Positions 1 to 64,000 of a DNA stretch of 64,000 nucleotides are shown piece after piece. The number at the start of each line of letters is the position of its first letter. Within the stretch, counting starts at the first letter, position 1. Below the pieces are notes generated by a model. It did not search any database, had not been told where the DNA came from, and saw only the letters and a program-made list of their open reading frames with translations. A program made the position numbers and the translations under genes. The DNA comes from Bacteroidia bacterium. GTDB taxonomy: Bacteria; Bacteroidota; Bacteroidia; DATLTG01. The DNA is taken from the NCBI GenBank assembly GCA_039924845.1, contig JBDTAC010000089.1, positions 1-64,000 of the forward strand. Reading direction: 5' to 3'.

Positions 1-1012
1 GAATGTAGATCCAGAAGATTCACGCTCGTATTATTCTGTTTCTTCGCGTTTGGAAAAAGAAGTTCCGAACTCTTGGAAACCCAATCAATAAGATAATTTA
101 TCCAATTCAATAGCGCATTACGAACAAACGGGTCCTGAAATTTGGGAACAAACGGAGGGGAAAATTACGCATTTAGTTGTTGGAGTTGGAACAGGCGGAA
201 CTATTTCTGGAACCGGAAAATTTTTAAAAGAAAAAAATCCGAATATAAAAATTTGGGGAATTGATACGTATGGCTCTGTTTTCAAGAAGTACAAGGAAAC
301 AGGAATTTTCGATAAAAATGAAATTTATCCATACATCACGGAAGGAATCGGCGAAGATTTTTTACCGAAAAATGTGGATTTTAGTATCATCGATCGTTTC
401 GAAAAAGTAACGGATAAAGATGCAGCATTGATGACGCGCGAAATCGTAAAAAAAGAAGGGATATTTGTTGGAAATTCAGCCGGAGCAGCTATGGCTGGCT
501 TAATGCAATTGAAAGATCAATTGAAAGAAACAGATGTTGTGGTAGTTATTTTTCACGATCACGGAACGCGTTATTTAGGTAAAATGTTTAATGATGATTG
601 GATGCGCGATCGCGGATTTTTGGAAATTAAAAAACCAAAAGCGATTGATTTAATTCGCAAACACATTAACAGTCCTTTACTTACAGTAGATGCGGATGCG
701 TCGATAAACGATGCCGTTCAGATTATGACGAAATACGATATTTCTCAAATTCCAGTAATGCGAAAAAATGAAATAATTGGTGCATTAAACGATAATCACG
801 TATATACGCAATTGCTTGCTAACGCAGATTTGAAGCAAGAAAAAGTAGAAAAATTAATGCAAAATCCATTCCCGTTTGTGGAGTTGCAATCGTCTATTGA
901 AGAGGTTTCTAAAAAAATTACAAAAGAGAATAACGCTGTGTTGGTAAGGGATTTGGCAGGAAATATCCACATCATTACCAAACACGATATTATTGATGCG
1001 ATTAGTAATTGA
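1..1012 (+). pseudogene. PLP-dependent cystathionine beta-synthase, 3' part, interrupted by an in-frame TAA
   Basis: The frame starting at base 2 reads as a fold-type II PLP enzyme of the cysteine synthase/cystathionine beta-synthase family. It shows the PLP-phosphate loop GVGTGGTISGTGK, then EGIGEDFLP and GNSAGAAMAGL, and ends in two CBS-domain-like segments (about 660-1010). These enzymes join serine or O-acetylserine with a thiol in sulfur amino-acid metabolism. At 89-91 the frame has TAA inside NQ*DN, where the family normally has NQYDN, so a Tyr codon (TAT/TAC) appears to have become a stop. The frame is otherwise intact on both sides. Either it is a recent nonsense mutation or a base-call error. 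The first ATG after the stop (374) would give only the C-terminal part, without the catalytic lysine. The gene starts upstream of the window. Confidence 0.75.
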
Positions 1013-1033
1013 TGAAATTATTTTCATCGTAAA

Positions 1034-1864
1034 ATGAAAAATACTTTTCAAAAAAATAATTTTTTCGATCAGACAAATCGAGAAATTATTTTACGCGAAA
1101 TTCCGAAAAAAATAATTTCGGTAGTGCCTTCTCAGACTGAATTACTCTACGATTTAGGTTTAGATGAAGAAGTAATCGGAATCACCAAATTTTGTATTCA
1201 CCCCGAAAAATGGTTTCGCGAAAAAACACGCATTGGCGGAACAAAAAAACTTGACATCGAAAAAATAAAATTGCTAAATCCGGATTTAATTATCGCGAAT
1301 AAAGAAGAAAATGAAAAATCGCAAATTGAAGAATTGGCGCGCGATTTTAATGTTTGGATCAGCGATATAAAAACGCTGGATGATGCGCTACAAATGATTC
1401 TTCGAATAGGAGAAATTACTAATAAAAAAGAAAGAGCTGGAGAAATAAAACAAAAAATAGAAATCGAATTTGAAAAAATAATTTTTCGGCAAGTGAAAAA
1501 AAAATTTTTGAGAACGGCTTATTTCATTTGGAAAAAACCGTTTATGGTTGCTGGTGAAGACACCTTTATAGATGAAATGCTGCGTATTTGCGGACTGGAA
1601 AATGTGTTCCCGAAAAATATTTTTTCAGACACAAGAAATACGCGTTATCCTGAAATCTCGGCAGAGCAATTGAAAGCGGCAAATCCGGAAATTATATTAT
1701 TGTCGTCGGAACCTTATCCATTCAAAGAAAAACACATCGAAGAATTTAAATTGATTTGTCCGCAAGCAAAAATTAAAATTGTGGACGGTGAATTATTTTC
1801 GTGGTATGGCTCGCGTTTGTTGGAAAGTCCTGCGTATTTTGCAGAATTAATAAAAGGTTTTTAG
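1034..1864 (+). CDS. Helical-backbone metal receptor / BtuF-like substrate-binding protein
   Basis: A 276-aa protein of the class III periplasmic-binding fold used by vitamin B12 and siderophore importers. The N-terminal lobe has VPSQTELLYDLGLDEEVIGIT (about 32-52) and RIGGTKKLDIEKIKLLNPDLIIA. The C-terminal lobe has the typical AANPEIILLSSEPYPF. I see no signal peptide or lipobox, so its location is uncertain; cytosolic members of this family are common in Bacteroidota. No permease or ATPase lies beside it. The gene carries three copies of the dispersed AT-rich palindrome (about 1045-1068, 1100-1122 and 1470-1489), read as QKNNFFD, PKKIIS and EKIIF. Substrate unknown. Confidence 0.75.
   Translation: MKNTFQKNNFFDQTNREIILREIPKKIISVVPSQTELLYDLGLDEEVIGITKFCIHPEKWFREKTRIGGTKKLDIEKIKLLNPDLIIANKEENEKSQIEELARDFNVWISDIKTLDDALQMILRIGEITNKKERAGEIKQKIEIEFEKIIFRQVKKKFLRTAYFIWKKPFMVAGEDTFIDEMLRICGLENVFPKNIFSDTRNTRYPEISAEQLKAANPEIILLSSEPYPFKEKHIEEFKLICPQAKIKIVDGELFSWYGSRLLESPAYFAELIKGF
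1045..1068. repeat. Dispersed AT palindrome copy (variant form)
   Basis: The AAAAAAATAATTTTTTCGA-type copy lies four codons into the BtuF-like gene, where it is translated as QKNNFF. Confidence 0.6.
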
Positions 1865-1869
1865 TGCCA

Positions 1870-1890
1870 TCAAAAAAATAATTTTTCGAA
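1870..1890. repeat. Dispersed AT palindrome copy (variant form)
   Basis: The copy starts 6 bases after the stop of the BtuF-like gene and lies between it and the patatin gene. It has TC-A7-TAAT5-CGAA structure. Confidence 0.65.
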
Positions 1891-1951
1891 AGCATTTTAT
1901 CTTCACAAAAAATTCACGTGGTAATTTTATATTTATCCTTTTAAAATCTTG

Positions 1952-1959
1952 TAGATTTG
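1952..1959 (+). promoter_or_regulatory. Bacteroidota -7 box upstream of the patatin gene
   Basis: TAGATTTG followed by C matches the TAnnTTTG consensus 24 bases before the ATG at 1983. No clear TTTG at -33. Confidence 0.5.
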
Positions 1960-1982
1960 CAAGAGCTTATTGCTAAGCATTT

Positions 1983-4301
1983 ATGAAAATACAAAATGTT
2001 CGCTGTAAAAAAATAATTCTCGAAAGCATTTTTTCGATTGCTTTGATGACTTTTTTTATGAATACGGTGAGTGCTCAAAAAGTAGGATTGGTGCTGAGTG
2101 GAGGAGGAGCGAGCGGTTTGGCGCACATTGGCGTTATCAAAGCCTTGGAAGAAAATCACATTCCGATTGATTACATCACTGGAACTTCTATGGGTGCTTT
2201 AGTGGGCTGCATGTACGCGATTGGATACACGCCTGCGGAGATGGAAAAAATTGTTACGTCGGATCAATTTAAACATTGGGCGTACGGACAAATCGAAAAT
2301 AAATACATTTATTATTTTAAGAAAAAAGAAGAGGATGCTTCGTGGATTACAATTAAACTTTCTTTGGATTCGGCTTTAGAAACAACGCTTCCGACAAATA
2401 TTATTTCACCCATTCCAGTAGATTTTGCTTTGATGTCAAAATTATCCGCACCGGCGGCTGCGGCTCATTATAATTTTGACAGTTTAATGGTTCCCTTTCG
2501 CTGCGTAGCCGCGGATGTAGAAGATAAACAAACTGTGGTTTTTAGAAGAGGAAATTTAAGCGAAGCCGTTCGTGCTTCTATGTCTTATCCATTTTATTTA
2601 AAACCGATTTCAGTAGATGGAAAACTTTTATTTGACGGAGGTTTATACAATAATTTTCCATCAGATATAATGAAAAAAGATTTTTCGCCCGACTATGTTA
2701 TTGGCAGCAATGTTTCAGGAAATGTTCCTCCGCCTAAAGCAGATGACATCATTTCGCAAATTAAAAGTATGCTCATGAGTAAAACAGATTATGCACTGAA
2801 CTGTCCAGATGGGATTATTATTAATCCAAAAACAGACATTGCTTTGTTTGATTTTGATAATCCTCAAGAGCTTATTGACAGCGGTTATGCGGCTACAATG
2901 CGCCAAATTTCAGAAATTAAAATATGTATCCAACGTCAAGTAGACCCAACAATTTTAGCAGAAAAGCGCGCTGCTTTTATCCACAAGGAACAGCCTTTGA
3001 AATTTAAAGATATTGACATTAAGGGATTAAATCGTGTTCAAATTGCGTATGTAAAAAAAATATTGCGACATAAAACCAAAACGATTCCTATTGATAGCTT
3101 AAGACCAGAATATTTTCGCTTGATAGCGGATGATAAAATAAAAAGTATTTATCCGACGGCAAGTTACAATCCAGATGGATCTTACACGCTCAATTTAAAA
3201 ATAGTTCAAGAAAAAAAATTATTGGCAAAGTTTGGTGGCGATTTTTCAAATCGTCCGATTAGCGAAGGTTTTGTGGGATTGCAATACAATTATCTTGGCA
3301 AAACGGCCACATCCATTAGCGGAAATACGTATTTCGGAAAATTATATACTTCGGCACAGTTAAGTTCGCGTATTGATTTTCCGTTTAAAGAGCCACTTTA
3401 TATTGAACCGATGATGACTTATAACCGCTGGGATTATTTTAAAAGTAGCACTGCTTTTTTTGAAGATGTAAAGCCATCGTACTTGATACAAAACGAACAA
3501 TATGGAGAACTAAATATTGGTTTCCCTTTTGGTAACAAAGCAAAAATGGTTGCTACAGGTGGGATTGGAGACATTGTAAATAATTATTATCAGACAACAC
3601 TTTTTACACAATCGGATACCGCCGATCAAACCAATTTTAGAAATTTTTATACCCGATTAACATTTGATGTGAATAATTTAAACAGAAAACAATACGCGAC
3701 TGAAGGTGCTCGTTTTTTTGTAAAGGCAACGTATGTAAACGGCATCGAATACACACAACCCGGTTCCACATCCATCAACAAGCAACAAACTACAGAAGGA
3801 CATCAATGGATCCAGCTAAAAAGTGCGTTTGACAATTATTACAAACGACGAGGTACGTTGCGTTTAGGCGTTTATTTAGAAGGGGTTTATTCTAACCAGC
3901 CATTTTTTAATAATTACACATCCACCATTTTAATTTCTCCTGGTTTTCAGCCTACGCCTGAAAGTCAAACACTTTTTTTAGAAAACTACCATGCAAATAT
4001 TTATGCCGCAGGCGGTTTAAAAAGTATTATCACAGTTAAAAAGAATATCGAACTTCGTTTTGAAGGCTACGTTTTTCAACCGTATCAAGCCATTAGCAAA
4101 CAAACGGATTTAACAGCTGTTTACGGAAAACCACTTTCGATAAGGCATTATATTGCAACGGCAGCAGCTATTTACGAAACGCCTTTCGGTCCATTTAGTT
4201 TGAGTATTAATTATTACGATAGCCATACAGTAAACACTAATTCGCTCAGTTTTTTATTCCATTTCGGATACATTATTTTTAATCGAAAATCAATTGATTA
4301 A
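1983..4301 (+). CDS. Patatin-like phospholipase with POTRA and Omp85-type barrel
   Basis: A 772-aa protein with a signal peptide (1-31, ending VSAQ). A patatin domain follows with the oxyanion motif GGGASG (40-45), the nucleophile elbow GTSMG (Ser69) and the catalytic DGG (Asp about 218), so the Ser-Asp dyad is complete. After it come a POTRA-like segment (about 340-410, FKDIDIKGLNRVQIAYVKKI) and a beta-rich C-terminal half with alternating aromatic strands, as in an Omp85/BamA barrel. The architecture matches type Vd (PlpD-like) proteins, in which an outer-membrane barrel displays a phospholipase A. The exact lipid substrate cannot be read from the sequence. It is probably transcribed alone, since a separate -7 box precedes bamD. 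Confidence 0.85.
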   Translation: MKIQNVRCKKIILESIFSIALMTFFMNTVSAQKVGLVLSGGGASGLAHIGVIKALEENHIPIDYITGTSMGALVGCMYAIGYTPAEMEKIVTSDQFKHWAYGQIENKYIYYFKKKEEDASWITIKLSLDSALETTLPTNIISPIPVDFALMSKLSAPAAAAHYNFDSLMVPFRCVAADVEDKQTVVFRRGNLSEAVRASMSYPFYLKPISVDGKLLFDGGLYNNFPSDIMKKDFSPDYVIGSNVSGNVPPPKADDIISQIKSMLMSKTDYALNCPDGIIINPKTDIALFDFDNPQELIDSGYAATMRQISEIKICIQRQVDPTILAEKRAAFIHKEQPLKFKDIDIKGLNRVQIAYVKKILRHKTKTIPIDSLRPEYFRLIADDKIKSIYPTASYNPDGSYTLNLKIVQEKKLLAKFGGDFSNRPISEGFVGLQYNYLGKTATSISGNTYFGKLYTSAQLSSRIDFPFKEPLYIEPMMTYNRWDYFKSSTAFFEDVKPSYLIQNEQYGELNIGFPFGNKAKMVATGGIGDIVNNYYQTTLFTQSDTADQTNFRNFYTRLTFDVNNLNRKQYATEGARFFVKATYVNGIEYTQPGSTSINKQQTTEGHQWIQLKSAFDNYYKRRGTLRLGVYLEGVYSNQPFFNNYTSTILISPGFQPTPESQTLFLENYHANIYAAGGLKSIITVKKNIELRFEGYVFQPYQAISKQTDLTAVYGKPLSIRHYIATAAAIYETPFGPFSLSINYYDSHTVNTNSLSFLFHFGYIIFNRKSID

Positions 4302-4352
4302 TAAATACGGTTTTATTGAAAATTAAAAAAATACTTTTTGACAAAGAAATGC

Positions 4353-4360
4353 TATATTTG
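4353..4360 (+). promoter_or_regulatory. -7 box upstream of bamD
   Basis: TATATTTG followed by C lies 20 bases before the bamD ATG and fits TAnnTTTG. The upstream TTTG is too close to be a normal -33 box. Confidence 0.5.
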
Positions 4361-4380
4361 CACTCTTTTTTTAACCTATT

Positions 4381-5193
4381 ATGCTGAAACGAATTCATAT
4401 CATTTTCTTTATTTTAGTACTTGCTGGAACCTTTTCTTCGTGTAGCAAATACAATAAAATGATTAAAAATGCGGACATCAGTAAAAAATATGAAATTGCT
4501 ATTGACCTCTACAATAAAGGCGATTATGTTAGAGCTTTGCCTTTGTTTGAAGAATTAATGACCGTTTACAAAGGCACAGATAAAGCAGAAACCGTTTATT
4601 ACTATTACGCCTATACCAATTATAATTTAGGTGATTATGTATTGGGCGGTTATTATTTTCACGCCTTTGCGAAAACATATCCAAATAGTCCGCATACAGA
4701 GGAATGCGAGTACATGTATGCCTATTGTTATTACTTAAATTCCCCCACGTATAGTTTAGATCAAAGCGATACAAAGACTGCCATTCAAGCCTTTCAGGAA
4801 TTTGCCAATCAATTTCCGAACAGTGATAAATTAACAAAATGCAATCAGTTGATTGATAATTTGAGAGCTAAATTACAACGGAAAGCCTACGAAAATGCCA
4901 AATTGTATTATTACATCGAAGATTATAAAGCAGCCATCGTTGCCTTCAAAAATGTATTAAAAGATTATCCAGATATCAAACAAAAGGAAGAAATTAATTT
5001 TCTGATTGTGAAAAGTAATTACTTGCTTGCCATCAACAGCATCGATTTAAAAAAGCCGGAAAGACTTCAAAATACAGTAAGTGCCTATCTTAAATATGTG
5101 GATATGTTTCCACAAGGAGCATTTTTAAAAGATGCCGAGCAGATTTACAACAGTGCTTTGAAAGAACAACAAAAAATAAAAAAACAATCATAA
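4381..5193 (+). CDS. bamD: Outer membrane protein assembly factor BamD
   Basis: A 270-aa lipoprotein. Its signal peptide ends in a lipobox-like FSSC with Cys21, and TPR-type helix pairs fill the mature part (YEIAIDLYNKGDYVRALPLFEELMTVY; ETVYYYYAYTNYNLGDYVLGGYYFHAFAKTYPNSPHTEECEYMYAYCYY). This is the usual BamD pattern. It would work at the periplasmic face of the outer membrane with BamA in inserting beta-barrel proteins. It heads the bamD-rpoZ-coaBC-DUF4835 block that is conserved in the phylum, with 11 bases to rpoZ. Confidence 0.9.
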   Translation: MLKRIHIIFFILVLAGTFSSCSKYNKMIKNADISKKYEIAIDLYNKGDYVRALPLFEELMTVYKGTDKAETVYYYYAYTNYNLGDYVLGGYYFHAFAKTYPNSPHTEECEYMYAYCYYLNSPTYSLDQSDTKTAIQAFQEFANQFPNSDKLTKCNQLIDNLRAKLQRKAYENAKLYYYIEDYKAAIVAFKNVLKDYPDIKQKEEINFLIVKSNYLLAINSIDLKKPERLQNTVSAYLKYVDMFPQGAFLKDAEQIYNSALKEQQKIKKQS

Positions 5194-5204
5194 AAACACA
5201 CCCC

Positions 5205-5534
5205 ATGGATTACAAAAAAACACACGCAGAATTGACTACAACTACCAGAGATCTTCGTCAAATTGACTCTAAAACTGGCAATGTGTACAAATCACTTGTG
5301 GTTATTGCCAGAAGATCCAATCAAATTAGTGCGGAGATAAAAGAAGAATTAACGAATAAGTTAGCTGAATTTGCTACTCATACCGATAATTTGGAAGAGA
5401 TCTTTGAAAACAGAGAACAAATAGAAGTTTCTAAATATTACGAGCGTTTGCCGAAACCTACTTTAATCGCAACACACGAATTTTTGGAAGACAAAATCTA
5501 TTACCGCATACCCGATTCGGAACCTACAAAATAA
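5205..5534 (+). CDS. rpoZ: RNA polymerase omega subunit, Bacteroidota type
   Basis: A 109-aa protein with the omega-like core VYKSLVVIARRSNQISAEIKEEL (about 27-49), corresponding to the region that binds the beta' C-terminus in other omegas. The N- and C-terminal extensions are typical of Bacteroidota. The position between bamD and coaBC supports the call. A 26-bp palindrome follows the stop codon. Confidence 0.85.
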   Translation: MDYKKTHAELTTTTRDLRQIDSKTGNVYKSLVVIARRSNQISAEIKEELTNKLAEFATHTDNLEEIFENREQIEVSKYYERLPKPTLIATHEFLEDKIYYRIPDSEPTK

Positions 5535-5542
5535 GTTTTAAC

Positions 5543-5568
5543 CGTTCGAAAAATTAATTTTTCGAACG
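5543..5568 (+). repeat. Perfect 26-bp copy of the AT palindrome, possible intra-operon hairpin
   Basis: The core GAAAAATTAATTTTTC is flanked by CGTTC and its complement, giving a perfect 26-bp palindrome, followed by CAATTTTTTTG. It sits between rpoZ and coaBC, so it could act as a weak terminator or attenuator inside the operon. Confidence 0.7.
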
Positions 5569-5581
5569 CAATTTTTTTGTC

Positions 5582-6781
5582 ATGCTTTACGGACGAAATA
5601 TACTGGTCGGGATTTCCGGCAGTATTGCTGCCTATAAAAGTGCTTTCTTAATTCGGTTGCTGGTAAAGGCAGGTGCGAATGTGAAAGTAATAATGACACC
5701 TGCCGCCAAAGATTTTATTACTCCGCTCACACTTTCTACGCTTTCAAAAAATACGGTTTACTCCGAATTTAGTAAGCCAGATGGATCATGGGTAAACCAT
5801 GTGGATTTAGCTCTTTGGGCGGATGATATCATCATTGCTCCAGCATCTGCTAATACCATTGCTAAAATGGCACATGGGCTTTCCGACAATTTATTGATGG
5901 CAGTGTACTTATCTGCTAAATGTACTGTTTGTGTTGCTCCTGCAATGGACTTAGACATGTATAAACATCCTTCTACAAAAGAAAATTTTAAAAAATTGGC
6001 TGCTTTTGGGGTTAAAGTGATTCCTCCTGGAACTGGCGAATTAGCAAGTGGTTTACTTGGCGAAGGACGCATGGCAGAACCAGAAGATATTATTCGTTTT
6101 ATAGACGAACAGAAATTGCTTTTACATAAAAAAAAAGTATTGGTAACAGCTGGTCCCACTTATGAAGCCATTGATCCTGTTAGGTTCATAGGTAATCATT
6201 CGTCTGGAAAAATGGGCTTTGCCATTGCAGAGGAATTTGCAAAAAATGGAGCGGATGTTACCTTGGTTACTGGTCCGGTTGCCTTGCAGCAGCAACATCC
6301 AACTATTAAGCGGATAGATGTTACATCCGCCGACGAAATGTTTAAAGCCTGTACAACAAATTTTAAAAATAAAGACATTGTTGTAATGGCGGCTGCGGTG
6401 GCGGATTATAAACCGCTTGTTGTTGCGAAACAGAAAATAAAAAAAGCATCCGAAACCTTTACTATTCCATTAAGTAGAAACAAGGATATTTTGATGGAAC
6501 TCGGTAAAATGAAATCGAATAAACAAATTTTAGTTGGCTTTGCGCTCGAAACAGAAAACGAGCTTGCCAATGCCAAGGAGAAAATGAAGAAAAAGAATTT
6601 AGACATCATCGTGCTCAATTCCTTGCAGGATAAAGGAGCCGGATTTAAAAACGATACAAATAAAATAACGCTGATAGACAAATATAATAAAACGACTACT
6701 TTTGAGTTAAAATCCAAAACAGAAGTAGCCAAAGACATTGTTCAAAAAATTATTTTTTTACAGGCACACAACCATGCGTAA
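5582..6781 (+). CDS. coaBC: Bifunctional phosphopantothenoylcysteine decarboxylase / phosphopantothenate-cysteine ligase
   Basis: A 399-aa two-domain protein of coenzyme A synthesis. The N-terminal flavoprotein (CoaC) domain has GISGSIAAYKSA, the active-site segment WVNHVDLALWADDIIIAPASANTIAKMA and the substrate-clamp motif APAMDLDMY. The C-terminal ligase (CoaB) domain has TAGPTYEAIDPVRFIGNHSSGKMG and VMAAAVADYKP. Length and domain order are normal. Its last 8 bases overlap the start of the DUF4835 gene, which suggests translational coupling. A copy of the AT palindrome lies near its 3' end (about 6747-6764). Confidence 0.95.
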   Translation: MLYGRNILVGISGSIAAYKSAFLIRLLVKAGANVKVIMTPAAKDFITPLTLSTLSKNTVYSEFSKPDGSWVNHVDLALWADDIIIAPASANTIAKMAHGLSDNLLMAVYLSAKCTVCVAPAMDLDMYKHPSTKENFKKLAAFGVKVIPPGTGELASGLLGEGRMAEPEDIIRFIDEQKLLLHKKKVLVTAGPTYEAIDPVRFIGNHSSGKMGFAIAEEFAKNGADVTLVTGPVALQQQHPTIKRIDVTSADEMFKACTTNFKNKDIVVMAAAVADYKPLVVAKQKIKKASETFTIPLSRNKDILMELGKMKSNKQILVGFALETENELANAKEKMKKKNLDIIVLNSLQDKGAGFKNDTNKITLIDKYNKTTTFELKSKTEVAKDIVQKIIFLQAHNHA

Positions 6782-7679
6782 GTTATTAAGTATTATTTTA
6801 GTTATTCTCAGTTCTATTTCAATTGTTTCTGCTCAGGAATTAAATTGTCAAGTATCTGTTGTATCGCCTGCCATATCTGTATCTGCTACCAAATTGGTGC
6901 TGCAAACCCTGCAAACTTCTATCTTCGACTTTATGAACAATACGCGTTTTACCAACGATGTTTTTAAAAACGACGAACGTATTGAATGCAGTATCCTTAT
7001 TAATGTTACGCAACAGGTTTCTACCGACCAATTTCAGGCAACCATTCAAATACAATCGCGGCGACCTGTTTACAAAAGCTCATACAATTCGACTATGATT
7101 AACTTCATTGATCAGGATTTTGAATTCTCATACCTGCAATATCAACCGATGGAATTTGTTAAAACAACAGTGAATCCCAACTTGATGTCCGTTTTGGCTT
7201 TTTATGCTTATACTATTATCGGAATGGATTACGATTCGTATTCTTTGAATGGTGGTTCGCCTTATTTTCAACAAGCACAAACCATTGTAAACAATATGCA
7301 AAACGCTGCTGAAAAAGGCTGGAAGCCTTATGAAAGCGACCGGAACCGCTATTGGCTCATCGAAAACATTTTGGATCCTTATTTTAAGCCTTTGCGGGAA
7401 TGTATTTATCGCTACCATCGCCTTGGCTTGGATATTATGTCGGATAACAAAGATGCCGGTAGAGCTGTCATCCTACAAAGTTTGCAGTTATTGCAAAAAG
7501 TTAACAATGATAAGCCTGGTTCTTTCGGTTTGCAATTTTTCTTCAATGCCAAATCCGATGAAATTGTCAATATATTTAAACAAGCTTATCCCGAAGAAAA
7601 AACGAAAGTCGTCAGCGTCCTCACGGAAGTAGATCCCGCCAATTCCAATAAATACGACACCATTACGGGGACACAGTAA
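6774..7679 (+). CDS. DUF4835 family secreted protein
   Basis: From ATG 6774 the product is 301 aa with a signal peptide (MRKLLSIILVILSSISIVSAQE). I prefer this start to the upstream 6738 because it gives a clean signal sequence and an 8-base overlap with coaBC. Motifs of the family seen here include YNSTMINFIDQDFEFSYLQYQPMEF and the central LAFYAYTIIGMDYDSYS. Function is unknown. In many Bacteroidota recN comes next; here the next gene is an unrelated convergent hydrolase. Confidence 0.85.
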   Translation: MRKLLSIILVILSSISIVSAQELNCQVSVVSPAISVSATKLVLQTLQTSIFDFMNNTRFTNDVFKNDERIECSILINVTQQVSTDQFQATIQIQSRRPVYKSSYNSTMINFIDQDFEFSYLQYQPMEFVKTTVNPNLMSVLAFYAYTIIGMDYDSYSLNGGSPYFQQAQTIVNNMQNAAEKGWKPYESDRNRYWLIENILDPYFKPLRECIYRYHRLGLDIMSDNKDAGRAVILQSLQLLQKVNNDKPGSFGLQFFFNAKSDEIVNIFKQAYPEEKTKVVSVLTEVDPANSNKYDTITGTQ

Positions 7680-7690
7680 AAAGAACTGTC

Positions 7691-7709
7691 CAAAAATTAA
7701 TTTTTCGAA
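7691..7709. repeat. Dispersed AT palindrome copy between convergent genes
   Basis: CAAAAATTAATTTTTCGAA lies in the 60-base gap between the stops of the DUF4835 and dienelactone hydrolase genes, where it may help end transcription. Confidence 0.65.
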
Positions 7710-7739
7710 GCTCTTGTTTCAATTAACAAAATTTAATTT

Positions 7740-8447
7740 TTACTCGCCTAAATTATTTTTGAAGAAAGCCATACTCATTGCCCACGTTTCGGAAGCTGCA
7801 TGTTTGTTATAACTTGCGCGGTCGTCGCAATTAAAACCGTGATCGACATTAGAAATCACTACATTGGTATACGGTTTCTCCGCAGCTTTTACAGCATTGA
7901 TTACAATGTCTATCTGTTCAGCAGAAATGTGTTTATCCAAACCTCCCCAAAAGAATAAATGAGGCGCATGTAAATCTTTCGCTTTATCCGCATAATCGGA
8001 TGTTTTTCCTCCGTAAAAGGAAACAGCCGCAGCAAGCGGTAACACAGCGTTTGCCAAGAAGGAAACTCTGCCTCCCAAACAAAAACCAATACTTCCTATT
8101 TTCGCGTGTTTTACATTGGGTTGTTTTTGTAACCAATCGTACGCGGCTTTCATATCAGCCGACATCCCCTCTACGCTCATCGCTTGAAAATGGGGCATAA
8201 TAGATGTCATATCTCCATAACTGGCTTCAAAGCCGGGCGCGGCACTGCGGTGGAATAATTCTGGCGCAATAGCCACATATCCTTCTTTCGCGATGCGATC
8301 TGCAATGCTACGAATGTGTGCAGTTATTCCGAAAGCTTCCTGTAAAACAAGCATCGCCGGAAACGGACCTTTGCCTTCGGGCATCGAAACGTAAGCTTGC
8401 ATACTTGTACCATCGCTTACTTGTAAACTTATTTTTTGTGTAGCCAT
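7740..8447 (-). CDS. Dienelactone hydrolase family protein
   Basis: An alpha/beta-hydrolase of 235 aa from ATG 8447. The nucleophile elbow is GFCLGG, with Cys as in true dienelactone hydrolases. A candidate acid (WGGLDKHIS, Asp) and the catalytic His (NVDHGFNCDDR) follow in the right order. Oxyanion region: LVLQEAFGITAHIRSIADRIA. An upstream in-frame ATG at 8477 adds ten residues and directly abuts the stop of the SRPBCC gene; the shorter start fits the family better. It is probably co-transcribed with the SRPBCC and DUF1569 genes. The natural substrate is unknown. Confidence 0.85.
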   Translation of the reverse strand: MATQKISLQVSDGTSMQAYVSMPEGKGPFPAMLVLQEAFGITAHIRSIADRIAKEGYVAIAPELFHRSAAPGFEASYGDMTSIMPHFQAMSVEGMSADMKAAYDWLQKQPNVKHAKIGSIGFCLGGRVSFLANAVLPLAAAVSFYGGKTSDYADKAKDLHAPHLFFWGGLDKHISAEQIDIVINAVKAAEKPYTNVVISNVDHGFNCDDRASYNKHAASETWAMSMAFFKNNLGE

Positions 8448-8477
8448 TTCTTTGAATTGGTATTGATAGTAGCGCAT

Positions 8478-8933
8478 TTATTTCCCTTCCACCAATTGCT
8501 TGATAGCAACTAAAATCGAGTTCCAACCTTCGCCTTTGTTATAGGTATCGATGTATCTTTTTTCGCCTTCAGCTGCGTTTTCGAAACCGTCTTGTAGCAC
8601 CATTAAATGAGTTACTCCGCCCTTCTCCGACAAATCATACGTAACGTTCAAATAATTTTCAGGCACATCAGGATAAGACGCATTGGGGTCTATCACCGAG
8701 TATTTTAACTGACGATTGGTTTGAATGTGCAACACAATTCCTTTTACGAATACCACTTCTTTGCCTTCTACCTTGGCGCGCCAAATTAAAGGATTACCCA
8801 CTTTCCAGTCGGATACCGCTTCGCAACCAAACATATACATTTTTGTTTTTTGTGGATTCACCAACGCATCCCATACTTTAGCCAATGGTGCATTGATTTT
8901 AATATCGCTTTTTACGATTAATTGATGACTCAT
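8478..8933 (-). CDS. SRPBCC (AHSA1-type) family protein
   Basis: About 151 aa from ATG 8933 (MSHQLIVKSDIKINAPLAKVWDALVNPQKTKMYMFG). The START/Bet v1-like fold begins with the usual helix after INAPLAKVWDAL and ends with the long C-terminal helix GWNSILVAIKQLVEG. The upstream extension to 9065 runs into the DUF1569 gene and has no family similarity, so it was discarded. AHSA1-type proteins bind small hydrophobic ligands or act on Hsp90; no specific role can be given. Middle gene of a three-gene minus-strand group. Confidence 0.8.
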   Translation of the reverse strand: MSHQLIVKSDIKINAPLAKVWDALVNPQKTKMYMFGCEAVSDWKVGNPLIWRAKVEGKEVVFVKGIVLHIQTNRQLKYSVIDPNASYPDVPENYLNVTYDLSEKGGVTHLMVLQDGFENAAEGEKRYIDTYNKGEGWNSILVAIKQLVEGK

Positions 8934-8946
8934 ATTCAGGAAATTA

Positions 8947-9396
8947 TTAGGCGTTAAATTGTTGTAAGTGATGATCGAGATGTTTGTACATGCCTTTACT
9001 CCATTCTTCGGACGTTGCTTTTCCAAAAAAGGAATGCGGCTGTGTAGTACATTTTGCTGCACCACCTTCGGAGAATTGTGTTACAAGTGATTTCAACTTG
9101 CTTTTTTCTTTTTCAAAATCACGTTTGTCAGTAATTATAAACTCTTTACCTGTCGGACTGTTTTTACCATACGATTTATCATTATACATCATTGGTTTTA
9201 CGAAAGGTGCAAGCACTCTGCCGATAAAAATACGTGGAATAACCAATTGTCCAGTTGCTGTTTCCATACTAACAGAACAATGTGCCAGCATTTGTGCTAC
9301 ATTCATCTTCCCCCATTGGCGTTGTGAAGCAGGATTTAATTTATCTATCCGTTGTTGTATTTCTTGCGCGGTTGCTTTATCAAATAAGTTTTTCAT
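8947..9396 (-). CDS. DUF1569 domain protein (DinB-like four-helix fold)
   Basis: A 149-aa protein with the family opening (NLFDKATAQEIQQRIDKLNPASQRQWGKMNVAQMLAHCSVSME), where the His in MLAHC and the later HLDHHL resemble the metal-ligand positions of DinB-like proteins. The stretch GRVLAPFVKPMMYNDKSYGKNSPT is also characteristic. No enzymatic activity is established. First gene of the DUF1569-SRPBCC-DLH set, 13 bases before the SRPBCC start. Confidence 0.8.
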   Translation of the reverse strand: MKNLFDKATAQEIQQRIDKLNPASQRQWGKMNVAQMLAHCSVSMETATGQLVIPRIFIGRVLAPFVKPMMYNDKSYGKNSPTGKEFIITDKRDFEKEKSKLKSLVTQFSEGGAAKCTTQPHSFFGKATSEEWSKGMYKHLDHHLQQFNA

Positions 9397-9456
9397 TTGT
9401 GCTGAATGTTATGATGTTTGTTGTCAAATGTAGCTGAAATAAATTCACCTCAACAA

Positions 9457-9485
9457 GAAACCACACCAAAACGCGGTGTGGTTTC
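9457..9485 (-). terminator. Hairpin downstream of the 138-aa protein gene
   Basis: GAAACCACACC (9457-9467) pairs with GGTGTGGTTTC (9475-9485) around a 7-base loop. On the minus strand it comes 18 bases after the stop at 9504, followed only by TTGTTG, so the T-tract is weak. Confidence 0.6.
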
Positions 9486-9503
9486 CTGAAAATTAAACGG
9501 AAT

Positions 9504-9920
9504 TTACTCTTTAGCAATCTTAATGCTTCTGCCTTTTGGCGAAAAGGAATTGGTAACTACCTTAAAGCCGTACTGACTCAGTTGTTCCTCTTTGCCGCGA
9601 TAATGAGCGAGCAAAACATCTCGCATTTTGGAAACTAAATACGTGAGGGTGTTCGGACTACTGGCTGTTTGCCCCTTCTCGATACCTAAAGCGATGCGCG
9701 CTGCTTGCATATCCTTTTCGCTTTCTTCGCGTAAATGTATGCTGCGAATGCGGTTGGTTTCGGCTTCGGTAGCAAGCGATTGTAAATCTGCCAAATCGGA
9801 TTGGGCAATCGGACTTACTTCCTCATTTGTTGCGCTCTTTTCCATGATGCGTTGAGCGAGACGCAATAACTCTTCCGGCCTGTTGTGCGGAAGGGTTACA
9901 CTTACGGTTCTTTTCGACAT
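9504..9920 (-). CDS. 138-aa protein of unknown function, ribbon-helix-helix-like N-terminus
   Basis: I do not recognise the family. The first 30 residues read MSKRTVSVTLP followed by an amphipathic helix (PEELLRLAQRIMEKSA). This resembles the beta-strand plus helix of ribbon-helix-helix DNA-binding proteins (Arc/CopG/ParD), but no glycine-containing turn and second helix can be assigned with confidence. The middle (45-85) is charged and helical, and the C-terminus is basic (SPKGRSIKIAKE). An array of ten 21-bp imperfect palindromes begins about 150 bases upstream of its ATG with nothing between, and a hairpin follows its stop. Autoregulation through that array is an inference. Confidence 0.6.
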   Translation of the reverse strand: MSKRTVSVTLPHNRPEELLRLAQRIMEKSATNEEVSPIAQSDLADLQSLATEAETNRIRSIHLREESEKDMQAARIALGIEKGQTASSPNTLTYLVSKMRDVLLAHYRGKEEQLSQYGFKVVTNSFSPKGRSIKIAKE

Positions 9921-10070
9921 TTTCTTTTGTTTTTAGGGTTAAACTTGTTTAAAAACGTCAAGTACTAACTCATTATTGTTTAGTATGTGTTAAAATTTAC
10001 TAAAAAAGAACTAATAAACAGATAGTATCAGTTCATTCTTGCCAAGTATCAACTCATCCTGAGAAAGAAT
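9921..10070. other. Non-coding leader between the 138-aa gene and the 21-bp array
   Basis: No convincing ORF. The stretch carries decayed units related to the array (for example TTAGTATGTGTTAAAATTTA and AAGAACTAATAAACAG), so the array probably once extended closer to the gene. Confidence 0.4.
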
Positions 10071-10280
10071 AAGCTGTTAGTGTCTTACTAAGAGCTGTTA
10101 GTGTCTACTTAAGAACTGTTAGTGTGTTACTAAGAGCTGTTAGTGCCTTACTAAGAACTGTTAGTACCTACCTAAGAACTGTAAGTAACACACTAAGAAC
10201 TGTTAGTGCCTTACTAAGAGCTCTAAGTGTCTACCTAAGAACTGTAAGTTACACACTAAGAACTCTAAGTATCCTGCTAA
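10071..10280. repeat. Tandem array, ten units of exactly 21 bp
   Basis: The base C of the CTGT/CTGTA/CTCTA step recurs at 10074, 10095, 10116, 10137, 10158, 10179, 10200, 10221, 10242 and 10263, a strict 21-base period. Each unit has a conserved core of about 15 bases, CTAAGARCTGTTAGT, which is an imperfect palindrome, and about 6 variable bases (TCTTAC, CCTTAC, ACACAC and others). A 21-base period puts successive sites on the same helix face. Conserved core plus free spacer suggests protein-binding sites more than a coding repeat. Confidence 0.85.
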
Positions 10281-10445
10281 AACTTCATTCTTTGATGTAC
10301 TGAGAAAGAACTCTTTTAGAACCGTTACTAAACGGATAGGTCTCAGTAACAAAATACAATAACAAAACAGAATGCTTTTAAAACGAGCATACTGACGCGC
10401 TATTTTCACTTTAATTATTATCTTTGCTCGATAACATTTTTCAAC
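10281..10445. other. Non-coding region between the array and the DUF4199 gene
   Basis: No gene is seen. It ends with a -7 box for the DUF4199 gene. Confidence 0.4.
10419..10426 (+). promoter_or_regulatory. -7 box upstream of the DUF4199 gene
   Basis: TATCTTTG followed by C, 19 bases before the ATG at 10446, fits TAnnTTTG. Confidence 0.5.
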
Positions 10446-10991
10446 ATGGAAACAAAACAGACTTCTATTCTCGCTCCTGCGCTTATCGCTGGTGTTATTG
10501 CCGCTGCTGCGTGCATTATTTATTCGTTAATTTTGAACGCTGCCATTAAAGGCTTGCCGCCAAAGGGAACGCAATACGTCAGTTATTTACTGTTAATACT
10601 GGTTATTTTTTTCGCTACAAAGCAATTTAGAGAAAAGAAAGCGGAAGGATTTATTTCGTACGGTAAAGCGCTTGGCTTTGGAACACTTATCAGCGGAGTT
10701 ACGGCTGTTTTGTATGCGCCCTACATGTATATTTACATGACCTTTATTAACCCAAATCTGATTAATCAGATTATGGAACAAGCTCAAATAAAGATGGCAA
10801 ATACCCCAAATATGACACCTGAAGCTATGGACATGGCGATGAAAAGTATAAAAATATTTACCAGTCCTAGTGTTATGGCGATTATAACCATCGTGGGATT
10901 TCTTTTTATCGGCTTTATTATTTCCTTGATTACTGCTGCTATTCTTCAAAAAGACAAACCTGTTTTTGAAACTCCCGATACACAAGCTTGA
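10446..10991 (+). CDS. DUF4199 family membrane protein
   Basis: A 181-aa inner-membrane protein with four hydrophobic segments: ILAPALIAGVIAAAACIIYS (8-27), YVSYLLLILVIFFA (44-57), an amphipathic one around 76-98, and VMAIITIVGFLFIGFIISLITAAIL (140-165). The cytoplasmic KQFREKKAEGFISYGKALGFGTLISGV is the usual family signature. Function unknown. In Bacteroidota this family often precedes a GT2 glycosyltransferase, as it does here: the next ATG lies one base after its stop. Confidence 0.85.
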   Translation: METKQTSILAPALIAGVIAAAACIIYSLILNAAIKGLPPKGTQYVSYLLLILVIFFATKQFREKKAEGFISYGKALGFGTLISGVTAVLYAPYMYIYMTFINPNLINQIMEQAQIKMANTPNMTPEAMDMAMKSIKIFTSPSVMAIITIVGFLFIGFIISLITAAILQKDKPVFETPDTQA

Positions 10992-10992
10992 T

Positions 10993-11931
10993 ATGAATAT
11001 TTCCATTGTTGTTCCTTTGTATAATGAGGAAGAATCCTTGACCGAATTGTGTGATTGGATAGCACGCGTGATGCAAAAAAACAATTTTTCGTACGAAGTT
11101 TTGTTGATTGACGATGGGAGCAAAGATAAATCTTGGGAAAAGATAATTGACATTTCGGCTGCTAATCCGAATATCAAAGGAATTAAAATGCGCCGAAATT
11201 ATGGCAAATCTGCCGCGCTTCATGTTGGTTTTGAAGCTTGTTTAGGCGATGTAGTTATTACGATGGATGCCGATTTGCAAGATAGCCCGGATGAAATTCC
11301 TGAATTATACGAGTTGATTTTCAATCAAAAAAACGACATTGTTTCAGGCTGGAAAAAGAAACGGTATGATCCGATTACCAAAACCATTCCCACTAAATTA
11401 TTCAATTGGGCAACGCGCAAAATGTCGGGTATTTATTTACACGATTTTAATTGCGGCTTAAAAGCGTATCGTCAAGAAGTGGTTAAAAACATTGAAGTTT
11501 ACGGAGAAATGCATCGCTACATTCCGGTGATTGCAAAATGGGCGGGTTTCACAAAAATTGTTGAAAAAGAAGTACAACATCAAGAACGAAAATACGGCGT
11601 TACGAAGTTTGGTTTGGAACGCTTTGTAAACGGTTTCTTAGATTTACTTTCCATCACATTTGTAACTAAATTCGGAAAAAAACCAATGCACCTTTTCGGA
11701 TTATTGGGTAGCATTTTATTTATGATAGGTATTGCAATTGCCGCCTATCTCGCGTATGCGAAATACGTTTGGTTGGATTACCGCATGACCGACAGACCTT
11801 TATTTTATTTCGGGTTACTTGCCATGATTATTGGTACGCAGCTTTTTGTGGCGGGCTTTTTAGGCGAATTAATTTCCAGAAATTCTCCGGAAAGAAACGA
11901 TTATCAAATTCATAAAAAAACAGGTTTTTAA
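10993..11931 (+). CDS. Glycosyltransferase family 2, dolichyl/undecaprenyl-phosphate sugar synthase type
   Basis: 312 aa from ATG 10993 (MNISIVVPLYNEEESL). Nucleotide-binding DDGSKDKSW and the metal-binding DADLQDSPDE are both present. The C-terminus carries two membrane segments (about 232-255 and 262-290), as in GtrB/DPM1-like enzymes that load a sugar onto a polyprenyl phosphate. Upstream in-frame codons at 10966 lie inside the DUF4199 gene and were not used. A diverged palindrome copy (11072-11090) codes MQKNNFS. It is followed by GT9 and GT4 genes, so it belongs to a glycan cluster. Confidence 0.88.
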   Translation: MNISIVVPLYNEEESLTELCDWIARVMQKNNFSYEVLLIDDGSKDKSWEKIIDISAANPNIKGIKMRRNYGKSAALHVGFEACLGDVVITMDADLQDSPDEIPELYELIFNQKNDIVSGWKKKRYDPITKTIPTKLFNWATRKMSGIYLHDFNCGLKAYRQEVVKNIEVYGEMHRYIPVIAKWAGFTKIVEKEVQHQERKYGVTKFGLERFVNGFLDLLSITFVTKFGKKPMHLFGLLGSILFMIGIAIAAYLAYAKYVWLDYRMTDRPLFYFGLLAMIIGTQLFVAGFLGELISRNSPERNDYQIHKKTGF

Positions 11932-11943
11932 TTGTAGAAAAAG

Positions 11944-13041
11944 ATGAAGTTGAACGAAGTAAAATTTGATTGCATTCATTTTAGAGGCGATATTCCTTGC
12001 GCTCCAAATAAAAAAAGAGGACAGGTTTGTCCAACGTGTACAGAATACAAAGCGATTAAAACAAAAATTCTAATTATTAAATTAGGTGCGCTCGGCGATG
12101 TTATCCGTTCTACACCGCTTATAACACGTTTCCGAAAAAAATATCCGAATGCACACATTACTTGGATAACACATTCTCCGGCTATTTTACCTGCGGATAA
12201 AATTGATAAAATTTACAAATTTGATTTCAATGCAGTATATCATATCACGCATCAACAGTACGATGTTGCAATTAATTTAGATAAAGAAATTGAAGCTTGT
12301 GCACTTTTATCGGATGTACAAGCGAAAGAGAAATTTGGCTTTATCTGGAAAAACAATCACATCGACATTGCGAACGAAAAAGCGGAACACAAGCTAATGA
12401 CCGGACTTTTCGACACACTTTCCATTCAGAATAAAAAGAATTATTTAGAAGAAATTTTTGAAATCTGCGGATTTGATTTTCAACAAGAACCGTATTTGCT
12501 CAATTACAACAAGGATTTGGCAGAAAAATGGACAGTGCTTCGCGAAAAAGCAGGAACTAAGATTATTGTCGGATTAAATACTGGTTGCGGAAAACGTTGG
12601 AGCACGCGCCTTTGGCCTTCTGATTATTGGTTGGAATTAATTGTTCGTTTGCAAAAAGCAAATTATTTTCCCGTGTTGTTGGGCGGAGAAGATGAGAATG
12701 AAATGAATAATTTGTATCGTGATAAAACAGGCGCGTATTATCCTGGCACTTTTTCGTTGGAAGAATTTATTGCGCTCACCTCTAATTGTGATATCATTGT
12801 TACTGCTGTTTCGATGATGATGCACATTGCAATTGGTTTGAAAAAGCCGATGCTTTTATTCAATAATATTTTCAATAAACACGAATTTGAATTGTACGGA
12901 AAAGGAATTATTGTGGAACCTCATACAGGTTGCGATTGTTATTACGGAAATACATGTATTCGCAGCAAAAATTGCATGCAAGATATTTCCGTAGAAAAAG
13001 TTTTTTCCACCATCGGCGAACTAAGCATTAAGCTGAAATGA
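11944..13041 (+). CDS. Glycosyltransferase family 9 (heptosyltransferase-like) with N-terminal Cys cluster
   Basis: 365 aa. The GT-B core starts with ILIIKLGALGDVIRSTPLI (about 43-61) and has the donor-site region GLNTGCGKRWSTRLWPSDYW and DIIVTAVSMMMHIAIGLKKP. This is the family that adds ADP-heptose or related sugars to LPS. Ahead of the core are four cysteines (10, 19, 29 and 32) spaced like a small zinc site, and another Cys group lies near the C-terminus (GCDCYYGNTCIRSKNC). It overlaps the next glycosyltransferase by 4 bases (ATGA). Confidence 0.85.
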   Translation: MKLNEVKFDCIHFRGDIPCAPNKKRGQVCPTCTEYKAIKTKILIIKLGALGDVIRSTPLITRFRKKYPNAHITWITHSPAILPADKIDKIYKFDFNAVYHITHQQYDVAINLDKEIEACALLSDVQAKEKFGFIWKNNHIDIANEKAEHKLMTGLFDTLSIQNKKNYLEEIFEICGFDFQQEPYLLNYNKDLAEKWTVLREKAGTKIIVGLNTGCGKRWSTRLWPSDYWLELIVRLQKANYFPVLLGGEDENEMNNLYRDKTGAYYPGTFSLEEFIALTSNCDIIVTAVSMMMHIAIGLKKPMLLFNNIFNKHEFELYGKGIIVEPHTGCDCYYGNTCIRSKNCMQDISVEKVFSTIGELSIKLK

Positions 13042-14159
13042 ACATCGCTTACCTTTCCACTTTTTATCCGTACAGAGGCGGAATCGTTCAGTTTAATACA
13101 GCTTTGTACAAAGCTTTACAAAAAGAGCACAAGGTAAATGCATACACGTTTACGCGTCAATATCCTGATTTATTATTTCCTGGAAAAACGCAATACGTAA
13201 CCGAAAATGATACGTCGGACAAAATAGAAACCTTCCGAACGCTTGATACCATTAATCCTTTCAGTTATTATACCACGGCTCAAAAAATAAAAAAAATGCA
13301 GCCGGATATTTTATTGATGAAATATTGGATGCCTTTTTTTGCACCTTCGCTCGGAACCGTTTCAAAAATGCTGCGTAAGAAAACAAAAATCATTTCGGTT
13401 TTAGACAATGTGATTTCGCATGAAAAAAGAATTGGAGATAGAGCGCTTACTAAGTATTTTCTGAATCAAAATCATGGTTTTGTGGTGATGAGTTCGCAAG
13501 TAAAAAATGATTTACTTTCTTTTTTACCGAATGCGAATTATGTTTTTCATCCGCATCCGTTGTATGATAATTTTGGAGAAAAAATTAGTAAAGAAGCCGC
13601 TTGTGATTATTTAAAACTCGATAAAAACGAAAAACACATTTTATTTTTTGGATTTATTCGAAAATACAAAGGCTTGGATACATTGCTGGAAACCTTGGCT
13701 GATGAACGTTTGAAACAACTCAATGTAAAATTAATTATTGCTGGAGAATACTACGAAGACAAATCTTTTTACGAAGAACTCATTCAAAAATATAATCTTC
13801 AAGACCGATTGATTTTGAAAACAGAATACATTCCTTCGGAAGATGTGAAACAGTATTTCTGTGCTGCGGATATTGTGGTACAACCATACAAAACAGCTAC
13901 ACAAAGCGGTGTTACGCAAATTGCCTATCAATTTGAACGACCGATGTTGGTAACGGATGTGGGCGGTTTGTCGGAAATTGTTCCGCACAATAAAGTAGGT
14001 TATGTAACGGATTCGGCACCTACGGCAATTGCTGATGCTTTACTCGATTTCTATAATAATAAGCGGGAACAAGAATTTTCTGCGAATGCAGCTATTGAAA
14101 AAAAACGTTTTCAATGGGATTCTATGGCGAAAGCCGTTATTGAGCTTTCAAAAAAATAA
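13038..14159 (+). CDS. Glycosyltransferase family 4
   Basis: 373 aa with a GT-B fold. Acceptor-side glycine motif YPYRGGIVQFN near the N-terminus; the GT1 domain has HILFFGFIRKYKGLDTLLETL, and the donor-binding region reads QPYKTATQSGVTQIAYQFERPMLVTDVGGL. The E-x7-E-like motif is diverged. Coupled by a 4-base overlap to the GT9 gene, so the two probably act on the same glycan. Its stop codon (14157-14159) lies inside a copy of the dispersed palindrome, which also codes the final KK. Confidence 0.85.
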   Translation: MNIAYLSTFYPYRGGIVQFNTALYKALQKEHKVNAYTFTRQYPDLLFPGKTQYVTENDTSDKIETFRTLDTINPFSYYTTAQKIKKMQPDILLMKYWMPFFAPSLGTVSKMLRKKTKIISVLDNVISHEKRIGDRALTKYFLNQNHGFVVMSSQVKNDLLSFLPNANYVFHPHPLYDNFGEKISKEAACDYLKLDKNEKHILFFGFIRKYKGLDTLLETLADERLKQLNVKLIIAGEYYEDKSFYEELIQKYNLQDRLILKTEYIPSEDVKQYFCAADIVVQPYKTATQSGVTQIAYQFERPMLVTDVGGLSEIVPHNKVGYVTDSAPTAIADALLDFYNNKREQEFSANAAIEKKRFQWDSMAKAVIELSKK

Positions 14160-14168
14160 TTTTTCAAA
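14146..14168. repeat. Dispersed AT palindrome copy supplying a stop codon
   Basis: TTTC-A7-TAAT5-CAAA form; its internal TAA at 14157-14159 is the stop codon of the GT4 gene. Confidence 0.7.
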
Positions 14169-14286
14169 TCTGTTTTTGAACAGATGAACATATAATGAGA
14201 TTTATATACAGAATTTTTAACAGAAGCTGATTTATTCTTAATATTTGATTGCTGGTAATTAAAGTAGCATTATATAGATTCAATAT

Positions 14287-15321
14287 ATGAGTAAGCGAAT
14301 AGGGAAAATTGAACAATTAGATTCATTAAGAGCATTTGCAGCATTTAGCGTAATTATTTATCACTTTCTCCCTGTATTTAATTTAGGGAGTTTTCCATTG
14401 GGATGGATTGGAGTAGATTTGTTTTTTGTTTTTTCTGGGTACTTGATTACTGCAATTTTACTGGAACAAAAATCAATAGTAAATAAAAAATTTATAATTG
14501 TTAAAAATTTTATTATAAAGAGAGCACTGCGATTATTTCCTGCTTATTATCTGTTTATAACCTTTTTTTTATTTCTTATGATTGTCTTTAGATTGTATAT
14601 ATGGGACAAAGGAGATGCTGTTTACTATTACACTTATACGCAAAATATTTTGTTCTTTAAGAACGGAATGAAAGGTACTCAACTAAATCATCTATGGACA
14701 CTTGCAGTTGAGGAGCAATTTTATATATTTTGGCCTTGGTTGGTGATATATATTGACAATAAAAAACTGCTCAAAATTCTTTTTGTTACTATAATAATAA
14801 CTTTACTTTTCAAATCGTTCACCGAAATAGATCGCATAAGAATGTTAACTTTTTATCATTTCGATACACTCGGAAGTGGTGCATTGATAGCCGTTTTAAT
14901 CAAAGAAAAAGGGCAGTATTTTTTATCTCCTCTCTACAAGTTTAAATATTTGATTATCTTATTATCTATGATTACATTAACAATAAGTCTGTATTTCAAA
15001 ATTCCTCATTTGTTTATAGTATCTTCTGTTCTTATGCTATCAGTTAGTTTACTAATCGGTTCGCTTTTTGGTTTTAAAGGTATTGTTGGTAAAATTCTCA
15101 ATTTACCTAAACTTAAATATTTAGGTAAAATTAGCTACGGACTTTATTTATATCACAAGCCGATTCCTTATTTCATTAATTTATTCAATCAAAGGATTTT
15201 TAGGTTAAATAATTTTATAGCTCTCATACTTGGCATTTCATTAACAATAATAATAGCTCATCTATCCTACAATTTGTTAGAAAAACGTTTTTTGAAATTA
15301 AAAGAAAAATTTGATTTGTAA
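14287..15321 (+). CDS. Acyltransferase family 3 (OafA/YrhL type)
   Basis: A 344-aa multi-spanning membrane protein with the family opening QLDSLRAFAAFSVIIYHF (His about 21) and the motif LNHLWTLAVEEQFYIFWPW, plus about ten hydrophobic segments. Such proteins move acetyl or other acyl groups onto surface glycans. The gene looks even more AT-rich than its neighbours and has no palindrome copy inside. With its own 127-base leader this may mean recent acquisition, but I only judged composition by eye. It closes the glycan cluster begun by the GT2 gene. Confidence 0.85.
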   Translation: MSKRIGKIEQLDSLRAFAAFSVIIYHFLPVFNLGSFPLGWIGVDLFFVFSGYLITAILLEQKSIVNKKFIIVKNFIIKRALRLFPAYYLFITFFLFLMIVFRLYIWDKGDAVYYYTYTQNILFFKNGMKGTQLNHLWTLAVEEQFYIFWPWLVIYIDNKKLLKILFVTIIITLLFKSFTEIDRIRMLTFYHFDTLGSGALIAVLIKEKGQYFLSPLYKFKYLIILLSMITLTISLYFKIPHLFIVSSVLMLSVSLLIGSLFGFKGIVGKILNLPKLKYLGKISYGLYLYHKPIPYFINLFNQRIFRLNNFIALILGISLTIIIAHLSYNLLEKRFLKLKEKFDL

Positions 15322-15362
15322 ATCACTTACAACGATATCGTCTCCAAATTGTTCTATATAAA

Positions 15363-15387
15363 TTTTTCAAAAAAATAATTTTTAAAA
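15363..15387. repeat. Dispersed AT palindrome copy
   Basis: First of two copies about 50 bases apart in the gap between the convergent acyltransferase and RND pump genes. Confidence 0.6.
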
Positions 15388-15414
15388 TCTGGTTTTGAGA
15401 AGCAAAAATATCAC

Positions 15415-15436
15415 TTCAAAAAAATAATTTTTCAAA
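15415..15436. repeat. Dispersed AT palindrome copy
   Basis: Second copy in this gap, TTC-A7-TAAT5-CAAA form, 20 bases from the terminator hairpin. Confidence 0.65.
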
Positions 15437-15456
15437 CGATATTTTTATAAAAAAAA

Positions 15457-15484
15457 AGTTCCGCGATTTTTGAACCGCGGAACT
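15457..15484 (-). terminator. Terminator of the metal-efflux operon
   Basis: AGTTCCGCG (15457-15465) pairs with CGCGGAACT (15476-15484). Read on the minus strand the hairpin is followed by a long T run, about 130 bases after the stop of the RND gene. The rest of the 15322-15616 gap holds two palindrome copies and no gene. Confidence 0.85.
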
Positions 15485-15616
15485 CAGAGAAATTAACATT
15501 AATCAAACTACTATTAACTAAAACAATTGTAAACGAAAAAAACATTTTGTTGGGACAAATTTACGAACAAGATTTGCTTGCTTGTGTTAAAAATGAATTA
15601 GATTTTTATTAGAAAT

Positions 15617-18600
15617 TTAATTTTTTAATTCGGGTGTAGGCGTATTAAAACCTTCCTCTTCGTGCCTTTTATCCACATTACGATACGCCCAAGCAAAAAT
15701 CAATGGAAATACCAATAAGGAAAAAAACATCGAAGATAAAATTCCGCCAATGACTACGCGTGCTAATGGTCTGGAACTTTCTGATCCAATTCCTGTAGAA
15801 ATTGCAGCAGGAAGTAAACCCATTGCTGCCATCAATGCCGTCATCATTACTGGGCGAATCAAAGAAACTACACCTAATTTTACAGCAAAGTACAACGAGT
15901 TTTTTTGTTCACGCATTTTTTCCATATTTTGTTTGAATGCTGTAATCAATAATACGCCTTCGAGAATACAAATTCCGAAAAGGGCAATAAAACCAATACC
16001 AGCAGAGATACTGAAATGCGTTCCTGTAATAAGCAAGGCTGCCACACCGCCGACGATGGCAAAAGGCACATTTAGAAAAACCAATCCGGCATCTTTAAAG
16101 TTACCGAACATCGCGAAGAGCAAAATAAAAATCAAAATTAAACTAATAGGAACCACTTGGGATAAGCGTTTCGAAGCACGTTGTTCGTTTTCAAAATCGC
16201 CTTGAAATTTCATAGTGTATCCTTTTTTTAACTGAATTTGAGTATTCACTTTTTCTTGCGCTTCGGCGACAGCACTTCCCATATCACGTCCTTCCACAGA
16301 AAATTTTAAAGCAGCATAACGTTGGTTACCGTCTCTGAAAATAAGACATGGACCTGTTTTAAAAGAAATATTAGCAATTTCCTTAATCGGAACTTCGGAA
16401 CCGCTCATCGTCGGAACCATTAAATTCCCAATGTCCGTTTCGTTTTTTCTAAATTCTTCTGGAAAACGCACGCGAATGTCAAACTGCTCGATGCCTTCGT
16501 ACAATTGAGATGCAGGCGCGCCGCCAATTGCCATTTGGATAACGGCATTCGCATCGGCTGTACTTACGCCGTACAATGCCATTTTTGTTTGATCCAAATC
16601 AATGTCTAATTCCGGTTGTCCGATATTTTTGATGGCTCCCAAATCCGTTATTCCCGGTACTGTTTTTAAAATAGTAACGGCTTGATTGATTTTATCTTCC
16701 ATATAATTGAGAGAATCGCCCCAAATTTTCAAACAAATATCTCCTTTAACGCCCGAAACAGCTTCTTCTACATTATCAGAAATAGGTTGAGAAAAATTCA
16801 AATCCGCACCTGGAATGATTTCTAATTTTTTTCGCATCACTTCAATTAAATCATTTTTTGAAATGGTATCTGTCCAATCGCCTTCCGGTTTTAAAATCAC
16901 ATCAAATTCATTGTTGTAAAATCCAGTTACATCCGTTCCGTCATCAGGTCTTCCGGTTTGAGAAACCACATGTTCAACTTGTGGAAAAGATGCTAATATT
17001 TTACGTGCTTGTGTAGAAACTTCTACTGATTTTTGTAAAGAAGCGCTGTATGGTAGTTGAATTCGTACCCACATCGCACCTTCATCCATTTCCGGTAAAA
17101 ATTCAGAACCTAAAAATTTAAAGGAATACAAACCAGCCACAATTACTATTCCTGCTATAATCAATGTAGTTTTACGATGTTTTGAAACGGCATCAAATGA
17201 TTTGATAATCATACCAAACATTATATGCGTGATAGGATTGTGTTTTTCGTGTACGTTTTTAGTTAAGAGAACACTTACTAAAACAGGTACCAATGTTATA
17301 GTATATAAAAGCGCTCCCAACAGCGCAAATCCAAGCGTATAAGCGAGCGGAGAAAATAATTTTCCTTCTACTTTTTGGAAAGCGAAAATAGGTAATAAGG
17401 CGGTGATGATAATTATTTTTGCAATCAAAATGGCTTTTCCTAATTCCATCCCTTTCAATTTAATCATTCCCATTTTACTGAGTTTGTTAAATTTCTCCAT
17501 TCCAATATCAATCACTTTTTGATCCAACATCACAAATAATCCTTCCACCATAACAACTGCACCGTCTATAATAATTCCAAAATCTACAGCACCTAAGGAA
17601 AGTAAATTGGCAGACATTCCCATCGTGTTTAAACACATGAAAGCAAACAAAAGCGAAAGAGGGACAATGATGGCAACAATTAGAGTAGTTCGCCAATTGA
17701 ACATAAATAGAAAAACCAATAATGTTACAAGAATGATACCCTCTGCCATGTTGTGCAATACGGTATGTGTAGCAAATGTGGTGAGATTTTTTCGGTTGTA
17801 ATAAGGAACTATTTTTGTGTCGGGTGGAAGAATTTTAGTATTTAACTTATCAATTGCTTTGGTGAGGTTAGCGATCACATCGTCTGGATTTTCTCCTTTA
17901 CGCATTAAAACAATTGCTTCCACTGCATCGGGATTGTCCCTGATGACACGATGTCCTGCACTGTCAATGACATCAGTTCTGCCGACTTGCCCTAAACGCG
18001 GTTGATTGGAAATGACAACATTGGCAACATTTTTCACTAAAATAGGAACTCCATTATCGTTTTTTATAATGATATTTTTTATCTCGTTGATATCGTTCAG
18101 CAAGCCAATACCGCGAACAACATAAGCCTGCGAATTTTTTTCTATCACATCACCGCCTACATTAATATTTGTTCGGTTGATAGCTGTATAAACATCTAAG
18201 GGTGTCAATCCTAAATCAACTAATTTTTGTGGATTCACTTGTACCTCATACGTTTTTACCATTCCACCAAAACTCACTATGTCACCAATACCTGGCACAG
18301 CTCTTATGGCACGATCACATACCCAATCTTGTAGTGTTTTTAATTCGCGGGGTCCGCGGATTTTACTTTCTAAAGTATAACGATAAATTTCTCCCGTTGG
18401 TCCTGTTGGAGGTTGTACTTGAGGTGAAATTCCATTTGGTAAATTGGCATTCGACAATAAACTGTTTACCTGAATGCGTGCATCCATATCGGTAATATGG
18501 TCTTCAAAAACAATGTCCACCACAGAAAGTCCAAACACGCTTGTTGAGCGCAAACTGGTTTTGTTTTGCACCGGATTCATAGCGATTTCAACCGGAATGG

Positions 18601-18805
18601 TAACAAATTTCTCTACCTCTTCGGCACTTCTGCCAGGCCATTGTGTGATAATGGTAATCTCCGTATTAGTAATATCAGGATATGCTTCAATTGGCATATT
18701 TTTAAAAGAAATAATGCCGGCAACAATTAAAATAGCCGTCGCGAAAAAAATAAAATACTTATTTTTTAAGGAAAAAAATAATATGCCTTTTAATAATTTA
18801 TTCAT
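15617..18805 (-). CDS. Heavy-metal efflux RND transporter, CzcA type
   Basis: 1062 aa, a normal length for the HME-RND family: two repeats of six membrane spans with large periplasmic loops. The start MNKLLKGILFFSLKNKYFIFF and PIEAYPDITNTEITIITQWPGRSAEEVEK are typical. In the fourth membrane segment it has DFGIIIDGAVVMVE, with the two Asp and one Glu characteristic of CzcA-like pumps for divalent cations (Co, Zn, Ni) rather than the pattern of Cu/Ag-exporting CusA. It is the inner-membrane, proton-driven part of a tripartite pump and the last gene of the RR-HK-tolC-adaptor-RND set, 12 bases after the adaptor. Confidence 0.93.
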   Translation of the reverse strand: MNKLLKGILFFSLKNKYFIFFATAILIVAGIISFKNMPIEAYPDITNTEITIITQWPGRSAEEVEKFVTIPVEIAMNPVQNKTSLRSTSVFGLSVVDIVFEDHITDMDARIQVNSLLSNANLPNGISPQVQPPTGPTGEIYRYTLESKIRGPRELKTLQDWVCDRAIRAVPGIGDIVSFGGMVKTYEVQVNPQKLVDLGLTPLDVYTAINRTNINVGGDVIEKNSQAYVVRGIGLLNDINEIKNIIIKNDNGVPILVKNVANVVISNQPRLGQVGRTDVIDSAGHRVIRDNPDAVEAIVLMRKGENPDDVIANLTKAIDKLNTKILPPDTKIVPYYNRKNLTTFATHTVLHNMAEGIILVTLLVFLFMFNWRTTLIVAIIVPLSLLFAFMCLNTMGMSANLLSLGAVDFGIIIDGAVVMVEGLFVMLDQKVIDIGMEKFNKLSKMGMIKLKGMELGKAILIAKIIIITALLPIFAFQKVEGKLFSPLAYTLGFALLGALLYTITLVPVLVSVLLTKNVHEKHNPITHIMFGMIIKSFDAVSKHRKTTLIIAGIVIVAGLYSFKFLGSEFLPEMDEGAMWVRIQLPYSASLQKSVEVSTQARKILASFPQVEHVVSQTGRPDDGTDVTGFYNNEFDVILKPEGDWTDTISKNDLIEVMRKKLEIIPGADLNFSQPISDNVEEAVSGVKGDICLKIWGDSLNYMEDKINQAVTILKTVPGITDLGAIKNIGQPELDIDLDQTKMALYGVSTADANAVIQMAIGGAPASQLYEGIEQFDIRVRFPEEFRKNETDIGNLMVPTMSGSEVPIKEIANISFKTGPCLIFRDGNQRYAALKFSVEGRDMGSAVAEAQEKVNTQIQLKKGYTMKFQGDFENEQRASKRLSQVVPISLILIFILLFAMFGNFKDAGLVFLNVPFAIVGGVAALLITGTHFSISAGIGFIALFGICILEGVLLITAFKQNMEKMREQKNSLYFAVKLGVVSLIRPVMMTALMAAMGLLPAAISTGIGSESSRPLARVVIGGILSSMFFSLLVFPLIFAWAYRNVDKRHEEEGFNTPTPELKN

Positions 18806-18817
18806 GGTTTAGATTAC

Positions 18818-19930
18818 TTAACCGTTCAATGCTTGATAAATCAACAATGTTTGAGAACCCACAACCTTGTCTCCTTCTTTTAATCCTGATTCGATAAATG
18901 TTTTGTTCCCAAAAGTTGTAGCAACTTTTACAGGTTGGATGAGTATAGTAGATTTGTCTTTATAAACTAATACGTAATTCTGACTGTTGTCAAAAACAAT
19001 GGCGTCGGAAGGGACACATAGCATTTTTGTATTTTCTGTTTTAGTGATAGTAACGCTTGCAAACATAGATGGTTTCAATGCGTAATCCGCATTAGGCAAG
19101 CTGATACGTACTTTCATCACTTTATTTACTGGATCTAAAACGTTTAATACTTTGTCAATTTTTCCGTGAAAACTTCTGTCTGGATAAGCCAATGTTTTTA
19201 CTTCCACGCTATCACCCAAATGCACATCTGCAATGTTGGATTCATAAACATTTGCAAGCACCCACACATCTTTTAAATCTGAAATTGTAAAAAGATTATT
19301 TCCGTTGTCCGGACGGATATCCATTCCTTCGTTGAGGTTTTTTTGAACCACGTATCCATCAATCGGAGAACTTACTTTGTATTCTGCATCTGCTTTACCT
19401 GCCGTTGCTCCAAATATTTTTAAATATTGACTTACCATATCCAAATTGGCTGTTGCCGCTTTGTAATCGTTTTGCGCAGTGATTAAATCTTTATCTGAAT
19501 ACACATTTGTTTTGTAGAGTTCTTGTGCAACGTCCAAATTCTTTTTTGTCATGGCAACATTTGAAACGGCTACATTGTATTGATTTTGATACGTACTCAC
19601 ATCGCCACTTTGAACGGTAGCAAGTATTTGTCCTTTTGTTACGTAATCTCCAACTGAAACACGCACGGAATTAACATGACCGCTTACCAAGGGAAAAACA
19701 TTGGCTACTTCATCCTGATTAAAAGATATAATTCCGTTTAACTTCAACACAGAAACTTCATTCGTAAGTTTTACAGTATCCAATTTAAGTTGCGCTAATT
19801 GTTCTGCGCTAAGCGGCATTGTGTTTACATTTTCGGGAGTTGTTTCCACTTCTTTTTTACCGCAAGATGTCAGCAAAAAGAAAAGCATCGAAATACTTGA
19901 CATCAATAATAAGAACTTTATTTTTTTCAT
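18818..19930 (-). CDS. RND efflux periplasmic adaptor (membrane fusion) lipoprotein
   Basis: 370 aa. The signal peptide ends in a lipobox (LLTSC, Cys23), so the protein should be lipid-anchored. The order is barrel, lipoyl (VFPLVSGHVNSVRVSVGDYVTKGQILATVQS), helical hairpin (about 125-165), second lipoyl half (YKVSSPIDGYVVQKNLNEGMDIRP) and beta-barrel. This matches CzcB/CusB-type adaptors linking pump and outer-membrane channel. It lies 4 bases after the TolC gene. I saw no extra metal-binding motif. Confidence 0.92.
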   Translation of the reverse strand: MKKIKFLLLMSSISMLFFLLTSCGKKEVETTPENVNTMPLSAEQLAQLKLDTVKLTNEVSVLKLNGIISFNQDEVANVFPLVSGHVNSVRVSVGDYVTKGQILATVQSGDVSTYQNQYNVAVSNVAMTKKNLDVAQELYKTNVYSDKDLITAQNDYKAATANLDMVSQYLKIFGATAGKADAEYKVSSPIDGYVVQKNLNEGMDIRPDNGNNLFTISDLKDVWVLANVYESNIADVHLGDSVEVKTLAYPDRSFHGKIDKVLNVLDPVNKVMKVRISLPNADYALKPSMFASVTITKTENTKMLCVPSDAIVFDNSQNYVLVYKDKSTILIQPVKVATTFGNKTFIESGLKEGDKVVGSQTLLIYQALNG

Positions 19931-19934
19931 GATT

Positions 19935-21224
19935 TTATTTTAAATAATGTGCCCCAGTTCTGAAATTGAAATTTTGCACCGCGTTGAAATAATTATTGTC
20001 TAATTGGATAAGACTTAATTTGGCAGACATATACGTTCTCAATTGATCTAAAAAATCGAGTAAATTAATGTAACGTTTGTTGTAATTTTTATAGGCATCC
20101 GTTAATAAATCATCCAATTGTTTGGAATATTCAGGATCAATATTTTGCACACGAGATTGAACTTGCGCGTAAGTAATGTAAGCATCTGCCACTTCGTTTT
20201 GAACGCTTGAATTTTTGATGCTGTCCGTTGCTTGAGATTGTTGAAGCGTAAATCTTGCTGCTTTTATATTGCCTTGATTGCGATTAAAAAAAGGTAAATC
20301 AATGGCTAAGCCAATGCCTGTGTAATTGTTGATATAACTTCCTTGTTGAGAATACGAAAATAAAAAATCAGGGTCTGGAACAGCTGTTGATTTTTGAAGT
20401 TTCACATTCATGCGTTGTAAATCCACGTCTTTATTAGCAAGCAAAATATCTGGTCTTGATTTCAAAGTGCTATCCACAATTTGAGTAAAAGGTGGAAGTG
20501 TATTTTTTTCATGCGTAATATCAGATAATGAAATGTAAGTAGTAGCCGAATAGCACAATAAAATTTTCATATCAGCTTGGGCATTATTCATGTTAGAAAG
20601 CGTGTTTATTTCTTGATTTTCCAAATCATTTAACTCTGCTTTAAGTCGTAATACGTCATCTCCAGAAGCTGCGCCCAGTTTGAACATTTGCTCGGAACTT
20701 TCTATCAAGTGTGTTAATTCACTTTGCTGGCGGTGAAACACATTTATTTGTTGTTGGAGATACAAGATGTTTCCGTAATCTGTATGCAATTGCAATTTTA
20801 AACTTCGGATGACATCTTCAAAAGCCAACTCAGCCTCATCGGCAGAAAGTTTTGCTAAGCGAACCGTATTGGTATATTTTCCGACAATCGAAAATTCTTG
20901 TTGTATTTGTGCGTCCACATTTCCATTATCGCCACGATTAAAAAAAGAATGTGTGATCGGATCGTAAAAACCTGTTTGTACAGAGATATTCGGATTGTAC
21001 CACAATTTTGCCTGAAGCACATTGGCTTGCGCGATGTCTACATTGTATTTAGCAGCAATCAGAACTAAACTTTTGCTCACAAAACGTTGTTCCACCGCGT
21101 TCATATCCAAATGTACGGTGTCGGTATATAATTTCAGACTATCCGCTTGTGCTTTACTATCAAAGGAAAGTGTGAGTAAAAAGAGGCTTCCGAAAATTAT
21201 TTTTTTGGTTGTTGTGTTTATCAT
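19935..21224 (-). CDS. TolC family outer-membrane efflux channel
   Basis: 429 aa with a signal peptide (MINTTTKKIIFGSLFLLTLSFDSKAQ) and two helical outer-membrane-efflux repeats; the stretches AKYNVDIAQANVLQAKLWYNPNISVQ and ARFTLQQSQATDSIKNSSVQNEVADAYITYAQVQ are typical. It is the CzcC/CusC-like partner of the adaptor and pump that follow. It comes 91 bases after the histidine kinase gene, so the five genes could be one operon. Confidence 0.9.
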   Translation of the reverse strand: MINTTTKKIIFGSLFLLTLSFDSKAQADSLKLYTDTVHLDMNAVEQRFVSKSLVLIAAKYNVDIAQANVLQAKLWYNPNISVQTGFYDPITHSFFNRGDNGNVDAQIQQEFSIVGKYTNTVRLAKLSADEAELAFEDVIRSLKLQLHTDYGNILYLQQQINVFHRQQSELTHLIESSEQMFKLGAASGDDVLRLKAELNDLENQEINTLSNMNNAQADMKILLCYSATTYISLSDITHEKNTLPPFTQIVDSTLKSRPDILLANKDVDLQRMNVKLQKSTAVPDPDFLFSYSQQGSYINNYTGIGLAIDLPFFNRNQGNIKAARFTLQQSQATDSIKNSSVQNEVADAYITYAQVQSRVQNIDPEYSKQLDDLLTDAYKNYNKRYINLLDFLDQLRTYMSAKLSLIQLDNNYFNAVQNFNFRTGAHYLK

Positions 21225-21315
21225 CTTCTAAAAAACAGAGCGCAAATTTATAAAAAGACGAAGGAGGTAAAATTAAATTCTTATTAGAATCCCGTTAAAA
21301 GAGCGTTAGGAGGCG

Positions 21316-22680
21316 CTAAATTGTGTTAAATGTGAGTTCTACAGAAGTTCCTTTTCCGATTTCTGAAGTAATATTCAAAGTTCCTTGGTGCAACTGAACA
21401 ATACGATTGACGAGGGAAAGTCCGATTCCGGAACCGGTATAATTTCGAGCGTTTTCTGCACGGTAAAACGAATCAAGCACTTTTTTTTGCTCTGCTTCTG
21501 GAATGCCAATTCCACTATCTAAAATGGTAATGCGAATTTTATCTGTCGCATATTCTAAATGTCCTGTTACAATTTTATTATCTGAAAACTTAGAAGCATT
21601 TTCAAAAATATTTTCGAAAGCGATGTGCAGCAATTGTTTATTTCCTTTGATAATAAGCGCAGAAGCATCTTCTGGCATGTTAGTATATTCGATGTGAATT
21701 TTTACTCCGGGAATTTTTTTTTCGACTTCACTTTTCGATTCCCACAATAAATCATCCAAACGAACTTCTTCGGTTACTAAATCTGTATTGTAGAAACCTG
21801 TTTGCGCCATGTCTAATAAACCATTCGTCATTTTGCTCAAACGTTCGGCTTCTGAAAGCACGGAATTCAATACTTTTCGGTATTCCACTTCATTTCGTTC
21901 TTTACTTAGGGAAACATCAATCTCACCAATAATGGTGGTAAGTGGCGTTCGTAATTCGTGCGAAGCATTGCTCACAAAATCTTTCTGCACTTCAAAAGCA
22001 GTTTCCAAACGCGTTAACATATTATTGAAAGTAACTGCTAACTCTGCAATTTCGTCCTTCCCGTTTCCTTGATTGACGCGCAAATGCAAATTAGAAGCAC
22101 CAATGGCATTCACTTCTTTCACAATGTTAGACATTGGTTTAAGAGCTTGAATGGAAAAAAACCTTCCCGAAAGATAAACGATAATCAAACTCAAAATAAA
22201 CCCCAGAAATAATTCTTCGCGCAAATACATTAAACGCTCCATGCCTGGCAAATCAACGGCAGAAGCCATTACGATAAATTGTCCTTGATTGTCGTCGTAA
22301 CAAATTCCAACCACTTGTCGGTTGTCGATTTCGTATTCTACTAATTTATTTGCGCGTGCTAAATTTATTTTATCATTCGTAAAAATTCCTTGTTCAGATA
22401 CATCAATAAAAGCAGGATTATCATTTTTGTCGTATAGTTTCACAATTTCGTTTGGGAGCGATTGTAAAAATTTATTTTTGATATCTTGAAAAAGTTTCGG
22501 ACTCAATTCGTCTTGTTCCAAAAAAACTTCGCCAGCAATAAAAGCACGTTCTTTTAATTTCACATAAAAATCTTGTTTCGTATTTAAAACGGTAAAATAA
22601 TAAATTAAAAAATTGAGAAAAAGCAGGATAATTGCAATGATGAGCGTATAGGTGAGCGTAAGTTTGTTACGTATTCTCAT
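21316..22680 (-). CDS. Sensor histidine kinase of the metal-efflux cassette
   Basis: 454 aa. Two membrane segments (about 8-31 and 155-178) enclose a periplasmic sensor of about 120 residues; then a HAMP region, the phosphoacceptor H-box (FVSNASHELRTPLTTI), N-box (AFENIFENASKFSDN), and the G1/G2 motifs DSGIGIPEAEQ and GSGIGLSLV. All catalytic motifs are present. It overlaps the response regulator by 4 bases and is followed by the TolC gene, an arrangement like CusRS-CusCBA. The sensed metal is not identifiable. Confidence 0.92.
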   Translation of the reverse strand: MRIRNKLTLTYTLIIAIILLFLNFLIYYFTVLNTKQDFYVKLKERAFIAGEVFLEQDELSPKLFQDIKNKFLQSLPNEIVKLYDKNDNPAFIDVSEQGIFTNDKINLARANKLVEYEIDNRQVVGICYDDNQGQFIVMASAVDLPGMERLMYLREELFLGFILSLIIVYLSGRFFSIQALKPMSNIVKEVNAIGASNLHLRVNQGNGKDEIAELAVTFNNMLTRLETAFEVQKDFVSNASHELRTPLTTIIGEIDVSLSKERNEVEYRKVLNSVLSEAERLSKMTNGLLDMAQTGFYNTDLVTEEVRLDDLLWESKSEVEKKIPGVKIHIEYTNMPEDASALIIKGNKQLLHIAFENIFENASKFSDNKIVTGHLEYATDKIRITILDSGIGIPEAEQKKVLDSFYRAENARNYTGSGIGLSLVNRIVQLHQGTLNITSEIGKGTSVELTFNTI

Positions 22681-23363
22681 TTATTTTCGTGTTCCACCCG
22701 AAGCACATAACCCATGCCGATTACGGTGTGAATTAATTTTGGAGAAAAATTTTTGTCAATTTTATTTCTAAGATAATTCACGTAAACGTCCACCACATTG
22801 GTTCCTGTATCGAAAGAAATTTCCCAAACGTTCTCTGCCAATTCTGCACGCGAAAGTACTTTGCCTTGGTTTTTCATGAAAAATTCCAATAAAAAATATT
22901 CTCTCGCGGTCAGATTAATGGGCTTTTCGGAACGTTTTACAGTTTTGTTATCAGCATTTAATTCTAAATCAGCAAGCGTGAAAATTTTGTTGGTTACTTG
23001 TACATTTTTTCTTCGAGTAAGTGCGCGCACGCGGGCAAGTAATTCCTGAAATTTAAATGGTTTGGTAAGATAATCATCCGCACCAGCGTCCAATCCAATT
23101 ACTTTATCGCTTGTCGTAGCAAGGGCTGTAAGCATTAAAACTGGTACTTGCTGATTGGATTTTCGGATGTGCTTACACACTTCGATACCGTTTAATTGAG
23201 GTAATAAAACGTCCAAAATAATAATGTCAAACGTATTTTCGAGCGCCAGTTTTTTTCCTTCTTCGCCATCGTGCGCTAAGGTTACTTTGTAATTTTGTTC
23301 ATCTAAACCGCGCTTTATAAGCAATGCTACTTTGGGTTCGTCTTCAACAAGTAATACTTTCAT
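22677..23363 (-). CDS. OmpR/PhoB-family response regulator of the metal-efflux cassette
   Basis: 228 aa. The receiver domain has the acidic pair (LVEDEP), the phosphoacceptor Asp in DIIILDVLLPQLNGIE, the Thr in LTALATTSDK and the Lys in LTKPF. The C-terminal winged-helix domain has LTAREYFLLEFFMKNQGKVLSRAELAENVW and the wing near GMGYVLR. First gene of the cassette, overlapping the kinase by 4 bases. It likely activates the efflux genes in response to metal, though no direct-repeat operator was assigned. Confidence 0.93.
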   Translation of the reverse strand: MKVLLVEDEPKVALLIKRGLDEQNYKVTLAHDGEEGKKLALENTFDIIILDVLLPQLNGIEVCKHIRKSNQQVPVLMLTALATTSDKVIGLDAGADDYLTKPFKFQELLARVRALTRRKNVQVTNKIFTLADLELNADNKTVKRSEKPINLTAREYFLLEFFMKNQGKVLSRAELAENVWEISFDTGTNVVDVYVNYLRNKIDKNFSPKLIHTVIGMGYVLRVEHENK

Positions 23364-23455
23364 GAAAATTTATTTTGTGATGTAAGAAAATCAATACAAA
23401 GCAACCTTCCATTTAACGGAATCTGATTTGCGAAATTAGAAAAATAAAATTTGGG

Positions 23456-23477
23456 TTCGAAAAATTATTTTTTCAAA
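23456..23477. repeat. Dispersed AT palindrome copy
   Basis: First of three copies within 180 bases in the divergent gap between the response regulator and truA. Confidence 0.65.
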
Positions 23478-23490
23478 TCAGAAAATAGCT

Positions 23491-23511
23491 TTCAAAAAAA
23501 TAATTTTTCGA
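23491..23511. repeat. Dispersed AT palindrome copy
   Basis: Second copy of the cluster, 13 bases after the first and in the variant form with the opposite strand polarity. Confidence 0.65.
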
Positions 23512-23602
23512 GCGGCTTTTTTCCCAACGAGCGTAAATACCAATCGATGTAATTGCTTATTTGTGATTTGCTAAATCATTTTAATGCGTCATATTATTTC
23601 TG

Positions 23603-23610
23603 TATTTTTG
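23603..23610 (+). promoter_or_regulatory. -7 box upstream of truA
   Basis: TATTTTTG followed by C fits TAnnTTTG. Transcription would start near 23617, downstream of the ATG at 23553, which supports the shorter truA reading from GTG 23637. Confidence 0.5.
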
Positions 23611-23613
23611 CGC

Positions 23614-23634
23614 TTCAAAAAAATAATTTTTCAG
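23614..23634. repeat. Dispersed AT palindrome copy in the truA leader
   Basis: It lies between the -7 box and the proposed GTG start, so it would form the 5' end of the mRNA. Confidence 0.65.
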
Positions 23635-23636
23635 GA

Positions 23637-24401
23637 GTGCCGAATCGCTATTTTCTACAATTGTCTTATAAAGGAACGCATTACCACGGTTGGCAAGCGC
23701 AGGAAAATACGCCGAAAACTGTTCAACAAACATTGGACGATGTATTGACAAAGATTTTGGCAGAAAAAATAACGGTGGCAGGTGCAGGTCGTACAGATAC
23801 TGGCGTGCATGCGCAGGAATATTTTGCGCATTTTGATTCCGAAAAAAAAGATGTACACATTGATCCGCAAAAATGGCTGTTTAAATTAAATGTGCTATTA
23901 CCGGAAGACATTGCGATTCAGAAAATAATTCCTGTCCAAAGCAATGCTCATGCTCGATTTGATGCACATTCCAGAACATATCGCTATTTTGTGAATCGAA
24001 AAAAAGATCCTTTTTTAGCAGATAGCGCCTACTATTTGTACGGAAAATTAGATTTGGAAAGTATGAACAAAGCTGCTGCTATTGTGGTAAGAAACACTGA
24101 TTTTACGAGCTTCAGTAAAGTAAATACACAAGTGAAAAATAATATTTGTGCTGTTAAAAAGGCTGATTGGGAAGAGCAAGGAGACTTACTTATTTTTACG
24201 GTTCAAGCAGATCGTTTTTTACGAAACATGGTTCGTTCCTTGGTGGGAACGATGTTGGAAATCGGTTTCGGAAAAATAAAAGCAGTAGAAATGCAAACTA
24301 TTTTTGATGCAAAAAATCGCTGCGAAGCTGGACTTTCAGTTCCCGCACACGGCTTGTATCTCACAAAAATAGACTATCCTGAAAAAATTTGGTTAAGTTA
24401 A
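23637..24401 (+). CDS. truA: tRNA pseudouridine(38-40) synthase TruA
   Basis: 254 aa from GTG 23637 (MPNRYFLQLSYKGTHYHGWQAQ). The catalytic Asp is in AGRTDTGVHA, and the family motifs FDAHSRTYRY, FRNMVRSLVGTM-like (FLRNMVRSLVGTMLEIGFGK) and the C-terminal GLYLTKIDYP are all present. It isomerises uridines in the tRNA anticodon arm. The GTG start is chosen because the upstream ATG reading (23553) adds 28 unrelated residues, crosses the -7 box, and includes a palindrome copy as QKNNFSG. An AGGAG sits just before and overlapping the GTG. Confidence 0.9.
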   Translation: MPNRYFLQLSYKGTHYHGWQAQENTPKTVQQTLDDVLTKILAEKITVAGAGRTDTGVHAQEYFAHFDSEKKDVHIDPQKWLFKLNVLLPEDIAIQKIIPVQSNAHARFDAHSRTYRYFVNRKKDPFLADSAYYLYGKLDLESMNKAAAIVVRNTDFTSFSKVNTQVKNNICAVKKADWEEQGDLLIFTVQADRFLRNMVRSLVGTMLEIGFGKIKAVEMQTIFDAKNRCEAGLSVPAHGLYLTKIDYPEKIWLS

Positions 24402-24425
24402 AATCATCTATTATTTATAAAAAAC

Positions 24426-26213
24426 GTGTCGAAAAATTCTACTAAAAAAAAATCGGTTGCAGGCAAAATTTTTGATTACCGCCTTCTGAAAAGAATTTTG
24501 AGTTATGTAAAACCTTATAAAAATATTTTTGTTTGGTCGATGATTGCGACCACTTTACTCGCCTTTGTTTCCCCTATTCGCCCGATGTTAATCGAATACA
24601 TGCTCGATCATTATGTGGTAACACCACATGCTGATAAACTATTAACAGCTACGTGTTTTTTAATAGGGTTGCTTTTTTTGGAAGGTATTTTACAGTTTTT
24701 AAGCACGTATTCTACCAATTGGTTGGGACAAACCATTATCAAAGATTTACGCTCTAATTTGTACAATCACATTATCGGATTGCGGTTAAAATATTTCGAC
24801 CAAACTCCTATCGGAACCTTAGTTACACGAGTTGTTTCCGACATCGAAACCATCTCAGATATTTTTTCGCAAGGCTTAATCATCATTATGGGCGATGTTT
24901 TGAAAATACTGGTTATTATATTGGTGATGTTCAGCAAAAACATAGGATTAACGTTTGTTTGTTTACTTCCCATCCCTATTTTATTGGTGGCTACGTATTG
25001 GTTTAAAAATTCTGTCAACAATTCTTTTCAGGATGTTCGTACTCAAATTGCGCGGCTAAATGCCTTTGTACAAGAGCATATCACAGGCATGGCGATTGTT
25101 CAAATTTTCAATAAAGAAGAAGCGGAACTAAATAAATTTGAAGCCATTAATAATCAACATAAAAAAGCAAATATTCGTTCCATTTTGGCGTATTCGATTT
25201 TCTTCCCAGTGGTCGAGATTTTGTCATCTCTTTCGCTTGCGCTGATTGTTTGGTGGGCAGGAAAAGGAATTTTGCAACACACCACCAGCGTGGGTGAATT
25301 GGTTGAGTTTATATTGTTTACAAGTATGTTGTTTCGTCCGATACGGATGCTCGCTGATCGTTTCAATACCTTGCAGATGGGAATGGTTAGCTCTGAGCGT
25401 GTTTTTCAAGTATTTGATGCCAACGTGGCAATGGAAGATTCTGGGAAAATACACGAAAAAAATATGCTTGGAAACATCGAATTTAAAAATGTTTGGTTTG
25501 CGTACAATGATGAAAATTGGGTACTAAAAAATATTTCTTTTACTGCCAAAGTAGGTGAGAAAATTGCTTTGGTAGGAGCTACTGGCGCAGGGAAATCGTC
25601 CACCATCAATATTCTAACACGCTTTTATGAATTGAATAAAGGCGAAATTCTAATTGATGGCATCAACATAAAAGAGTATACCGTTCAAAACCTAAATCGC
25701 AATATTGCTGTGGTTTTGCAAGATGTTTTTTTGTTTTCGAATAGCATTCTTAATAATATTTCACTCAACAATCCAGCAATCACGCGCGAGCAAATTATCG
25801 AAGCCTCTAAAATTGTTGGTGCGCACGATTTTATCAGTCGTTTGCCTGGCGGATACGATTACAATGTGATGGAACGTGGTGCTATGTTATCTGTCGGTCA
25901 GCGGCAATTAATTTCATTTATTCGTGCCTACGTTTACAATCCGAAAATTTTAATTTTGGATGAAGCCACCTCTTCCATTGATACAGAATCCGAAAAATTA
26001 ATTCAATATGCCACCGATAAAGTAACGCAAAACAGAACATCTATCATCATTGCGCATAGGCTTGCTACTATTCAGAAAGCGGATAAAATAATTGTGATGG
26101 ATCACGGAAAAATAATTGAATCTGGCAATCATCAGGAATTACTCAAGCAAAACGGGCAGTATAAAAAATTGTTCGATTTGCAATTTAAAAATGAAGCTGT
26201 AATAAGCATGTAA
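24426..26213 (+). CDS. ABC transporter, MsbA-like lipid/multidrug exporter (half-transporter)
   Basis: 595 aa starting at GTG 24426 (MSKNSTKKKSVAGKIFDYRLLKRILSYVKPYK). Six membrane segments in the first 320 residues, then an ATPase domain with Walker A GATGAGKSS (about 385), the signature LSVGQRQ, Walker B ILILDEATSSID and the switch His in IIAHRLATI. Such type IV exporters work as homodimers and flip lipids or export drugs at the inner membrane. In this envelope-rich context lipid export is plausible, but the substrate is unproven. The ORF is complete, 24 bases after truA. Confidence 0.9.
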   Translation: MSKNSTKKKSVAGKIFDYRLLKRILSYVKPYKNIFVWSMIATTLLAFVSPIRPMLIEYMLDHYVVTPHADKLLTATCFLIGLLFLEGILQFLSTYSTNWLGQTIIKDLRSNLYNHIIGLRLKYFDQTPIGTLVTRVVSDIETISDIFSQGLIIIMGDVLKILVIILVMFSKNIGLTFVCLLPIPILLVATYWFKNSVNNSFQDVRTQIARLNAFVQEHITGMAIVQIFNKEEAELNKFEAINNQHKKANIRSILAYSIFFPVVEILSSLSLALIVWWAGKGILQHTTSVGELVEFILFTSMLFRPIRMLADRFNTLQMGMVSSERVFQVFDANVAMEDSGKIHEKNMLGNIEFKNVWFAYNDENWVLKNISFTAKVGEKIALVGATGAGKSSTINILTRFYELNKGEILIDGINIKEYTVQNLNRNIAVVLQDVFLFSNSILNNISLNNPAITREQIIEASKIVGAHDFISRLPGGYDYNVMERGAMLSVGQRQLISFIRAYVYNPKILILDEATSSIDTESEKLIQYATDKVTQNRTSIIIAHRLATIQKADKIIVMDHGKIIESGNHQELLKQNGQYKKLFDLQFKNEAVISM

Positions 26214-26220
26214 AAAAACA

Positions 26221-26246
26221 CGTTTGAAAAAATATTTTTTTGAACC
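26221..26246. repeat. Dispersed AT palindrome copy between convergent genes
   Basis: CGTTTGA...TTGAACCG arms flank the AT core between the stops of the ABC transporter and sulfotransferase genes, so it may act as a two-way terminator. Confidence 0.6.
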
Positions 26247-26248
26247 GT

Positions 26249-27103
26249 TTATTTTTTTGAAATTGAAAATCCTAAATTTTCCACTTCTCTCAATTGTTCT
26301 TCTGAAAAAATAGAACAATCGTTTTTTTTATATCTCTCACCTGAGCCTGAAATAGTTGGAATACTTGCCAATGAGGCTAAAATGGAATCATTTATTTCAT
26401 GTCCAATAAAATTCATGAGGTTTTTTATTTCAATTTTTGGTTGTTTGCACAACTTTTCGTGATACAATAAATGAAACCGATCGTCTAAAAGCTCTCTTCC
26501 TTTTTCGATTGCGTTTGTATTTGATTTTATCCAATAATCCAATTGTTTACGAGCTATTTCTTTTTCATCATCATCTGCTTTTAGATGAATGTTAAATCGA
26601 TAGCCCCAATTTTTAAGTTGTTGTTTATTATCGCTGAAAGCCATGTCTAATCCATGCCGTATTACATGAATGTATTTTAAATTTGGAGAATAATTAGCGA
26701 TTTCTTCGATATAAATTTGCGTATTCGGTTCTTTCCATCCCCATATAAAATTAGTTTTATTCGTACGAATAATAGGTTCCGAAAATAGTTTAGAGTAATA
26801 ATCAGAATTACTTTTAATGCTAGGATTGGTATAGGCTGCGAATGCAATGTGTAATTTCTCTGAAAAAGATAAATGTCCGTTCGTCATGTATTTTTCAAAC
26901 AGCTTCAATCGTTTGTTGACATTGTTTTGAGAAGTATTTTCAAACCACCTCGGGTTTTTAAAAAGTCGCGTGAATACTAAATTATCGTTGGCTACATTCA
27001 AATCATCGCCCATAAAAATACCTGCATCCATCAATATTTGAGCTACTACTCTAGTTCCGCTTCCGCCCAATGCACCGATGGCAACAATTGTATTTTGTTT
27101 CAT
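26249..27103 (-). CDS. Sulfotransferase family protein
   Basis: 284 aa. The N-terminal loop AIGALGGSGTRVVAQIL (about 8-24) looks like the PAPS 5'-phosphosulfate loop, and YIHVIRHGLDMAFS (about 143-156) like the 3'-phosphate site; WGWKEPNTQIYI is also typical of bacterial PAPS-dependent sulfotransferases. It would transfer sulfate from PAPS to a lipid or glycan, but no acceptor can be named. Isolated on the minus strand between two plus-strand genes and without palindrome copies inside, so it may be an accessory gene. Confidence 0.75.
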   Translation of the reverse strand: MKQNTIVAIGALGGSGTRVVAQILMDAGIFMGDDLNVANDNLVFTRLFKNPRWFENTSQNNVNKRLKLFEKYMTNGHLSFSEKLHIAFAAYTNPSIKSNSDYYSKLFSEPIIRTNKTNFIWGWKEPNTQIYIEEIANYSPNLKYIHVIRHGLDMAFSDNKQQLKNWGYRFNIHLKADDDEKEIARKQLDYWIKSNTNAIEKGRELLDDRFHLLYHEKLCKQPKIEIKNLMNFIGHEINDSILASLASIPTISGSGERYKKNDCSIFSEEQLREVENLGFSISKK

Positions 27104-27164
27104 AGCGCTCGAAATTACACGCTTTTATTTCATTCCGAAAAAATTATTTTCTAAAAGACTTTTA

Positions 27165-27172
27165 TACCTTTG
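27165..27172 (+). promoter_or_regulatory. -7 box upstream of lptB
   Basis: TACCTTTG fits TAnnTTTG, about 53 bases before the lptB ATG at 27225. Confidence 0.5.
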
Positions 27173-27190
27173 TGTGTATTCATTTCAACA

Positions 27191-27215
27191 CGTTTGAAAA
27201 ATTATTTTTTTGAAG
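27191..27215. repeat. Dispersed AT palindrome copy in the lptB leader
   Basis: It ends 9 bases before the preferred ATG; an in-frame TTG (27210) lies inside it and could be an alternative start. Confidence 0.65.
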
Positions 27216-27224
27216 CCTAAAAAA

Positions 27225-27950
27225 ATGCTGTTAAGAACTGAGAATTTAGTCAAAAAATACAAACACCGTACCGTAGCAAAAAATGTTTCGGTAGAGGTGA
27301 AGCAAGGAGAAATAGTAGGTTTGCTCGGTCCAAACGGCGCTGGCAAAACAACTTCTTTTTACATGATTGTGGGAATGATAAAACCCAATTCTGGAAGTAT
27401 TTTTTTGGATGATAAAGACATTACCTCAGAGCCGATGTACAAGCGTGCTCAACTCGGAATTGGTTATTTGGCGCAGGAAGCATCCATTTTTAGGAAATTA
27501 AGTGTAGAAGATAATATTCTCGCGGTGCTTGAAATGACGAAGCTTACAGAAGATCAACAACGTGAAAAATTAGAATCTTTGTTGGACGAATTTGGATTAC
27601 AACACATTCGGAGTAGCCGCGGCGATTTACTTTCGGGCGGCGAACGCAGAAGAACCGAAATTGCAAGATGTTTGGCTGTAAATCCTCATTTTATTTTGTT
27701 GGACGAACCTTTTGCAGGCGTTGATCCGATTGCTGTAGAAGACATTCAAGAAATTATTTCGAAACTCAAAGATAAAAATATTGGTATTTTAATTACCGAT
27801 CACAATGTGCACGAAACATTAGATATTACTGATAGAGCGTATTTACTTTTTGAAGGAAGTATTTTAAAATCGGGAACAGCCGAAGAATTGGCTGCAGACG
27901 AGCAAGTACGAAGAGTTTATCTTGGTAAAAATTTCGAATTGCGGAAATAA
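27225..27950 (+). CDS. lptB: LPS export ABC transporter ATP-binding protein LptB
   Basis: 241 aa from ATG 27225 ([22 protein letters not shown]). Walker [11 protein letters not shown]-loop [18 protein letters not shown] (the LptB/LivF-like form), signature LSGGERRR, Walker [14 protein letters not shown] and switch His in [12 protein letters not shown] are intact. It powers extraction of LPS from the inner membrane by LptFG. The TTG at 27210 within a palindrome copy is a possible but less likely start. The stop TAA (27948-27950) falls inside another palindrome-like stretch. Confidence 0.93.
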
Positions 27951-27966
27951 TTTTTCAAAAACACGA

Positions 27967-27987
27967 TCAAAAAATTATTTTTTCAAA
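27967..27987. repeat. Dispersed AT palindrome copy
   Basis: TCAAAAAATTATTTTTTCAAA-like copy between the stops of lptB and the convergent purS gene; a partial copy (27943-27958) just before it includes the lptB stop. Confidence 0.65.
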
Positions 27988-28004
27988 GCCTCAATAAAAC
28001 AGAA

Positions 28005-28256
28005 TTAAATTGCAGCAATTTTGATTTCGTAGCTTTCCATAATTTGATTCGCCAATAATTTTTTGCAGGCTTCAGTTACTTTCACATTCGCAGTTTCCAA
28101 CGACTCTGCTTCAATTTCTAAACTGATATGTTTTCCGATACGCACATTTTCGATTTCGGGTAAACCTAAATTTTTCATACTTCCGCTTACGGCTTTTCCT
28201 TGTGGATCCAACAATGCCTTCAATGGCATCACATCTATTTCGGCTTTAAATTTCAT
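28005..28256 (-). CDS. purS: Phosphoribosylformylglycinamidine synthase subunit PurS
   Basis: 83 aa, the usual PurS length (MKFKAEIDVMPLKALLDPQGKAVSGSMKNLGLPEIENVRIGKHI). PurS bridges PurL and PurQ in the fourth step of purine synthesis in organisms with split enzymes. Neither purL nor purQ is nearby. The first 11 bases overlap the end of pssA, so the two are probably co-transcribed. Confidence 0.92.
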   Translation of the reverse strand: MKFKAEIDVMPLKALLDPQGKAVSGSMKNLGLPEIENVRIGKHISLEIEAESLETANVKVTEACKKLLANQIMESYEIKIAAI

Positions 28257-28962
28257 TTGGTTTCAAAAATTTATTGTTTATCAACGAAAAAATAAGGTAC
28301 AAAAATAAGATAATTGGGATGCCGACAAAGCGACAAATTATCAACAACAAAAGAGAAATACCGAGAAATACAAAACGCAAAGAATTATTTTTGAAGGAGA
28401 AATCTTTGAATTTCAGCGCAAACAAAGGAATTTCAGCAATCAATAAATACGACATCAGTGCGGTAAAAATGATCAGAAAAAAAACATTTAAAAAAATATT
28501 TGTCCACATAATGCCCGCCCAATGCGCCTGATATTGCATGATGAGCGGAAATGAAGCAACGAGAATGGCGTTGGCAGGCGTTGGTACGCCGATAAAAGAA
28601 TTTGTTTGACGCGTATCTAAATTAAATTTCGCTAAGCGGATAGCCGAGAAAACGGTGATGACAAAGGCAAAAAATGGAAGAAGCGGATAATTGCCGAGCA
28701 AAGCGCGATTAAATAATTCGAATAAAATAACGCCTGGCGTTACGCCAAAAGTAACCATGTCGGCGAGTGAATCCAATTGTTTTCCGATTTCGGAATGAAC
28801 GTTTAAAACGCGTGCCAACAAGCCATCTAAAAAATCGAAAATGGCCGCTAAACCAATCATTGCGGCTGCCCATTCTAAATAACCGCTAAACGAAAATACA
28901 ATGGCTAAACATCCGCAAAATAAATTTAAAGAAGTAACAAAATTCGGAATGTGTTTGGTCAT
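28246..28962 (-). CDS. pssA: CDP-diacylglycerol-serine O-phosphatidyltransferase
   Basis: 238 aa with about six to eight membrane segments. The CDP-alcohol phosphotransferase motif D-x2-D-G-x2-A-R-x8-G-x3-D-x3-D is complete (FDFLDGLLARVLNVHSEIGKQLDSLADMV, about 42-70). Start MTKHIPNFVTSLNLFCGCLAIVFS is typical for PssA. It makes phosphatidylserine, precursor of phosphatidylethanolamine. It overlaps the upstream acyltransferase by 4 bases and purS by 11. Confidence 0.92.
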   Translation of the reverse strand: MTKHIPNFVTSLNLFCGCLAIVFSFSGYLEWAAAMIGLAAIFDFLDGLLARVLNVHSEIGKQLDSLADMVTFGVTPGVILFELFNRALLGNYPLLPFFAFVITVFSAIRLAKFNLDTRQTNSFIGVPTPANAILVASFPLIMQYQAHWAGIMWTNIFLNVFFLIIFTALMSYLLIAEIPLFALKFKDFSFKNNSLRFVFLGISLLLLIICRFVGIPIILFLYLIFSLINNKFLKPNEI

Positions 28963-30080
28963 AATGAATGACGTTGTGGGTAAAATTTATTTTTTAATTG
29001 TAGAAAAAATTTCTCAAAATATTCATAACTTATTGCTGAAACGATTACTGTTACTGCAAAAATAAGCACCGATTTTAAAATAAAAAATGCGATAGATGAA
29101 TTTTCAAAATTGTATTCTGCTGCAAGTTTACTAAAAATTGTAATGACAATACCATGATAACAATAGAGTCCGAAAGAAATCTTTCCGAGGTAATTAATAA
29201 CGTTTGAAAAATTATTTTTTTGAAGTGTCTTTTTTCGAAAAGATTGATCAAAAATAATGAGTGCAAATAGCGTTGAGAAAATTAATTTTTCAAACACAAT
29301 CATCCACATATTGGAATAAAAGCGATCGTAAAAAAAAATATTTAGGATTAACAAAAAATAGATCGCAGAAAAATAATTTTTCGAAATGCTTTTCAAAAAA
29401 ACAAAAATTTTATTTTTTCGAAAAGCGCTTATTGCGAAAAGCGAACCAATTGCAAAATCAGCCATTACGCTGAATGAGTGAAAATAAAGCATTGCACTAT
29501 TGTTGCTGAAATAATATCTAAAAAAAAGAGAAAAAACAAGAATCAAAAAACAAATTTTGACAGCATGGTTGGAAAAGAATTTCAAGGTTAAAGACCAAAA
29601 AATATAAAATTGTTCTTCCACGGCGATAGACCATAAAAATACGAGGAAAAATAGAAAATCAGCTCCATGTTTTACGATGTAAAAGTTGAGCGTAAAAGAT
29701 AAAAAATATATTAAGGAAGGCAGTGGATGTGCAGAATTTGAAAAATAAAAAGAAGCCGAAAATCCAATTAATACAATTAAGAAATAGAGTGGCCAAATGC
29801 GCAGCGTGCGTCTGAAAAAAAAATTTTTCCAATCGAAATTTTGGTAAAAATAATTTTCTTCAAAAATAATCCATGTGATGAGAAAGCCTGATAATACAAA
29901 GAAAAAATCGAGTCCGAGGAAACCACAACGCGCATGATTTGTCAAAAAAAGAATCCAAGAAGACGCAGAAGTTCCGCTTTTCAACACAAAAATGTGAGAA
30001 ATAAAAACCATTAAAAACGCACAAAAACGAAGTGCATTTAAACGGTCGAAATATTTTTTTTTGAAATTGTCCAATTCCAT
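28959..30080 (-). CDS. Acyltransferase family 3 (OafA/YrhL type)
   Basis: 373 aa from ATG 30080 (MELDNFKKKYFDRLNALRFCAFLMVFISH). About ten membrane segments, the conserved His in FISH and the motif LWSIAVEEQFYIFWSL. A GTG at 30095 would add MPNKS, but it lies close to the likely transcription start, so the ATG is preferred. Several palindrome copies lie within (29201-29225, about 29277-29300 and about 29360-29415), one coding LQKNNFSN. O-acylation of a surface glycan is likely; overlap with pssA suggests co-transcription. Confidence 0.85.
   Translation of the reverse strand: MELDNFKKKYFDRLNALRFCAFLMVFISHIFVLKSGTSASSWILFLTNHARCGFLGLDFFFVLSGFLITWIIFEENYFYQNFDWKNFFFRRTLRIWPLYFLIVLIGFSASFYFSNSAHPLPSLIYFLSFTLNFYIVKHGADFLFFLVFLWSIAVEEQFYIFWSLTLKFFSNHAVKICFLILVFSLFFRYYFSNNSAMLYFHSFSVMADFAIGSLFAISAFRKNKIFVFLKSISKNYFSAIYFLLILNIFFYDRFYSNMWMIVFEKLIFSTLFALIIFDQSFRKKTLQKNNFSNVINYLGKISFGLYCYHGIVITIFSKLAAEYNFENSSIAFFILKSVLIFAVTVIVSAISYEYFEKFFLQLKNKFYPQRHSL
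29201..29225. repeat. Dispersed AT palindrome copy inside a coding region
   Basis: Read in the acyltransferase frame on the minus strand it codes LQKNNFSN at a loop between hydrophobic segments. Confidence 0.65.
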
Positions 30081-30192
30081 TGATTTATTGGGCACAAATT
30101 ACATTGTTTTGTCCTTTCCTTGCAATTTTATTATCATTTTTATGTTATTGAAAATTACTTGTTTGGTGGATTTCAAAAAAAAACTTAATTTT

Positions 30193-31299
30193 ATGGGTTA
30201 TATGAGGTACAAAAAAATAATTTTCGGTTTGCTGAGTGTTACAGTTTTTTGCGAACCGGCTTTTCTTAATGCGCAAAGCAATGCTCCCAAATACAGCAAT
30301 GAATTTTTAGCTGTTGGAGTAGGGGCGAGGGCTTTGGGAATGGGCAATGCGTATGTTGCTATTTCGGATGATATCACTTCCGGATATTGGAATCCAGCGG
30401 GTTTGTTAGGCATCAAGAGCAATGCGCAGTTATCATTGATGCATGCGGAATATTTTGCAGGAATTGCCAAGTACGATTACGCAGGTTTTGCGGTACGTGT
30501 GGACAGCAGCAGTGTTTTAGCGTTCAGTGCAGTTCGTTTTGGGGTAGATAATATTGCCAATACTACTGATTTAATTGATGCGAACGGTTTTGTGAATTAC
30601 GACAACATTACATCTTTTTCGGCGGCGGATTATGCTTTTTTATTTTCTTATACGAAACAATTGGGTATACCTGGATTGCGAATTGGCGCAAATGCAAAAG
30701 TGATTCGTCGAATTGTAGGCAGTTTTGCTGGAGCTTGGGGTTTCGGTTTAGATGCCGGCGCGCAATACGATTATAAAAAATGGAAATTCGGACTGATGGC
30801 ACGCGATATTACCAGTACTTTCAACGCTTGGAGTTATAATTTAAGCAGCGATATGCAAACGGTTTTTCAAGAAACTGGAAATGAGATCCCTCAAAATGGA
30901 TTAGAAATAACGCTTCCGCGAGTCATTCTTGGAGCAGCACGAAAAAATTATTTTTACCACAATAAAATTTCTTTACTGACGGAATTGGATGTGGATTTAA
31001 CGTTTGACGGTAGAAGAAATGTGCTTTTCAGTGGAGAACCAATGAGTGCCGATCCGCATATTGGTTTTGAACTTGGCTATTTAGATATGATTTTTTTACG
31101 TGCCGGAATCAATAATATACAAGAAAGCACCGATATTAACGGCTTGCCGGTAACCAATATTCAGCCAAATATGGGCGTGGGGATTAAAATAAAAGCGTTT
31201 ACGATTGATTATGCTTTGTCCAATATCGGCAGCACCGGTGTGGGTTTGTATTCCAATATTTTTTCATTGAAATTTGATATTAATAAAATACCGAAGTGA
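30193..31299 (+). CDS. PorV/PorQ family outer-membrane protein (T9SS)
   Basis: 368 aa from ATG 30193 (or 30202, MRYKK). Signal peptide ending FLNAQ, then the hallmark NEFLAVGVGARALGMGNAYVAISDDITSGYWNPAGL and a FadL-like beta-barrel. PorV is the outer-membrane shuttle that brings T9SS cargo to the sortase; PorQ is related. The ORF can be extended to 30061, but that part overlaps the divergent acyltransferase gene. Its stop overlaps the next start (GTGA), coupling it to a C25-type sortase-like gene, which strengthens the T9SS assignment. Confidence 0.85.
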   Translation: MGYMRYKKIIFGLLSVTVFCEPAFLNAQSNAPKYSNEFLAVGVGARALGMGNAYVAISDDITSGYWNPAGLLGIKSNAQLSLMHAEYFAGIAKYDYAGFAVRVDSSSVLAFSAVRFGVDNIANTTDLIDANGFVNYDNITSFSAADYAFLFSYTKQLGIPGLRIGANAKVIRRIVGSFAGAWGFGLDAGAQYDYKKWKFGLMARDITSTFNAWSYNLSSDMQTVFQETGNEIPQNGLEITLPRVILGAARKNYFYHNKISLLTELDVDLTFDGRRNVLFSGEPMSADPHIGFELGYLDMIFLRAGINNIQESTDINGLPVTNIQPNMGVGIKIKAFTIDYALSNIGSTGVGLYSNIFSLKFDINKIPK

Positions 31300-34200
31300 T
31301 AAAGAAATTTTTACTAACGTTTTTTTTATTGATTTCCGCTACCGGATTATTTGCCCAAACGTTCGGTAACGAGTGGATTAATTATTCTCAAAAATATTAC
31401 AAAATAAAAATTAGCTCGGATGGAGTGTATCGTGTAGATTCTACCACACTTGCCAATGCTGGCATTCCGCTTAACACCATTCATCCTAAAAATTTTCAAA
31501 TTTTTGCGAAAGGAATCGAACAATATATTTATTGTTCAGATGCCGGCAGCGTATTTAAAAATGGCGATTATTTAGAGTTTTATGCACAACACAACGATGG
31601 CACTTTTGATTCTTTAGCCTATTCTAATATTCCCTATTTGCCCAATCCTTATTACAGTTTATTTAACGATACCGCCACTTATTTTTTAACGTGGAATTCT
31701 TCGTTAACTAACAAAAGAATGTCTGTGCAAACAGATACCGCATTTTCCTTATATACGCCCTCGAACTATTTTTTTAAGGAATCTGTTTATGACAATCCGG
31801 TTGTTTATTACAGTGGACAAACCTATGATTTGGGTACCGATGCTGCGACTGATCCGCATTATACTACTTCTGAAGGATGGTTTGATAACGAAATAGACTT
31901 AGGAACCTCTGGAACACAATCGCTGGATTTGTCTTATCCATTCATTAGCGGACCTGCTGCTGCTGCAAAGGAAGTGTTGTTTGGCGAATCTCAATCATCT
32001 GCGTTTACTTCGGCAGATCATCACATCCAAATTCAATTTCATACCAATTCTGGAAGTACGCTAATGTTGGAGGATACTACTTTTTATGGGTATGCGCAAA
32101 ATCAATATTCATTTTCAATTTTAGCTTCTAATTTAGGAAGCAATGCTAATTTTATGCTTACGAGTGTTTCTGACCCTGGTTTTGTTTCGAATCGTTTGGC
32201 TATTGGATATGTTTATGTGAAGTATTCGCACTTGCCTGATATGGAAGGAAAATCCTCTTTTAGCTTTATAGTTCCGAACACATTGCAAGCAAAATCGTAT
32301 CTTAATTTTGGAGATTTTTCTGCAAGCTCAATTCCGATATTGTATGATTTAACAAACCATTCACGTATTGCCGTTATCCAAAATGGAAGTAATTATCAAA
32401 CGCTCATTATCAATTCAGGCGGAGAAAAAAAATGTTTTTTAACATCCGATAATCAAATCCAAAAAATTAATTTTTTGAAGCCGGTAAATTCGAATGGAAA
32501 TTTTACCAATTTCTCTACAATAACTGCCGATTCGGCTTATATAATTGTGAGTCATCCGAGTTTATATTCAGCAGTAAGCAATTATGTGTCGTACCGTAGT
32601 TTCGATCCGAATGGAGGTCATTTTAATGTGGTGTATGCAGATGTAAATGAATTGTATGATCAATTTGCTTATGGTATTGATAAAGATCCATTGTCTATTC
32701 GGAATTTCTGTAATTATGCCATTAACAAATGGCCCGGAAAACCAAAATATTTATTTTTAATCGGAAAAGGAATACATTCTGCACTTTTCCGACAAGATAC
32801 ATCCAGTTACAATCATACGTTGGTTCCTTCTTTCGGAAACCCTTCTTCGGATATTTTATTTACCTCTGGGTTAAATGGGACTTTTTTACAACCTGCTATT
32901 CCTACAGGGAGGTTGGCTGCTAACGTTGCGAGTGATGTAACAGCTTATCTCAACAAAGTGAAGCAATTTGAAACGGCTCCTGCTGCGCTGTGGAAAAAAC
33001 AAATATTGCATTTTGGAGGAGGTTCAAGTGCTGGAGAACAAGCGCTGTATGCCTCTTATTTGAATAATTATAAAAACATTATTCAAGGAACTTTTTTTGG
33101 TGGATATGTACATACATTTTTAAAAACAACATCTGCTCCGATACAAATTACAATTTCAGATTCAGTGAAAAGCCTGATTAACAATGGAGTTTCTATAATG
33201 ACGTTTTTCGGACATGCATCAGGCGGGAACTTCGATCAAAATTTAGATGTCCCTTCTGCCTATAACAATACAGGAAAATATCCCATGTTGATTGCTAATT
33301 CCTGTTTTGCTGGAGATATCTTTCAGCCACTTGGACAAAGTTATTCTAGCACCAGCGAAAGTTTTGTGTTGATTCCGCAAAAAGGCACTATCGGATTTCT
33401 TGCCAATGTGGAATTGGGGGTGAGCTATGCTTTAGATGATTACTCAAATCAGTTGTACAAAAACATCACTTATCAAAATTATGGAGGAAGTATTGGAAAC
33501 GATATTCAGAAAACCATTACTGCTATTCAAGGAACAGGCATAGATCCTTACATTAGTTTTACTTGTTCAGAAATGACGCTTCACGGAGATCCTGCCATCG
33601 TAGTTAATTCTCCTGCCTTACCCGATTATGCGGTAAGCGATTCAAGTCTTTATTTTTCACCACAAAATATAACAACTCAGATAGATTCTTTTCAAGTGCA
33701 TGTGGTCATTTCTAACAACGGAAAAGCTATCAATACGCCAGTTACGGTAAATGTGAATCGTATTTTTCCGGATAATTCGACGCAACTTTACACGCGTATA
33801 CTTCCGAATATTTATTATCAAGATACACTCTCTATTACGATGCCGGTAAACAAAATAAAAGGTGCCGGATTAAATAAATTTGAAGTGATGGTGGATCCTG
33901 CTAATTTAATCAACGAGATTACGAAATCCAATAATAGTATTGGGAATGGAAATATCAATAATCCTGCTGTTCCAACGCTCATTACTTCTGGCGACATTAT
34001 TCCGATTTATCCTTATCAATTTGCCATTATACCCAACGATACGGCAACCTTGAAAGCATCTACCGGAAACCCTTTTGCACCAGTCAGAAAATATATTTTT
34101 CAAATAGATACAACAGATACTTATAACAGTCCATTTGCCAGAGCGCAAGTGATAACAAGTGCTGGAGGCGTTGTAAATGCGTATCAAAAAAGCTGGTCAT

Positions 34201-36407
34201 TTAATTTAGTTTCTCCAACTCCAAATAAATCAACAAAACTCCTTTTTCAAGACAGTACCGTATATTATTGGCGCGTCAAGCGCGATACTTCAGATACGAA
34301 GGATTATCCTTGGCAAGAAAGCTCTTTCCAATTCATTACTGGCAAAAGAGGTTGGGAGCAAGCACATTATTTCCAATTTAAAAACGATGGTTATAATTAC
34401 ATCAAATACAATCGTCCGATGCGTCGATTCGATTTTACGCCTACTGGAAAAACATTGGAATGTGATAATTACGGGCAAATTCCTCCAAACTACAATCTCA
34501 CCCAATTGTATGGTGTTGAATATAAATTAGATTTGAGTTTAGCTGATTATGGTGGTTGTGGAGTTACTCCTGGCATTATGATTGCTGTTATTGATCCTGT
34601 TTCACTTATTCCCTGGGGAACGCATTACATTGATAATACCACTTCGCCAGCAACGGATAATAATCCAACCCACAGTTTCGGAAACGTAAATAATTTAGGT
34701 GCTTGTCGAGCTCGTGTAGAATATTATTTTGAGTTTCAACAAAGTGACCCTATTCAAATGAAGAGTTTGGCAACGATGCTCGCGGATTCCGTTCCGAACG
34801 GTTATTATATTTTGGCGTATTCCTGGATTCAAGGGAAATGCCAATCATTTTCAGATCCCTCTGCTTACACTGCTTTGCAAAATATAGGAATGGCAAACGT
34901 ACATTCTATTCCAGATACCTATCCTTTTATCTTTTTTACAAAGAAAGGAAGTCCAACCAGCTCCATTGAAATGGTGGGAGATTCTGCGAATGCTGCTTTA
35001 ACGCTTATTACAAATCTTACCAACAATAGCAGTTCTGGAAGTATTACAGGTCCGTTGATAGGTCCTTCTGCCCGTTGGGATTCGCTTGCTTGGCGGCAAC
35101 ACGCAGAGGAAAGCCCGACGGCAGACAGTGTCCGTTTGAACATCATTGGAATCAATCAAAATGGTATACAAACGGTACTAAGAAATAATATTTCGCCATC
35201 TTTTTCCAGTTTGAATTTATCGTTTATAAATCCAGTTACCTATCCCTATTTAATGTTGAATACATTTATGAAGGATACCATGAAGCATACACCCGGACAA
35301 CTAAATAAATGGCAAGTATTTTATGCTCCAGAACCAGAAGTAGCAATCAATCCTAATAAATATTTTAGTTTTCATGCAGATACTATCCAGCAAGGTGATT
35401 CACTCAAATTTAAAGTAGCGGTACAAAATATCAGTGAATTTAATATGGACAGTATGCTCGTTACGTATTGGGTGGTGGACAATGGAAATGCCATTCATCC
35501 GCTTGCATCGCAGATGACGCGTAAATTGCCAGCCGGCGATACCTTGATTAGCTCTGTAAAAGTTCCGACGACTAATTACGTGGGAATAAATAGTTTGTGG
35601 ATAGAAGTCAATCCATTGAGCCATCCGCAAACACGCTTAGAGCAATATCATTTTAACAACATTGCAAAAATTGCATTTTTTGTTGGCACGGATCATATCA
35701 ATCCGATTATGGATGTAACTTTTGATGGCGTCCATATTCTCAACAACGATATTGTTTCGGCAAAACCAAATATCTTAATAGGATTGAAAGATGAAAATAA
35801 ATTTTTGGCATTAAACGATACGTCTGATTTTGCCGTTTATATCCGAAACACCAATCAAGCCACATCGCAGCGCGTATATTTCGGACCGCAAATGACTTTT
35901 CAGAAAGCAGTATTGCCGAATAACAGTTGTAAAATTAATTATATGCCTTCTTTTTCTGGAGATGGAACGTATGAATTATCGGTGCAAGCGACAGACCGAT
36001 CGAGTAATTCATCTGGAACAAATAATTATAAAATAGATTTTCAGGTAATTAATAAACCGATGATTACCAATATGTTAAATTATCCAAATCCATTTTCTAC
36101 TTCTACTCGATTTGTCTTTACACTTACAGGTTCTGAAATTCCTCAAAACATCGAAATACAAATCATGACTATCACTGGGAAAATTGTGAAAGAAATTTCA
36201 GCATCCGAATTAGGTTCTTTACACATTGGCAGGAATATTACAGAATACGCTTGGAATGGGAAAGATGAATTTGGCGATCGCTTAGCGAATGGCGTTTATC
36301 TATACCGTGTGATTACGCAACTGAACGGGAGCGAAATGCAAAATATGCAAACCGATGCTGATAAGTATTTCACGAAAGGATTTGGTAAAATGTATTTGAT
36401 TCATTAA
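31296..36407 (+). CDS. C25 (gingipain-like) peptidase, PorU2-type T9SS sortase candidate
   Basis: 1703 aa from GTG 31296 with a signal peptide (MIKKFLLTFFLLISATGLFAQ). The C25 domain has the catalytic His640 (FFGHASG) and Cys670 (ANSCFAG); an N-terminal beta domain precedes it (EWINYSQKYYKIKISSDGVYRVD). Long Ig-like/CARDB-like stretches follow, and a type A sorting domain closes it (about 1615-1703: NYPNPFSTSTRF ... NGVYLYRVIT). PorU cleaves cargo sorting domains and attaches A-LPS at the surface. The length and its own sorting domain fit the larger PorU2 form better than classical PorU. A palindrome copy codes IQKINFLKP (32460-32480). Confidence 0.85.
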   Translation: MIKKFLLTFFLLISATGLFAQTFGNEWINYSQKYYKIKISSDGVYRVDSTTLANAGIPLNTIHPKNFQIFAKGIEQYIYCSDAGSVFKNGDYLEFYAQHNDGTFDSLAYSNIPYLPNPYYSLFNDTATYFLTWNSSLTNKRMSVQTDTAFSLYTPSNYFFKESVYDNPVVYYSGQTYDLGTDAATDPHYTTSEGWFDNEIDLGTSGTQSLDLSYPFISGPAAAAKEVLFGESQSSAFTSADHHIQIQFHTNSGSTLMLEDTTFYGYAQNQYSFSILASNLGSNANFMLTSVSDPGFVSNRLAIGYVYVKYSHLPDMEGKSSFSFIVPNTLQAKSYLNFGDFSASSIPILYDLTNHSRIAVIQNGSNYQTLIINSGGEKKCFLTSDNQIQKINFLKPVNSNGNFTNFSTITADSAYIIVSHPSLYSAVSNYVSYRSFDPNGGHFNVVYADVNELYDQFAYGIDKDPLSIRNFCNYAINKWPGKPKYLFLIGKGIHSALFRQDTSSYNHTLVPSFGNPSSDILFTSGLNGTFLQPAIPTGRLAANVASDVTAYLNKVKQFETAPAALWKKQILHFGGGSSAGEQALYASYLNNYKNIIQGTFFGGYVHTFLKTTSAPIQITISDSVKSLINNGVSIMTFFGHASGGNFDQNLDVPSAYNNTGKYPMLIANSCFAGDIFQPLGQSYSSTSESFVLIPQKGTIGFLANVELGVSYALDDYSNQLYKNITYQNYGGSIGNDIQKTITAIQGTGIDPYISFTCSEMTLHGDPAIVVNSPALPDYAVSDSSLYFSPQNITTQIDSFQVHVVISNNGKAINTPVTVNVNRIFPDNSTQLYTRILPNIYYQDTLSITMPVNKIKGAGLNKFEVMVDPANLINEITKSNNSIGNGNINNPAVPTLITSGDIIPIYPYQFAIIPNDTATLKASTGNPFAPVRKYIFQIDTTDTYNSPFARAQVITSAGGVVNAYQKSWSFNLVSPTPNKSTKLLFQDSTVYYWRVKRDTSDTKDYPWQESSFQFITGKRGWEQAHYFQFKNDGYNYIKYNRPMRRFDFTPTGKTLECDNYGQIPPNYNLTQLYGVEYKLDLSLADYGGCGVTPGIMIAVIDPVSLIPWGTHYIDNTTSPATDNNPTHSFGNVNNLGACRARVEYYFEFQQSDPIQMKSLATMLADSVPNGYYILAYSWIQGKCQSFSDPSAYTALQNIGMANVHSIPDTYPFIFFTKKGSPTSSIEMVGDSANAALTLITNLTNNSSSGSITGPLIGPSARWDSLAWRQHAEESPTADSVRLNIIGINQNGIQTVLRNNISPSFSSLNLSFINPVTYPYLMLNTFMKDTMKHTPGQLNKWQVFYAPEPEVAINPNKYFSFHADTIQQGDSLKFKVAVQNISEFNMDSMLVTYWVVDNGNAIHPLASQMTRKLPAGDTLISSVKVPTTNYVGINSLWIEVNPLSHPQTRLEQYHFNNIAKIAFFVGTDHINPIMDVTFDGVHILNNDIVSAKPNILIGLKDENKFLALNDTSDFAVYIRNTNQATSQRVYFGPQMTFQKAVLPNNSCKINYMPSFSGDGTYELSVQATDRSSNSSGTNNYKIDFQVINKPMITNMLNYPNPFSTSTRFVFTLTGSEIPQNIEIQIMTITGKIVKEISASELGSLHIGRNITEYAWNGKDEFGDRLANGVYLYRVITQLNGSEMQNMQTDADKYFTKGFGKMYLIH
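32460..32480. repeat. Dispersed AT palindrome copy inside a coding region
   Basis: Perfect core AAAAAATTAATTTTTT within the PorU2-like gene, between the N-terminal beta domain and the C25 domain. Confidence 0.6.
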
Positions 36408-36411
36408 GCAC

Positions 36412-36453
36412 AAAAAAAGGGTTTGAAAAATTAATTTTTCAAACCCTTTTTTT
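36412..36453. terminator. Two-way terminator, perfect 42-bp palindrome built on the AT repeat
   Basis: Seven A, GGGTTT, the core GAAAAATTAATTTTTC, AAACCC and seven T form a perfect palindrome centred at 36432/36433. It lies between the convergent PorU2-like and DUF6580 genes, giving a GC-clamped stem followed by a T run on both strands. Confidence 0.88.
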
Positions 36454-36464
36454 AATGAAAATAA

Positions 36465-37007
36465 TTACGCTTTTACTTTTGAAAGAATCGGAAATTTAAG
36501 TTGTGCGTAAAAGAAACTTCCGAATAATACAGCGTTGAAAAAAAGATCTCCGCAAACCGTTCTTCCAAAAAATGGAATTCCTGAAACGTAGGTGGTTAAT
36601 AATCCTGCTGATCCAGCCAGAAAACCTGTTTGTGCCCAAACTCCAAAATTGGTAATGGCAAAAAATAAAATAGAACTGAGTAACGACAAAGCAATAATGT
36701 TTCCTGCTTTCGTGGTGTTGCGCATTTGAATTCCAATAACCGAAATCAATGCAAAACTTCCGTAAACAAAAATCATTGTGTTGTGAAAGCCTGTTCCGCT
36801 GATTAATTGTAACATAACATCGCTTAAAAACATCGCCAATAAAGGAATTATAAAAGCTAATTTTTTATTTTCGAAACGCATTCCACCAAAAAGTGCAATG
36901 GCTCCAATAGGCGTAAAATTGTACGGATGCGGCAATAAACGAGTTAAAGCGGCTGCAAAAACAGCCGCAGAAATAAAAATAAAACGAGGGTTTACAATGG
37001 TTTTCAT
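36465..37007 (-). CDS. DUF6580 family membrane protein
   Basis: 180 aa with about five membrane segments and the conserved pieces RLLPHPYNFTPIGAIALFGGMRF and FFGRTVCGDLFFNAVLFGSFF. It resembles ECF-transporter S-component-like proteins in layout, but the function is unknown. A palindrome-like stretch (about 37013-37028) precedes its start, and it is 34 bases after the desaturase gene on the same strand. Confidence 0.8.
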   Translation of the reverse strand: MKTIVNPRFIFISAAVFAAALTRLLPHPYNFTPIGAIALFGGMRFENKKLAFIIPLLAMFLSDVMLQLISGTGFHNTMIFVYGSFALISVIGIQMRNTTKAGNIIALSLLSSILFFAITNFGVWAQTGFLAGSAGLLTTYVSGIPFFGRTVCGDLFFNAVLFGSFFYAQLKFPILSKVKA

Positions 37008-37041
37008 GATCGAAAAATTTATTTTTTAAAACATCAAAAAC

Positions 37042-38031
37042 TTAAGTAGCTTTAATTTCTTTTAAACCAATCATTTTTTCTGTTTCGGTATCCCAAATTT
37101 TAAGTCGGAAACAAGCAATGATATCTTTTATTTTAAGAGAAGTTGTTTTGGGATGTTGCAATTCTGGAACTTTTTTCATCGCCTCAGGCAATCTGTAAAA
37201 AGGAATTTTTGCATTGATGTGATGAATGTGATGATAACCGATATTGGCAGTAAACCAATTCATAATACGGCTCATTTTCATATAACTGGAAGATGCCAAA
37301 GCTGCATTTTCATACGTCCATTTAGCGTTTTGTTTAAACATTACGCCAGGGAAATTGTGTTGTGCATAAAATAAATAAGATCCCAAAGCAAAAGCGATGG
37401 TAAAAGGAAGAATCATCACCAATAAAAAGGTAAGCCAACCAAAAAACCAAACCAATAAAAACGCGGCGGTAAAATGTAAAATAATAGTAATTAAGGAATC
37501 ATAATGACGTTTTGGGCTACTTATAAAAGAACTTACACACATTCCGTAAAAGAAAACAGTTAAATAACCCAAGGCAATCGTGATCGGGTGGCGCGATGCA
37601 AGATAAGATAAACGTTGTAATTTAGTCGAATTGAGATACCTTTCCTTCGTCATAATAGGGTAAGAACCCACGCTGGCGCTGAAAAGTTTAGAGTTGTGTT
37701 TGTGATGATAATTGTGCGAACGCTTCCAAATGCTGGGAGGAGCGAGGATATACATACCTACTACTTCCATAAACAATTTTGCCGTTTTTGATTTACGAAG
37801 AATGGTTCCGTGTTGGAAATCATGGTAAATCACAAAGGTTCTACCAATCAATAAACCACTCAAAATGCTCAGTGCTATCCGTATAAAGATATTGAGATGC
37901 GCAAAGGTGAGTGTTACCGAAGCGGCAAGGAAAAGTATGGTGCTGAGTGTATAAAGCCAACTTTTAAATTTACTTTCGTTCGTAAACTCCTTGGTTGCTT
38001 TTATAAGTTCTTTTGCTGTTAGCATATTCAT
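37042..38031 (-). CDS. Membrane fatty acid desaturase
   Basis: 329 aa from ATG 38031 (MNMLTAKELIKATKEFTNESKF; a second ATG lies at 38025). Three His boxes are present: HDFQHG (HxxxH), HNYHH and HHIHH near the C-terminus, the di-iron ligands of acyl-lipid desaturases. Four membrane segments are arranged as usual. The longer reading to 38163 adds 44 unrelated residues across an apparent promoter region, so it was not used. It likely introduces a double bond into membrane acyl chains for fluidity; regiospecificity cannot be read. Confidence 0.88.
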   Translation of the reverse strand: MNMLTAKELIKATKEFTNESKFKSWLYTLSTILFLAASVTLTFAHLNIFIRIALSILSGLLIGRTFVIYHDFQHGTILRKSKTAKLFMEVVGMYILAPPSIWKRSHNYHHKHNSKLFSASVGSYPIMTKERYLNSTKLQRLSYLASRHPITIALGYLTVFFYGMCVSSFISSPKRHYDSLITIILHFTAAFLLVWFFGWLTFLLVMILPFTIAFALGSYLFYAQHNFPGVMFKQNAKWTYENAALASSSYMKMSRIMNWFTANIGYHHIHHINAKIPFYRLPEAMKKVPELQHPKTTSLKIKDIIACFRLKIWDTETEKMIGLKEIKAT

Positions 38032-38137
38032 AACAATAAGATTGTTAATTATAAGAAGACAAAGATACGCATTTATATTTTCTTTCAAAAATCGGACATG
38101 TTTTTTTATGCACAGTTTTAGGTGTTGAAAAAAGGCA

Positions 38138-38159
38138 TTCGAAAAATTAATTTTTCGAA
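38138..38159. repeat. Perfect 22-bp AT palindrome copy upstream of murQ
   Basis: A perfect palindrome of the core plus TTC/GAA arms, centred at 38148/38149. It ends 7 bases before the -33 box of murQ in the divergent gap. Confidence 0.7.
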
Positions 38160-38166
38160 ACACTAT

Positions 38167-38196
38167 TTTGCATTCAATTTAGTATCGTTACTTTTG
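38167..38196 (+). promoter_or_regulatory. murQ promoter (TTTG, 18 bases, TACTTTTG)
   Basis: TTTG at 38167-38170 and TACTTTTG at 38189-38196 match the Bacteroidota -33/-7 consensus with an 18-base spacer. The -7 box ends 38 bases before the murQ ATG. Confidence 0.7.
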
Positions 38197-38234
38197 CGAG
38201 GTAGCTAATTAACTGTTATTTATCTTTCATTTTT

Positions 38235-39053
38235 ATGAAAACTACCGAAGATTCTTCTCCTTATCAGTCGCTCGAAAAAATGCCTGTTCGAGAATTACTT
38301 ATCAACATGAATAAGGAGGATAAAACGGTTCCCGATGCCATTCAAAAAGCCATTCCACAAATCGAAAAATTAATTTCTCAAGCTCTTAAAAAAATGAAAA
38401 AAGGCGGCAGATTATTTTACATCGGTTCTGGAACCAGCGGCAGATTGGGCATTGTGGATGCGTCGGAATGTCCACCAACGTATGGCGTAGCGCAAGGCGT
38501 GGTGGTTGGTATTATTGCTGGCGGAGATAGTGCCATTCGTAAAGCTGTGGAATTTGCAGAAGACGACGAAACGCAAGGTTGGAAAGATTTGTTGAAACAT
38601 AAAATTACTGAAAATGATACCGTTATCGGGATTACGGCTTCTGGCTCAACGCCTTATGTTGTGGGCGTTTTAAAGAAATGTACCGAAAAAAAAATTCTGA
38701 CAGCTTGTATTACGTGTAATAAAAAATCAGTGGTAGCAAAGCTTGCCGATTGTCCGATTGAAGTAATTGTAGGACCGGAATTTGTAACGGGCAGCACGCG
38801 CATGAAATCTGGCACGGCGCAAAAATTAGTGTTGAACATGATTTCTACTTCCTTGATGATACAACTCGGTCATGTAAAGGGAAACCGAATGGTAGACATG
38901 CAATTGAGCAACAATAAATTAATTGATCGCGGCACAAAAATGATCGCGGAAGCGCTTTCTGTTTCGTATGAAAAAGCAAATGCTTTACTCCTAAAACACG
39001 GTAGCGTGAGGAAAGCAGTAGATTTTGTTCAAAAAAAGTCTTTAAAAAATTAA
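38235..39053 (+). CDS. murQ: N-acetylmuramic acid 6-phosphate etherase
   Basis: 272 aa, somewhat shorter than the roughly 300 aa of E. coli MurQ. The SIS fold has RLFYIGSGTSGRLGIVDASECPPTYG, with the likely catalytic Glu in SECPPT, and VIGITASGSTPYVVGVLKKC. The motif VGPEFVTGSTRMKSGTAQKLVLNMIST is complete. It cleaves the lactyl ether of MurNAc-6-P in cell-wall recycling. Its stop TAA (39051-39053) lies inside a palindrome copy that also codes the final KN. Confidence 0.93.
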   Translation: MKTTEDSSPYQSLEKMPVRELLINMNKEDKTVPDAIQKAIPQIEKLISQALKKMKKGGRLFYIGSGTSGRLGIVDASECPPTYGVAQGVVVGIIAGGDSAIRKAVEFAEDDETQGWKDLLKHKITENDTVIGITASGSTPYVVGVLKKCTEKKILTACITCNKKSVVAKLADCPIEVIVGPEFVTGSTRMKSGTAQKLVLNMISTSLMIQLGHVKGNRMVDMQLSNNKLIDRGTKMIAEALSVSYEKANALLLKHGSVRKAVDFVQKKSLKN

Positions 39054-39062
39054 TTTTTCGAA
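39044..39062. repeat. Dispersed AT palindrome copy supplying the murQ stop
   Basis: AAAAAATTAATTTTTCGAA contains the murQ TAA at 39051-39053 and lies 11 bases before the next ATG. Confidence 0.7.
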
Positions 39063-39072
39063 GCAAATATTT

Positions 39073-39639
39073 ATGCAAGATATTGAGCCATTTTACAATT
39101 GGAGACATCTGTACATCGCGGAAGAAGATACGCTGTCGCCCTTTTATGGCAGGGAATACAGCGAGTTTGAATATTCTCATACTATTTATAATTATTACAT
39201 TCATCCGCAGTGGGACGATTTTGGTTCACCTACATTGGTGATGAAAATTATTTTTGTGGATTACGATCAAAACTATGCTGTGATTGAATTGTTGGGTGAA
39301 TGGAACGATGCCATCAACAATGATATTATGCTTTTAAAGCGCGATATCATTGAACATTTAATGGAAAATGGGATCCGAAAATTTATGTTGATTGGCGAAA
39401 ATGTATTGAATTTTCACGCGTCCGACGATTGTTATTACGAAGAATGGTTTGATGAAATTGAAGACGGTTGGATTGCTTTGATAAATTTCAGAAGCCACGT
39501 TATTAAAGAGTTCCAGCGCGAAAATATTGATTATTTTTTAGTTGCTGGCGGCGAATTAAATCAAATGGATTGGCGTACCCACGCTCCGCAAACTTTATTT
39601 GAAAACATCGAACACCTTGTTCAGAAAAGAATTGGTTAA
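39073..39639 (+). CDS. Conserved protein of unknown function downstream of murQ
   Basis: 188 aa, acidic and rich in aromatic residues (YNWRHLYIAEEDTLSPFYGREYSEFEYSHTIYNYYIHPQWDDFGSPTLVMKIIF). No signal peptide or membrane segment. The core alternates strands and helices (NYAVIELLGEWNDAINNDIMLLKRDIIEHLMENGIRKFMLIGENVLNF), which could be an STAS-like alpha/beta fold. I do not recognise a named family. It starts 19 bases after murQ and is probably co-transcribed with it, but no functional link follows. Confidence 0.7.
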   Translation: MQDIEPFYNWRHLYIAEEDTLSPFYGREYSEFEYSHTIYNYYIHPQWDDFGSPTLVMKIIFVDYDQNYAVIELLGEWNDAINNDIMLLKRDIIEHLMENGIRKFMLIGENVLNFHASDDCYYEEWFDEIEDGWIALINFRSHVIKEFQRENIDYFLVAGGELNQMDWRTHAPQTLFENIEHLVQKRIG

Positions 39640-39661
39640 TCTAAAATGTAAAATTCTTACG

Positions 39662-39683
39662 TTCAAAAAATTAATTTTTCAAA
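39662..39683. repeat. Dispersed AT palindrome copy between convergent genes
   Basis: TTC, AT core and CAAA arms, 22 bases after the murQ-linked gene and 6 bases before the end of the convergent ung gene. Confidence 0.65.
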
Positions 39684-39689
39684 TGCATT

Positions 39690-40373
39690 TTAATCAACTT
39701 GCCATTCAATCGGTTTTAATCCATTTGTTGTCAGTAATTGATTTGTTTTTGAAAAGTGTTTGCAACCAAAAAATCCGTTGTATGCGGAAAATGGAGAAGG
39801 ATGTGCAGCTTTTAAAACGTGGTGTTTTGTGGTATCAATTAATTCTTCTTTGGCTTGTGCGTATTTTCCCCAAAGTAAAAAAATCAATCCTTTTTTACGT
39901 GCGGATAATTCCCCGATTGCTGTATCTGTAAAGTGTTCCCAGCCTCTTTTTTGATGTGCTCCAGCTTCATTTTCTCTTACTGTAAGTGTTGCGTTTAATA
40001 ATAAAATGCCTTGATCTGCCCAAGGTTCCAAGTTTCCTGTTTTTGGAAAAGGAATATTTATATCAGCAACTAATTCTTTAAAAATATTGACAAGCGACGG
40101 TGGTTGTTTGATTCCGTTGCTTACGGAAAAACAAAGTCCGTTGGCTTGTCCGTAGCCGTGGTAGGGATCTTGTCCGATAATAACCACTTTTACTTTTTCG
40201 AAAGGCGTACGATTGAAGGCTGAAAAAATTAATTTTCCAGGAGGAAAAATTCGATGCTTTTTTTTCTCTTCCATCAAAAATAATTTTAATTCCTTAAAAT
40301 AATTGGCATTGAATTCGTCTGCCAATATAGCCTTCCAACTTTTTTCAATCTCTGGTTCTGTTTTCTCATTCAT
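39690..40373 (-). CDS. ung: Uracil-DNA glycosylase, family 1
   Basis: 227 aa. The water-activating loop GQDPYHG (Asp about 71) and the leucine intercalation loop HPSPFSAYNGFFGCKHFSKTN with the catalytic His are intact; LLLNATLTV and LLWGKYAQ are also typical. It removes uracil from DNA in base excision repair. The next gene on the same strand begins upstream with a short gap of 12 bases. Confidence 0.95.
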   Translation of the reverse strand: MNEKTEPEIEKSWKAILADEFNANYFKELKLFLMEEKKKHRIFPPGKLIFSAFNRTPFEKVKVVIIGQDPYHGYGQANGLCFSVSNGIKQPPSLVNIFKELVADINIPFPKTGNLEPWADQGILLLNATLTVRENEAGAHQKRGWEHFTDTAIGELSARKKGLIFLLWGKYAQAKEELIDTTKHHVLKAAHPSPFSAYNGFFGCKHFSKTNQLLTTNGLKPIEWQVD

Positions 40374-40385
40374 AAAAATATTTTT

Positions 40386-42143
40386 TTAAAAATAACTGAT
40401 AATTCCAAAATGTATTTTACCAGATCGTATATCAATCGGGTTGTTAAATTGCTTTCCGAGCGCGTAACTGATGGAGAAAATACCGGCTTTTGTTTCAAAA
40501 CTAATTCCTCCGCCAAAACCAAAAGGAGTATCCCAGATATTGTGATTAATGCTTTGATTTTGATAATAAGCTTGATCAAAAAATCCGTATAAATAGGAAT
40601 TTTGTTCCAATAAATAATGGTATTCGATGGTGGCGATTGCGTAGGAAGAGGCATAAATAGATTGTTCGTCAAAGCCTCTCAATGCGTGCAATCCGCCAAT
40701 GCGGAATAAATCACTTTGAAAAAGAGAGGATCCATACAAATAAGCAGCTTGCAAACCGTATTGGATAGCGCTTCTAACACCGACAGGTTGAAAAAAAACG
40801 GCAGTTAAATCGGCATTGTATTGGTTAGACGAAAGTTTTAAATCCTGATAAACAATCGGATTCAGATTCGGGTTTATTTTAATGGTTTTTGAGCCAGCCG
40901 CAATATCTGCGTTCAGTGCAAATCCTCTTCTCGGATTTAAACGATAATCCAAACGCTCTGTTTTATAGCCAATTCCGTATAAATAAGCGGTATTGTCTGC
41001 ATAAGGAGGTAAAACAGTTTGAAATTCTAACCCGCTCGTAGAAAGCAATGTGGAGCTTTTGTTCTCGACAAAAACCTTAAAGTAATCACCACCTGTTAAT
41101 AAATATTGAAGCGCAAAATTTTGATCTACTTGCAGATAAGTGGAATCTTGTTTGTACAATTTTAAGCCATAGGAAACTCCGAATGGGGTTGAAAAAAGAA
41201 AAGGATACGACAATTGAGTGATTAAATTTTGCGTTGCAGCTCGTAATCGTTGCCAATTCAAATCAATTTGCTCGCCTTTGCCAATGGCATTTTGAAGATT
41301 GAGTTGAACATCTCCCGTCAAAATTAATTTTCCAGTATTCGGATCGGGTAAAAAACCAATAATACCATCAAATTTACTTGCTTTTTTAGCTGTTAGAAAT
41401 AAATATATTTTAGTGTCTTTGTCTGAAAAAATAATTTTCAAAGGCTTTGTTTCACTTACAAAAGCAAGCTCTCGCAGTCGCGCCGAAATTTTTTTAACAA
41501 CCAATTCGTTATACACATCACCAGGTCGGATGTTCAAATAATTGTATAAATAACGAGTCGAGATTTTCGCATTTCCTTTTACAATGATGCTGTCAATATG
41601 TATGAGTTTATTTTTTGTGAGGTTTAACTTTGCAGAGAGAGAGTTATTATTAATATCTATGCTGTCTAATTTTACACTGGCAAAAGGAAATCCGTTGTTT
41701 TCGGCATAAGCCAGAATTTTTTCCTGAATTTTTACGATGTCTTTAAAATAAAGTGCTTTATTGGAATATATTTTTTCGCGAAAGCCGATTTGGCTCAAAA
41801 TAGCTTCGCTTACATTTCCTTTGCCCAATTTTGCCCATTTATATAATTCTCCCGTAGTGATATAAGCGGTTAATCGGTTGCTGTCTTGCACCATACTATC
41901 CAAAGATGCCGCTAAATAAGCTTCATCGTATAAACGAAATAAGATTGTTCCAATTTCTTTTTTTCTATCATCGGTATTTAGAAATGCCTTTTGAAATTTA
42001 ATTTTTGAAACAATTTGGTTGTCTGAATGCACTTCCAAAAAATAATTTTTTGAAGTTTCTGGTTTTAGATTTTTTTGCGCTTCCGCTTGAAATCCTTTTA
42101 AACACAGTAAGGAAAGTATAGTTATTTTAAAAAATAGTTTCAA
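40386..42143 (-). CDS. BamA/TamA (Omp85) family outer-membrane protein
   Basis: 585 aa with a signal peptide (MKLFFKITILSLLCLKGFQAEAQ). POTRA-like modules lie at about 95-255 (IHIDSIIVKGNAKISTRYLYNYLNIRPGDVYNELVVKKISARLREL), followed by a 16-strand-type barrel with the Omp85 pattern near the end (RIGGLHALRGFDEQSIYASSYAIATIEYHYLLEQNSYLYGFFDQAYY). RGFDEQ corresponds to the conserved VRGF/Y loop-6 motif. Two POTRAs rather than five suggest a TamA-like or specialised Omp85 protein rather than BamA. A palindrome copy near the start codes SKNYFLEV. Confidence 0.85.
   Translation of the reverse strand: MKLFFKITILSLLCLKGFQAEAQKNLKPETSKNYFLEVHSDNQIVSKIKFQKAFLNTDDRKKEIGTILFRLYDEAYLAASLDSMVQDSNRLTAYITTGELYKWAKLGKGNVSEAILSQIGFREKIYSNKALYFKDIVKIQEKILAYAENNGFPFASVKLDSIDINNNSLSAKLNLTKNKLIHIDSIIVKGNAKISTRYLYNYLNIRPGDVYNELVVKKISARLRELAFVSETKPLKIIFSDKDTKIYLFLTAKKASKFDGIIGFLPDPNTGKLILTGDVQLNLQNAIGKGEQIDLNWQRLRAATQNLITQLSYPFLFSTPFGVSYGLKLYKQDSTYLQVDQNFALQYLLTGGDYFKVFVENKSSTLLSTSGLEFQTVLPPYADNTAYLYGIGYKTERLDYRLNPRRGFALNADIAAGSKTIKINPNLNPIVYQDLKLSSNQYNADLTAVFFQPVGVRSAIQYGLQAAYLYGSSLFQSDLFRIGGLHALRGFDEQSIYASSYAIATIEYHYLLEQNSYLYGFFDQAYYQNQSINHNIWDTPFGFGGGISFETKAGIFSISYALGKQFNNPIDIRSGKIHFGIISYF
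42033..42056. repeat. Dispersed AT palindrome copy inside a coding region
   Basis: It lies near the mature N-terminus of the Omp85 protein and codes SKNYFLE on the minus strand. Confidence 0.6.
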
Positions 42144-42302
42144 GAAATAAAAAATAAATTAGAAAAATAATTTTTGGCACAGCATTTGCAAACTTCTCAA
42201 CAGAACGTAAAATTTAAAGAAATAGTCTTCATTACTTCTTCATCTTAAACGTTTTATTTTGAACTAAAATTAATTAAAAATAAACTTTAAAAACCAAAAA
42301 CC

Positions 42303-42569
42303 ATGAAAATTAAAAATTTAATTGCAGCAGGTGCATTGTTAGTAGCATTCACCTTTGTAGGAACAACTGTTGTTGCACAAACAGCTCAACAAGATCAAAA
42401 AGCAATCAATCATGAACAAAACAAAAAAGCAAAAAACATTGCTCAAAGAGATCGCGCGGAGAAAAACGGACATCCGAAACAAGCCGTAAAAGATGAGAAA
42501 AAAATTCATCAAGACAACAAAGCGATTCATCACGATCGTAAAGAAAAAAAGGCAGCTGAAAAGAAATAA
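42303..42569 (+). CDS. Small secreted, highly charged protein
   Basis: 88 aa: a signal peptide (MKIKNLIAAGALLVAFTFVGTTVVAQ) and a 60-residue mature part made almost only of K, D, H, Q, E, N and A (QDQKAINHEQNKKAKNIAQRD, HQDNKAIHHDRKEKK). It should be helical and strongly basic. The family is not recognised; the composition recalls small periplasmic stress or metal-binding proteins, and the His content beside a CDF metal exporter is suggestive only. A good terminator follows. Confidence 0.75.
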   Translation: MKIKNLIAAGALLVAFTFVGTTVVAQTAQQDQKAINHEQNKKAKNIAQRDRAEKNGHPKQAVKDEKKIHQDNKAIHHDRKEKKAAEKK

Positions 42570-42582
42570 AAATTAGCTCAGC

Positions 42583-42614
42583 AAAAAAAGCGACCAGAAA
42601 TGGTCGCTTTTTTT
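42583..42614. terminator. Two-way terminator with GAAA loop
   Basis: AAAAAAAGCGACCA pairs with TGGTCGCTTTTTTT around a GAAA tetraloop, between the small secreted protein and the convergent CDF gene. T runs occur on both sides. Confidence 0.92.
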
Positions 42615-42643
42615 ATGCCGTTAAAATTGTTTTTTGATTGTTA

Positions 42644-43579
42644 TCAGCATTTTTGTTCACAAATAAAAGTGCTGTCATAAGCCTCCAACTGAATGGTTGT
42701 ATGAGAAATATGAAAATGATGTGTTAATTCTTTTCGTACATTTAATAAAAACTGATCGCTCACTTTTTCTTTTATCACCAAATGTGCGGTAAGTGCATTT
42801 TCTTTCGTGCTCAATGCCCAAATGTGTAAATCGTGGATGTCGGAAACTTCGTGTAAATTCAATAAAAATTGACGAATTTTTTCGCTGTTAATTTCATCTG
42901 GAACACCGTCCAAAGACAATCGCAACGAGTCTTTTAACAAACCATAAGTACTCCAAACAATAAGAATACAAATCACTAAACTCATCGCGGTATCTACCCA
43001 TTCATAACCTGTATAAATAATTAAAATGCCCGAAATCACTACACCTAATGACACAATCGCATCGCTCGCCATGTGTAAATAAGCACCTTTTATGTTTAAA
43101 TCACTGTCTTTGTCTCTCAAAAAAAGCAGCGCCGTTGCGCCATTGACAAGTATTCCAGCAAAAGCCACCATCGAAATTAATTTCCCTTCCACCGTGTGAG
43201 GCGCGTGTATTCGACTGATGGCTTCCCAAGCTATAGCGCCCACACCGATTAATAATAAGGAAGCATTTGCCAATGCCACTAAAACCGTAGTTTTCCCGTA
43301 ACCGTAGGTGTATTTCGAATTGGGTTTTCGCTTGGATAATTTTTCGGCAACTACTACCATAATTAATCCGGCTACATCTCCAAAATTATGTCCTGCATCC
43401 GTTAATAATGCTAAGGAATTGCTGATAAAACCCGCAATAATTTCAATCACAACAAAAGATGCATTTAAAAAAATACCTATCAGAAATAGTTTTGTAATGT
43501 TTGCTGGATGAGCGTGGTGATGCCCATGTCCGTGATGACTGTGGTCGTGATGTTCGTGCGAATGATCGTGATGTTCCAA
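42644..43579 (-). CDS. Cation diffusion facilitator family metal exporter (CzcD/ZitB-like)
   Basis: 311 aa. The first 25 residues are His-rich (HHDHSHEHHDHSHHGHGHHH), a likely metal-buffering tail. Six membrane segments follow. TM2 carries DAGHNFGD and TM5 HMASD, giving the His/Asp tetrahedral zinc site of Zn-transporting CDFs. The C-terminal cytoplasmic domain ends with a Cys pair (FICEQKC). It exports Zn(II)/Co(II)-type ions by proton antiport. Confidence 0.92.
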   Translation of the reverse strand: MEHHDHSHEHHDHSHHGHGHHHAHPANITKLFLIGIFLNASFVVIEIIAGFISNSLALLTDAGHNFGDVAGLIMVVVAEKLSKRKPNSKYTYGYGKTTVLVALANASLLLIGVGAIAWEAISRIHAPHTVEGKLISMVAFAGILVNGATALLFLRDKDSDLNIKGAYLHMASDAIVSLGVVISGILIIYTGYEWVDTAMSLVICILIVWSTYGLLKDSLRLSLDGVPDEINSEKIRQFLLNLHEVSDIHDLHIWALSTKENALTAHLVIKEKVSDQFLLNVRKELTHHFHISHTTIQLEAYDSTFICEQKC

Positions 43580-43641
43580 GATAAAAAATATTTTTTCAAA
43601 GATATAAATTTAAACAGCCGCTACGAAGTTTACAGAACTGC

Positions 43642-43649
43642 TATATTTG
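43642..43649 (+). promoter_or_regulatory. -7 box upstream of the GT4 gene
   Basis: TATATTTG, 11 bases before the ATG at 43661, fits TAnnTTTG. This short leader supports the downstream start. Confidence 0.5.
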
Positions 43650-43660
43650 TAAACCTGAAA

Positions 43661-44887
43661 ATGAAAATTTTAATTCTCACACAATATTTTCCGCCCGAAG
43701 TAGGCGCGCCTCAAAACCGTTTATTTGAGTTGGCGGTCCGTTTGCAAAAATTGGGTGCAGAAATTAGCGTATTAACAGCGATGCCGAATTATCCGCAAAT
43801 GCAGATATACAAAGCATATCAAGGAAAAAAATATTTTTTTGAAGAGATGAATGGATTAAAAATTCACCGTTCCTGGATTTATGTAAGTTCAAGTAAATCA
43901 ATTGTTCCACGACTGATGAATTATTTTTCATTCGTTTTTTCTTCGATGTGGATAGGTTGTTTTAAATTGGAAAAATTTGATTTCGTTTTATGTGAATCTC
44001 CACCTTTATTTTTGGGAATTACGGCGTATGTATTGAAGAAAATAAAACGTTCGAAATTAATTTTTAATGTATCCGATTTATGGCCCGAAAGCGCTGAGAA
44101 ATTAGGGCTTGTAAAAAATAAATTTTTACTTTCTTTATCTTCTAAGTTAGAAGAATTTATGTATCGAAAATCCGAATTAATTAGCGGGCAAACTCAAGGG
44201 ATTGTAAAAAATATTTCGGATCGCTTTCCTGAAAAAAAGATTTTCTGGTTGCCGAATGGAGTGGATTTGAGTTTTTATAAATACGATGAAATTGATGCTG
44301 AAAAATGGCGTCAAAAAAATAATTTTTCGAATACTGATTTTATTCTTTTGTATGCCGGAATTATTGGTCATGCGCAAGGTTTAGAAGTAATTTTAAAAGC
44401 AGCTGAAAAATTAAAATTACATCCGAAAATAAAATTTATTTTACTTGGCAGCGGACCTGAAAAAATAAATTTAGAGCAATTAAAAAATCAATTACAACTC
44501 GAAAATGTTTTCTTTTTTGATGTCGTTGCAAAAACGGAAATGCCCGAGATTATTGCTACTTCGGACGTTTCGATTATTCCGCTTAAAAAATTAGATTTAT
44601 TTAAAGGCGCTATTCCATCAAAAATATTTGAAAATTTAGCGATGAAAAAAGCCATTTTACTCGGCGTAGAAGGTGAAGCGAAAGAATTATTTATCGACGA
44701 AGGAAAATGCGGCTTGGCTTTTATTCCCGAAGACAGCGCCGATTTGGCGAATAAAATTTTAGAACTTTACAACCATCCAATATCTTTGAAAACCTTTGGT
44801 GAAAACGGTTACAATTATGTTCAGAAAAAATTTACACGCGATAAAATTGCAACAGATTTTTGGAATTTTATCAATTTGAATCAATAA
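43661..44887 (+). CDS. Glycosyltransferase family 4, WbuB-like
   Basis: 408 aa from ATG 43661 (MKILILTQYFPPEVGAPQNRLFELAVRLQKLGAEISVLTAMPNYP). GT-B fold with the typical middle FNVSDLWPESAEKLGLVKN and the donor region ATSDVSIIPLKKLDLFKGAIPSKIFENLAMKKAILLGVEGEA. The longer frame to 43508 overlaps the divergent CDF gene and lacks family similarity, so it was rejected. WbuB-type enzymes add amino sugars to O-antigen. It is directly followed by an O-antigen ligase. A palindrome copy codes RQKNNFSN. Confidence 0.88.
   Translation: MKILILTQYFPPEVGAPQNRLFELAVRLQKLGAEISVLTAMPNYPQMQIYKAYQGKKYFFEEMNGLKIHRSWIYVSSSKSIVPRLMNYFSFVFSSMWIGCFKLEKFDFVLCESPPLFLGITAYVLKKIKRSKLIFNVSDLWPESAEKLGLVKNKFLLSLSSKLEEFMYRKSELISGQTQGIVKNISDRFPEKKIFWLPNGVDLSFYKYDEIDAEKWRQKNNFSNTDFILLYAGIIGHAQGLEVILKAAEKLKLHPKIKFILLGSGPEKINLEQLKNQLQLENVFFFDVVAKTEMPEIIATSDVSIIPLKKLDLFKGAIPSKIFENLAMKKAILLGVEGEAKELFIDEGKCGLAFIPEDSADLANKILELYNHPISLKTFGENGYNYVQKKFTRDKIATDFWNFINLNQ
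44311..44331. repeat. Dispersed AT palindrome copy inside a coding region
   Basis: TC-A7-TAAT5-CGAA form, in the linker between the two lobes of the GT4 enzyme, coding QKNNFSN. Confidence 0.65.
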
Positions 44888-44889
44888 AA

Positions 44890-46116
44890 ATGATAGAACA
44901 ACGCATGTTTTGGCACAAACGCATTCACTATTTTTTAGTGCTACTAATTGCTTGTGCATTATCTTCGGTACTTATAACGCCTGTTTTTATTGTGCTGTTG
45001 TGTATCAATTGGGTGGCAGAAGGTAATTTCAAAAAAAAGTTTTCCGACAACAAAAATAAGAGCATCGCATTTTTATTTTGTTCCTTGTTATTTGTGTACA
45101 TGATTGGGCTGTTGCACACCACGAATATGCAAGCGGGCTGGTTTGACATTCAAGTGAAGTGTTCGCTTTTTATTTTTCCACTGCTTTTAGCGAGTTCTAC
45201 TTTTACGAAAAAAGAAAGAGAAACTATTTTGTTGTCTTTTATTATCGGATGTTTTATTGCGGTGCTCATTTGCTTGACAAACGCAGTGTATCGCTATTTT
45301 GTCTTCTCAGAAAATAATTTTTTCTATGAATCTTTTTCAAATATTATTCATTTGCATCCGAGTTATTTTTCGATGTTTTTAAATACAGCCAATGCATTTT
45401 TACTTTTATATTCTCTGAAAAACCAAACTGTTTTATCGAAATCAAAAAAGGTTTTAATTGCGTTTATTGTATTATTTTTTGCGATAATCATTGCATTGCT
45501 TTCTTCTAAAATGGGCATTATCACGCTGATTTTACTCGTGTTTTTATATTTTATTTTTTACATTATTCAACACAAAAAAATAATTTTCGGATTGGCAGGA
45601 ATTGGTATTTTGATTTTATTGTTTTTCACAATGCTGAAATTTGTTCCTGAAATAAAAGGTAGAATCTATGGATTGGTAAGTGTTGTAAGCGATAAAAATT
45701 CAATTACCAATTCAGATTCAGAAAGTACTGGCGTACGCATTTTGGTGTGGGGCGCGACGAAAGACGTAATCAAAGAGCATTTTTGGACAGGTGCTGGAAC
45801 GGGCGATGTAAAAGCGGTGTTGATGGAAAAATACAAACAGAAAGGTTTAACCGGCGCTTATGAACATCAATTAAACTCGCATAACCAGTATTTGCAGACG
45901 TTTGCAACGCTTGGTATTTTTGGCTTTCTAATTTTACTGGCTAATTTTTTTATCCCGATTTATATCGGAATTAAAAGAAATAAAAAAATGTATCTTATTT
46001 TTTTAATGATTATTATGTTGAATTTTTTATCTGAATCGATGCTGGAAAGGCAAGCGGGAGTGATGTTTTACGCATTCTTTAATTCTTTTTTGTTTTTTAA
46101 TTTTGAGACCGAATAA
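44890..46116 (+). CDS. O-antigen ligase family protein (WaaL-like)
   Basis: 408 aa from ATG 44890 (MIEQRMFWHKRIH), 2 bases after the GT4 stop. About eleven membrane segments and the periplasmic loop with R-x-LVWGATKDVIKEHFWTGAGTGDVKAVL and LNSHNQYLQTFATLGIFGFL, the latter carrying the catalytic-type His of the Wzy_C family. It would transfer polyprenyl-linked glycan to lipid A-core or to a protein. Two sites code FSENNFF and HKKIIFG from palindrome-like DNA. Genes on both sides are in the same direction, so they may form one unit. Confidence 0.85.
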   Translation: MIEQRMFWHKRIHYFLVLLIACALSSVLITPVFIVLLCINWVAEGNFKKKFSDNKNKSIAFLFCSLLFVYMIGLLHTTNMQAGWFDIQVKCSLFIFPLLLASSTFTKKERETILLSFIIGCFIAVLICLTNAVYRYFVFSENNFFYESFSNIIHLHPSYFSMFLNTANAFLLLYSLKNQTVLSKSKKVLIAFIVLFFAIIIALLSSKMGIITLILLVFLYFIFYIIQHKKIIFGLAGIGILILLFFTMLKFVPEIKGRIYGLVSVVSDKNSITNSDSESTGVRILVWGATKDVIKEHFWTGAGTGDVKAVLMEKYKQKGLTGAYEHQLNSHNQYLQTFATLGIFGFLILLANFFIPIYIGIKRNKKMYLIFLMIIMLNFLSESMLERQAGVMFYAFFNSFLFFNFETE

Positions 46117-46118
46117 AT

Positions 46119-47060
46119 ATGTTTAATCACGAAAAGCATTCTTCATCCAAAAAAAAAGTAGCCAACGATTTAGGTTTCGGACTTAATTCGGCAATCAACG
46201 GAAAGCGTGCGCTCAATAAAGACGGCAGTTTCAATGTTGTTCGAAAAGGCGTTCCGTTTTTCCAATCGTTCGAAGTATTTCACAAATTAATTGCCATGTC
46301 CTGGCTAAAATTTAATTTTTTGGTCTTTGCTTTTTACACTTTTGCTAATTTATTTTTTGCTGTTTTGTATTGGCAAGTAGGTGTTAGTGAGCTTTCCGGA
46401 ATTGACGGAACAACTGCTTTCGAAAAATTTATGAATGTTTTCTTTTTCAGTGCACAAACTCTTACTACGCTTGGTTACGGGAAAATGGCACCAATTCAAA
46501 TCGAATCGAGTATGATTGCTTCTATAGAATCTATGGTTGGTTTATTGGGTTTTGCATTGGCAACAGGCTTGCTGTACGGACGTTTTTCACGACCAGTGGC
46601 AAAAATTATGTATAGCAAAAATGCACTTATTGCACCGTATAAAGATTCTACCGCATTTGAGTTTCGAATGATTAACGGACGAAGTAATCAGTTGATAGAA
46701 GTGGAAATGGAAGTGATACTTTTTATCAATAATAAGCATACGAAAACACGTGAATATTTGCTCTTGCCCTTGGAACGCGATCGGCTTAGCCTTTTTCCGA
46801 TGAATTGGACAATTGTGCATCACGTGGATGAAAAAAGTCCTTTGTATGAAATTACCGAAAAAGAATTATTGGAGCGCGATGCCGAATTTATCATTCTTCT
46901 GAAAGCCTTTGACGACAGCTTTTCTCAGACTATTTATTCGCGCCATTCATACATGGCTGATGAACTTATTTGGGGACAAAAATTCGCAAATATGTTAAGC
47001 ATTTCAGAAACAGGAATGCGTATTTTGCACATTGATAAATTAAATGAAACGTCCGTTTAA
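46119..47060 (+). CDS. Inward-rectifier-type potassium channel (KirBac family)
   Basis: 313 aa, the normal KirBac size. An N-terminal cytoplasmic slide-helix region, TM1 (about 68-90), pore helix and filter SAQTLTTLGYGKMAP (GYG filter, about 112-126), TM2 (about 133-152) and a C-terminal beta-rich cytoplasmic domain (FEFRMINGRSNQLIEVEMEVILF). It is the homotetrameric channel fold that conducts K+. It starts 2 bases after the O-antigen ligase stop, an unexpected neighbour. The gating ligand is unknown. Confidence 0.9.
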   Translation: MFNHEKHSSSKKKVANDLGFGLNSAINGKRALNKDGSFNVVRKGVPFFQSFEVFHKLIAMSWLKFNFLVFAFYTFANLFFAVLYWQVGVSELSGIDGTTAFEKFMNVFFFSAQTLTTLGYGKMAPIQIESSMIASIESMVGLLGFALATGLLYGRFSRPVAKIMYSKNALIAPYKDSTAFEFRMINGRSNQLIEVEMEVILFINNKHTKTREYLLLPLERDRLSLFPMNWTIVHHVDEKSPLYEITEKELLERDAEFIILLKAFDDSFSQTIYSRHSYMADELIWGQKFANMLSISETGMRILHIDKLNETSV

Positions 47061-47093
47061 TTCAGAAAAAAAATTTTTGAGGCACAAATAAGC

Positions 47094-47113
47094 GTTTGAA
47101 AAATTAATTTTTC
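47094..47113. repeat. Dispersed AT palindrome copy at the end of the TonB-like gene
   Basis: GTTTGAAAAATTAATTTTTC ends on the stop codon of the convergent TonB-like gene, 34 bases after the channel stop. Confidence 0.65.
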
Positions 47114-47583
47114 TATTTATTATCCCTTAAAATAAATTTGATAGGTAAACTCATTTGAGTCGCTACATTTTTACCATCTTGTTTTGGAGGAATCCAATTC
47201 GGCATTTCTTTTATCACTTTTAGTGCTTCAGCATCTAACTCGAGCGCATTTGTAATTCCTCTTAAAATTTTCACTTGTGATATTGTTCCTTTATCTGAAA
47301 TAACAAAGGAAACATAAATAGTGCCTTCAATTTTTTTTGTCTTTGCAGAATAAGGATAAACTGTATGCTTCTTTAAATAACTTGTCAATGAATCTTGTCC
47401 GCCTGGAAATGTTGGCATTTGTTCTACGATTATATAGGGTTTGCCTGTGTTCAATGTTTTCGGTGTGTTAGATGTGTCCATGTAGCAAACTGTGGATGGC
47501 TTATGTAATTTGTTCTGCGTGCTTTGCGCTTTTACAGATTGAAATCCAACAAAAAGAAAAAGTATCCACACAATTTTTTTCAT
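47113..47583 (-). CDS. TonB C-terminal domain protein (energy transducer type)
   Basis: 156 aa. Signal peptide (MKKIVWILFLFVGFQSVKAQ), then the TonB C-terminal domain (about 60-154: FPGGQDSLTSYLKKHTVYPYSAKTKKIEGTIYVSFVISDKGTISQVKILRGI; the YP and GxVxVxF elements are typical). There is no long proline-rich linker and the N-terminus looks cleavable, so it is not a classical TonB and may serve another periplasmic role. ExbB/D genes are not nearby. Confidence 0.85.
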   Translation of the reverse strand: MKKIVWILFLFVGFQSVKAQSTQNKLHKPSTVCYMDTSNTPKTLNTGKPYIIVEQMPTFPGGQDSLTSYLKKHTVYPYSAKTKKIEGTIYVSFVISDKGTISQVKILRGITNALELDAEALKVIKEMPNWIPPKQDGKNVATQMSLPIKFILRDNK

Positions 47584-47641
47584 GAAACGAAAGTTTACGT
47601 TTTAACAAATGTAGAAAAATAATTTTCTAAAAACAATTGGT

Positions 47642-48919
47642 ATGACGGAAGAATTGCTGCACCATATTTGGAAATTTCGCTTGTTTGATACTCAAAATTT
47701 AGTGTTGGAATCAGGCGAAAAATTAGAAATTCTAAATGTCGGATCACACAATACAGATGCTGGTCCGGATTTTTTTAATGCGCGTATTAAAATTGGAAAC
47801 ACGCTTTGGGCGGGTAATGTGGAGCTTCATATCAATGCTTCGGATTGGTACAAACACGGTCATCAACAAAATAAAGCCTACGATAATATTGTGCTGCACG
47901 TGGTTTTTGATGCAGATGTTATTGTAAATAGAAACAGCGGAGAAGCTTTTCCTACATTGGTTTTGAAGAATAAAATAAATCCTCGTTATTTAAGTAATTA
48001 CGATTATTTGAAATCCGCAAAAGTAGAAATATCTTGTGAAAAAATATTTTTTGAAACAGATATTTTTGTGTTGAATAATTGGTTGGATCGTTTGATGATA
48101 GAGCGTTTGGAACAAAAATCGGAAATGATTACGCGCTATTTAAAATTAAATCACAACGATTGGGAAGAGACATTTTACCAATTTTTGGCGCGTAATTTTG
48201 GTTTCAAAATCAATGCAGATGCGTTTGAATTACTCGCTAAATCCTTGCCAAATGCCTATTTGGCGAAACACAAAAATAATTTATTTCAGATAGAAGCTTT
48301 GTTGTTCGGTCAAGCCGGATTTTTAGAAAAAAAATTCTCGGACGATTATCCGCAGCAATTGCAAAAAGAATATTTTTTCTTGAAAAAAAAATTCCGACTC
48401 CAAAATTTAGAACCACATTTATGGAAAATGTTGCGCCTGCGTCCTGTTAATTTCCCGACTGTTCGTTTGGCACAATTCGCAAAGTTGATAAGCATTTCAT
48501 CGCATTTATTTTCAAAAATAATGGAAACAGAAACGCTGGAAGAAATTGAAAAACTACTGACTGTTGAAACGAGCGACTATTGGAAAACACATTTTCATTT
48601 CGAGAAAAAATCGCGGAAGCAAACGAAAAAGCTCGGTAAAATGGCAATTGAAAATATCGTCATTAACACGCTTGTTCCTTTCTTGTTTGTGTATGGAAAA
48701 CATAAAAGCGAAGAGGAATTTGTGGAGCGAGCTTTGACCTTTCTTCAAAAAACAAATCCTGAAAAAAATCACATCACGGAAACGTGGAAAAAATTGGGAA
48801 TGAAAATGGAGAATGCTTTTGTATCACAGGCTTCCATTCAATTGAAAAATGATTATTGCAGCCAAAAAAAATGTTTGCAATGCGCCGTCGGAAATTATTT
48901 GTTGAAGAAAGATTCATAA
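47642..48919 (+). CDS. DUF2851 family protein
   Basis: 425 aa with the family start MTEELLHHIWKFRLFDTQNL and LNVGSHNTDAGPDFFNARIKIGNTLWAGNVELHINASDWYKHGHQQNKAYDNIVLHVVFDAD. The N-terminal domain looks like a nuclease-type or beta-rich fold with conserved D, H and E, but no activity is proven. The C-terminal Cys group reads CSQKKCLQCAVGN, a possible metal site. Found across Bacteroidota as a single gene of unknown function. 47 bases separate it from mqnA. Confidence 0.85.
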   Translation: MTEELLHHIWKFRLFDTQNLVLESGEKLEILNVGSHNTDAGPDFFNARIKIGNTLWAGNVELHINASDWYKHGHQQNKAYDNIVLHVVFDADVIVNRNSGEAFPTLVLKNKINPRYLSNYDYLKSAKVEISCEKIFFETDIFVLNNWLDRLMIERLEQKSEMITRYLKLNHNDWEETFYQFLARNFGFKINADAFELLAKSLPNAYLAKHKNNLFQIEALLFGQAGFLEKKFSDDYPQQLQKEYFFLKKKFRLQNLEPHLWKMLRLRPVNFPTVRLAQFAKLISISSHLFSKIMETETLEEIEKLLTVETSDYWKTHFHFEKKSRKQTKKLGKMAIENIVINTLVPFLFVYGKHKSEEEFVERALTFLQKTNPEKNHITETWKKLGMKMENAFVSQASIQLKNDYCSQKKCLQCAVGNYLLKKDS

Positions 48920-48965
48920 CTGTTTTCTGTTTTGTATTTTCGCGCTGATTTTAAGTGTGCGGAAA

Positions 48966-49712
48966 ATGAAACTTGTAAAAATATCAGCTATTTCTTATTT
49001 GAATACGAAGCCGTTTGTGTACGGAATTGAGCATTCTGGCATTTTGAATGATTATGAAATGCAATTTGATATTCCTTCGGCTTGTGCCGAAAAATTACTG
49101 AACAATCAAGTAGATATTGGCATTGTTCCTGTGGCGATTATTCCGCTTTTAAAAGAAGCTCATATTTTGACAGATTTTTGTATTGGAGCTGTTGGCGCGG
49201 TAAATTCGGTGGTTTTGTATAGTTGCGTTCCTTTGCAGGAAATTGAAACGGTGGAATTGGATTATCAATCCAGAACTTCGGTGATGTTGACGAAAATATT
49301 AGCCAAAAATTTCTGGAAGATAAATCCGACGTGGATAAATGCTGAAAAAAATTACGAAGAAAACTTTTCTGGAAAACGTGCTGGAGTTGTTATTGGCGAT
49401 CGCACTTTTGCGCTTAAAAATAAATATCCTTTTACGTATGATTTAAGCGAAGAATGGATGAAATTTACCGGATTGCCTTTTGTTTTCGCGTGTTGGGTGG
49501 CGAATAAAAAGCTTCCTGAAAAATTTATTTCTGAATTTTCTCAAGCTATCAAATACGGAATTGAACATCGAAAAGAATTAATTTTGGAGCTTCAAAAAAT
49601 TAATTTTTACGCCACCGATGTAAAGCATTATTTGATGAAATCCATCAGCTACGAATTGGATGCGTCCAAGAAAAAAGCATTGGATTTATTTTTATCCTAT
49701 TTGAAAAAATAA
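48966..49712 (+). CDS. mqnA: Chorismate dehydratase of the futalosine menaquinone pathway
   Basis: 248 aa from ATG 48966 (MKLVKISAISYLNTKPFVYGIEH); an upstream GTG at 48957 would add MRK. Typical MqnA elements include ISYLNTKPF, VDIGIVPVAIIPLL, SRTSVMLTKIL and GDRTFALKNK. It dehydrates chorismate to 3-enolpyruvylbenzoate, the first step of the futalosine route, implying menaquinone synthesis independent of MenFD in this organism. Two palindrome copies lie at its 3' end; the second carries its stop codon (49710-49712). Confidence 0.92.
   Translation: MKLVKISAISYLNTKPFVYGIEHSGILNDYEMQFDIPSACAEKLLNNQVDIGIVPVAIIPLLKEAHILTDFCIGAVGAVNSVVLYSCVPLQEIETVELDYQSRTSVMLTKILAKNFWKINPTWINAEKNYEENFSGKRAGVVIGDRTFALKNKYPFTYDLSEEWMKFTGLPFVFACWVANKKLPEKFISEFSQAIKYGIEHRKELILELQKINFYATDVKHYLMKSISYELDASKKKALDLFLSYLKK
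49591..49609. repeat. Dispersed AT palindrome copy inside mqnA
   Basis: TTCAAAAAATTAATTTTTA codes LQKINFY in mqnA, 90 bases before the second copy. Confidence 0.6.
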
Positions 49713-49721
49713 TTTTCCAAA
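49700..49721. repeat. Dispersed AT palindrome copy supplying the mqnA stop
   Basis: TTTG, A/T core and CCAAA; its TAA (49710-49712) ends mqnA after LKK. Confidence 0.7.
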
Positions 49722-49783
49722 CCTCCTAAATAAAATTATCAACATTTGTTAATAAAAACAAGGTTTTTAAAGCGGTTCCTTAT

Positions 49784-49813
49784 TTTGTATTCTAAGCATT
49801 TTTAGTATATTTG
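49784..49813 (+). promoter_or_regulatory. gyrB promoter (TTTG, 18 bases, TATATTTG)
   Basis: TTTG at 49784-49787 and TATATTTG at 49806-49813, spaced by 18 bases, are a near-perfect Bacteroidota promoter, 34 bases before the gyrB ATG. Confidence 0.75.
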
Positions 49814-49829
49814 TTACGCATTAAAATAA

Positions 49830-51812
<1,983 letters not shown>

Positions 51813-51845
51813 TTTAGTTTGAAGATTTTCTGATTTATAGGATTT

Positions 51846-51887
51846 AAAAAAGCCGTTCGAAAAATTATTTTTTTGAACGGCTTTTTT
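51846..51887. terminator. gyrB terminator built on the AT palindrome
   Basis: AAAAAAGCCGTTC (51846-51858) pairs with GAACGGCTTTTTT (51875-51887) around the GAAAAATTATTTTTTT-type core. T runs occur on both strands. It lies 34 bases after the gyrB stop. Confidence 0.9.
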
Positions 51888-51910
51888 ATGGTTGAAAAAT
51901 ATTTCGCTTA

Positions 51911-51970
51911 TCATGCTGACGAAGGAAGCATCTCTTTAATTATAGATTTTTCACCGCGTTCAGAATGACA
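51911..51970. repeat. REP-like dispersed sequence
   Basis: TCATGCTGACGAAGGAAGCA followed by a short gap and CACCGCGTTCAGAATGACA resembles the degenerate REP-type sequences often seen between genes in Bacteroidota (halves of the TCATnCTGA ... TCAGnATGA kind). Only one copy is in the window, so it is judged by resemblance. Confidence 0.5.
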
Positions 51971-52050
51971 AAAGAATTTTATTCGAAATCAGATGCCGTC
52001 AAAAAATATTTTTTAATGACTATCGGGAACTTTGCACCAAATAATAAATT

Positions 52051-52911
52051 TTAATTTTTCTTATTAGGTTGTAAAAAGTTGTCGCCAATATATTTGTAAT
52101 TAAGAATTATTTGATATTTTGTCATATCATTTTTAATTTCTTTTAACTCTGGCATAATTTCAATATAGTCGTACATATGTTTAGCAAGAACCATCAGAAG
52201 TGTATCAATCGCAGAGATTACCATTTCTTTTTGCTGTTCAATGGTTTTATTCTGTTGAATTTGAATTACACTAAGTCTACTTGCGTGTGCATAGCAACAT
52301 AGAAATTTATATTGTTGTCTAAAAAAAGCTTCGCTAAAACCTGCCTTCATAGCTAAATCATGCCATTTGAAATTTAAACGCCATTCTCCTTTTAGAGCTT
52401 TTTTTTGGTCATGTTGTTCAAGTAATTTGAAAATCGGATTTTCAGCAAGTTCTCTTTTTATAGTTGCAATTGCTTCTGCTTCCACTTGTTTCTTTATTTT
52501 ATCTTCTTCCGTTGTTGCTGTCATATCTTTACGCTCAATATAACCAGCTAAGTCCCAACACAAAAAACGAAATTGTTTAAGAGTTTCATTATTCTCTGCA
52601 ATAAATACATAGTTTAACGCTAAATATGTTTCAAGCGCAGCTCTAGTTAAAACAAATATCGAAGAATAGTCTAATTTGGGTGCAAATAAAATTTCACCAT
52701 AGCTAAATTGATAACCATTAAGTAAATTCCTTACACTCAATATATGATTAATTATCTTTTGACCAAGTCCTTCTGAGTAATATATCGGAGAATTTTCGGG
52801 AAATTGTTTTCCTTTCATTCTATTACCTATTTCAATAGCTGTTTTTATAAGCAAATCTAATTTAGCTGTTGCTATAGTAAATTCAAAATGTATTTCTGAA
52901 TAATTATCCAT
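52051..52911 (-). CDS. Helical protein of unknown function (DUF5677-like)
   Basis: 286 aa, nearly all alpha-helical, without signal peptide or membrane segment. The region LDYSSIFVLTRAALETYLALNYVFIAENNETLKQFRFLCWDLAGYIERKDM and the later FLCCYAHASRLSVIQI resemble DUF5677-type proteins, which have conserved R-x-x-x-E and H/S positions. Function unknown. It is more AT-rich in feel than its neighbours and has no internal palindrome copy, so it may be accessory. It lies alone on the minus strand before comB. Confidence 0.6.
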   Translation of the reverse strand: MDNYSEIHFEFTIATAKLDLLIKTAIEIGNRMKGKQFPENSPIYYSEGLGQKIINHILSVRNLLNGYQFSYGEILFAPKLDYSSIFVLTRAALETYLALNYVFIAENNETLKQFRFLCWDLAGYIERKDMTATTEEDKIKKQVEAEAIATIKRELAENPIFKLLEQHDQKKALKGEWRLNFKWHDLAMKAGFSEAFFRQQYKFLCCYAHASRLSVIQIQQNKTIEQQKEMVISAIDTLLMVLAKHMYDYIEIMPELKEIKNDMTKYQIILNYKYIGDNFLQPNKKN

Positions 52912-52931
52912 TTTAAGCTAAAAATAATTTT

Positions 52932-53642
52932 TCAAAGCTTTACCAAAACGCCATTTTGTAAAATCGGAATTAAATTTGTTTTATCAAAAGCCAAACAATA
53001 TTTTATATCTTTTTTGAGATGTAAAGCAGCCAAACGCTGGCGGTGAGAAGAGTTTCTTAAATATTTATGCGGATTTATTTTTGCCGTTTGATACATGTAT
53101 TTCGATGCTAAAGCGGCATCATCCAAAAAAGGAAAATTTTCGTGTTTCGATAATTCTTCCGCCACAGCGCCCGCAAACAAAGTATCTTCCAAATTAAAAC
53201 GATTTTTCCAACCCGAACACAAAAGCAACACACTTTTATTTTCTTTTTTCAAAAAATCGCACAAAATGGTAAAATTTAAAAAAGAACCAACGACCACTTT
53301 ATCCGCATTTTTTGCCGCTTCAATGGCTTGTGTTCCGTTGGTGGTAGTCAAAACGATAGATTTTCCTTTAATGCGCTCCGTCATATAATCGAACGGAGAA
53401 TTTCCGAAATCAAATCCTTCCACTTTAATCGCATCGCGTTCGGCACCAGCTAAAAAGCCTTTTTGTTTGTAATCCAAGGCTTCTTCAACTGTTGCAACAG
53501 GAATAATTTTTTCGGCACCATGATGAAAAGCCGTGCAAATAGCCGAAGTGGCGCGCAACACATCAATAATTACAACGATACTTTCTTTGCGTTCGTAAAC
53601 GGGATACAAGCTGGGCGAAAAGCAAACTTCTACTTTATTCAT
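52932..53642 (-). CDS. comB: 2-phosphosulfolactate phosphatase
   Basis: 236 aa of the ComB family: IIDVLRATSAICTAFHHGA, LAGERDAIKVEGFDFGNSP-like (FLAGAERDAIKVEGFDFGNSPFDY), VLTTTNGTQAIEAAKNAD and LLCSGWKNRFNLEDTLFAGAV. The enzyme removes phosphate from 2-phosphosulfolactate. In methanogens this serves coenzyme M; in Bacteroidota the reason is unclear and may involve sulfonate metabolism. No partner comA/comC gene lies nearby. Confidence 0.85.
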   Translation of the reverse strand: MNKVEVCFSPSLYPVYERKESIVVIIDVLRATSAICTAFHHGAEKIIPVATVEEALDYKQKGFLAGAERDAIKVEGFDFGNSPFDYMTERIKGKSIVLTTTNGTQAIEAAKNADKVVVGSFLNFTILCDFLKKENKSVLLLCSGWKNRFNLEDTLFAGAVAEELSKHENFPFLDDAALASKYMYQTAKINPHKYLRNSSHRQRLAALHLKKDIKYCLAFDKTNLIPILQNGVLVKL

Positions 53643-53676
53643 CGTGCTTGTTTTTTATTTTTTGACGAGCGTTTTT

Positions 53677-54783
53677 CTAATTATTTTTCAAAAAAGGAAT
53701 TTTACAAACCTTTGCCTTGATGGCTTTATCGCGGATTTTAATAAATATCTCCGAATCGGGTTTTGAAAAATTAATTTTTACGTAGCCCATTCCGATGCCT
53801 TTATTTAATGATGGCGATTGCGTTCCTGAAGTAACTTTTCCGATTACATTTCCTTCCATATCTGTAATTTCATAATCATGGCGCGGAATTCCACGTTCTA
53901 TCATTTCGAAACCAATTAATTTTTTGGTAACACCTTTTTCTTTCTGTTCTAAAAATATTTTTTTATTGGTGAAGTCTTTTGTGAATTTCGTAATCCATCC
54001 CAAACCTGCTTCTATTGGCGATGTTGTATCGTCAATATCGTTTCCGTACAAACAAAAACCCATTTCCAAACGTAACGTATCTCGCGCGCCCAAACCGATT
54101 GGTTTGATGCCAAATTCCTTTCCAGCTTCAAAAATCGCATTCCACATTTTATCCGCTACTTCATTTTCAAAATAAATTTCGAAACCACCAGCGCCTGTGT
54201 AGCCTGTATTCGAAATCAGTACGTTTTCAATACCGTTAAATTTTCCTTTTTTAAAAGTATAATAAGGCATTTCCGACAAATTAATATCCGTTAATTTTTG
54301 CAATGCAGGTAAGGCTTTCGGACCTTGTACCGCCAACAAAGAAGTTTTGTCGGAAATATTATGCATTTCTACATTCTTCGTATTGTGTTTCGAAATCCAA
54401 TTCCAATCCTTCTCAATATTAGAAGCATTTACCACCAACATATATGTTTTTTCATCAATGCGATACACCAACAAATCATCTACAATTCCGCCTTTATCGT
54501 TTGGCAGGCAAGAATATTGCACTTTTCCATCTGCTAACACCGCCGCATCGTTAGAAGTAACGCGTTGAATTAAATCCAATGCATTTTCACCTTTCAAAAT
54601 AAATTCGCCCATGTGCGACACATCAAATACTCCAACAGAACTGCGAACTGTAAGATGTTCGTCATTCAAACCGGAATAAGATACAGGCATATTGTATCCT
54701 GCAAAAGGAACCATTTTAGCACCCAAAGAAATGTGTTTATTTCCCAGTGCTACATTTTTTATTTCAGTGGCAGTTGTTTCCAT
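53677..54783 (-). CDS. gcvT: Glycine cleavage system aminomethyltransferase (T protein)
   Basis: 368 aa. The folate-binding fold shows [33 protein letters not shown] and the central Asp, then [14 protein letters not shown] and [22 protein letters not shown], and the C-terminal barrel [21 protein letters not shown]. It transfers the methylene group from aminomethyl-lipoate to tetrahydrofolate. The other gcv genes are outside the window. A palindrome copy near the 3' end codes KINFSKP. Confidence 0.95.
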
Positions 54784-54995
54784 TTTATTTTTTTTCTTTT
54801 TATGAAAATTCGTATTGATTCTTTTATTCGTAACCGTTACAAATGTATTTATTTTTTAATGAAAATAGTTTCGATATCAACTCCAAGTTCAATTTTTGAA
54901 CAGTCGAAACATTTCGGATTGTTTTTTCGTACACCCATATAAGTTTCAGAAATAAAAAAAGAACTCTATACGACAAAAATTACAAAACCTAATCT

Positions 54996-55865
54996 ATGCG
55001 CCAGTTAAAGATTTCCAAGCAGGTTACTAACCGTGAAACTGCTTCATTGGATAAGTATTTGCAAGAAATAGGACGCTTGAGTCTTATCTCGGCAGACGAA
55101 GAAGTTGTACTTGCCAGAAAAATAAAGGAAGGCGACCATGCCGCACTCGAGAAATTGACAAAAGCAAATTTGCGTTTTGTGGTTTCGGTTTCCAAACAAT
55201 ATCAAAACCAAGGACTGAGTTTACCGGATTTGATTAATGAAGGAAATTTGGGTTTAATAAAAGCGGCGCAACGTTTCGACGAAACAAGAGGATTCAAATT
55301 TATTTCCTACGCCGTTTGGTGGATTCGACAATCTATTTTACAGGCTTTGGCAGAACAATCGCGAATTGTGCGTTTGCCATTAAATAAAATTGGCTCGCTT
55401 AATAAAATAAATAAAGCTTTTGCGAAATTAGAGCAGGAGTTTGAGCGCGAACCTACACACGAAGAAATCGGGAACTTATTGGAATTAAGCGAATTGGAGG
55501 TAAAGGAATCTGTCAAAAATGCAGGCAGACATGTTTCCATGGATGCGCCGTTGAGTATGAGCGACGACAACGATAATACGATGTACGATGTATTGCGAAG
55601 TGATGAAAGTCCAAGTCCCGAATTCGCCTTAATGAACGAATCCTTGAGACGCGAAATTGAGCGAGCTTTAACCACACTAACAGGACGTGAAGCCGATGTA
55701 ATTCGTTTGTATTTTGGCTTAAACGGCGAACATGCTTTAACGCTCGAAGAAATTGGCGAACGCTTTGATTTAACTCGAGAACGCGTACGACAAATAAAAG
55801 AAAAAGGCATCCGAAGATTAAAGCACACTTCGCGCAGCAAAATTTTAAAAACATATCTGGGATAA
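54996..55865 (+). CDS. rpoD: RNA polymerase primary sigma factor, short Bacteroidota type
   Basis: 289 aa without the acidic region 1.1, the normal form for the phylum. Region 1.2 ([27 protein letters not shown]), 2 ([54 protein letters not shown]), 3 and 4 ([16 protein letters not shown] ... [17 protein letters not shown]) are complete. It would recognise the TTTG/TAnnTTTG promoters seen in this window. It stands apart from other genes and is followed by a palindrome hairpin. Confidence 0.95.
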
Positions 55866-55926
55866 AATCGGAATGTGTTTGAAATGTGTGCGTTGTTTCC
55901 TTCTTTCGTATTCTGATATCAAAAGG

Positions 55927-55954
55927 GTCTTTGAAAAATTATTTTTTCAAAGAC
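55927..55954. repeat. AT palindrome copy with GTCTTTG/CAAAGAC arms
   Basis: A 28-base near-perfect inverted repeat 62 bases after the sigma factor gene and 78 bases before the adhesin gene. It lacks a clear T run, so it is not scored as a terminator. Confidence 0.65.
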
Positions 55955-56031
55955 AAATAAATGCTTTGATTTTAAGTAGTATCCAGCTCATAGAAGTGAT
56001 CATTGAATAAACAATTATTAAAAATTTAGGA

Positions 56032-59000
56032 ATGAAAAAAAAATTACTCGCAAAAAGTGTAACATTACTTTTAGTTGCAACTCTGTTAAGCCCAAACATA
56101 TTTGCACAAAACTCCGGAACAAATTGGTTAATCCATTACAACTATTCAAAAGACAGAGTTTTTTTGGAGAATAAAGGGCAGTTTTCAAATGAAGGAAATG
56201 GGAATTCGGCTATTAAATATGGGTTTGACGACGGTCAATCAAAAATTTATTTTACGGATAAAGGCATTCTGTACCGCTTCGATAAAAAGGAGGATACACC
56301 TCAAAATAATGAAGCAGGGGACAAGGATGAGCATAAAATAACCGTTAAAACAGACATTGTTTCTGCTATTTGGGAAGGCGCTAACAGCAATGTGCAAATC
56401 ATAGGTGAATCTCCAAGGTCTGATTACTTTAGCTATAGCATTAATAATAATGGAATCTTACGAAATATCAATCACATTGCAGCATTCCAAAAAATAATTT
56501 ATAAAAACCTTTATCCTAACATTGATGTAGAATATATTTTTCATCCTGATGAAGGAATTGAATATTCCTTGATTTTGCATCCAGGTGCAGATATTAATCA
56601 AGTAAAATTAAAATATTCGGATGGACATCGAGTACGTTTGGTAGATGGAGATACTCATATAACTACCTCATTTGGCGACATTATAGATCACGCACCTCTT
56701 GCATTTTATTCAGACAACCATTCCAATATTATATCCTCTCGTTTCGTAAAAAATTCGAATACCATTTTTTTTGGCTTAGTAAATTATGATACTTCAAAAG
56801 AAGTAACAATTGACCCTTGGACCATTGCTCCAGCATTTTCGAATAGTAATAAAGTTTGGAATACACAGGTTGATGCTGCAGGAAATGTATATTTATATGG
56901 AGGTGATAGTCCTTTGGCTTTAAAGAAGTACAGTGCTGCAGGATTACTTCAATGGACTTACAATACACCTTGGGATTCAGCTAATTATTGGATGGGTACG
57001 ATGATTACCGATTTAGCTGGAAACTCTTATGTTACTTCTGGTTCTAACGGTGAGATTTCAAAGATAACTACTGGAGGAGCTTTGGTTTGGCACAATAATC
57101 CTAATGGACTTTTCGGACCACTTTTCGAATATTGGCATTTGGCCTTTAATTGCGATCAAACTCAGTTAGTAGTTGGCGGAATGAAAACTCCGAGTGCGTT
57201 TTCAATCAATGGCTATCGAGGCGCCATTATGACTATTAATCTCGCCAATGGAAGTATAACGAATACGATTATTGTTGGCGGCTTTTCTGGATTAGCTACA
57301 ATTCATGAAGTCAGAGCTATTTGCCCTTCCTCCAATGGTAATTTTTATTTTATGACCTTAGATTCTATCGGATCGGTAACTCCCGCTCTAACATTAAACT
57401 ATAAATCCATTAATGGGTATAATTTTTCTTATGGTAGTCCAAGTTACACCGTTAAAGGCAACTTGGGTTTAAATGCGATGAAGACAAACGGAAATTTCAT
57501 CTATACACAAAATGGAAAAACTGTTGACAAACGTAATATAAGTAATGGAGCTATCATAGCAAGTTCTCCTATTCCAGGTGGAATTTCATCCTCCTTTTTT
57601 GGAGCAAGTTCTCCGGGTAACAGTGGATTAGATATAGACAGTTGCGGCAATGTATATGTTGGCTCTGGCAATCAAGTAGTACAATATGATGCCAATTTGA
57701 ATCAGCTTTCCACTGCTGCTACACCTTCTGCTGTATATGATGTTGCCGTTAATAAAAACGGAGAGGTAATTGCTTGTGGAAATGGGTTTGCAACCTCATT
57801 GGCAATGGCAAATTGCCATCCGATAAAATCGATTTGTGTGATATGTGTTCCTCCAACAATAAACATCACGGCTTTGCCAACTACCATTTGCGCGGGAAGT
57901 AATACTGTTCTAACAGCAAGCGGTGGAACAACTTATAGTTGGAGCACAGGCGCGACCACTAATCCAATAACATTAAATCCGGCAACTACCACTACTTATA
58001 CCGTAACAGGCACTACAGGTGGATGTTCTGGAACTGCTACGGTAACTGTTATCGTAAATCCATTACCAACAGTTGCAGTTAATTCACCAACTATTTGTGC
58101 AGGAACTTCAGCAACCTTAACAGGAACAGGTGCTACGACATACAGTTGGAGTACAGGTGCTACGACGAATCCGATAACTGTAAATCCAGCAAGTGCAACT
58201 TCTTATACGGTAACCGGCACTACAGGTGGTTGTTCAGGAACAGCAGTAGCGACAGTAACAGTAGTTCCAAGTTTAGGAATAACGATTAATCCATCACCAG
58301 TAACAATTTGTGCAGGTACGAATACGACATTGACAGCAAGCGGTGGAACAACTTATAGTTGGAGTACAGGCGCGACCACTAATCCAATAACATTAAATCC
58401 GGCAAGTACGACTACTTATACAGTAACAGGCACAACAGGTGGATGTACAGGAACGTCAACGGTAACTGTAACCGTAAATCCATTACCAACAGTATCGGTT
58501 AATTCACCAACAATTTGTGCAGGTACGAATACGACGCTGACAGCAAGTGGAGGAACAACTTACAGTTGGAGCACAGGCGCAACAACAAATCCAATAACAG
58601 TGAATCCGGCAGCAACGACAACTTATACCGTAACAGGAACTACTGGTGGCTGTTCAGGAACTGCCGTAGCAACGGTAACCGTAAACCCATTACCAGTAGT
58701 AACGGTTAACTCACCAACAATTTGTGCAGGTACGAATACGACGCTGACAGCAAGTGGTGGAACAACTTACAGTTGGAGTACAGGTGCTACAACGAATCCA
58801 ATAACCGTAAATCCTGCAAGTACGACAACTTATACCGTAACAGGAACAAAGACAGGATGTACAGGTAGTATAACAGCCACAGTAACAGTAGATCCGGCAA
58901 TCGTTTTAAATCCATCATCTACTCCAGCTACATGTGGAGGCAGCAATGGCAGTGTGGGTGTAGCAGCTTCGGGTGGTATAGGCACTTATACTTATTCTTG

Positions 59001-61251
59001 GAACCCTGGAGGAGCGGGTACAGCAAGTGTAGCGAATTTGAGTTCTGGATCTTATACCGTAACGGTAACGGATGCCAGCGGTTGTACACAAACAGCAATA
59101 GCCAATATAACAAATACAGGAGGTATTACATCTGTAACAAATAGTGCAACACCTGCAACGTGTGGTAAAAATAATGGAAAAGATACGATAACGAGTATAA
59201 CAGGTGGTACATCGCCTTATACTTATTCTTGGTCAGGAGGACAAACTACCTCTGGTATATCGGGTCAAGCAGCAGGTACATACAACGTAACGGTAACAGA
59301 TGCAAACGGTTGTAAGTACCCAACTTCTGTAATAATACCTGGTACACCTGCTGTTTCAATTACAATGGGTGTAGCAACGAATGTTAGTTGTAATGGAGGT
59401 AATAATGGAAAAGATTCAATAATTGTTTCAGGTGGTACAGGATCTTATACGTATTCTTGGAATACAATTCCTCCACAATCAAGCGCTACAGCGACTGGTT
59501 TAGCAATGGGGAATTATACTGTAACCGTAACAGATGCGAGTGGATGTTCGGCAACAGGAACCATCAACATTACTCAACCAACTAAATTAGATACATCAAC
59601 AAGCTATGTTAACGAATTGTGTAACGGCGGCAATAATGGAACTGCAACTGTTAATGTAACAGGAGGCACAGGAGCTTATACGTATGTTTGGACACCAAAC
59701 GTTAGTAGTACAGGAACTGCCACGGCATTATCAGCAGGAGCTTATTCCTTAACGGTGAAGGATGCCAACGGATGTAGTATTAGTAAATCATTTACAATTA
59801 CTCAACCGAGTGCGATTGTTTTAAACACATCTTCAACACCGGCTACCTGCGGTTTGTCAAATGGAACAACTACTGTAAATAGCAATGGCGGAACAGGATC
59901 ATACACCTATTCATGGAATTCTATTCCTGCTCAAACTACACAAACTGCAACTGGTTTAAATGTTGGTACGTATACTGCAACAGTAACAGATGCCAATGGT
60001 TGCACACAGACAGCCTCGGCAACAGTGAGTGTTGGACTTGTTACGATTAATATAAACCCTTCACCTGTAAGTATTTGTTTGGGAGATAGTACACTCTTAA
60101 CTGCAAGCGGAGCAAGTACTTATAGTTGGAGCCCAGCTACGGGATTGAGTTCATCAACTGTCTCAAATCCAACAGCTAAACCAATATCTACAACCACTTA
60201 TACAGTAACTGGAACTTCCGGAATATGTACTGCTTCTGCAAGTGTTGTAGTAACAGTAAATTTACTTCCTGTAATAACGGTAAATCCCTCTCCTGCTAAT
60301 ATTTGCCAAGGAAGTAGCACCATTTTAACAGCAAATGGAGCTGTTACGTATGCCTGGATTCCGAATACAGGACTCAGTAGCACAACAGGCTCTTCTGTAA
60401 CAGCAAGTCCAGCTTCTACAATCACTTATACCGTAACAGGAACCAATGCTGCGGGTTGTTCCAACAACATTACTGTGAAGGTAATTGTAAATCCGAAACC
60501 AATTATAGACAGTTTAAGTGCGATTGTGTCACCGCCTTTGTGTAAAGGCATGAAAGGCAGCATTTCTGGTATTGTTGTAACTGGTGGAACCAGCCCATAT
60601 ACTTATTTATGGACACCTACTGGACAAAACACCGTAAATGCAACAGGATTAGCCGCCGGAAGTTACACTTTAACGGTAACCGATGCATCTGGATGTACAG
60701 CTAATTCAGGACCGTATATCCTTACAAACAGTTCCGTAACAGCTTCGTTTATTGCTAACCCTGATTCAGGAATTGCTCCTTTGCAAGTAAATTTCACCAA
60801 TACAAGTACTGGCGCAAATAGTTATGAATGGTATTTAGGCAATGGAGATACGACCAACGCAACTAATCCGAATACGACATATCAAAATACTGGCGCGTAC
60901 AATGTGGAATTAATTGCAACAAATGCCAATGGTTGCAAAGATACCGCCTATGGTAAAATAGATGTATATGGTCAATCTATATTGATTATCCCAAATGTGT
61001 TTTCTCCTAATGGTGATGGTAAAAATGACCTGTTTACTGTGAAATCCTCCGGAATAGTCGCACTTCATGGAGAAATATTTGACAGATGGGGCATTAAATT
61101 ATATTCATGGGATGGCTCAAGTGGAGGTTGGAATGGTGTTAATACAAGCGGAGTAGAAGTTCCTGCTGGTACTTATTATTATCTTATTACTGCCACTGGA
61201 GTGGATGGTAAGAAATATGTTGAAAAAGGATATTTGACACTTTTAAGATAA
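56032..61251 (+). CDS. Giant T9SS surface protein with Ig-like and SprB-like repeats
   Basis: 1739 aa. After a signal peptide (1-25) comes a DUF7948-like domain (about 45-275, FLENKGQF ... YDTSKEVTIDPW), a WD/SBBP-like propeller region (about 280-610), then five Ig-like units of 69-70 aa (about 615-960, motif CAG-[ST]-NTTLTASGGTTYSWST), SprB-like units of about 75-80 aa (about 965-1340, motif NGGxGxYTYSW and TVTDASGC), two more Ig-like units, another SprB-like unit, a PKD domain (about 1580-1650) and the gliding-motility C-terminal domain (about 1653-1739, IIPNVFSPNGDGKNDLF ... YYYLITATG). That last part is the type B sorting signal. Likely a secreted, cell-surface adhesin. Confidence 0.88.
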   Translation: MKKKLLAKSVTLLLVATLLSPNIFAQNSGTNWLIHYNYSKDRVFLENKGQFSNEGNGNSAIKYGFDDGQSKIYFTDKGILYRFDKKEDTPQNNEAGDKDEHKITVKTDIVSAIWEGANSNVQIIGESPRSDYFSYSINNNGILRNINHIAAFQKIIYKNLYPNIDVEYIFHPDEGIEYSLILHPGADINQVKLKYSDGHRVRLVDGDTHITTSFGDIIDHAPLAFYSDNHSNIISSRFVKNSNTIFFGLVNYDTSKEVTIDPWTIAPAFSNSNKVWNTQVDAAGNVYLYGGDSPLALKKYSAAGLLQWTYNTPWDSANYWMGTMITDLAGNSYVTSGSNGEISKITTGGALVWHNNPNGLFGPLFEYWHLAFNCDQTQLVVGGMKTPSAFSINGYRGAIMTINLANGSITNTIIVGGFSGLATIHEVRAICPSSNGNFYFMTLDSIGSVTPALTLNYKSINGYNFSYGSPSYTVKGNLGLNAMKTNGNFIYTQNGKTVDKRNISNGAIIASSPIPGGISSSFFGASSPGNSGLDIDSCGNVYVGSGNQVVQYDANLNQLSTAATPSAVYDVAVNKNGEVIACGNGFATSLAMANCHPIKSICVICVPPTINITALPTTICAGSNTVLTASGGTTYSWSTGATTNPITLNPATTTTYTVTGTTGGCSGTATVTVIVNPLPTVAVNSPTICAGTSATLTGTGATTYSWSTGATTNPITVNPASATSYTVTGTTGGCSGTAVATVTVVPSLGITINPSPVTICAGTNTTLTASGGTTYSWSTGATTNPITLNPASTTTYTVTGTTGGCTGTSTVTVTVNPLPTVSVNSPTICAGTNTTLTASGGTTYSWSTGATTNPITVNPAATTTYTVTGTTGGCSGTAVATVTVNPLPVVTVNSPTICAGTNTTLTASGGTTYSWSTGATTNPITVNPASTTTYTVTGTKTGCTGSITATVTVDPAIVLNPSSTPATCGGSNGSVGVAASGGIGTYTYSWNPGGAGTASVANLSSGSYTVTVTDASGCTQTAIANITNTGGITSVTNSATPATCGKNNGKDTITSITGGTSPYTYSWSGGQTTSGISGQAAGTYNVTVTDANGCKYPTSVIIPGTPAVSITMGVATNVSCNGGNNGKDSIIVSGGTGSYTYSWNTIPPQSSATATGLAMGNYTVTVTDASGCSATGTINITQPTKLDTSTSYVNELCNGGNNGTATVNVTGGTGAYTYVWTPNVSSTGTATALSAGAYSLTVKDANGCSISKSFTITQPSAIVLNTSSTPATCGLSNGTTTVNSNGGTGSYTYSWNSIPAQTTQTATGLNVGTYTATVTDANGCTQTASATVSVGLVTININPSPVSICLGDSTLLTASGASTYSWSPATGLSSSTVSNPTAKPISTTTYTVTGTSGICTASASVVVTVNLLPVITVNPSPANICQGSSTILTANGAVTYAWIPNTGLSSTTGSSVTASPASTITYTVTGTNAAGCSNNITVKVIVNPKPIIDSLSAIVSPPLCKGMKGSISGIVVTGGTSPYTYLWTPTGQNTVNATGLAAGSYTLTVTDASGCTANSGPYILTNSSVTASFIANPDSGIAPLQVNFTNTSTGANSYEWYLGNGDTTNATNPNTTYQNTGAYNVELIATNANGCKDTAYGKIDVYGQSILIIPNVFSPNGDGKNDLFTVKSSGIVALHGEIFDRWGIKLYSWDGSSGGWNGVNTSGVEVPAGTYYYLITATGVDGKKYVEKGYLTLLR
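57850..58900 (+). repeat. Five tandem units of about 207-210 bp in the adhesin gene
   Basis: Units begin near 57862, 58075, 58282, 58489 and 58696. The segment from 58504 recurs at 58711, 207 bases later, and 58084 to 58504 is two units. Near-identical DNA within units 3-5 would allow copy-number change by recombination, with no frame loss because each unit is a multiple of three. Confidence 0.8.
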
Positions 61252-61342
61252 TTGTATTTAAAGCTTTTAAAATCACACAATGAAATGTTAAGCAGATACT
61301 TTCATTTCTAAGTAAATCACTTAGAGATGAAAGTATTTCATT
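61252..61342. other. Non-coding gap between the adhesin and the second 21-bp array
   Basis: No gene seen. An AAGTATTTCATTT/AAATGAAATGTT-type inverted stretch (about 61280-61340) may be a weak terminator for the adhesin gene. Confidence 0.35.
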
Positions 61343-61603
61343 TACAGTTCTTAACTACCTACTCACAGCTCATACTGCCTCACTCACAGTTCTTAGTGTC
61401 ATACTAACAGTTCTTAGTGTCATGCTCACAGTTCTTAGTGGTATACTCACAGCTCTTAGCGCCTAACTAACAGTTCTTAGTGTCATGCTCACAGCTCTTA
61501 GTGCCTCACTCACAGCTCTTAGTGTCATGCTAACAGCTCTTAGTGTCATGCTCACAGCTCTTAGTGCCTCACTCACAGTTCTTAGTGTCATACTAACAGC
61601 TCT
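61343..61603. repeat. Second tandem array, about 12.4 units of 21 bp
   Basis: Units run from 61343 to 61603 with a strict 21-base step, core ACAGTTCTTAGT or ACAGCTCTTAGT and a variable part (GTCATACT, GCCTCACT and others). The core ACTAACAGTTCTTAGT is the reverse complement of the core of the array at 10071-10280, so the two arrays are related and point in opposite directions. Confidence 0.85.
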
Positions 61604-61626
61604 ATAATAGGCAAGTTCTCTTTAAA

Positions 61627-61794
61627 ATGATTAAAATTGAAAAGGAAGAATTGAACAGGCAGAAAATCGCTATCCACTACTTGATACAACAAATGCAAGA
61701 GCAGCTTTTTCCTTCTTCTTTGGAAAGAAATCAGCTAAGGTTTAAAATGAACATCATAAAAATCATATCTTTGATACTCATTTACCACTTATGA
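61627..61794 (+). CDS. Possible small protein of 55 aa
   Basis: ATG 61627 to TGA 61794, MIKIEKEELNRQKIAIHYLI then QQMQEQLFPSSLERNQLRFK and a hydrophobic tail. The stop overlaps the next ATG (ATGA). The N-terminus is charged and helical. A -7 box lies inside its 3' part (61766-61773), which argues that the next gene has its own promoter, so the call is weak. No known family. Confidence 0.35.
   Translation: MIKIEKEELNRQKIAIHYLIQQMQEQLFPSSLERNQLRFKMNIIKIISLILIYHL
61766..61773 (+). promoter_or_regulatory. -7 box upstream of the poly-G cargo gene
   Basis: TATCTTTG, 17 bases before the ATG at 61791, fits TAnnTTTG. Confidence 0.5.
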
Positions 61795-62813
61795 GAAAAA
61801 TTATTTTTCTTGCTTTTTATTTTTGTGTGTTTTCCTTTTCAGTGAAAACAAAAGCGCAAAACCTTGTGCCTAATTACAGTTTTGAAGACACGATACAATG
61901 TAGTCCAAATGGTCAATTTACAGGTTATGTGAAGAATTGGACAGGACAAGGGGGCGGGGGGGGACTCGAATATTTTACTTCACAATGCTCAGATTATTAC
62001 TTTGGAGTTCCTACAAATGATGTTGGACATCAAAATGCACATACTGGAGTGTCGTATGCGGGTATTTATACGTATGTAGATTCCCTATATTATCCCACAG
62101 ATCCTAATAACAGAGATTATATACAGGATAGCTTAATAAGCTCACTAATAGCTGGAACTAAGTATTATCTTACTTTTTACGTAAGTTTAACAGATACTAT
62201 GGCATACGCTTGCAATAATATGGGGGCGTATTTTTCTGATTCGGCTTTAGTGTTTAACAATACAACAAATGGAAGGGTAAAACCCTACCTGCATCCGCAG
62301 GTAATAAATGATGTTGTACATAACCCTTTGACTGATAAAGTAAACTGGATGAAGGTAAGCGGCAGTTTTGTGGCAGCAGGGGGGGAACAATACATTGTGA
62401 TTGGTAATTTTGTGGACGATGCTCATGTAGATACCGTTTTTGTCGGTCCAAAAAATTCGTTGTATTCATTAACAGCTTACTATTACATAGATGATGTAAT
62501 AGTAAGCACGGATAGCACATACTCAGATAGCTTGTTTACAGGAGTAAATGAAATAAAGCCTGTTAAGGCAAATGTAAAAGTATATCCAAACCCAGCAACT
62601 AATTTATTGAATGTAGCAGTGGATATGCAACAAATTAAATCAGGTAGTATTTGTTTGTATAACACAACCGGACAAAGAGTAGAATGCGAAGATTTATCTG
62701 GTAATATTACAAGCATTTCAACTAATAAATTATCAGCAGGTTTATATTATTATAGAATAACAGATAGCTATGGCAATTTAGTAAAAGCAGATAAGGTTGT
62801 TATAACGCACTAA
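61791..62813 (+). CDS. T9SS type A cargo protein with poly-G tracts
   Basis: 340 aa with a signal peptide (MRKIIFLAFYFCVFSFSVKTKAQ). The mature part begins NLVPNYSFEDTIQCSPNGQFTGYVKNWTG, a galactose-binding-like module often found in Bacteroidota surface proteins, with paired Cys. It ends in a type A sorting domain (about 255-340, VKVYPNPATNLLNVAVDMQQ ... LSAGLYYYRITDSYGNLVKADKVVI). Two runs of G lie within the coding DNA (61950-61963 and 62379-62385), unusual for AT-rich DNA. Function is unknown; probably exposed on or released from the cell surface. Confidence 0.82.
   Translation: MRKIIFLAFYFCVFSFSVKTKAQNLVPNYSFEDTIQCSPNGQFTGYVKNWTGQGGGGGLEYFTSQCSDYYFGVPTNDVGHQNAHTGVSYAGIYTYVDSLYYPTDPNNRDYIQDSLISSLIAGTKYYLTFYVSLTDTMAYACNNMGAYFSDSALVFNNTTNGRVKPYLHPQVINDVVHNPLTDKVNWMKVSGSFVAAGGEQYIVIGNFVDDAHVDTVFVGPKNSLYSLTAYYYIDDVIVSTDSTYSDSLFTGVNEIKPVKANVKVYPNPATNLLNVAVDMQQIKSGSICLYNTTGQRVECEDLSGNITSISTNKLSAGLYYYRITDSYGNLVKADKVVITH
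61950..61963 (+). repeat. Poly-G tract (G5-C-G8) within the cargo gene
   Basis: Five G, a C and eight G code GQGGGGGL (residues about 53-60). A slip of one base would truncate the protein, which is the usual form of a phase-variable tract. A second G7 run is at 62379-62385. Confidence 0.7.
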
Positions 62814-62882
62814 ATTAATTGACAATAGAGAATGGCATCTAATTGCGAAAGAGATTTTAGCAAAGCGAAAGCAAAGTTTTTA

Positions 62883-62890
62883 TAATTTTG
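62883..62890 (+). promoter_or_regulatory. -7 box upstream of the HEAT-like protein gene
   Basis: TAATTTTG, 17 bases before the ATG at 62908, fits TAnnTTTG. Confidence 0.45.
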
Positions 62891-62907
62891 TAGGAAATAA
62901 CAAAAAG

Positions 62908-63417
62908 ATGGCTGATAAAAACAATTTTTTCGATCCCGAAAATTACAATACCATTCATGTTTCAGTAGGCGCTGATGATACCCACGCTCCTAATAAAAAG
63001 AGTAATGACATTGCTGCCAAGCTCTTGCACTTATTGAGTGATCCGGAGCAGAAAGAATTTCGGCACGAAACACTTTTACTCTTGAAGAAAAATCCAAATG
63101 CTTTGGATATCCTAATGGAAGCCATCAAAAATAAGGAGATAAAAAAGAATAAGCAGTATCTGATTTCTGCCGTTTGGGAAGCCGGAATTGATGGTAGCAA
63201 ATACCTTTCTGATTTTGTAAACATTGCAATTGAACATCCTTTTTTGGAAGCCATGGAAGCTCTTACCGTTATTGAGGATATGTGTGGAAAGATGGATCAA
63301 AAGGAAATAGCAGAGAACATTAAAAAAATGGAAGTTGCCATTTCTAAAACAAGCGAAAAAGAAAGGTTTTTTTTACTCCAAACAACCTGCGATAAATTAA
63401 AGGATTTCAGTGCCTGA
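62908..63417 (+). CDS. HEAT-repeat-like protein of unknown function
   Basis: 169 aa, no signal peptide. After a disordered head (MADKNNFFDPENYNTIHVSVG) come paired helices (SNDIAAKLLHLLSDPEQKEFRHETLLLLKKNPNALDILMEAIKNKEIKKNKQYLISAVWEAGIDGSKYLSDFVNIAIEHPFLEAMEALTVIEDM) that look like HEAT/ARM units. Probably a cytosolic scaffold. No family name can be given. It lies 130 bases before a TPR membrane protein; a palindrome copy follows its stop (about 63415-63435). Confidence 0.65.
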   Translation: MADKNNFFDPENYNTIHVSVGADDTHAPNKKSNDIAAKLLHLLSDPEQKEFRHETLLLLKKNPNALDILMEAIKNKEIKKNKQYLISAVWEAGIDGSKYLSDFVNIAIEHPFLEAMEALTVIEDMCGKMDQKEIAENIKKMEVAISKTSEKERFFLLQTTCDKLKDFSA

Positions 63418-63519
63418 AAAAATAATTTTTTCATTAATCTTCCTACAATTGGTTTTCAGGTATAAGTCGAGGAGAATTCGTTTCTCAAAAGAAAATTCTT
63501 CCTGTTTACAAAAAAAACT

Positions 63520-63527
63520 TATTTTTG
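63520..63527 (+). promoter_or_regulatory. -7 box upstream of the TPR gene
   Basis: TATTTTTG followed by C, 19 bases before the ATG at 63547, fits TAnnTTTG. Confidence 0.5.
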
Positions 63528-63546
63528 CGGGTCTAAAATAAAAACA

Positions 63547-64000
63547 ATGAGTAACGAAAACGAAAAAACGGGAATAGATATCGAAGAAGCTTATGGTAGA
63601 ATGGAGCTTTTCTTTGAAGAGTATAAAAACAATATTTTATTGATTGCCGGTGCGATAGTTATTGTAGTAGGAGGCTTTTTGGCTTGGAAATACTATTACA
63701 TTCCCGGACAAGAAGCGAAAGCGCAAAAAGATATGTTTGTAGCAGAAAGTTATTTCGATAAAGACTCTACTAAACAAGCCATCGAATTATTCGGAGCTGT
63801 GGTAGATCAATACAGTTCAACGCCTTCCGGAAATTTATCAGAGTATTATTTAGGACTTTCATATTACAAACAAGGTGATTATGAAAATGCCATTAAGCAT
63901 TTGAAAAATTTTAGTTCGAATGATGAAATGTTAGCACCTATTTCCGTTGGTGTTATTGGTGATGCAGAAATGCAACTCGGAAAAACAGACGAAGCGATAC
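63547..64000 (+). CDS. TPR-repeat membrane protein, 5' part (truncated by the window end)
   Basis: At least 151 residues are visible. A cytoplasmic head (MSNENEKTGIDIEEAYGRMELFFEEYKNN), one membrane segment (ILLIAGAIVIVVGGFLAWKYY, about 31-51) and TPR helix pairs (FVAESYFDKDSTKQAIELFGAVVDQYSS; GNLSEYYLGLSYYKQGDYENAIKHLKNF). This layout matches YfgM/ancillary-SecYEG-like proteins common in Bacteroidota: one transmembrane helix with periplasmic TPRs that may chaperone exported proteins. The role is inferred from layout only. Confidence 0.8.
   Translation, partial: MSNENEKTGIDIEEAYGRMELFFEEYKNNILLIAGAIVIVVGGFLAWKYYYIPGQEAKAQKDMFVAESYFDKDSTKQAIELFGAVVDQYSSTPSGNLSEYYLGLSYYKQGDYENAIKHLKNFSSNDEMLAPISVGVIGDAEMQLGKTDEAI

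What the first reader, a model, noticed from the sequence alone, without database searches (positions are those of the whole stretch)
1045..63435. Highly iterated AT-rich palindrome across the window
I found about 30 or more copies by eye of two related forms: core GAAAAATTAATTTTTC (perfect palindrome) and a variant AAAAAATAATTTTTC (or its complement), usually flanked by TTC/TTTG on the left and CGAA/CAAA on the right. They occur between and inside genes and on both strands. A given 14-16 bp string is not expected so often by chance even in AT-rich DNA. This resembles highly iterated palindromes such as HIP1 of cyanobacteria, or uptake-sequence systems, but the sequence is different. Possible roles: recognition by a methylase, a nucleoid protein or DNA-uptake machinery, or a small mobile palindrome.
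Basis: partly seen in the sequence, partly recalled or inferred. Interest (0 to 1): 0.8.

Follow-up and report, generated by a model that had tools for sequence, protein, structure and literature searches.

The report
Palindrome repeated once per kilobase genome-wide
An uncultured Bacteroidota bacterium carries an estimated 2,500 copies of one 22-letter DNA palindrome, roughly one per thousand letters, built letter by letter into and between its genes, while its nearest relative found here has almost none; it behaves much like the DNA 'self' tags of naturally transformable bacteria, but what reads it is unknown.

Summary
The window holds 56 sites; 847 kb of the genome holds 810 (0.96/kb, extrapolated 2,500). 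Controls: 6 in the reversed sequence; 26 in 1.79 Mb of the nearest relative found (same GC; its reversal 14). GAAAAATTATTTTTT occurs 758 times here, at most 9 times in 294 other genomes of the class. About half the sites lie in genes, where 111 of 136 alignable ones are ungapped against the relative, so arose by substitution, at permissive positions (0.92/kb in genes 40-50% identical to the relative, 0.02/kb above 80%). Sites in genes show no base-pair covariation: the duplex is what is recognised. A minority between genes became terminators. Neighbouring sites prefer 36 and 48-49 bp spacing, suggesting bent or wrapped DNA. Genome behaviour resembles Haemophilus/Neisseria uptake sequences, but no secretin and no DUF5689 (a domain of one Riemerella competence protein) was found. 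An architectural protein is the main rival. The reader protein is unknown.

The parts
1047..1068 (.). site, score 25.0, in gene
   Evidence: matrix scan
1469..1490 (.). site, 25.7, in gene; RNA fold no better than shuffles (z 0.0)
1492..1513 (.). site, 18.5, in gene
1608..1629 (.). site, 25.5, in gene
1869..1890 (.). site, 32.0, between tandem genes
2004..2025 (.). site, 18.2, in gene
5545..5566 (.). site, 37.3, between tandem genes; inside a perfect 26-bp palindrome; RNA stem of 11 pairs
6741..6762 (.). site, 23.4, in gene
7688..7709 (.). site, 31.7, between convergent genes
14147..14168 (.). site, 30.6, at the end of a gene
15366..15387 (.). site, 26.0, convergent; 49 bp from the next site
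15415..15436 (.). site, 34.8, convergent; pair partner; weak RNA fold (-3.2 kcal/mol)
21188..21209 (.). site, 26.5, in gene
23456..23477 (.). site, 34.8, divergent; 35 bp from the next site
23491..23512 (.). site, 37.1, divergent; pair partner
23614..23635 (.). site, 24.6, in gene
25522..25543 (.). weak site, 13.8, in gene
26223..26244 (.). site, 37.2, convergent
27134..27155 (.). site, 22.0, divergent
27193..27214 (.). site, 30.3, divergent
27966..27987 (.). site, 31.0, convergent
29203..29224 (.). site, 33.4, in gene; RNA fold no better than shuffles (z -0.4)
29273..29294 (.). site, 25.9, in gene
29364..29385 (.). site, 26.0, in gene
29811..29832 (.). site, 20.6, in gene
30208..30229 (.). 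site, 16.6, in gene
32458..32479 (.). site, 28.4, in gene
36422..36443 (.). site, 39.7, convergent; core of a perfect 42-bp palindrome with a 19-bp RNA stem: likely bidirectional terminator
37009..37030 (.). site, 19.9, between tandem genes
38138..38159 (.). site, 38.4, called in gene (37042-38163)
38361..38382 (.). site, 18.6, in gene
39041..39062 (.). site, 35.6, at the end of a gene
39662..39683 (.). site, 31.1, convergent
40220..40241 (.). site, 21.6, in gene
40369..40390 (.). weak site, 15.3, between tandem genes
41422..41443 (.). site, 19.2, in gene
41989..42010 (.). weak site, 14.0, in gene
42033..42054 (.). site, 22.5, in gene
42158..42179 (.). site, 20.4, divergent
43579..43600 (.). 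weak site, 15.5, in gene
43822..43843 (.). site, 17.4, in gene
44109..44130 (.). weak site, 15.7, in gene
44310..44331 (.). site, 34.1, in gene
45306..45327 (.). site, 17.7, in gene
45571..45592 (.). weak site, 15.5, in gene
47095..47116 (.). site, 22.3, convergent
47610..47631 (.). weak site, 14.8, divergent
48035..48056 (.). site, 28.1, in gene
49591..49612 (.). site, 22.5, in gene
49700..49721 (.). site, 28.3, at the end of a gene
51856..51877 (.). site, 40.3, convergent, just after gyrB (49848-51812); 19-bp RNA stem: likely bidirectional terminator
53762..53783 (.). site, 21.5, in gene
55930..55951 (.). site, 32.1, between tandem genes
56485..56506 (.). weak site, 15.2, in gene
62912..62933 (.). 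weak site, 14.1, in gene
63413..63434 (.). site, 19.6, at the end of a gene

Best explanation
Shown: a genome-wide, duplex-DNA-level recognition site, a 22-bp palindrome with AT/GC-patterned flanks, at about one per kilobase. In genes it was built in place by point substitution where protein sequence tolerates it, and it is peculiar to this genome among those searched. Inferred: it is read by a two-fold symmetric (dimeric) DNA-binding protein that bends or wraps the flanks. Inferred and least certain: the copies spread by molecular drive because fragments carrying the site are preferentially taken up or recombined, that is, a self-DNA signal working like the uptake sequences of Haemophilus and Neisseria, but with a Bacteroidota-type entry route that does not use a type IV pilus secretin. 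Some copies between genes were later made into terminators. The confidence given is for the uptake-type mechanism; that it is a DNA-level recognition site I hold at about 0.9.
For: Density 0.96/kb, against about 1 kb mean USS spacing in H. influenzae (PMC7811141, passages) and 1,892 DUS in 2,184 kb of N. meningitidis Z2491 (PMC2397512, section 7). About half the sites are in genes (395 of 808 classified), against 34-42% of DUS. Made by substitution: 111 of 136 alignable sites ungapped (17 insertion, 8 deletion), all three frames used, identity 0.36 over the site against 0.53 over the whole alignments. Permissive positions: 0.92/kb in genes 40-50% identical to the relative, falling to 0.02/kb above 80% (P 8e-14 for >80% against 40-60%), as reported for DUS (PMC2397512, section 11). 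Over-representation falls with mismatch load: 12-bp core AAAAWTAWTTTT 809 against 36, one mismatch 1148 against 455, two 3710 against 2850, a gradual fall as in Bakkali's Table 1, though less steep (PMC1939737, section 5). Terminator co-option is strongest between convergent genes: 15 of 79 against 2.9 expected, 5 of 395 against 4.5 in genes, as for Neisseria DUS hairpins (PMC1852404, passages). AT-rich flanks, as USS have. ComEC and DprA are present. Almost absent from the nearest relative found.
Against: No secretin (type IV pilus pore) match in this 99.1%-complete genome. No DUF5689, a domain of one essential Riemerella competence protein; the other three unknown Riemerella proteins were not searched. 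ComEC and DprA are also in relatives without the motif, so they do not discriminate. Known uptake sequences are not palindromic. Two-sided flanks and preferred 36 and 48-49 bp spacings fit a wrapping protein at least as well. The lower density in genes without a good homologue (0.50 against 0.81/kb in 40-60% genes, P 3e-5) is not significant against all genes of 40% or more (0.57/kb, P 0.17). The mismatch drop is 14-fold here (21.3 to 1.5) against 92-fold in H. influenzae, with different motif length and background model. Uptake, competence and population recombination could not be tested.
Confidence: 0.37

Rival explanations
1. Architectural address: binding sites of a lineage-specific nucleoid protein that dimerises on the palindrome, wraps or bends about 45 bp on either side and assembles cooperatively on neighbouring sites.
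For: Mirrored GC and AT blocks on both sides. AT content around isolated sites shows further peaks near 30.5 and 42.5 bp beyond the block at 17.5, clear between genes, weak in genes. Pair spacings peak at 48-49 (33 pairs) and 35-37 bp (18 pairs) with spacers that are not copies of each other but carry a T-tract then an A-tract; best period 12.5 bp, Rayleigh 23.8, none of 1000 random sets as high. Even total density: chi2/df 0.82 over 41 pieces, below the 95% range of random placement, 0.91-2.07. Present also in 34 of 61 divergent intergenic regions.
Against: Nucleoid proteins usually bind degenerate sites (recalled); here many one-off forms of the core are scarce. Selection on each of some 2,500 architectural sites, partly at the cost of protein sequence, seems weak (inference). 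HU-family genes number 3 here and 4 in the relative almost without the motif. Among pairs more than 50 bp apart the periodicity is not significant (P 0.057), and the best-fit AT period depends on the range fitted: 10.75-12 bp between genes, 10.75-17.75 in genes. Intragenic sites alone are over-dispersed (chi2/df 1.46), and gap variation does not differ from random placement.
Confidence: 0.3
2. HIP1-like by-product: a repair, recombination or methylation bias that converts near-matches to the palindrome, with no function of the sites themselves.
For: Palindromic, about 1/kb and made by substitution, as in Elhai's mismatch-repair model for HIP1 (PMC4390886, abstract and section 18 part 1).
Against: The motif is 22 bp with a 42-bp footprint, longer than methylase sites (recalled). 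Preferred pair spacings are not expected. Methylation and methylase genes were not examined.
Confidence: 0.12
3. Intrinsic terminators: the palindrome is an RNA hairpin at gene ends.
For: Dense near stop codons; 86 of 686 genes have the stop inside a site, and 97 of 171 sites between tandem genes 80-600 bp apart lie in or before the first 30% of the gap. 32 of 40 convergent regions carry a site. Pairing beyond chance (arm >=13): 15 of 79 convergent against 2.9, 24 of 268 tandem against 8.7. Two window copies fold to 19-bp stems, -20.9 and -23.3 kcal/mol.
Against: 395 of 808 sites are in genes, without pairing beyond chance (5 of 395 against 4.5). The mirrored Y/R positions pair at or below expectation in 7 of 8 comparisons (two positions, four classes), the eighth at z +1.5. 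The flanking AT blocks hold both A and T on both sides in the four classes, not a T-tract only. 34 of 61 divergent regions hold a site.
Confidence: 0.05
4. Mobile or replicating small palindrome (REP/MITE-like).
For: Many copies, confined to this genome among those searched. 17 of 136 alignable intragenic sites do coincide with an insertion.
Against: 111 of 136 alignable intragenic copies show no gap and 8 a deletion. Spacers of 48/49-bp pairs are 46% identical on average, highest 81%. Flanks show composition preferences only.
Confidence: 0.02

Closest known systems
USS (Haemophilus influenzae and other Pasteurellaceae)
   Same: About 1/kb; conserved core plus AT-rich tracts; over-representation falling with mismatch load; co-opted in terminators; preferred pair spacings (PMC7811141, PMC1852404: passages; PMC1939737: section 5).
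   Different: USS is a 9-bp non-palindromic core with AT-tracts on one side and a type IV pilus/secretin route; here a 22-bp palindrome, tracts on both sides, no secretin found, no uptake data.
DUS (Neisseria)
   Same: About 0.9/kb; 34-42% in genes; permissive parts of the core genome; hairpin terminators enriched between convergent genes (PMC2397512: sections 7, 11; PMC1852404: passages).
   Different: Unrelated 10-mer, not palindromic; paired copies make the hairpin, whereas here each site is itself a palindrome.
HIP1 and alternate HIPs (cyanobacteria)
   Same: Palindrome iterated about once per kb (PMC4390886: abstract, section 18 part 1).
   Different: HIP1 is the 8-bp GCGATCGC tied to orphan methyltransferases; no sequence similarity; here a longer footprint and regular pair spacings.
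REP/BIME elements (recalled)
   Same: Palindromic, numerous, common at gene ends.
   Different: REPs are extragenic and duplicate as units; here about half the sites are in genes and most alignable ones arose by substitution.

Membership tests
DNA uptake sequence (USS/DUS) | Roughly one copy per kb, far above expectation | tested here: met
   0.96/kb; 297 against 1.6 expected for GAAAAATTATTTTT
DNA uptake sequence (USS/DUS) | In genes by substitution, at permissive positions, rare in conserved genes | tested here: met
   111 of 136 ungapped; 0.92 to 0.02 per kb with rising identity
DNA uptake sequence (USS/DUS) | Rare in accessory genes | tested here: inconclusive
   0.50/kb against 0.81 (P 3e-5) or 0.57 (P 0.17) depending on the comparison; about 31% of the relative not held; 31 genes with a partial homologue (0.29/kb) left out
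DNA uptake sequence (USS/DUS) | Steep fall from perfect to one-mismatch copies | tested here: inconclusive
   12-bp core: representation 21.3, then 1.5, then 0.3, against 182.9, 2.0, 0.22 in H. influenzae; models differ
DNA uptake sequence (USS/DUS) | Subset co-opted as terminators, mainly between convergent genes | tested here: met
   15 of 79 convergent against 2.9 expected; 24 of 268 tandem against 8.7; in genes 5 of 395 against 4.5
DNA uptake sequence (USS/DUS) | Type IV pilus secretin for DNA entry | tested here: not met
   PF00263 no match in G000; found in 2 of 7 genomes searched
DNA uptake sequence (USS/DUS) | Preferential uptake of DNA with the motif | not testable with these tools
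   needs living cells
HIP1-type iterated palindrome | GCGATCGC or GC-rich alternate | tested here: not met
   motif is AT-rich, 22 bp
HIP1-type iterated palindrome | Cognate methyltransferase in the genome | not tested
   no methylase search made
REP/MITE-like mobile repeat | Copies are inserted or duplicated units | tested here: not met
   111 of 136 alignable intragenic sites ungapped; spacers 46% identical on average
Intrinsic terminator | Pairing stem selected as RNA | tested here: not met
   no excess pairing in genes; met only for a subset between genes
Site of a dimeric architectural DNA-binding protein | Two-fold symmetry with phased flanks | tested here: met
   raw mirrored profiles; the matrix was made symmetric by construction; the period itself is loosely defined
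Site of a dimeric architectural DNA-binding protein | A protein that binds it | not testable with these tools
   no candidate identified

The most novel reading that the evidence does not exclude
An independently evolved self-DNA recognition system in Bacteroidota: a palindromic, wrapped, phased uptake-type signal read by an unknown, secretin-free entry or recombination machinery, with about 2,500 genomic copies whose spread has measurably reshaped protein sequences.
Probability: 0.28. Interest if true: 0.92.

Novelty: new variant of a known kind. Interest (0 to 1): 0.75.

Why it matters
Self-recognition motifs of this density are described, in the papers seen here, for Pasteurellaceae and Neisseriaceae, and HIP1 for cyanobacteria; the role of HIP1 and the entry machinery of competent Bacteroidota are open. 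A further, unrelated, palindromic case with a relative almost free of the motif allows tests of how such motifs arise, whether drive or function maintains them, and what they cost proteins. If architectural instead, it would be a chromosome whose protein phasing is written in about one well-defined sequence word per kilobase.

Tried and rejected
Rejected: chance and AT-richness (Markov models, reversed sequence, held-out pieces, same-GC relative). Rejected: two motif families (one base apart). Rejected as general explanation: RNA hairpin/terminator and inserted mobile element. A phage origin got no support: exact 22-mers turned up in only 7 stretches of the viral collection of 2.9 million contigs, one place each (two self-symmetric, listed on both strands).

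Led nowhere: a survey of pieces of other genomes of 12 kb or more for an iterated motif of their own (68 pieces ranked, own pieces among them; top 45 printed) is too weak: only 2 of 5 own pieces put this motif on top. HU-family, ComEC and DprA do not separate this genome from relatives. The long site-free stretches looked at hold varied genes; 5 of 10 proteins scanned matched a Pfam family, with no single pattern. Papers searched for the sequence strings: 4 listed, none on an iterated bacterial motif by title (listing only). Uptake sequences in Bacteroidetes/Bacteroidota: 0 papers. Other literature searches; from these I opened only the six papers cited.

Limits: genes were called by my own longest-ORF script, so gene-edge classes are approximate. 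The matrix was trained on part of the same genome (held-out check). Expected false sites are between 0.7% (6 of 810, reversal) and about 4% (13-17 of 360, order-5 simulation). 808 of 810 sites were classified; 2 within 45 bp of a piece end were dropped. Of 183 sites in genes with a reciprocal best match, 47 outside or near the ends of the alignment were dropped, leaving 136. The conservation table uses genes of 150 aa or more and the best tblastn segment, so paralogues may enter; its 'partial' class (31 genes, 0.29/kb) was left out of the P values.
Full report
WHAT IS THERE. Searches of genus, family and order returned no other held genome. The core GAAAAATTAATTTTTC occurs 4 times in the window and AAAAAATAATTTTTC or its complement 12 times. 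Aligned with their flanks, both belong to one motif: TTYRAAAAAWTAWTTTTTYRAA, 22 bp, where the two W positions beside the central TA vary. In 464 kb the 11-mer AAAATTATTTT or its complement was seen 315 times, the 12-mer AAAATTAATTTT 55 times and the 10-mer AAAATATTTT 147 times, all with the same flanks (lengths differ, so these counts are not directly comparable). The profile extends to 42 bp: GC-rich 11.5-13.5 bp from the centre, AT-rich at 16.5-20.5 bp.

ABUNDANCE AND CONTROLS. A matrix trained on 464 kb finds 449 sites there, at a threshold set so that 20 positions of a simulated genome pass, and 360 in 383 kb held out, against 3 in the reversed held-out sequence and 2-17 in nine Markov simulations. 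In all, 810 sites in 847,286 bp, 0.96/kb, reversed control 6; extrapolated, about 2,500 in the genome. The relative G001 has the same GC (35.8% against 35.6%) but 26 sites in 1.79 Mb, its own reversal giving 14. GAAAAATTATTTTTT: 381 + 377 in this genome; in 294 other genomes of the class the highest total is 9, and 122 of 294 have any. In 12 other genomes reached by GyrB it has 0-5 copies. The 16-mer: 71 here, one copy each in 3 of 23 other genomes. Sites occur in each of the 41 pieces, evenly in total (chi2/df 0.82), less so for intragenic sites alone (1.46).

WHERE. With my own ORF caller, of 808 sites 395 are in genes (0.53/kb), 268 between tandem genes (4.6/kb), 79 convergent (5.1/kb), 50 divergent (3.4/kb) and 16 at piece edges. 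At least one site lies in 133 of 188 tandem, 32 of 40 convergent and 34 of 61 divergent intergenic regions of 60-1000 bp. Between tandem genes they crowd towards the upstream stop codon; 86 of 686 genes end inside a site.

HOW COPIES AROSE. 255 reciprocal best pairs with the part of G001 then held (1.02 Mb) have a median identity of 58.8%. Of 136 intragenic sites that could be aligned, 111 show no gap, 17 an insertion here and 8 a deletion. Starting frames are used 73, 44 and 19 times. Mean identity over the site is 0.36 against 0.53 for the pairs. Recurrent peptides are QKNNFSN, EKIIF and LKNYF, often where the relative has other residues. In genes of 150 aa or more, density falls with conservation: 0.92/kb at 40-50% identity to G001, 0.76 at 50-60, 0.62 at 60-70, 0.36 at 70-80 and 0.02 above 80 (1 site in 47 kb, 35 genes). 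Genes without a homologue in the 69% of G001 held, or with one under 40%, have 0.47 and 0.54; 31 genes with a partial homologue have 0.29. The no-homologue and under-40% genes together are below the 40-60% class (P 3e-5) but not significantly below all genes of 40% or more (P 0.17). So in genes the motif is mostly written by substitution where protein allows. Intergenic copies were not compared with the relative.

DNA, NOT RNA. If an RNA hairpin were selected, mirrored positions would covary. In genes they do not: arms of 13 or more pairs in 5 of 395 against 4.5 with flanks shuffled between sites. Convergent sites: 15 of 79 against 2.9; tandem: 24 of 268 against 8.7; divergent: 1 of 50 against 0.8. 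So the motif is a duplex-DNA signal, and some intergenic copies became terminators. In the window, 36422-36443 and 51856-51877 fold to 19-bp stems at -20.9 and -23.3 kcal/mol; 5545-5566 to an 11-pair stem; 15415-15436 only weakly; two intragenic copies no better than shuffles.

PHASING. Sites pair at preferred distances: 33 pairs at 48-49 bp and 18 at 35-37, with few at neighbouring distances. The spacers are not copies of each other (mean identity 0.46, highest 0.81), but T-tracts stand at about +17 to +20 and A-tracts at about +28 to +31 between the sites. Around isolated sites AT content shows further waves near 30.5 and 42.5 bp, clear between genes and weak in genes. The best period of pair distances is 12.5 bp (none of 1000 random sets as strong), but this rests on the two main peaks: beyond 50 bp it is not significant (P 0.057), and the AT-profile period is 10.75-12 bp between genes by fitted range and poorly defined in genes. 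I read this as DNA bent or wrapped on a protein; this is inference.

HOW SHARP. GAAAAATTATTTTT is seen 297 times against 1.6 expected. Its one-off forms outside the positions where the motif itself varies sum to 78 against 22; the forms I set aside as tolerated (first letter, and A at the seventh, eighth and tenth letters) are numerous, 14 to 140 each (my sums over). With the degenerate 12-bp core AAAAWTAWTTTT, counts are 809 against 36, one mismatch 1148 against 455, two 3710 against 2850; in G001 55 against 32, 579 against 491, 3680 against 3738. Over-representation thus falls gradually, 21.3, 1.5, 0.3, where Bakkali reports 182.9, 2.0, 0.22 for H. influenzae (PMC1939737, section 5).

MECHANISM. 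A motif kept in some 2,500 places, partly at a cost to proteins, needs a maintaining force. Uptake-biased recombination is the known one with this signature. Density, share in genes, permissive positions, mismatch trend, AT flanks and terminator co-option parallel USS/DUS (PMC1939737 section 5; PMC2397512 sections 7 and 11; passages of PMC1852404 and PMC7811141). Against it, no secretin is found. Bacteroidota can be competent by another route: in Riemerella anatipestifer, ComEC, DprA, ComF, RecA and four proteins of unknown function are essential (PMC8459023, abstract and sections 19, 21). Here ComEC and DprA are present, but DUF5689, a domain of one of the four, is not; the other three were not searched. 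I put uptake-type self-recognition at 0.37 and an architectural protein at 0.3, and do not file the motif as a member of the uptake-sequence family.

NOVELTY. Searches for the sequence and for uptake sequences in Bacteroidetes or Bacteroidota found no earlier report in the held library, which lacks most subscription papers. I rate it a new variant of a known kind (genome-wide iterated motif), with an unknown reader.

Noticed in passing
window 10074-10264 and 61360-61603; L014 about 7086-7233: Intergenic arrays of one 21-bp tandem repeat family (around ACTAAGARCTG); 19 exact cores in 847 kb here and 2 in 1.02 Mb of G001.
   Followed up: partly
window 57913-58844: 4.5 copies of a 207-bp repeat inside the 1739-aa gene 56032-61251, which ends in a T9SS type B sorting domain.
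   Followed up: no
window 31296-36407: 1703-aa protein whose first 880 residues match the PorU2-like type IX secretion sortase model, with a sorting-domain match just under cut-off near its end.
   Followed up: no
genes of the sampled genome: 86 of 686 genes have their stop codon inside a site; a recurring stop-to-centre distance of 2 bp fits the TAA of the motif centre serving as stop. Not compared with expectation.
   Followed up: partly
W positions beside the central TA, and the Y/R positions of sites: Mirrored positions are often less complementary than expected (for example 0.26 against 0.48 at the W pair in tandem regions), so the two half-sites tend to differ.
   Followed up: no

Follow-up and report, generated by a model that had tools for sequence, protein, structure and literature searches.

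A small helical protein family linked to intergenic arrays with a 21-bp step in Bacteroidota: a putative gene-array system with satellites in front of surface-protein genes

Plasmid iterons are direct repeats placed about two helical turns apart beside the Rep gene, each replicon having its own repeat sequence. In parC/ParR centromeres, a short direct-repeat array lies beside a small protein gene, also with a sequence particular to each system, and in REP/RAYT the gene for a transposase-like enzyme is flanked by its repeat, a single palindrome of which many orphan copies occur. BrickBuilt, a MITE of Porphyromonas gingivalis, has a 23-bp unit of one sequence, with a leader and a tail carrying terminal inverted repeats; it is found in one species and displayed outward promoter activity in a reporter assay (PMC4596501). 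Finally, direct repeats of the heptamer TAACTGA were described in Beggiatoaceae, Cyanobacteria and some Bacteroidetes (PMC4679880).

Here, the analysed stretch of DNA (64,000 nucleotides from a Bacteroidia bacterium, hereafter the window) contained two tandem arrays with a step of 21 bp. Array B (61339..61606, + strand) comprises about 12 units with the consensus ACT(C/A)ACAG(C/T)TCTTAGTGyCwy; TRF placed it at 61360-61603 (period 21, 11.6 copies, 78% matches, 0% indels), and a degenerate first unit begins at about 61339. Array A (10074..10269, − strand; TRF 10074-10264, period 21, 9.1 copies) is found upstream of a gene designated P0002, shares the core of array B and reads ACTAACAG.. on the minus strand. 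The original prediction of an array with a 21-base step and a core reverse-complementary to that of the array at 10.1 kb was confirmed by TRF and core comparison, the core ACTAACAGTTCTTAGT of array B being the reverse complement of ACTAAGAACTGTTAGT in array A. With 3 mismatches allowed, the core pattern had 54 matches in the window versus 18.5 +/- 5.3 in shuffles, an excess accounted for by arrays A and B. A search for gapless arrays over the whole 64 kb (lags 8-60, score 30) detected none beyond these two, at lags 21 and 42; a third TRF array in the window has a period of 207 and is coding. Rfam, at gathering threshold, gave no match in 148 kb including both arrays. The opposite direction ascribed to the two arrays holds on the + strand but is trivial: read along the strand of its downstream gene, each has the unit ACTAACAGTTCTTAG (P0002 on −, cargo gene on +), so that their orientation relative to that gene is the same. 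Likewise, no meaning could be supported for the 51 kb between them. Arrays A and B are not a pair but two of many arrays in the genome. Another repeat in the window is the AT-rich palindrome TTsrAAAAATwATTTTTysAA, with 27 sites at up to 2 mismatches versus 0.1 expected (for example 23456-23476 and 51856-51876); about 50 exact copies of its 15-mer core occur in 242 kb of the genome, some of them inside ORFs by a crude ORF call.

As predicted, array B is flanked by two T9SS cargo genes. Upstream, an adhesin gene (56032..61251, +) encodes a product of 1739 aa with SprB/PKD/Ig_7 features and a CHU_C/type B sorting signal; downstream, a gene with a Por_Secre_tail/type A signal (61791..62813, +) belongs to a mosaic paralog family. 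Between array B and this cargo gene is a 55-codon ORF (61627..61794, +), which overlaps the cargo start as ATGA and whose DNA is 97-98% identical in the cassettes of contigs C26 and C54. This ORF may be fortuitous, since a promoter box (see below) lies inside it. Early in the cargo gene is a G8 tract (61956..61963, +), where the C26 and C54 paralogs (L040 and L042) have G10 and G9, respectively, and are frameshifted. These poly-G tracts of 8-10 bases, together with the frameshifts in C26 and C54, suggest phase variation or homopolymer error.

A search of the source genome (2.66 Mb, 101 contigs) for the core recovered further occurrences, with 8 core-bearing arrays in all, six of them beyond the window (C26, C32, C41 at 35.7 kb, C54, C70 and C72). 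About 12-15 more arrays belong to other sequence families, of which there are at least three. Arrays of differing families adjoin P0002 paralogs on C84, C86 and C74, and satellites of differing families occur on C100, C23, C74 (27.2 kb), C90, C65, C41 (71.6 and 64.9 kb), C68, C73, C15 and C57; a further array type at C70:11.2 kb fits none of the assigned families. The total is given as about 20 arrays because pieces at contig ends may in some cases be opposite ends of a single array. Many more arrays were thus found in the genome, where the original prediction had named their absence as evidence against it. Over 22 of these arrays, the step was exactly 21 bp in 357 of 359 local steps, even though the identity of neighbouring units drops to about 58%. 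Two unit types alternate in some arrays, C23, C74 and C90 having an identity of 0.77-0.89 at 42 bp versus 0.58 at 21. Stops in all six frames were found in 7 of 26 arrays, indicating that the arrays are not coding. No other genome of the class, among 98 searched, contained the core, which is therefore private to the source genome; in distant relatives, conservation extends to the gene and the step of 21 bp but not to the core. Plasmid and phage collections contained no match to the array, and viral contigs likewise gave nothing. An inversion polymorphism at C70/C72/C50 was considered and rejected, as C50 and C93 have the same leader and the common 127-mer is an assembly overlap.

P0002 (9504..9920, −), the gene downstream of array A, encodes a 138-aa helical protein of an undescribed family and has 5 copies in the genome. 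No relative was found in Pfam, PADLOC, PHROGs or PDB, and NCBIfam gave only a meaningless match. At the family level, Pfam detected no DNA-binding domain at E<=10, PADLOC models of anti-phage defence matched none of 11 members at E<=0.1, and plasmid and phage collections gave nothing for a family protein. The AlphaFold models of P0002 and of the L128 homolog, which is 32% identical (pLDDT 83 and 88, respectively), agree on helices at 15-31/35, 40-78, 92-106 and 111-117; in the predicted monomer, an N-terminal extended segment precedes the helices, and no strand is called. Fold searches with both models returned nothing similar among solved structures, nor did the P0002 model match viral structures (E>0.8). 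Single-domain members mostly have basic N- and C-termini and, between them, a near-neutral or acidic helical body. By reading, the members L101, L102, L103, L113 and L118 have two tandem domains and/or C-terminal extensions that are Ig-like or carboxypeptidase-regulatory-like, with no evident signal peptide. Beyond the source genome, homologs came from 14 genomes of the class, six named MAG contigs and few other sources. The MAG contigs include those of L128, from a MAG labelled Verrucomicrobia subdivision 3, and of L129, whose homolog is 96% identical to that of L128; here the 21-bp array is degenerate (TTCGTCATGGTTGAATGTTCT) and has one 1-bp slip (lag 62). None of 395 other genomes drawn across the phylum had the family, and in one order it was present in 2 of 87 genomes; its distribution is thus patchy.

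All five copies of P0002 in the source genome have a 21-bp array directly upstream, and these arrays are of four sequence types. This association was assessed over 25 non-redundant homologs (<90% identity) from Bacteroidota and two MAGs that look verrucomicrobial, by computing an autocorrelation score over the 600 bp upstream at all lags of 10-40 and comparing it with 20 shuffles. An array with a 21-bp step was found upstream in 23 of the 25 homologs, which share ancestry, come mostly from MAGs and represent a patchy family; it was downstream in one (L096), and L106 had none. Lag 21 was the best and scored above all 20 shuffles in 22/25, including six weak arrays (scores 12-17) that each still peaked at 21. 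Background windows from the same loci had no array of any lag (0/86), and around 100 other genes no other period reached a score of 20, with the exception of one at lag 14; the lag-21 matches seen there are the same arrays reached via neighbour genes, or satellites fetched on purpose. A search of a 9-genome order added one testable homolog, L197, which has the array. At this locus, a 7-bp repeat of the CAAGCGA type runs for about 20 copies just above a separate 21-bp array, 21 being 3 x 7.

The array lies within 16-430 bp of the start codon, and its unit differs from locus to locus (ACTAACAGTTCTTAGTAAGGC, CGTTTAGCTCATCGCAAGGCA, ATCAAAGTATGACACTTAGAT, AACCCATTATCTGAGCAGCAA, GAAATACCAAGGGTGGTTCTA) at a constant step, so it is the step that is conserved, not the sequence. 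Protein similarity correlates with the similarity of array units (Mantel rho 0.44, 0/2000 permutations), and proteins that are 86% identical can have nearly unrelated units. Satellites whose sequence type matches that of the cis array are present in the source genome (G000) and in four others: G158 (C156 and C169), G008 (C3), G086 (C1) and G280 (C43, next to a truncated homolog).

In the source genome, several T9SS surface-protein genes have a satellite 60-190 bp before them; counting C93, six of these genes belong to a single family of mosaic paralogs. Members of this family directly follow array B and the arrays of C26, C54, C41 and C50, and the C93 paralog, whose contig starts within the shared leader, is very probably array-preceded as well. 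Large surface-protein genes outside this family follow a further three arrays, at C74:27 kb and C65 (both Por_Secre_tail) and at C41:71.6 kb, the last encoding a PKD/Ig_7 protein whose C-terminus is cut off by the contig end. Arrays C32, C90 and C41:64.9 kb lie between convergent genes, so that not all arrays can act on a promoter; upstream placement of satellites is common, not universal. In the array B group, identity is 95-98% across the 200-300 bp that span the array end, the leader and the signal-peptide part, falls to 50-80% in mid-gene and rises again to as much as 97% at the 3' end. The same mosaic was observed in a second group (C50, C41, C93). This pattern argues that gene conversion or recombination moves array and leader together as a 5' module. 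Across the mosaic genes (61589-62813, C26, C54, C41, C50, C93 and C4), the 3' sorting signal is near-identical in several copies.

The -7-type promoter of Bacteroidota has the consensus TAnnTTTG. Such a box (TATCTTTG, 61766..61773, +) stands 25 bp before the start of the cargo gene, array B ending about 160 bp further upstream; on the far side of array A, the DUF4199 membrane-protein gene (10446..10991, +) has TATCTTTG 27 bp before its start. Overall, the box was present 22-41 bp before the start in 8 of 9 non-family genes adjoining arrays, and at these genes the array sits another 30-160 bp upstream of it. The possible influence on surface-protein expression raised by the original prediction is in keeping with this layout, arrays being located upstream of surface-protein promoters. 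Within 150 bp of P0002-family genes, TAnnTTTG was found in 0/25 cases versus 42/118 control genes (36%; p=7e-5, in a test chosen after seeing the data). This lack of the box makes another mode of transcription probable: P0002-family genes are probably transcribed from an alternative promoter type, and perhaps through the array.

Taken together, these observations point to a system of gene and repeat that has gone unrecognised and has spread ahead of surface-protein genes too. The explanation that we favour, at a probability of about 45%, is a two-part chromosomal gene-array system in which the P0002-family protein would use the array as a helically phased platform for binding. Besides this small helical protein, the system would comprise a non-coding array, about 8-14 units long and with a step of exactly 21 bp, which corresponds to two turns of the DNA helix. 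Beyond the association of gene family and array, which was observed directly, we infer both binding and regulation. Occupying one face of the DNA, the protein, probably as an oligomer, would bind its array cooperatively; through the array in front of its gene it would regulate that gene, and it would act in trans on promoters beside satellite arrays, including that of the surface-protein gene at 61.8 kb. The array and its leader would further offer a homology stretch for the exchange or copying of the 5' ends of surface-protein genes. The P0002 family would then be a candidate for the single recognising factor put forward in the original prediction. The platform is favoured because the period, the position, the gene linkage, the satellites and the absence of a standard promoter box all fit it, and is weakened by the lack of a recognisable DNA-binding domain and of any PDB or viral fold match. 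Strict sequence recognition is doubtful, as the unit changes faster than the protein, and the Ig-like or carboxypeptidase-regulatory-like extensions, unusual for DNA-binding regulators, cast doubt on such a role. The association might also have arisen through repeated co-duplication of gene and array, which is possible. More tentatively, we propose a hitherto undescribed chromosomal system of Bacteroidota, and probably of Verrucomicrobiota, whose small helical protein would recognise DNA chiefly by an exact period of 21 bp together with a short linker, and not by a set sequence; each paralog would have its fast-evolving array by its gene, and satellites would bring distant loci, including phase-variable surface-protein genes, into reach.

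The main rival to the platform is a mobile minisatellite. The arrays would then be selfish dispersed repeats resembling BrickBuilt or MITEs in general, the P0002 copy being the complete element, the others short derivatives, and any effect on nearby genes a by-product. Doubtful as we consider it, this explanation has several observations in its favour: the arrays of C23, C74:27.2 kb and C90 lie at unrelated places but have about 45 bp of flank in common on either side, which in part supports the mobile or recombining repeat of the original prediction as far as dispersal is concerned; many arrays are found at contig ends with identical 127-mers, that is, as recent copies; insertion sites include gaps between convergent genes; and some arrays of the C70/C41 type end in inverted TTAATGAGCTG..CAGCTCATTAA-like sequences. 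Yet P0002 has no transposase signature, no terminal inverted repeat is constant across arrays, neither an empty site nor a target duplication was demonstrated, and mobility leaves unexplained an exact 21-bp step with unrelated unit sequences in two phyla. The same step in two phyla with unrelated sequences also speaks against neutral minisatellites produced by replication slippage, their link to the gene being inherited by descent. The superperiods of 42 and 63 bp and the turnover of units are typical of tandem repeat growth, but the length of a neutral repeat would drift, and it is nearly invariant here, making this origin quite unlikely.

An RNA-level system is unlikely; in it, the transcript of the gene would carry the array in its 5' region, and serial hairpins formed by the array would bind the protein for translational autoregulation. 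The short distance between array and start codon agrees with it, as do fold energies below those of column-shuffled arrays (mean z -1.6) and, in part of the family, a linker (A/T)(A/T)G(A/G)C between complementary arms that differ by locus, such as TTAGT-AAGGC-ACTAA and ATAAGT-AAGGC-ACTTAT. But the opposite strand gives just as strong a fold signal (-1.4), many arrays lack the signal, the linker motif (GTATGRCAC-like) was chosen after looking, and at cargo genes the promoter box is downstream of the array, which is thus not in that mRNA. A palindromic unit was rejected as a general rule, palindromy at the unit level not being significantly above chance as a class over 26 arrays. It is barely credible, lastly, that the arrays code for heptad-repeat peptides (7 codons = 21 bp): many of them hold a long ORF (e.g., MTCSAVREASS..), but chance alone is expected to leave a frame open across a repeat of 21 bp, frame-neutral steps of 18 or 24 were never seen, and the six-frame stops mentioned above contradict it. 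Returning to the platform, a step that is conserved when the sequence is not is the opposite of how binding sites normally evolve and calls for an explanation. With one protein of 138 aa and one array of 250 bp, it would provide a direct handle on a type of intergenic repeat usually dismissed as minisatellite, and in the source genome it is tied to mosaic, probably phase-variable T9SS surface proteins.

Compared with known systems, the arrays resemble iterons as direct repeats at about 2 helical turns beside a candidate cognate gene (array upstream in 23/25 homologs), but are chromosomal, often have more units and have satellites in the genome, with neither Rep homology nor a replication module. 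Searches of Pfam, NCBIfam, PDB and plasmids returned no match identifying P0002 as a replication initiator. Like parC/ParR, they associate a direct-repeat array with a small protein gene, with its own sequence for each system, but the present arrays are chromosomal and multicopy, and no ribbon-helix-helix match was obtained (Pfam, E<=10); no motor NTPase gene was recognised beside the family in the ORF lists of the inspected loci, where neighbours are partly annotated. With REP/RAYT they share a gene with a flanking repeat and many orphan copies elsewhere in the genome, but they are phased arrays rather than single palindromes, and P0002 is not recognisably transposase-like. The likeness to BrickBuilt lies in the phylum (Bacteroidota), in spacerless tandem short repeats that are always intergenic and in many genome copies; BrickBuilt has no linked protein gene, in contrast to the 21-bp step, many unrelated units, linked gene family and two phyla observed here (PMC4596501). 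Among MITE features, dispersed intergenic copies in one genome are present, the 23-bp BrickBuilt unit is replaced by many unit sequences at the 21-bp step, and bounding terminal inverted repeats are not a general trait, inverted ends occurring in some A-type arrays and being absent from the C74 and C84 types. The TAACTGA heptamers, too, are intergenic direct repeats that are dispersed, lie upstream of genes in distant lineages and have been proposed as regulator sites; they differ in being one conserved 7-mer, mostly a few bases from the start codon in the main species, and the abstract of that report mentions no linked gene family (PMC4679880). No description of such a gene-array pair was found in the literature searched, which covers few subscription journals. 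Because each compared system fails, or cannot pass, a defining feature, the putative gene-array system is placed outside the known kinds. Its nearest relatives in architecture are the iterons and ParR/parC. As repeats, BrickBuilt (PMC4596501) and the TAACTGA heptamers (PMC4679880) are the nearest.
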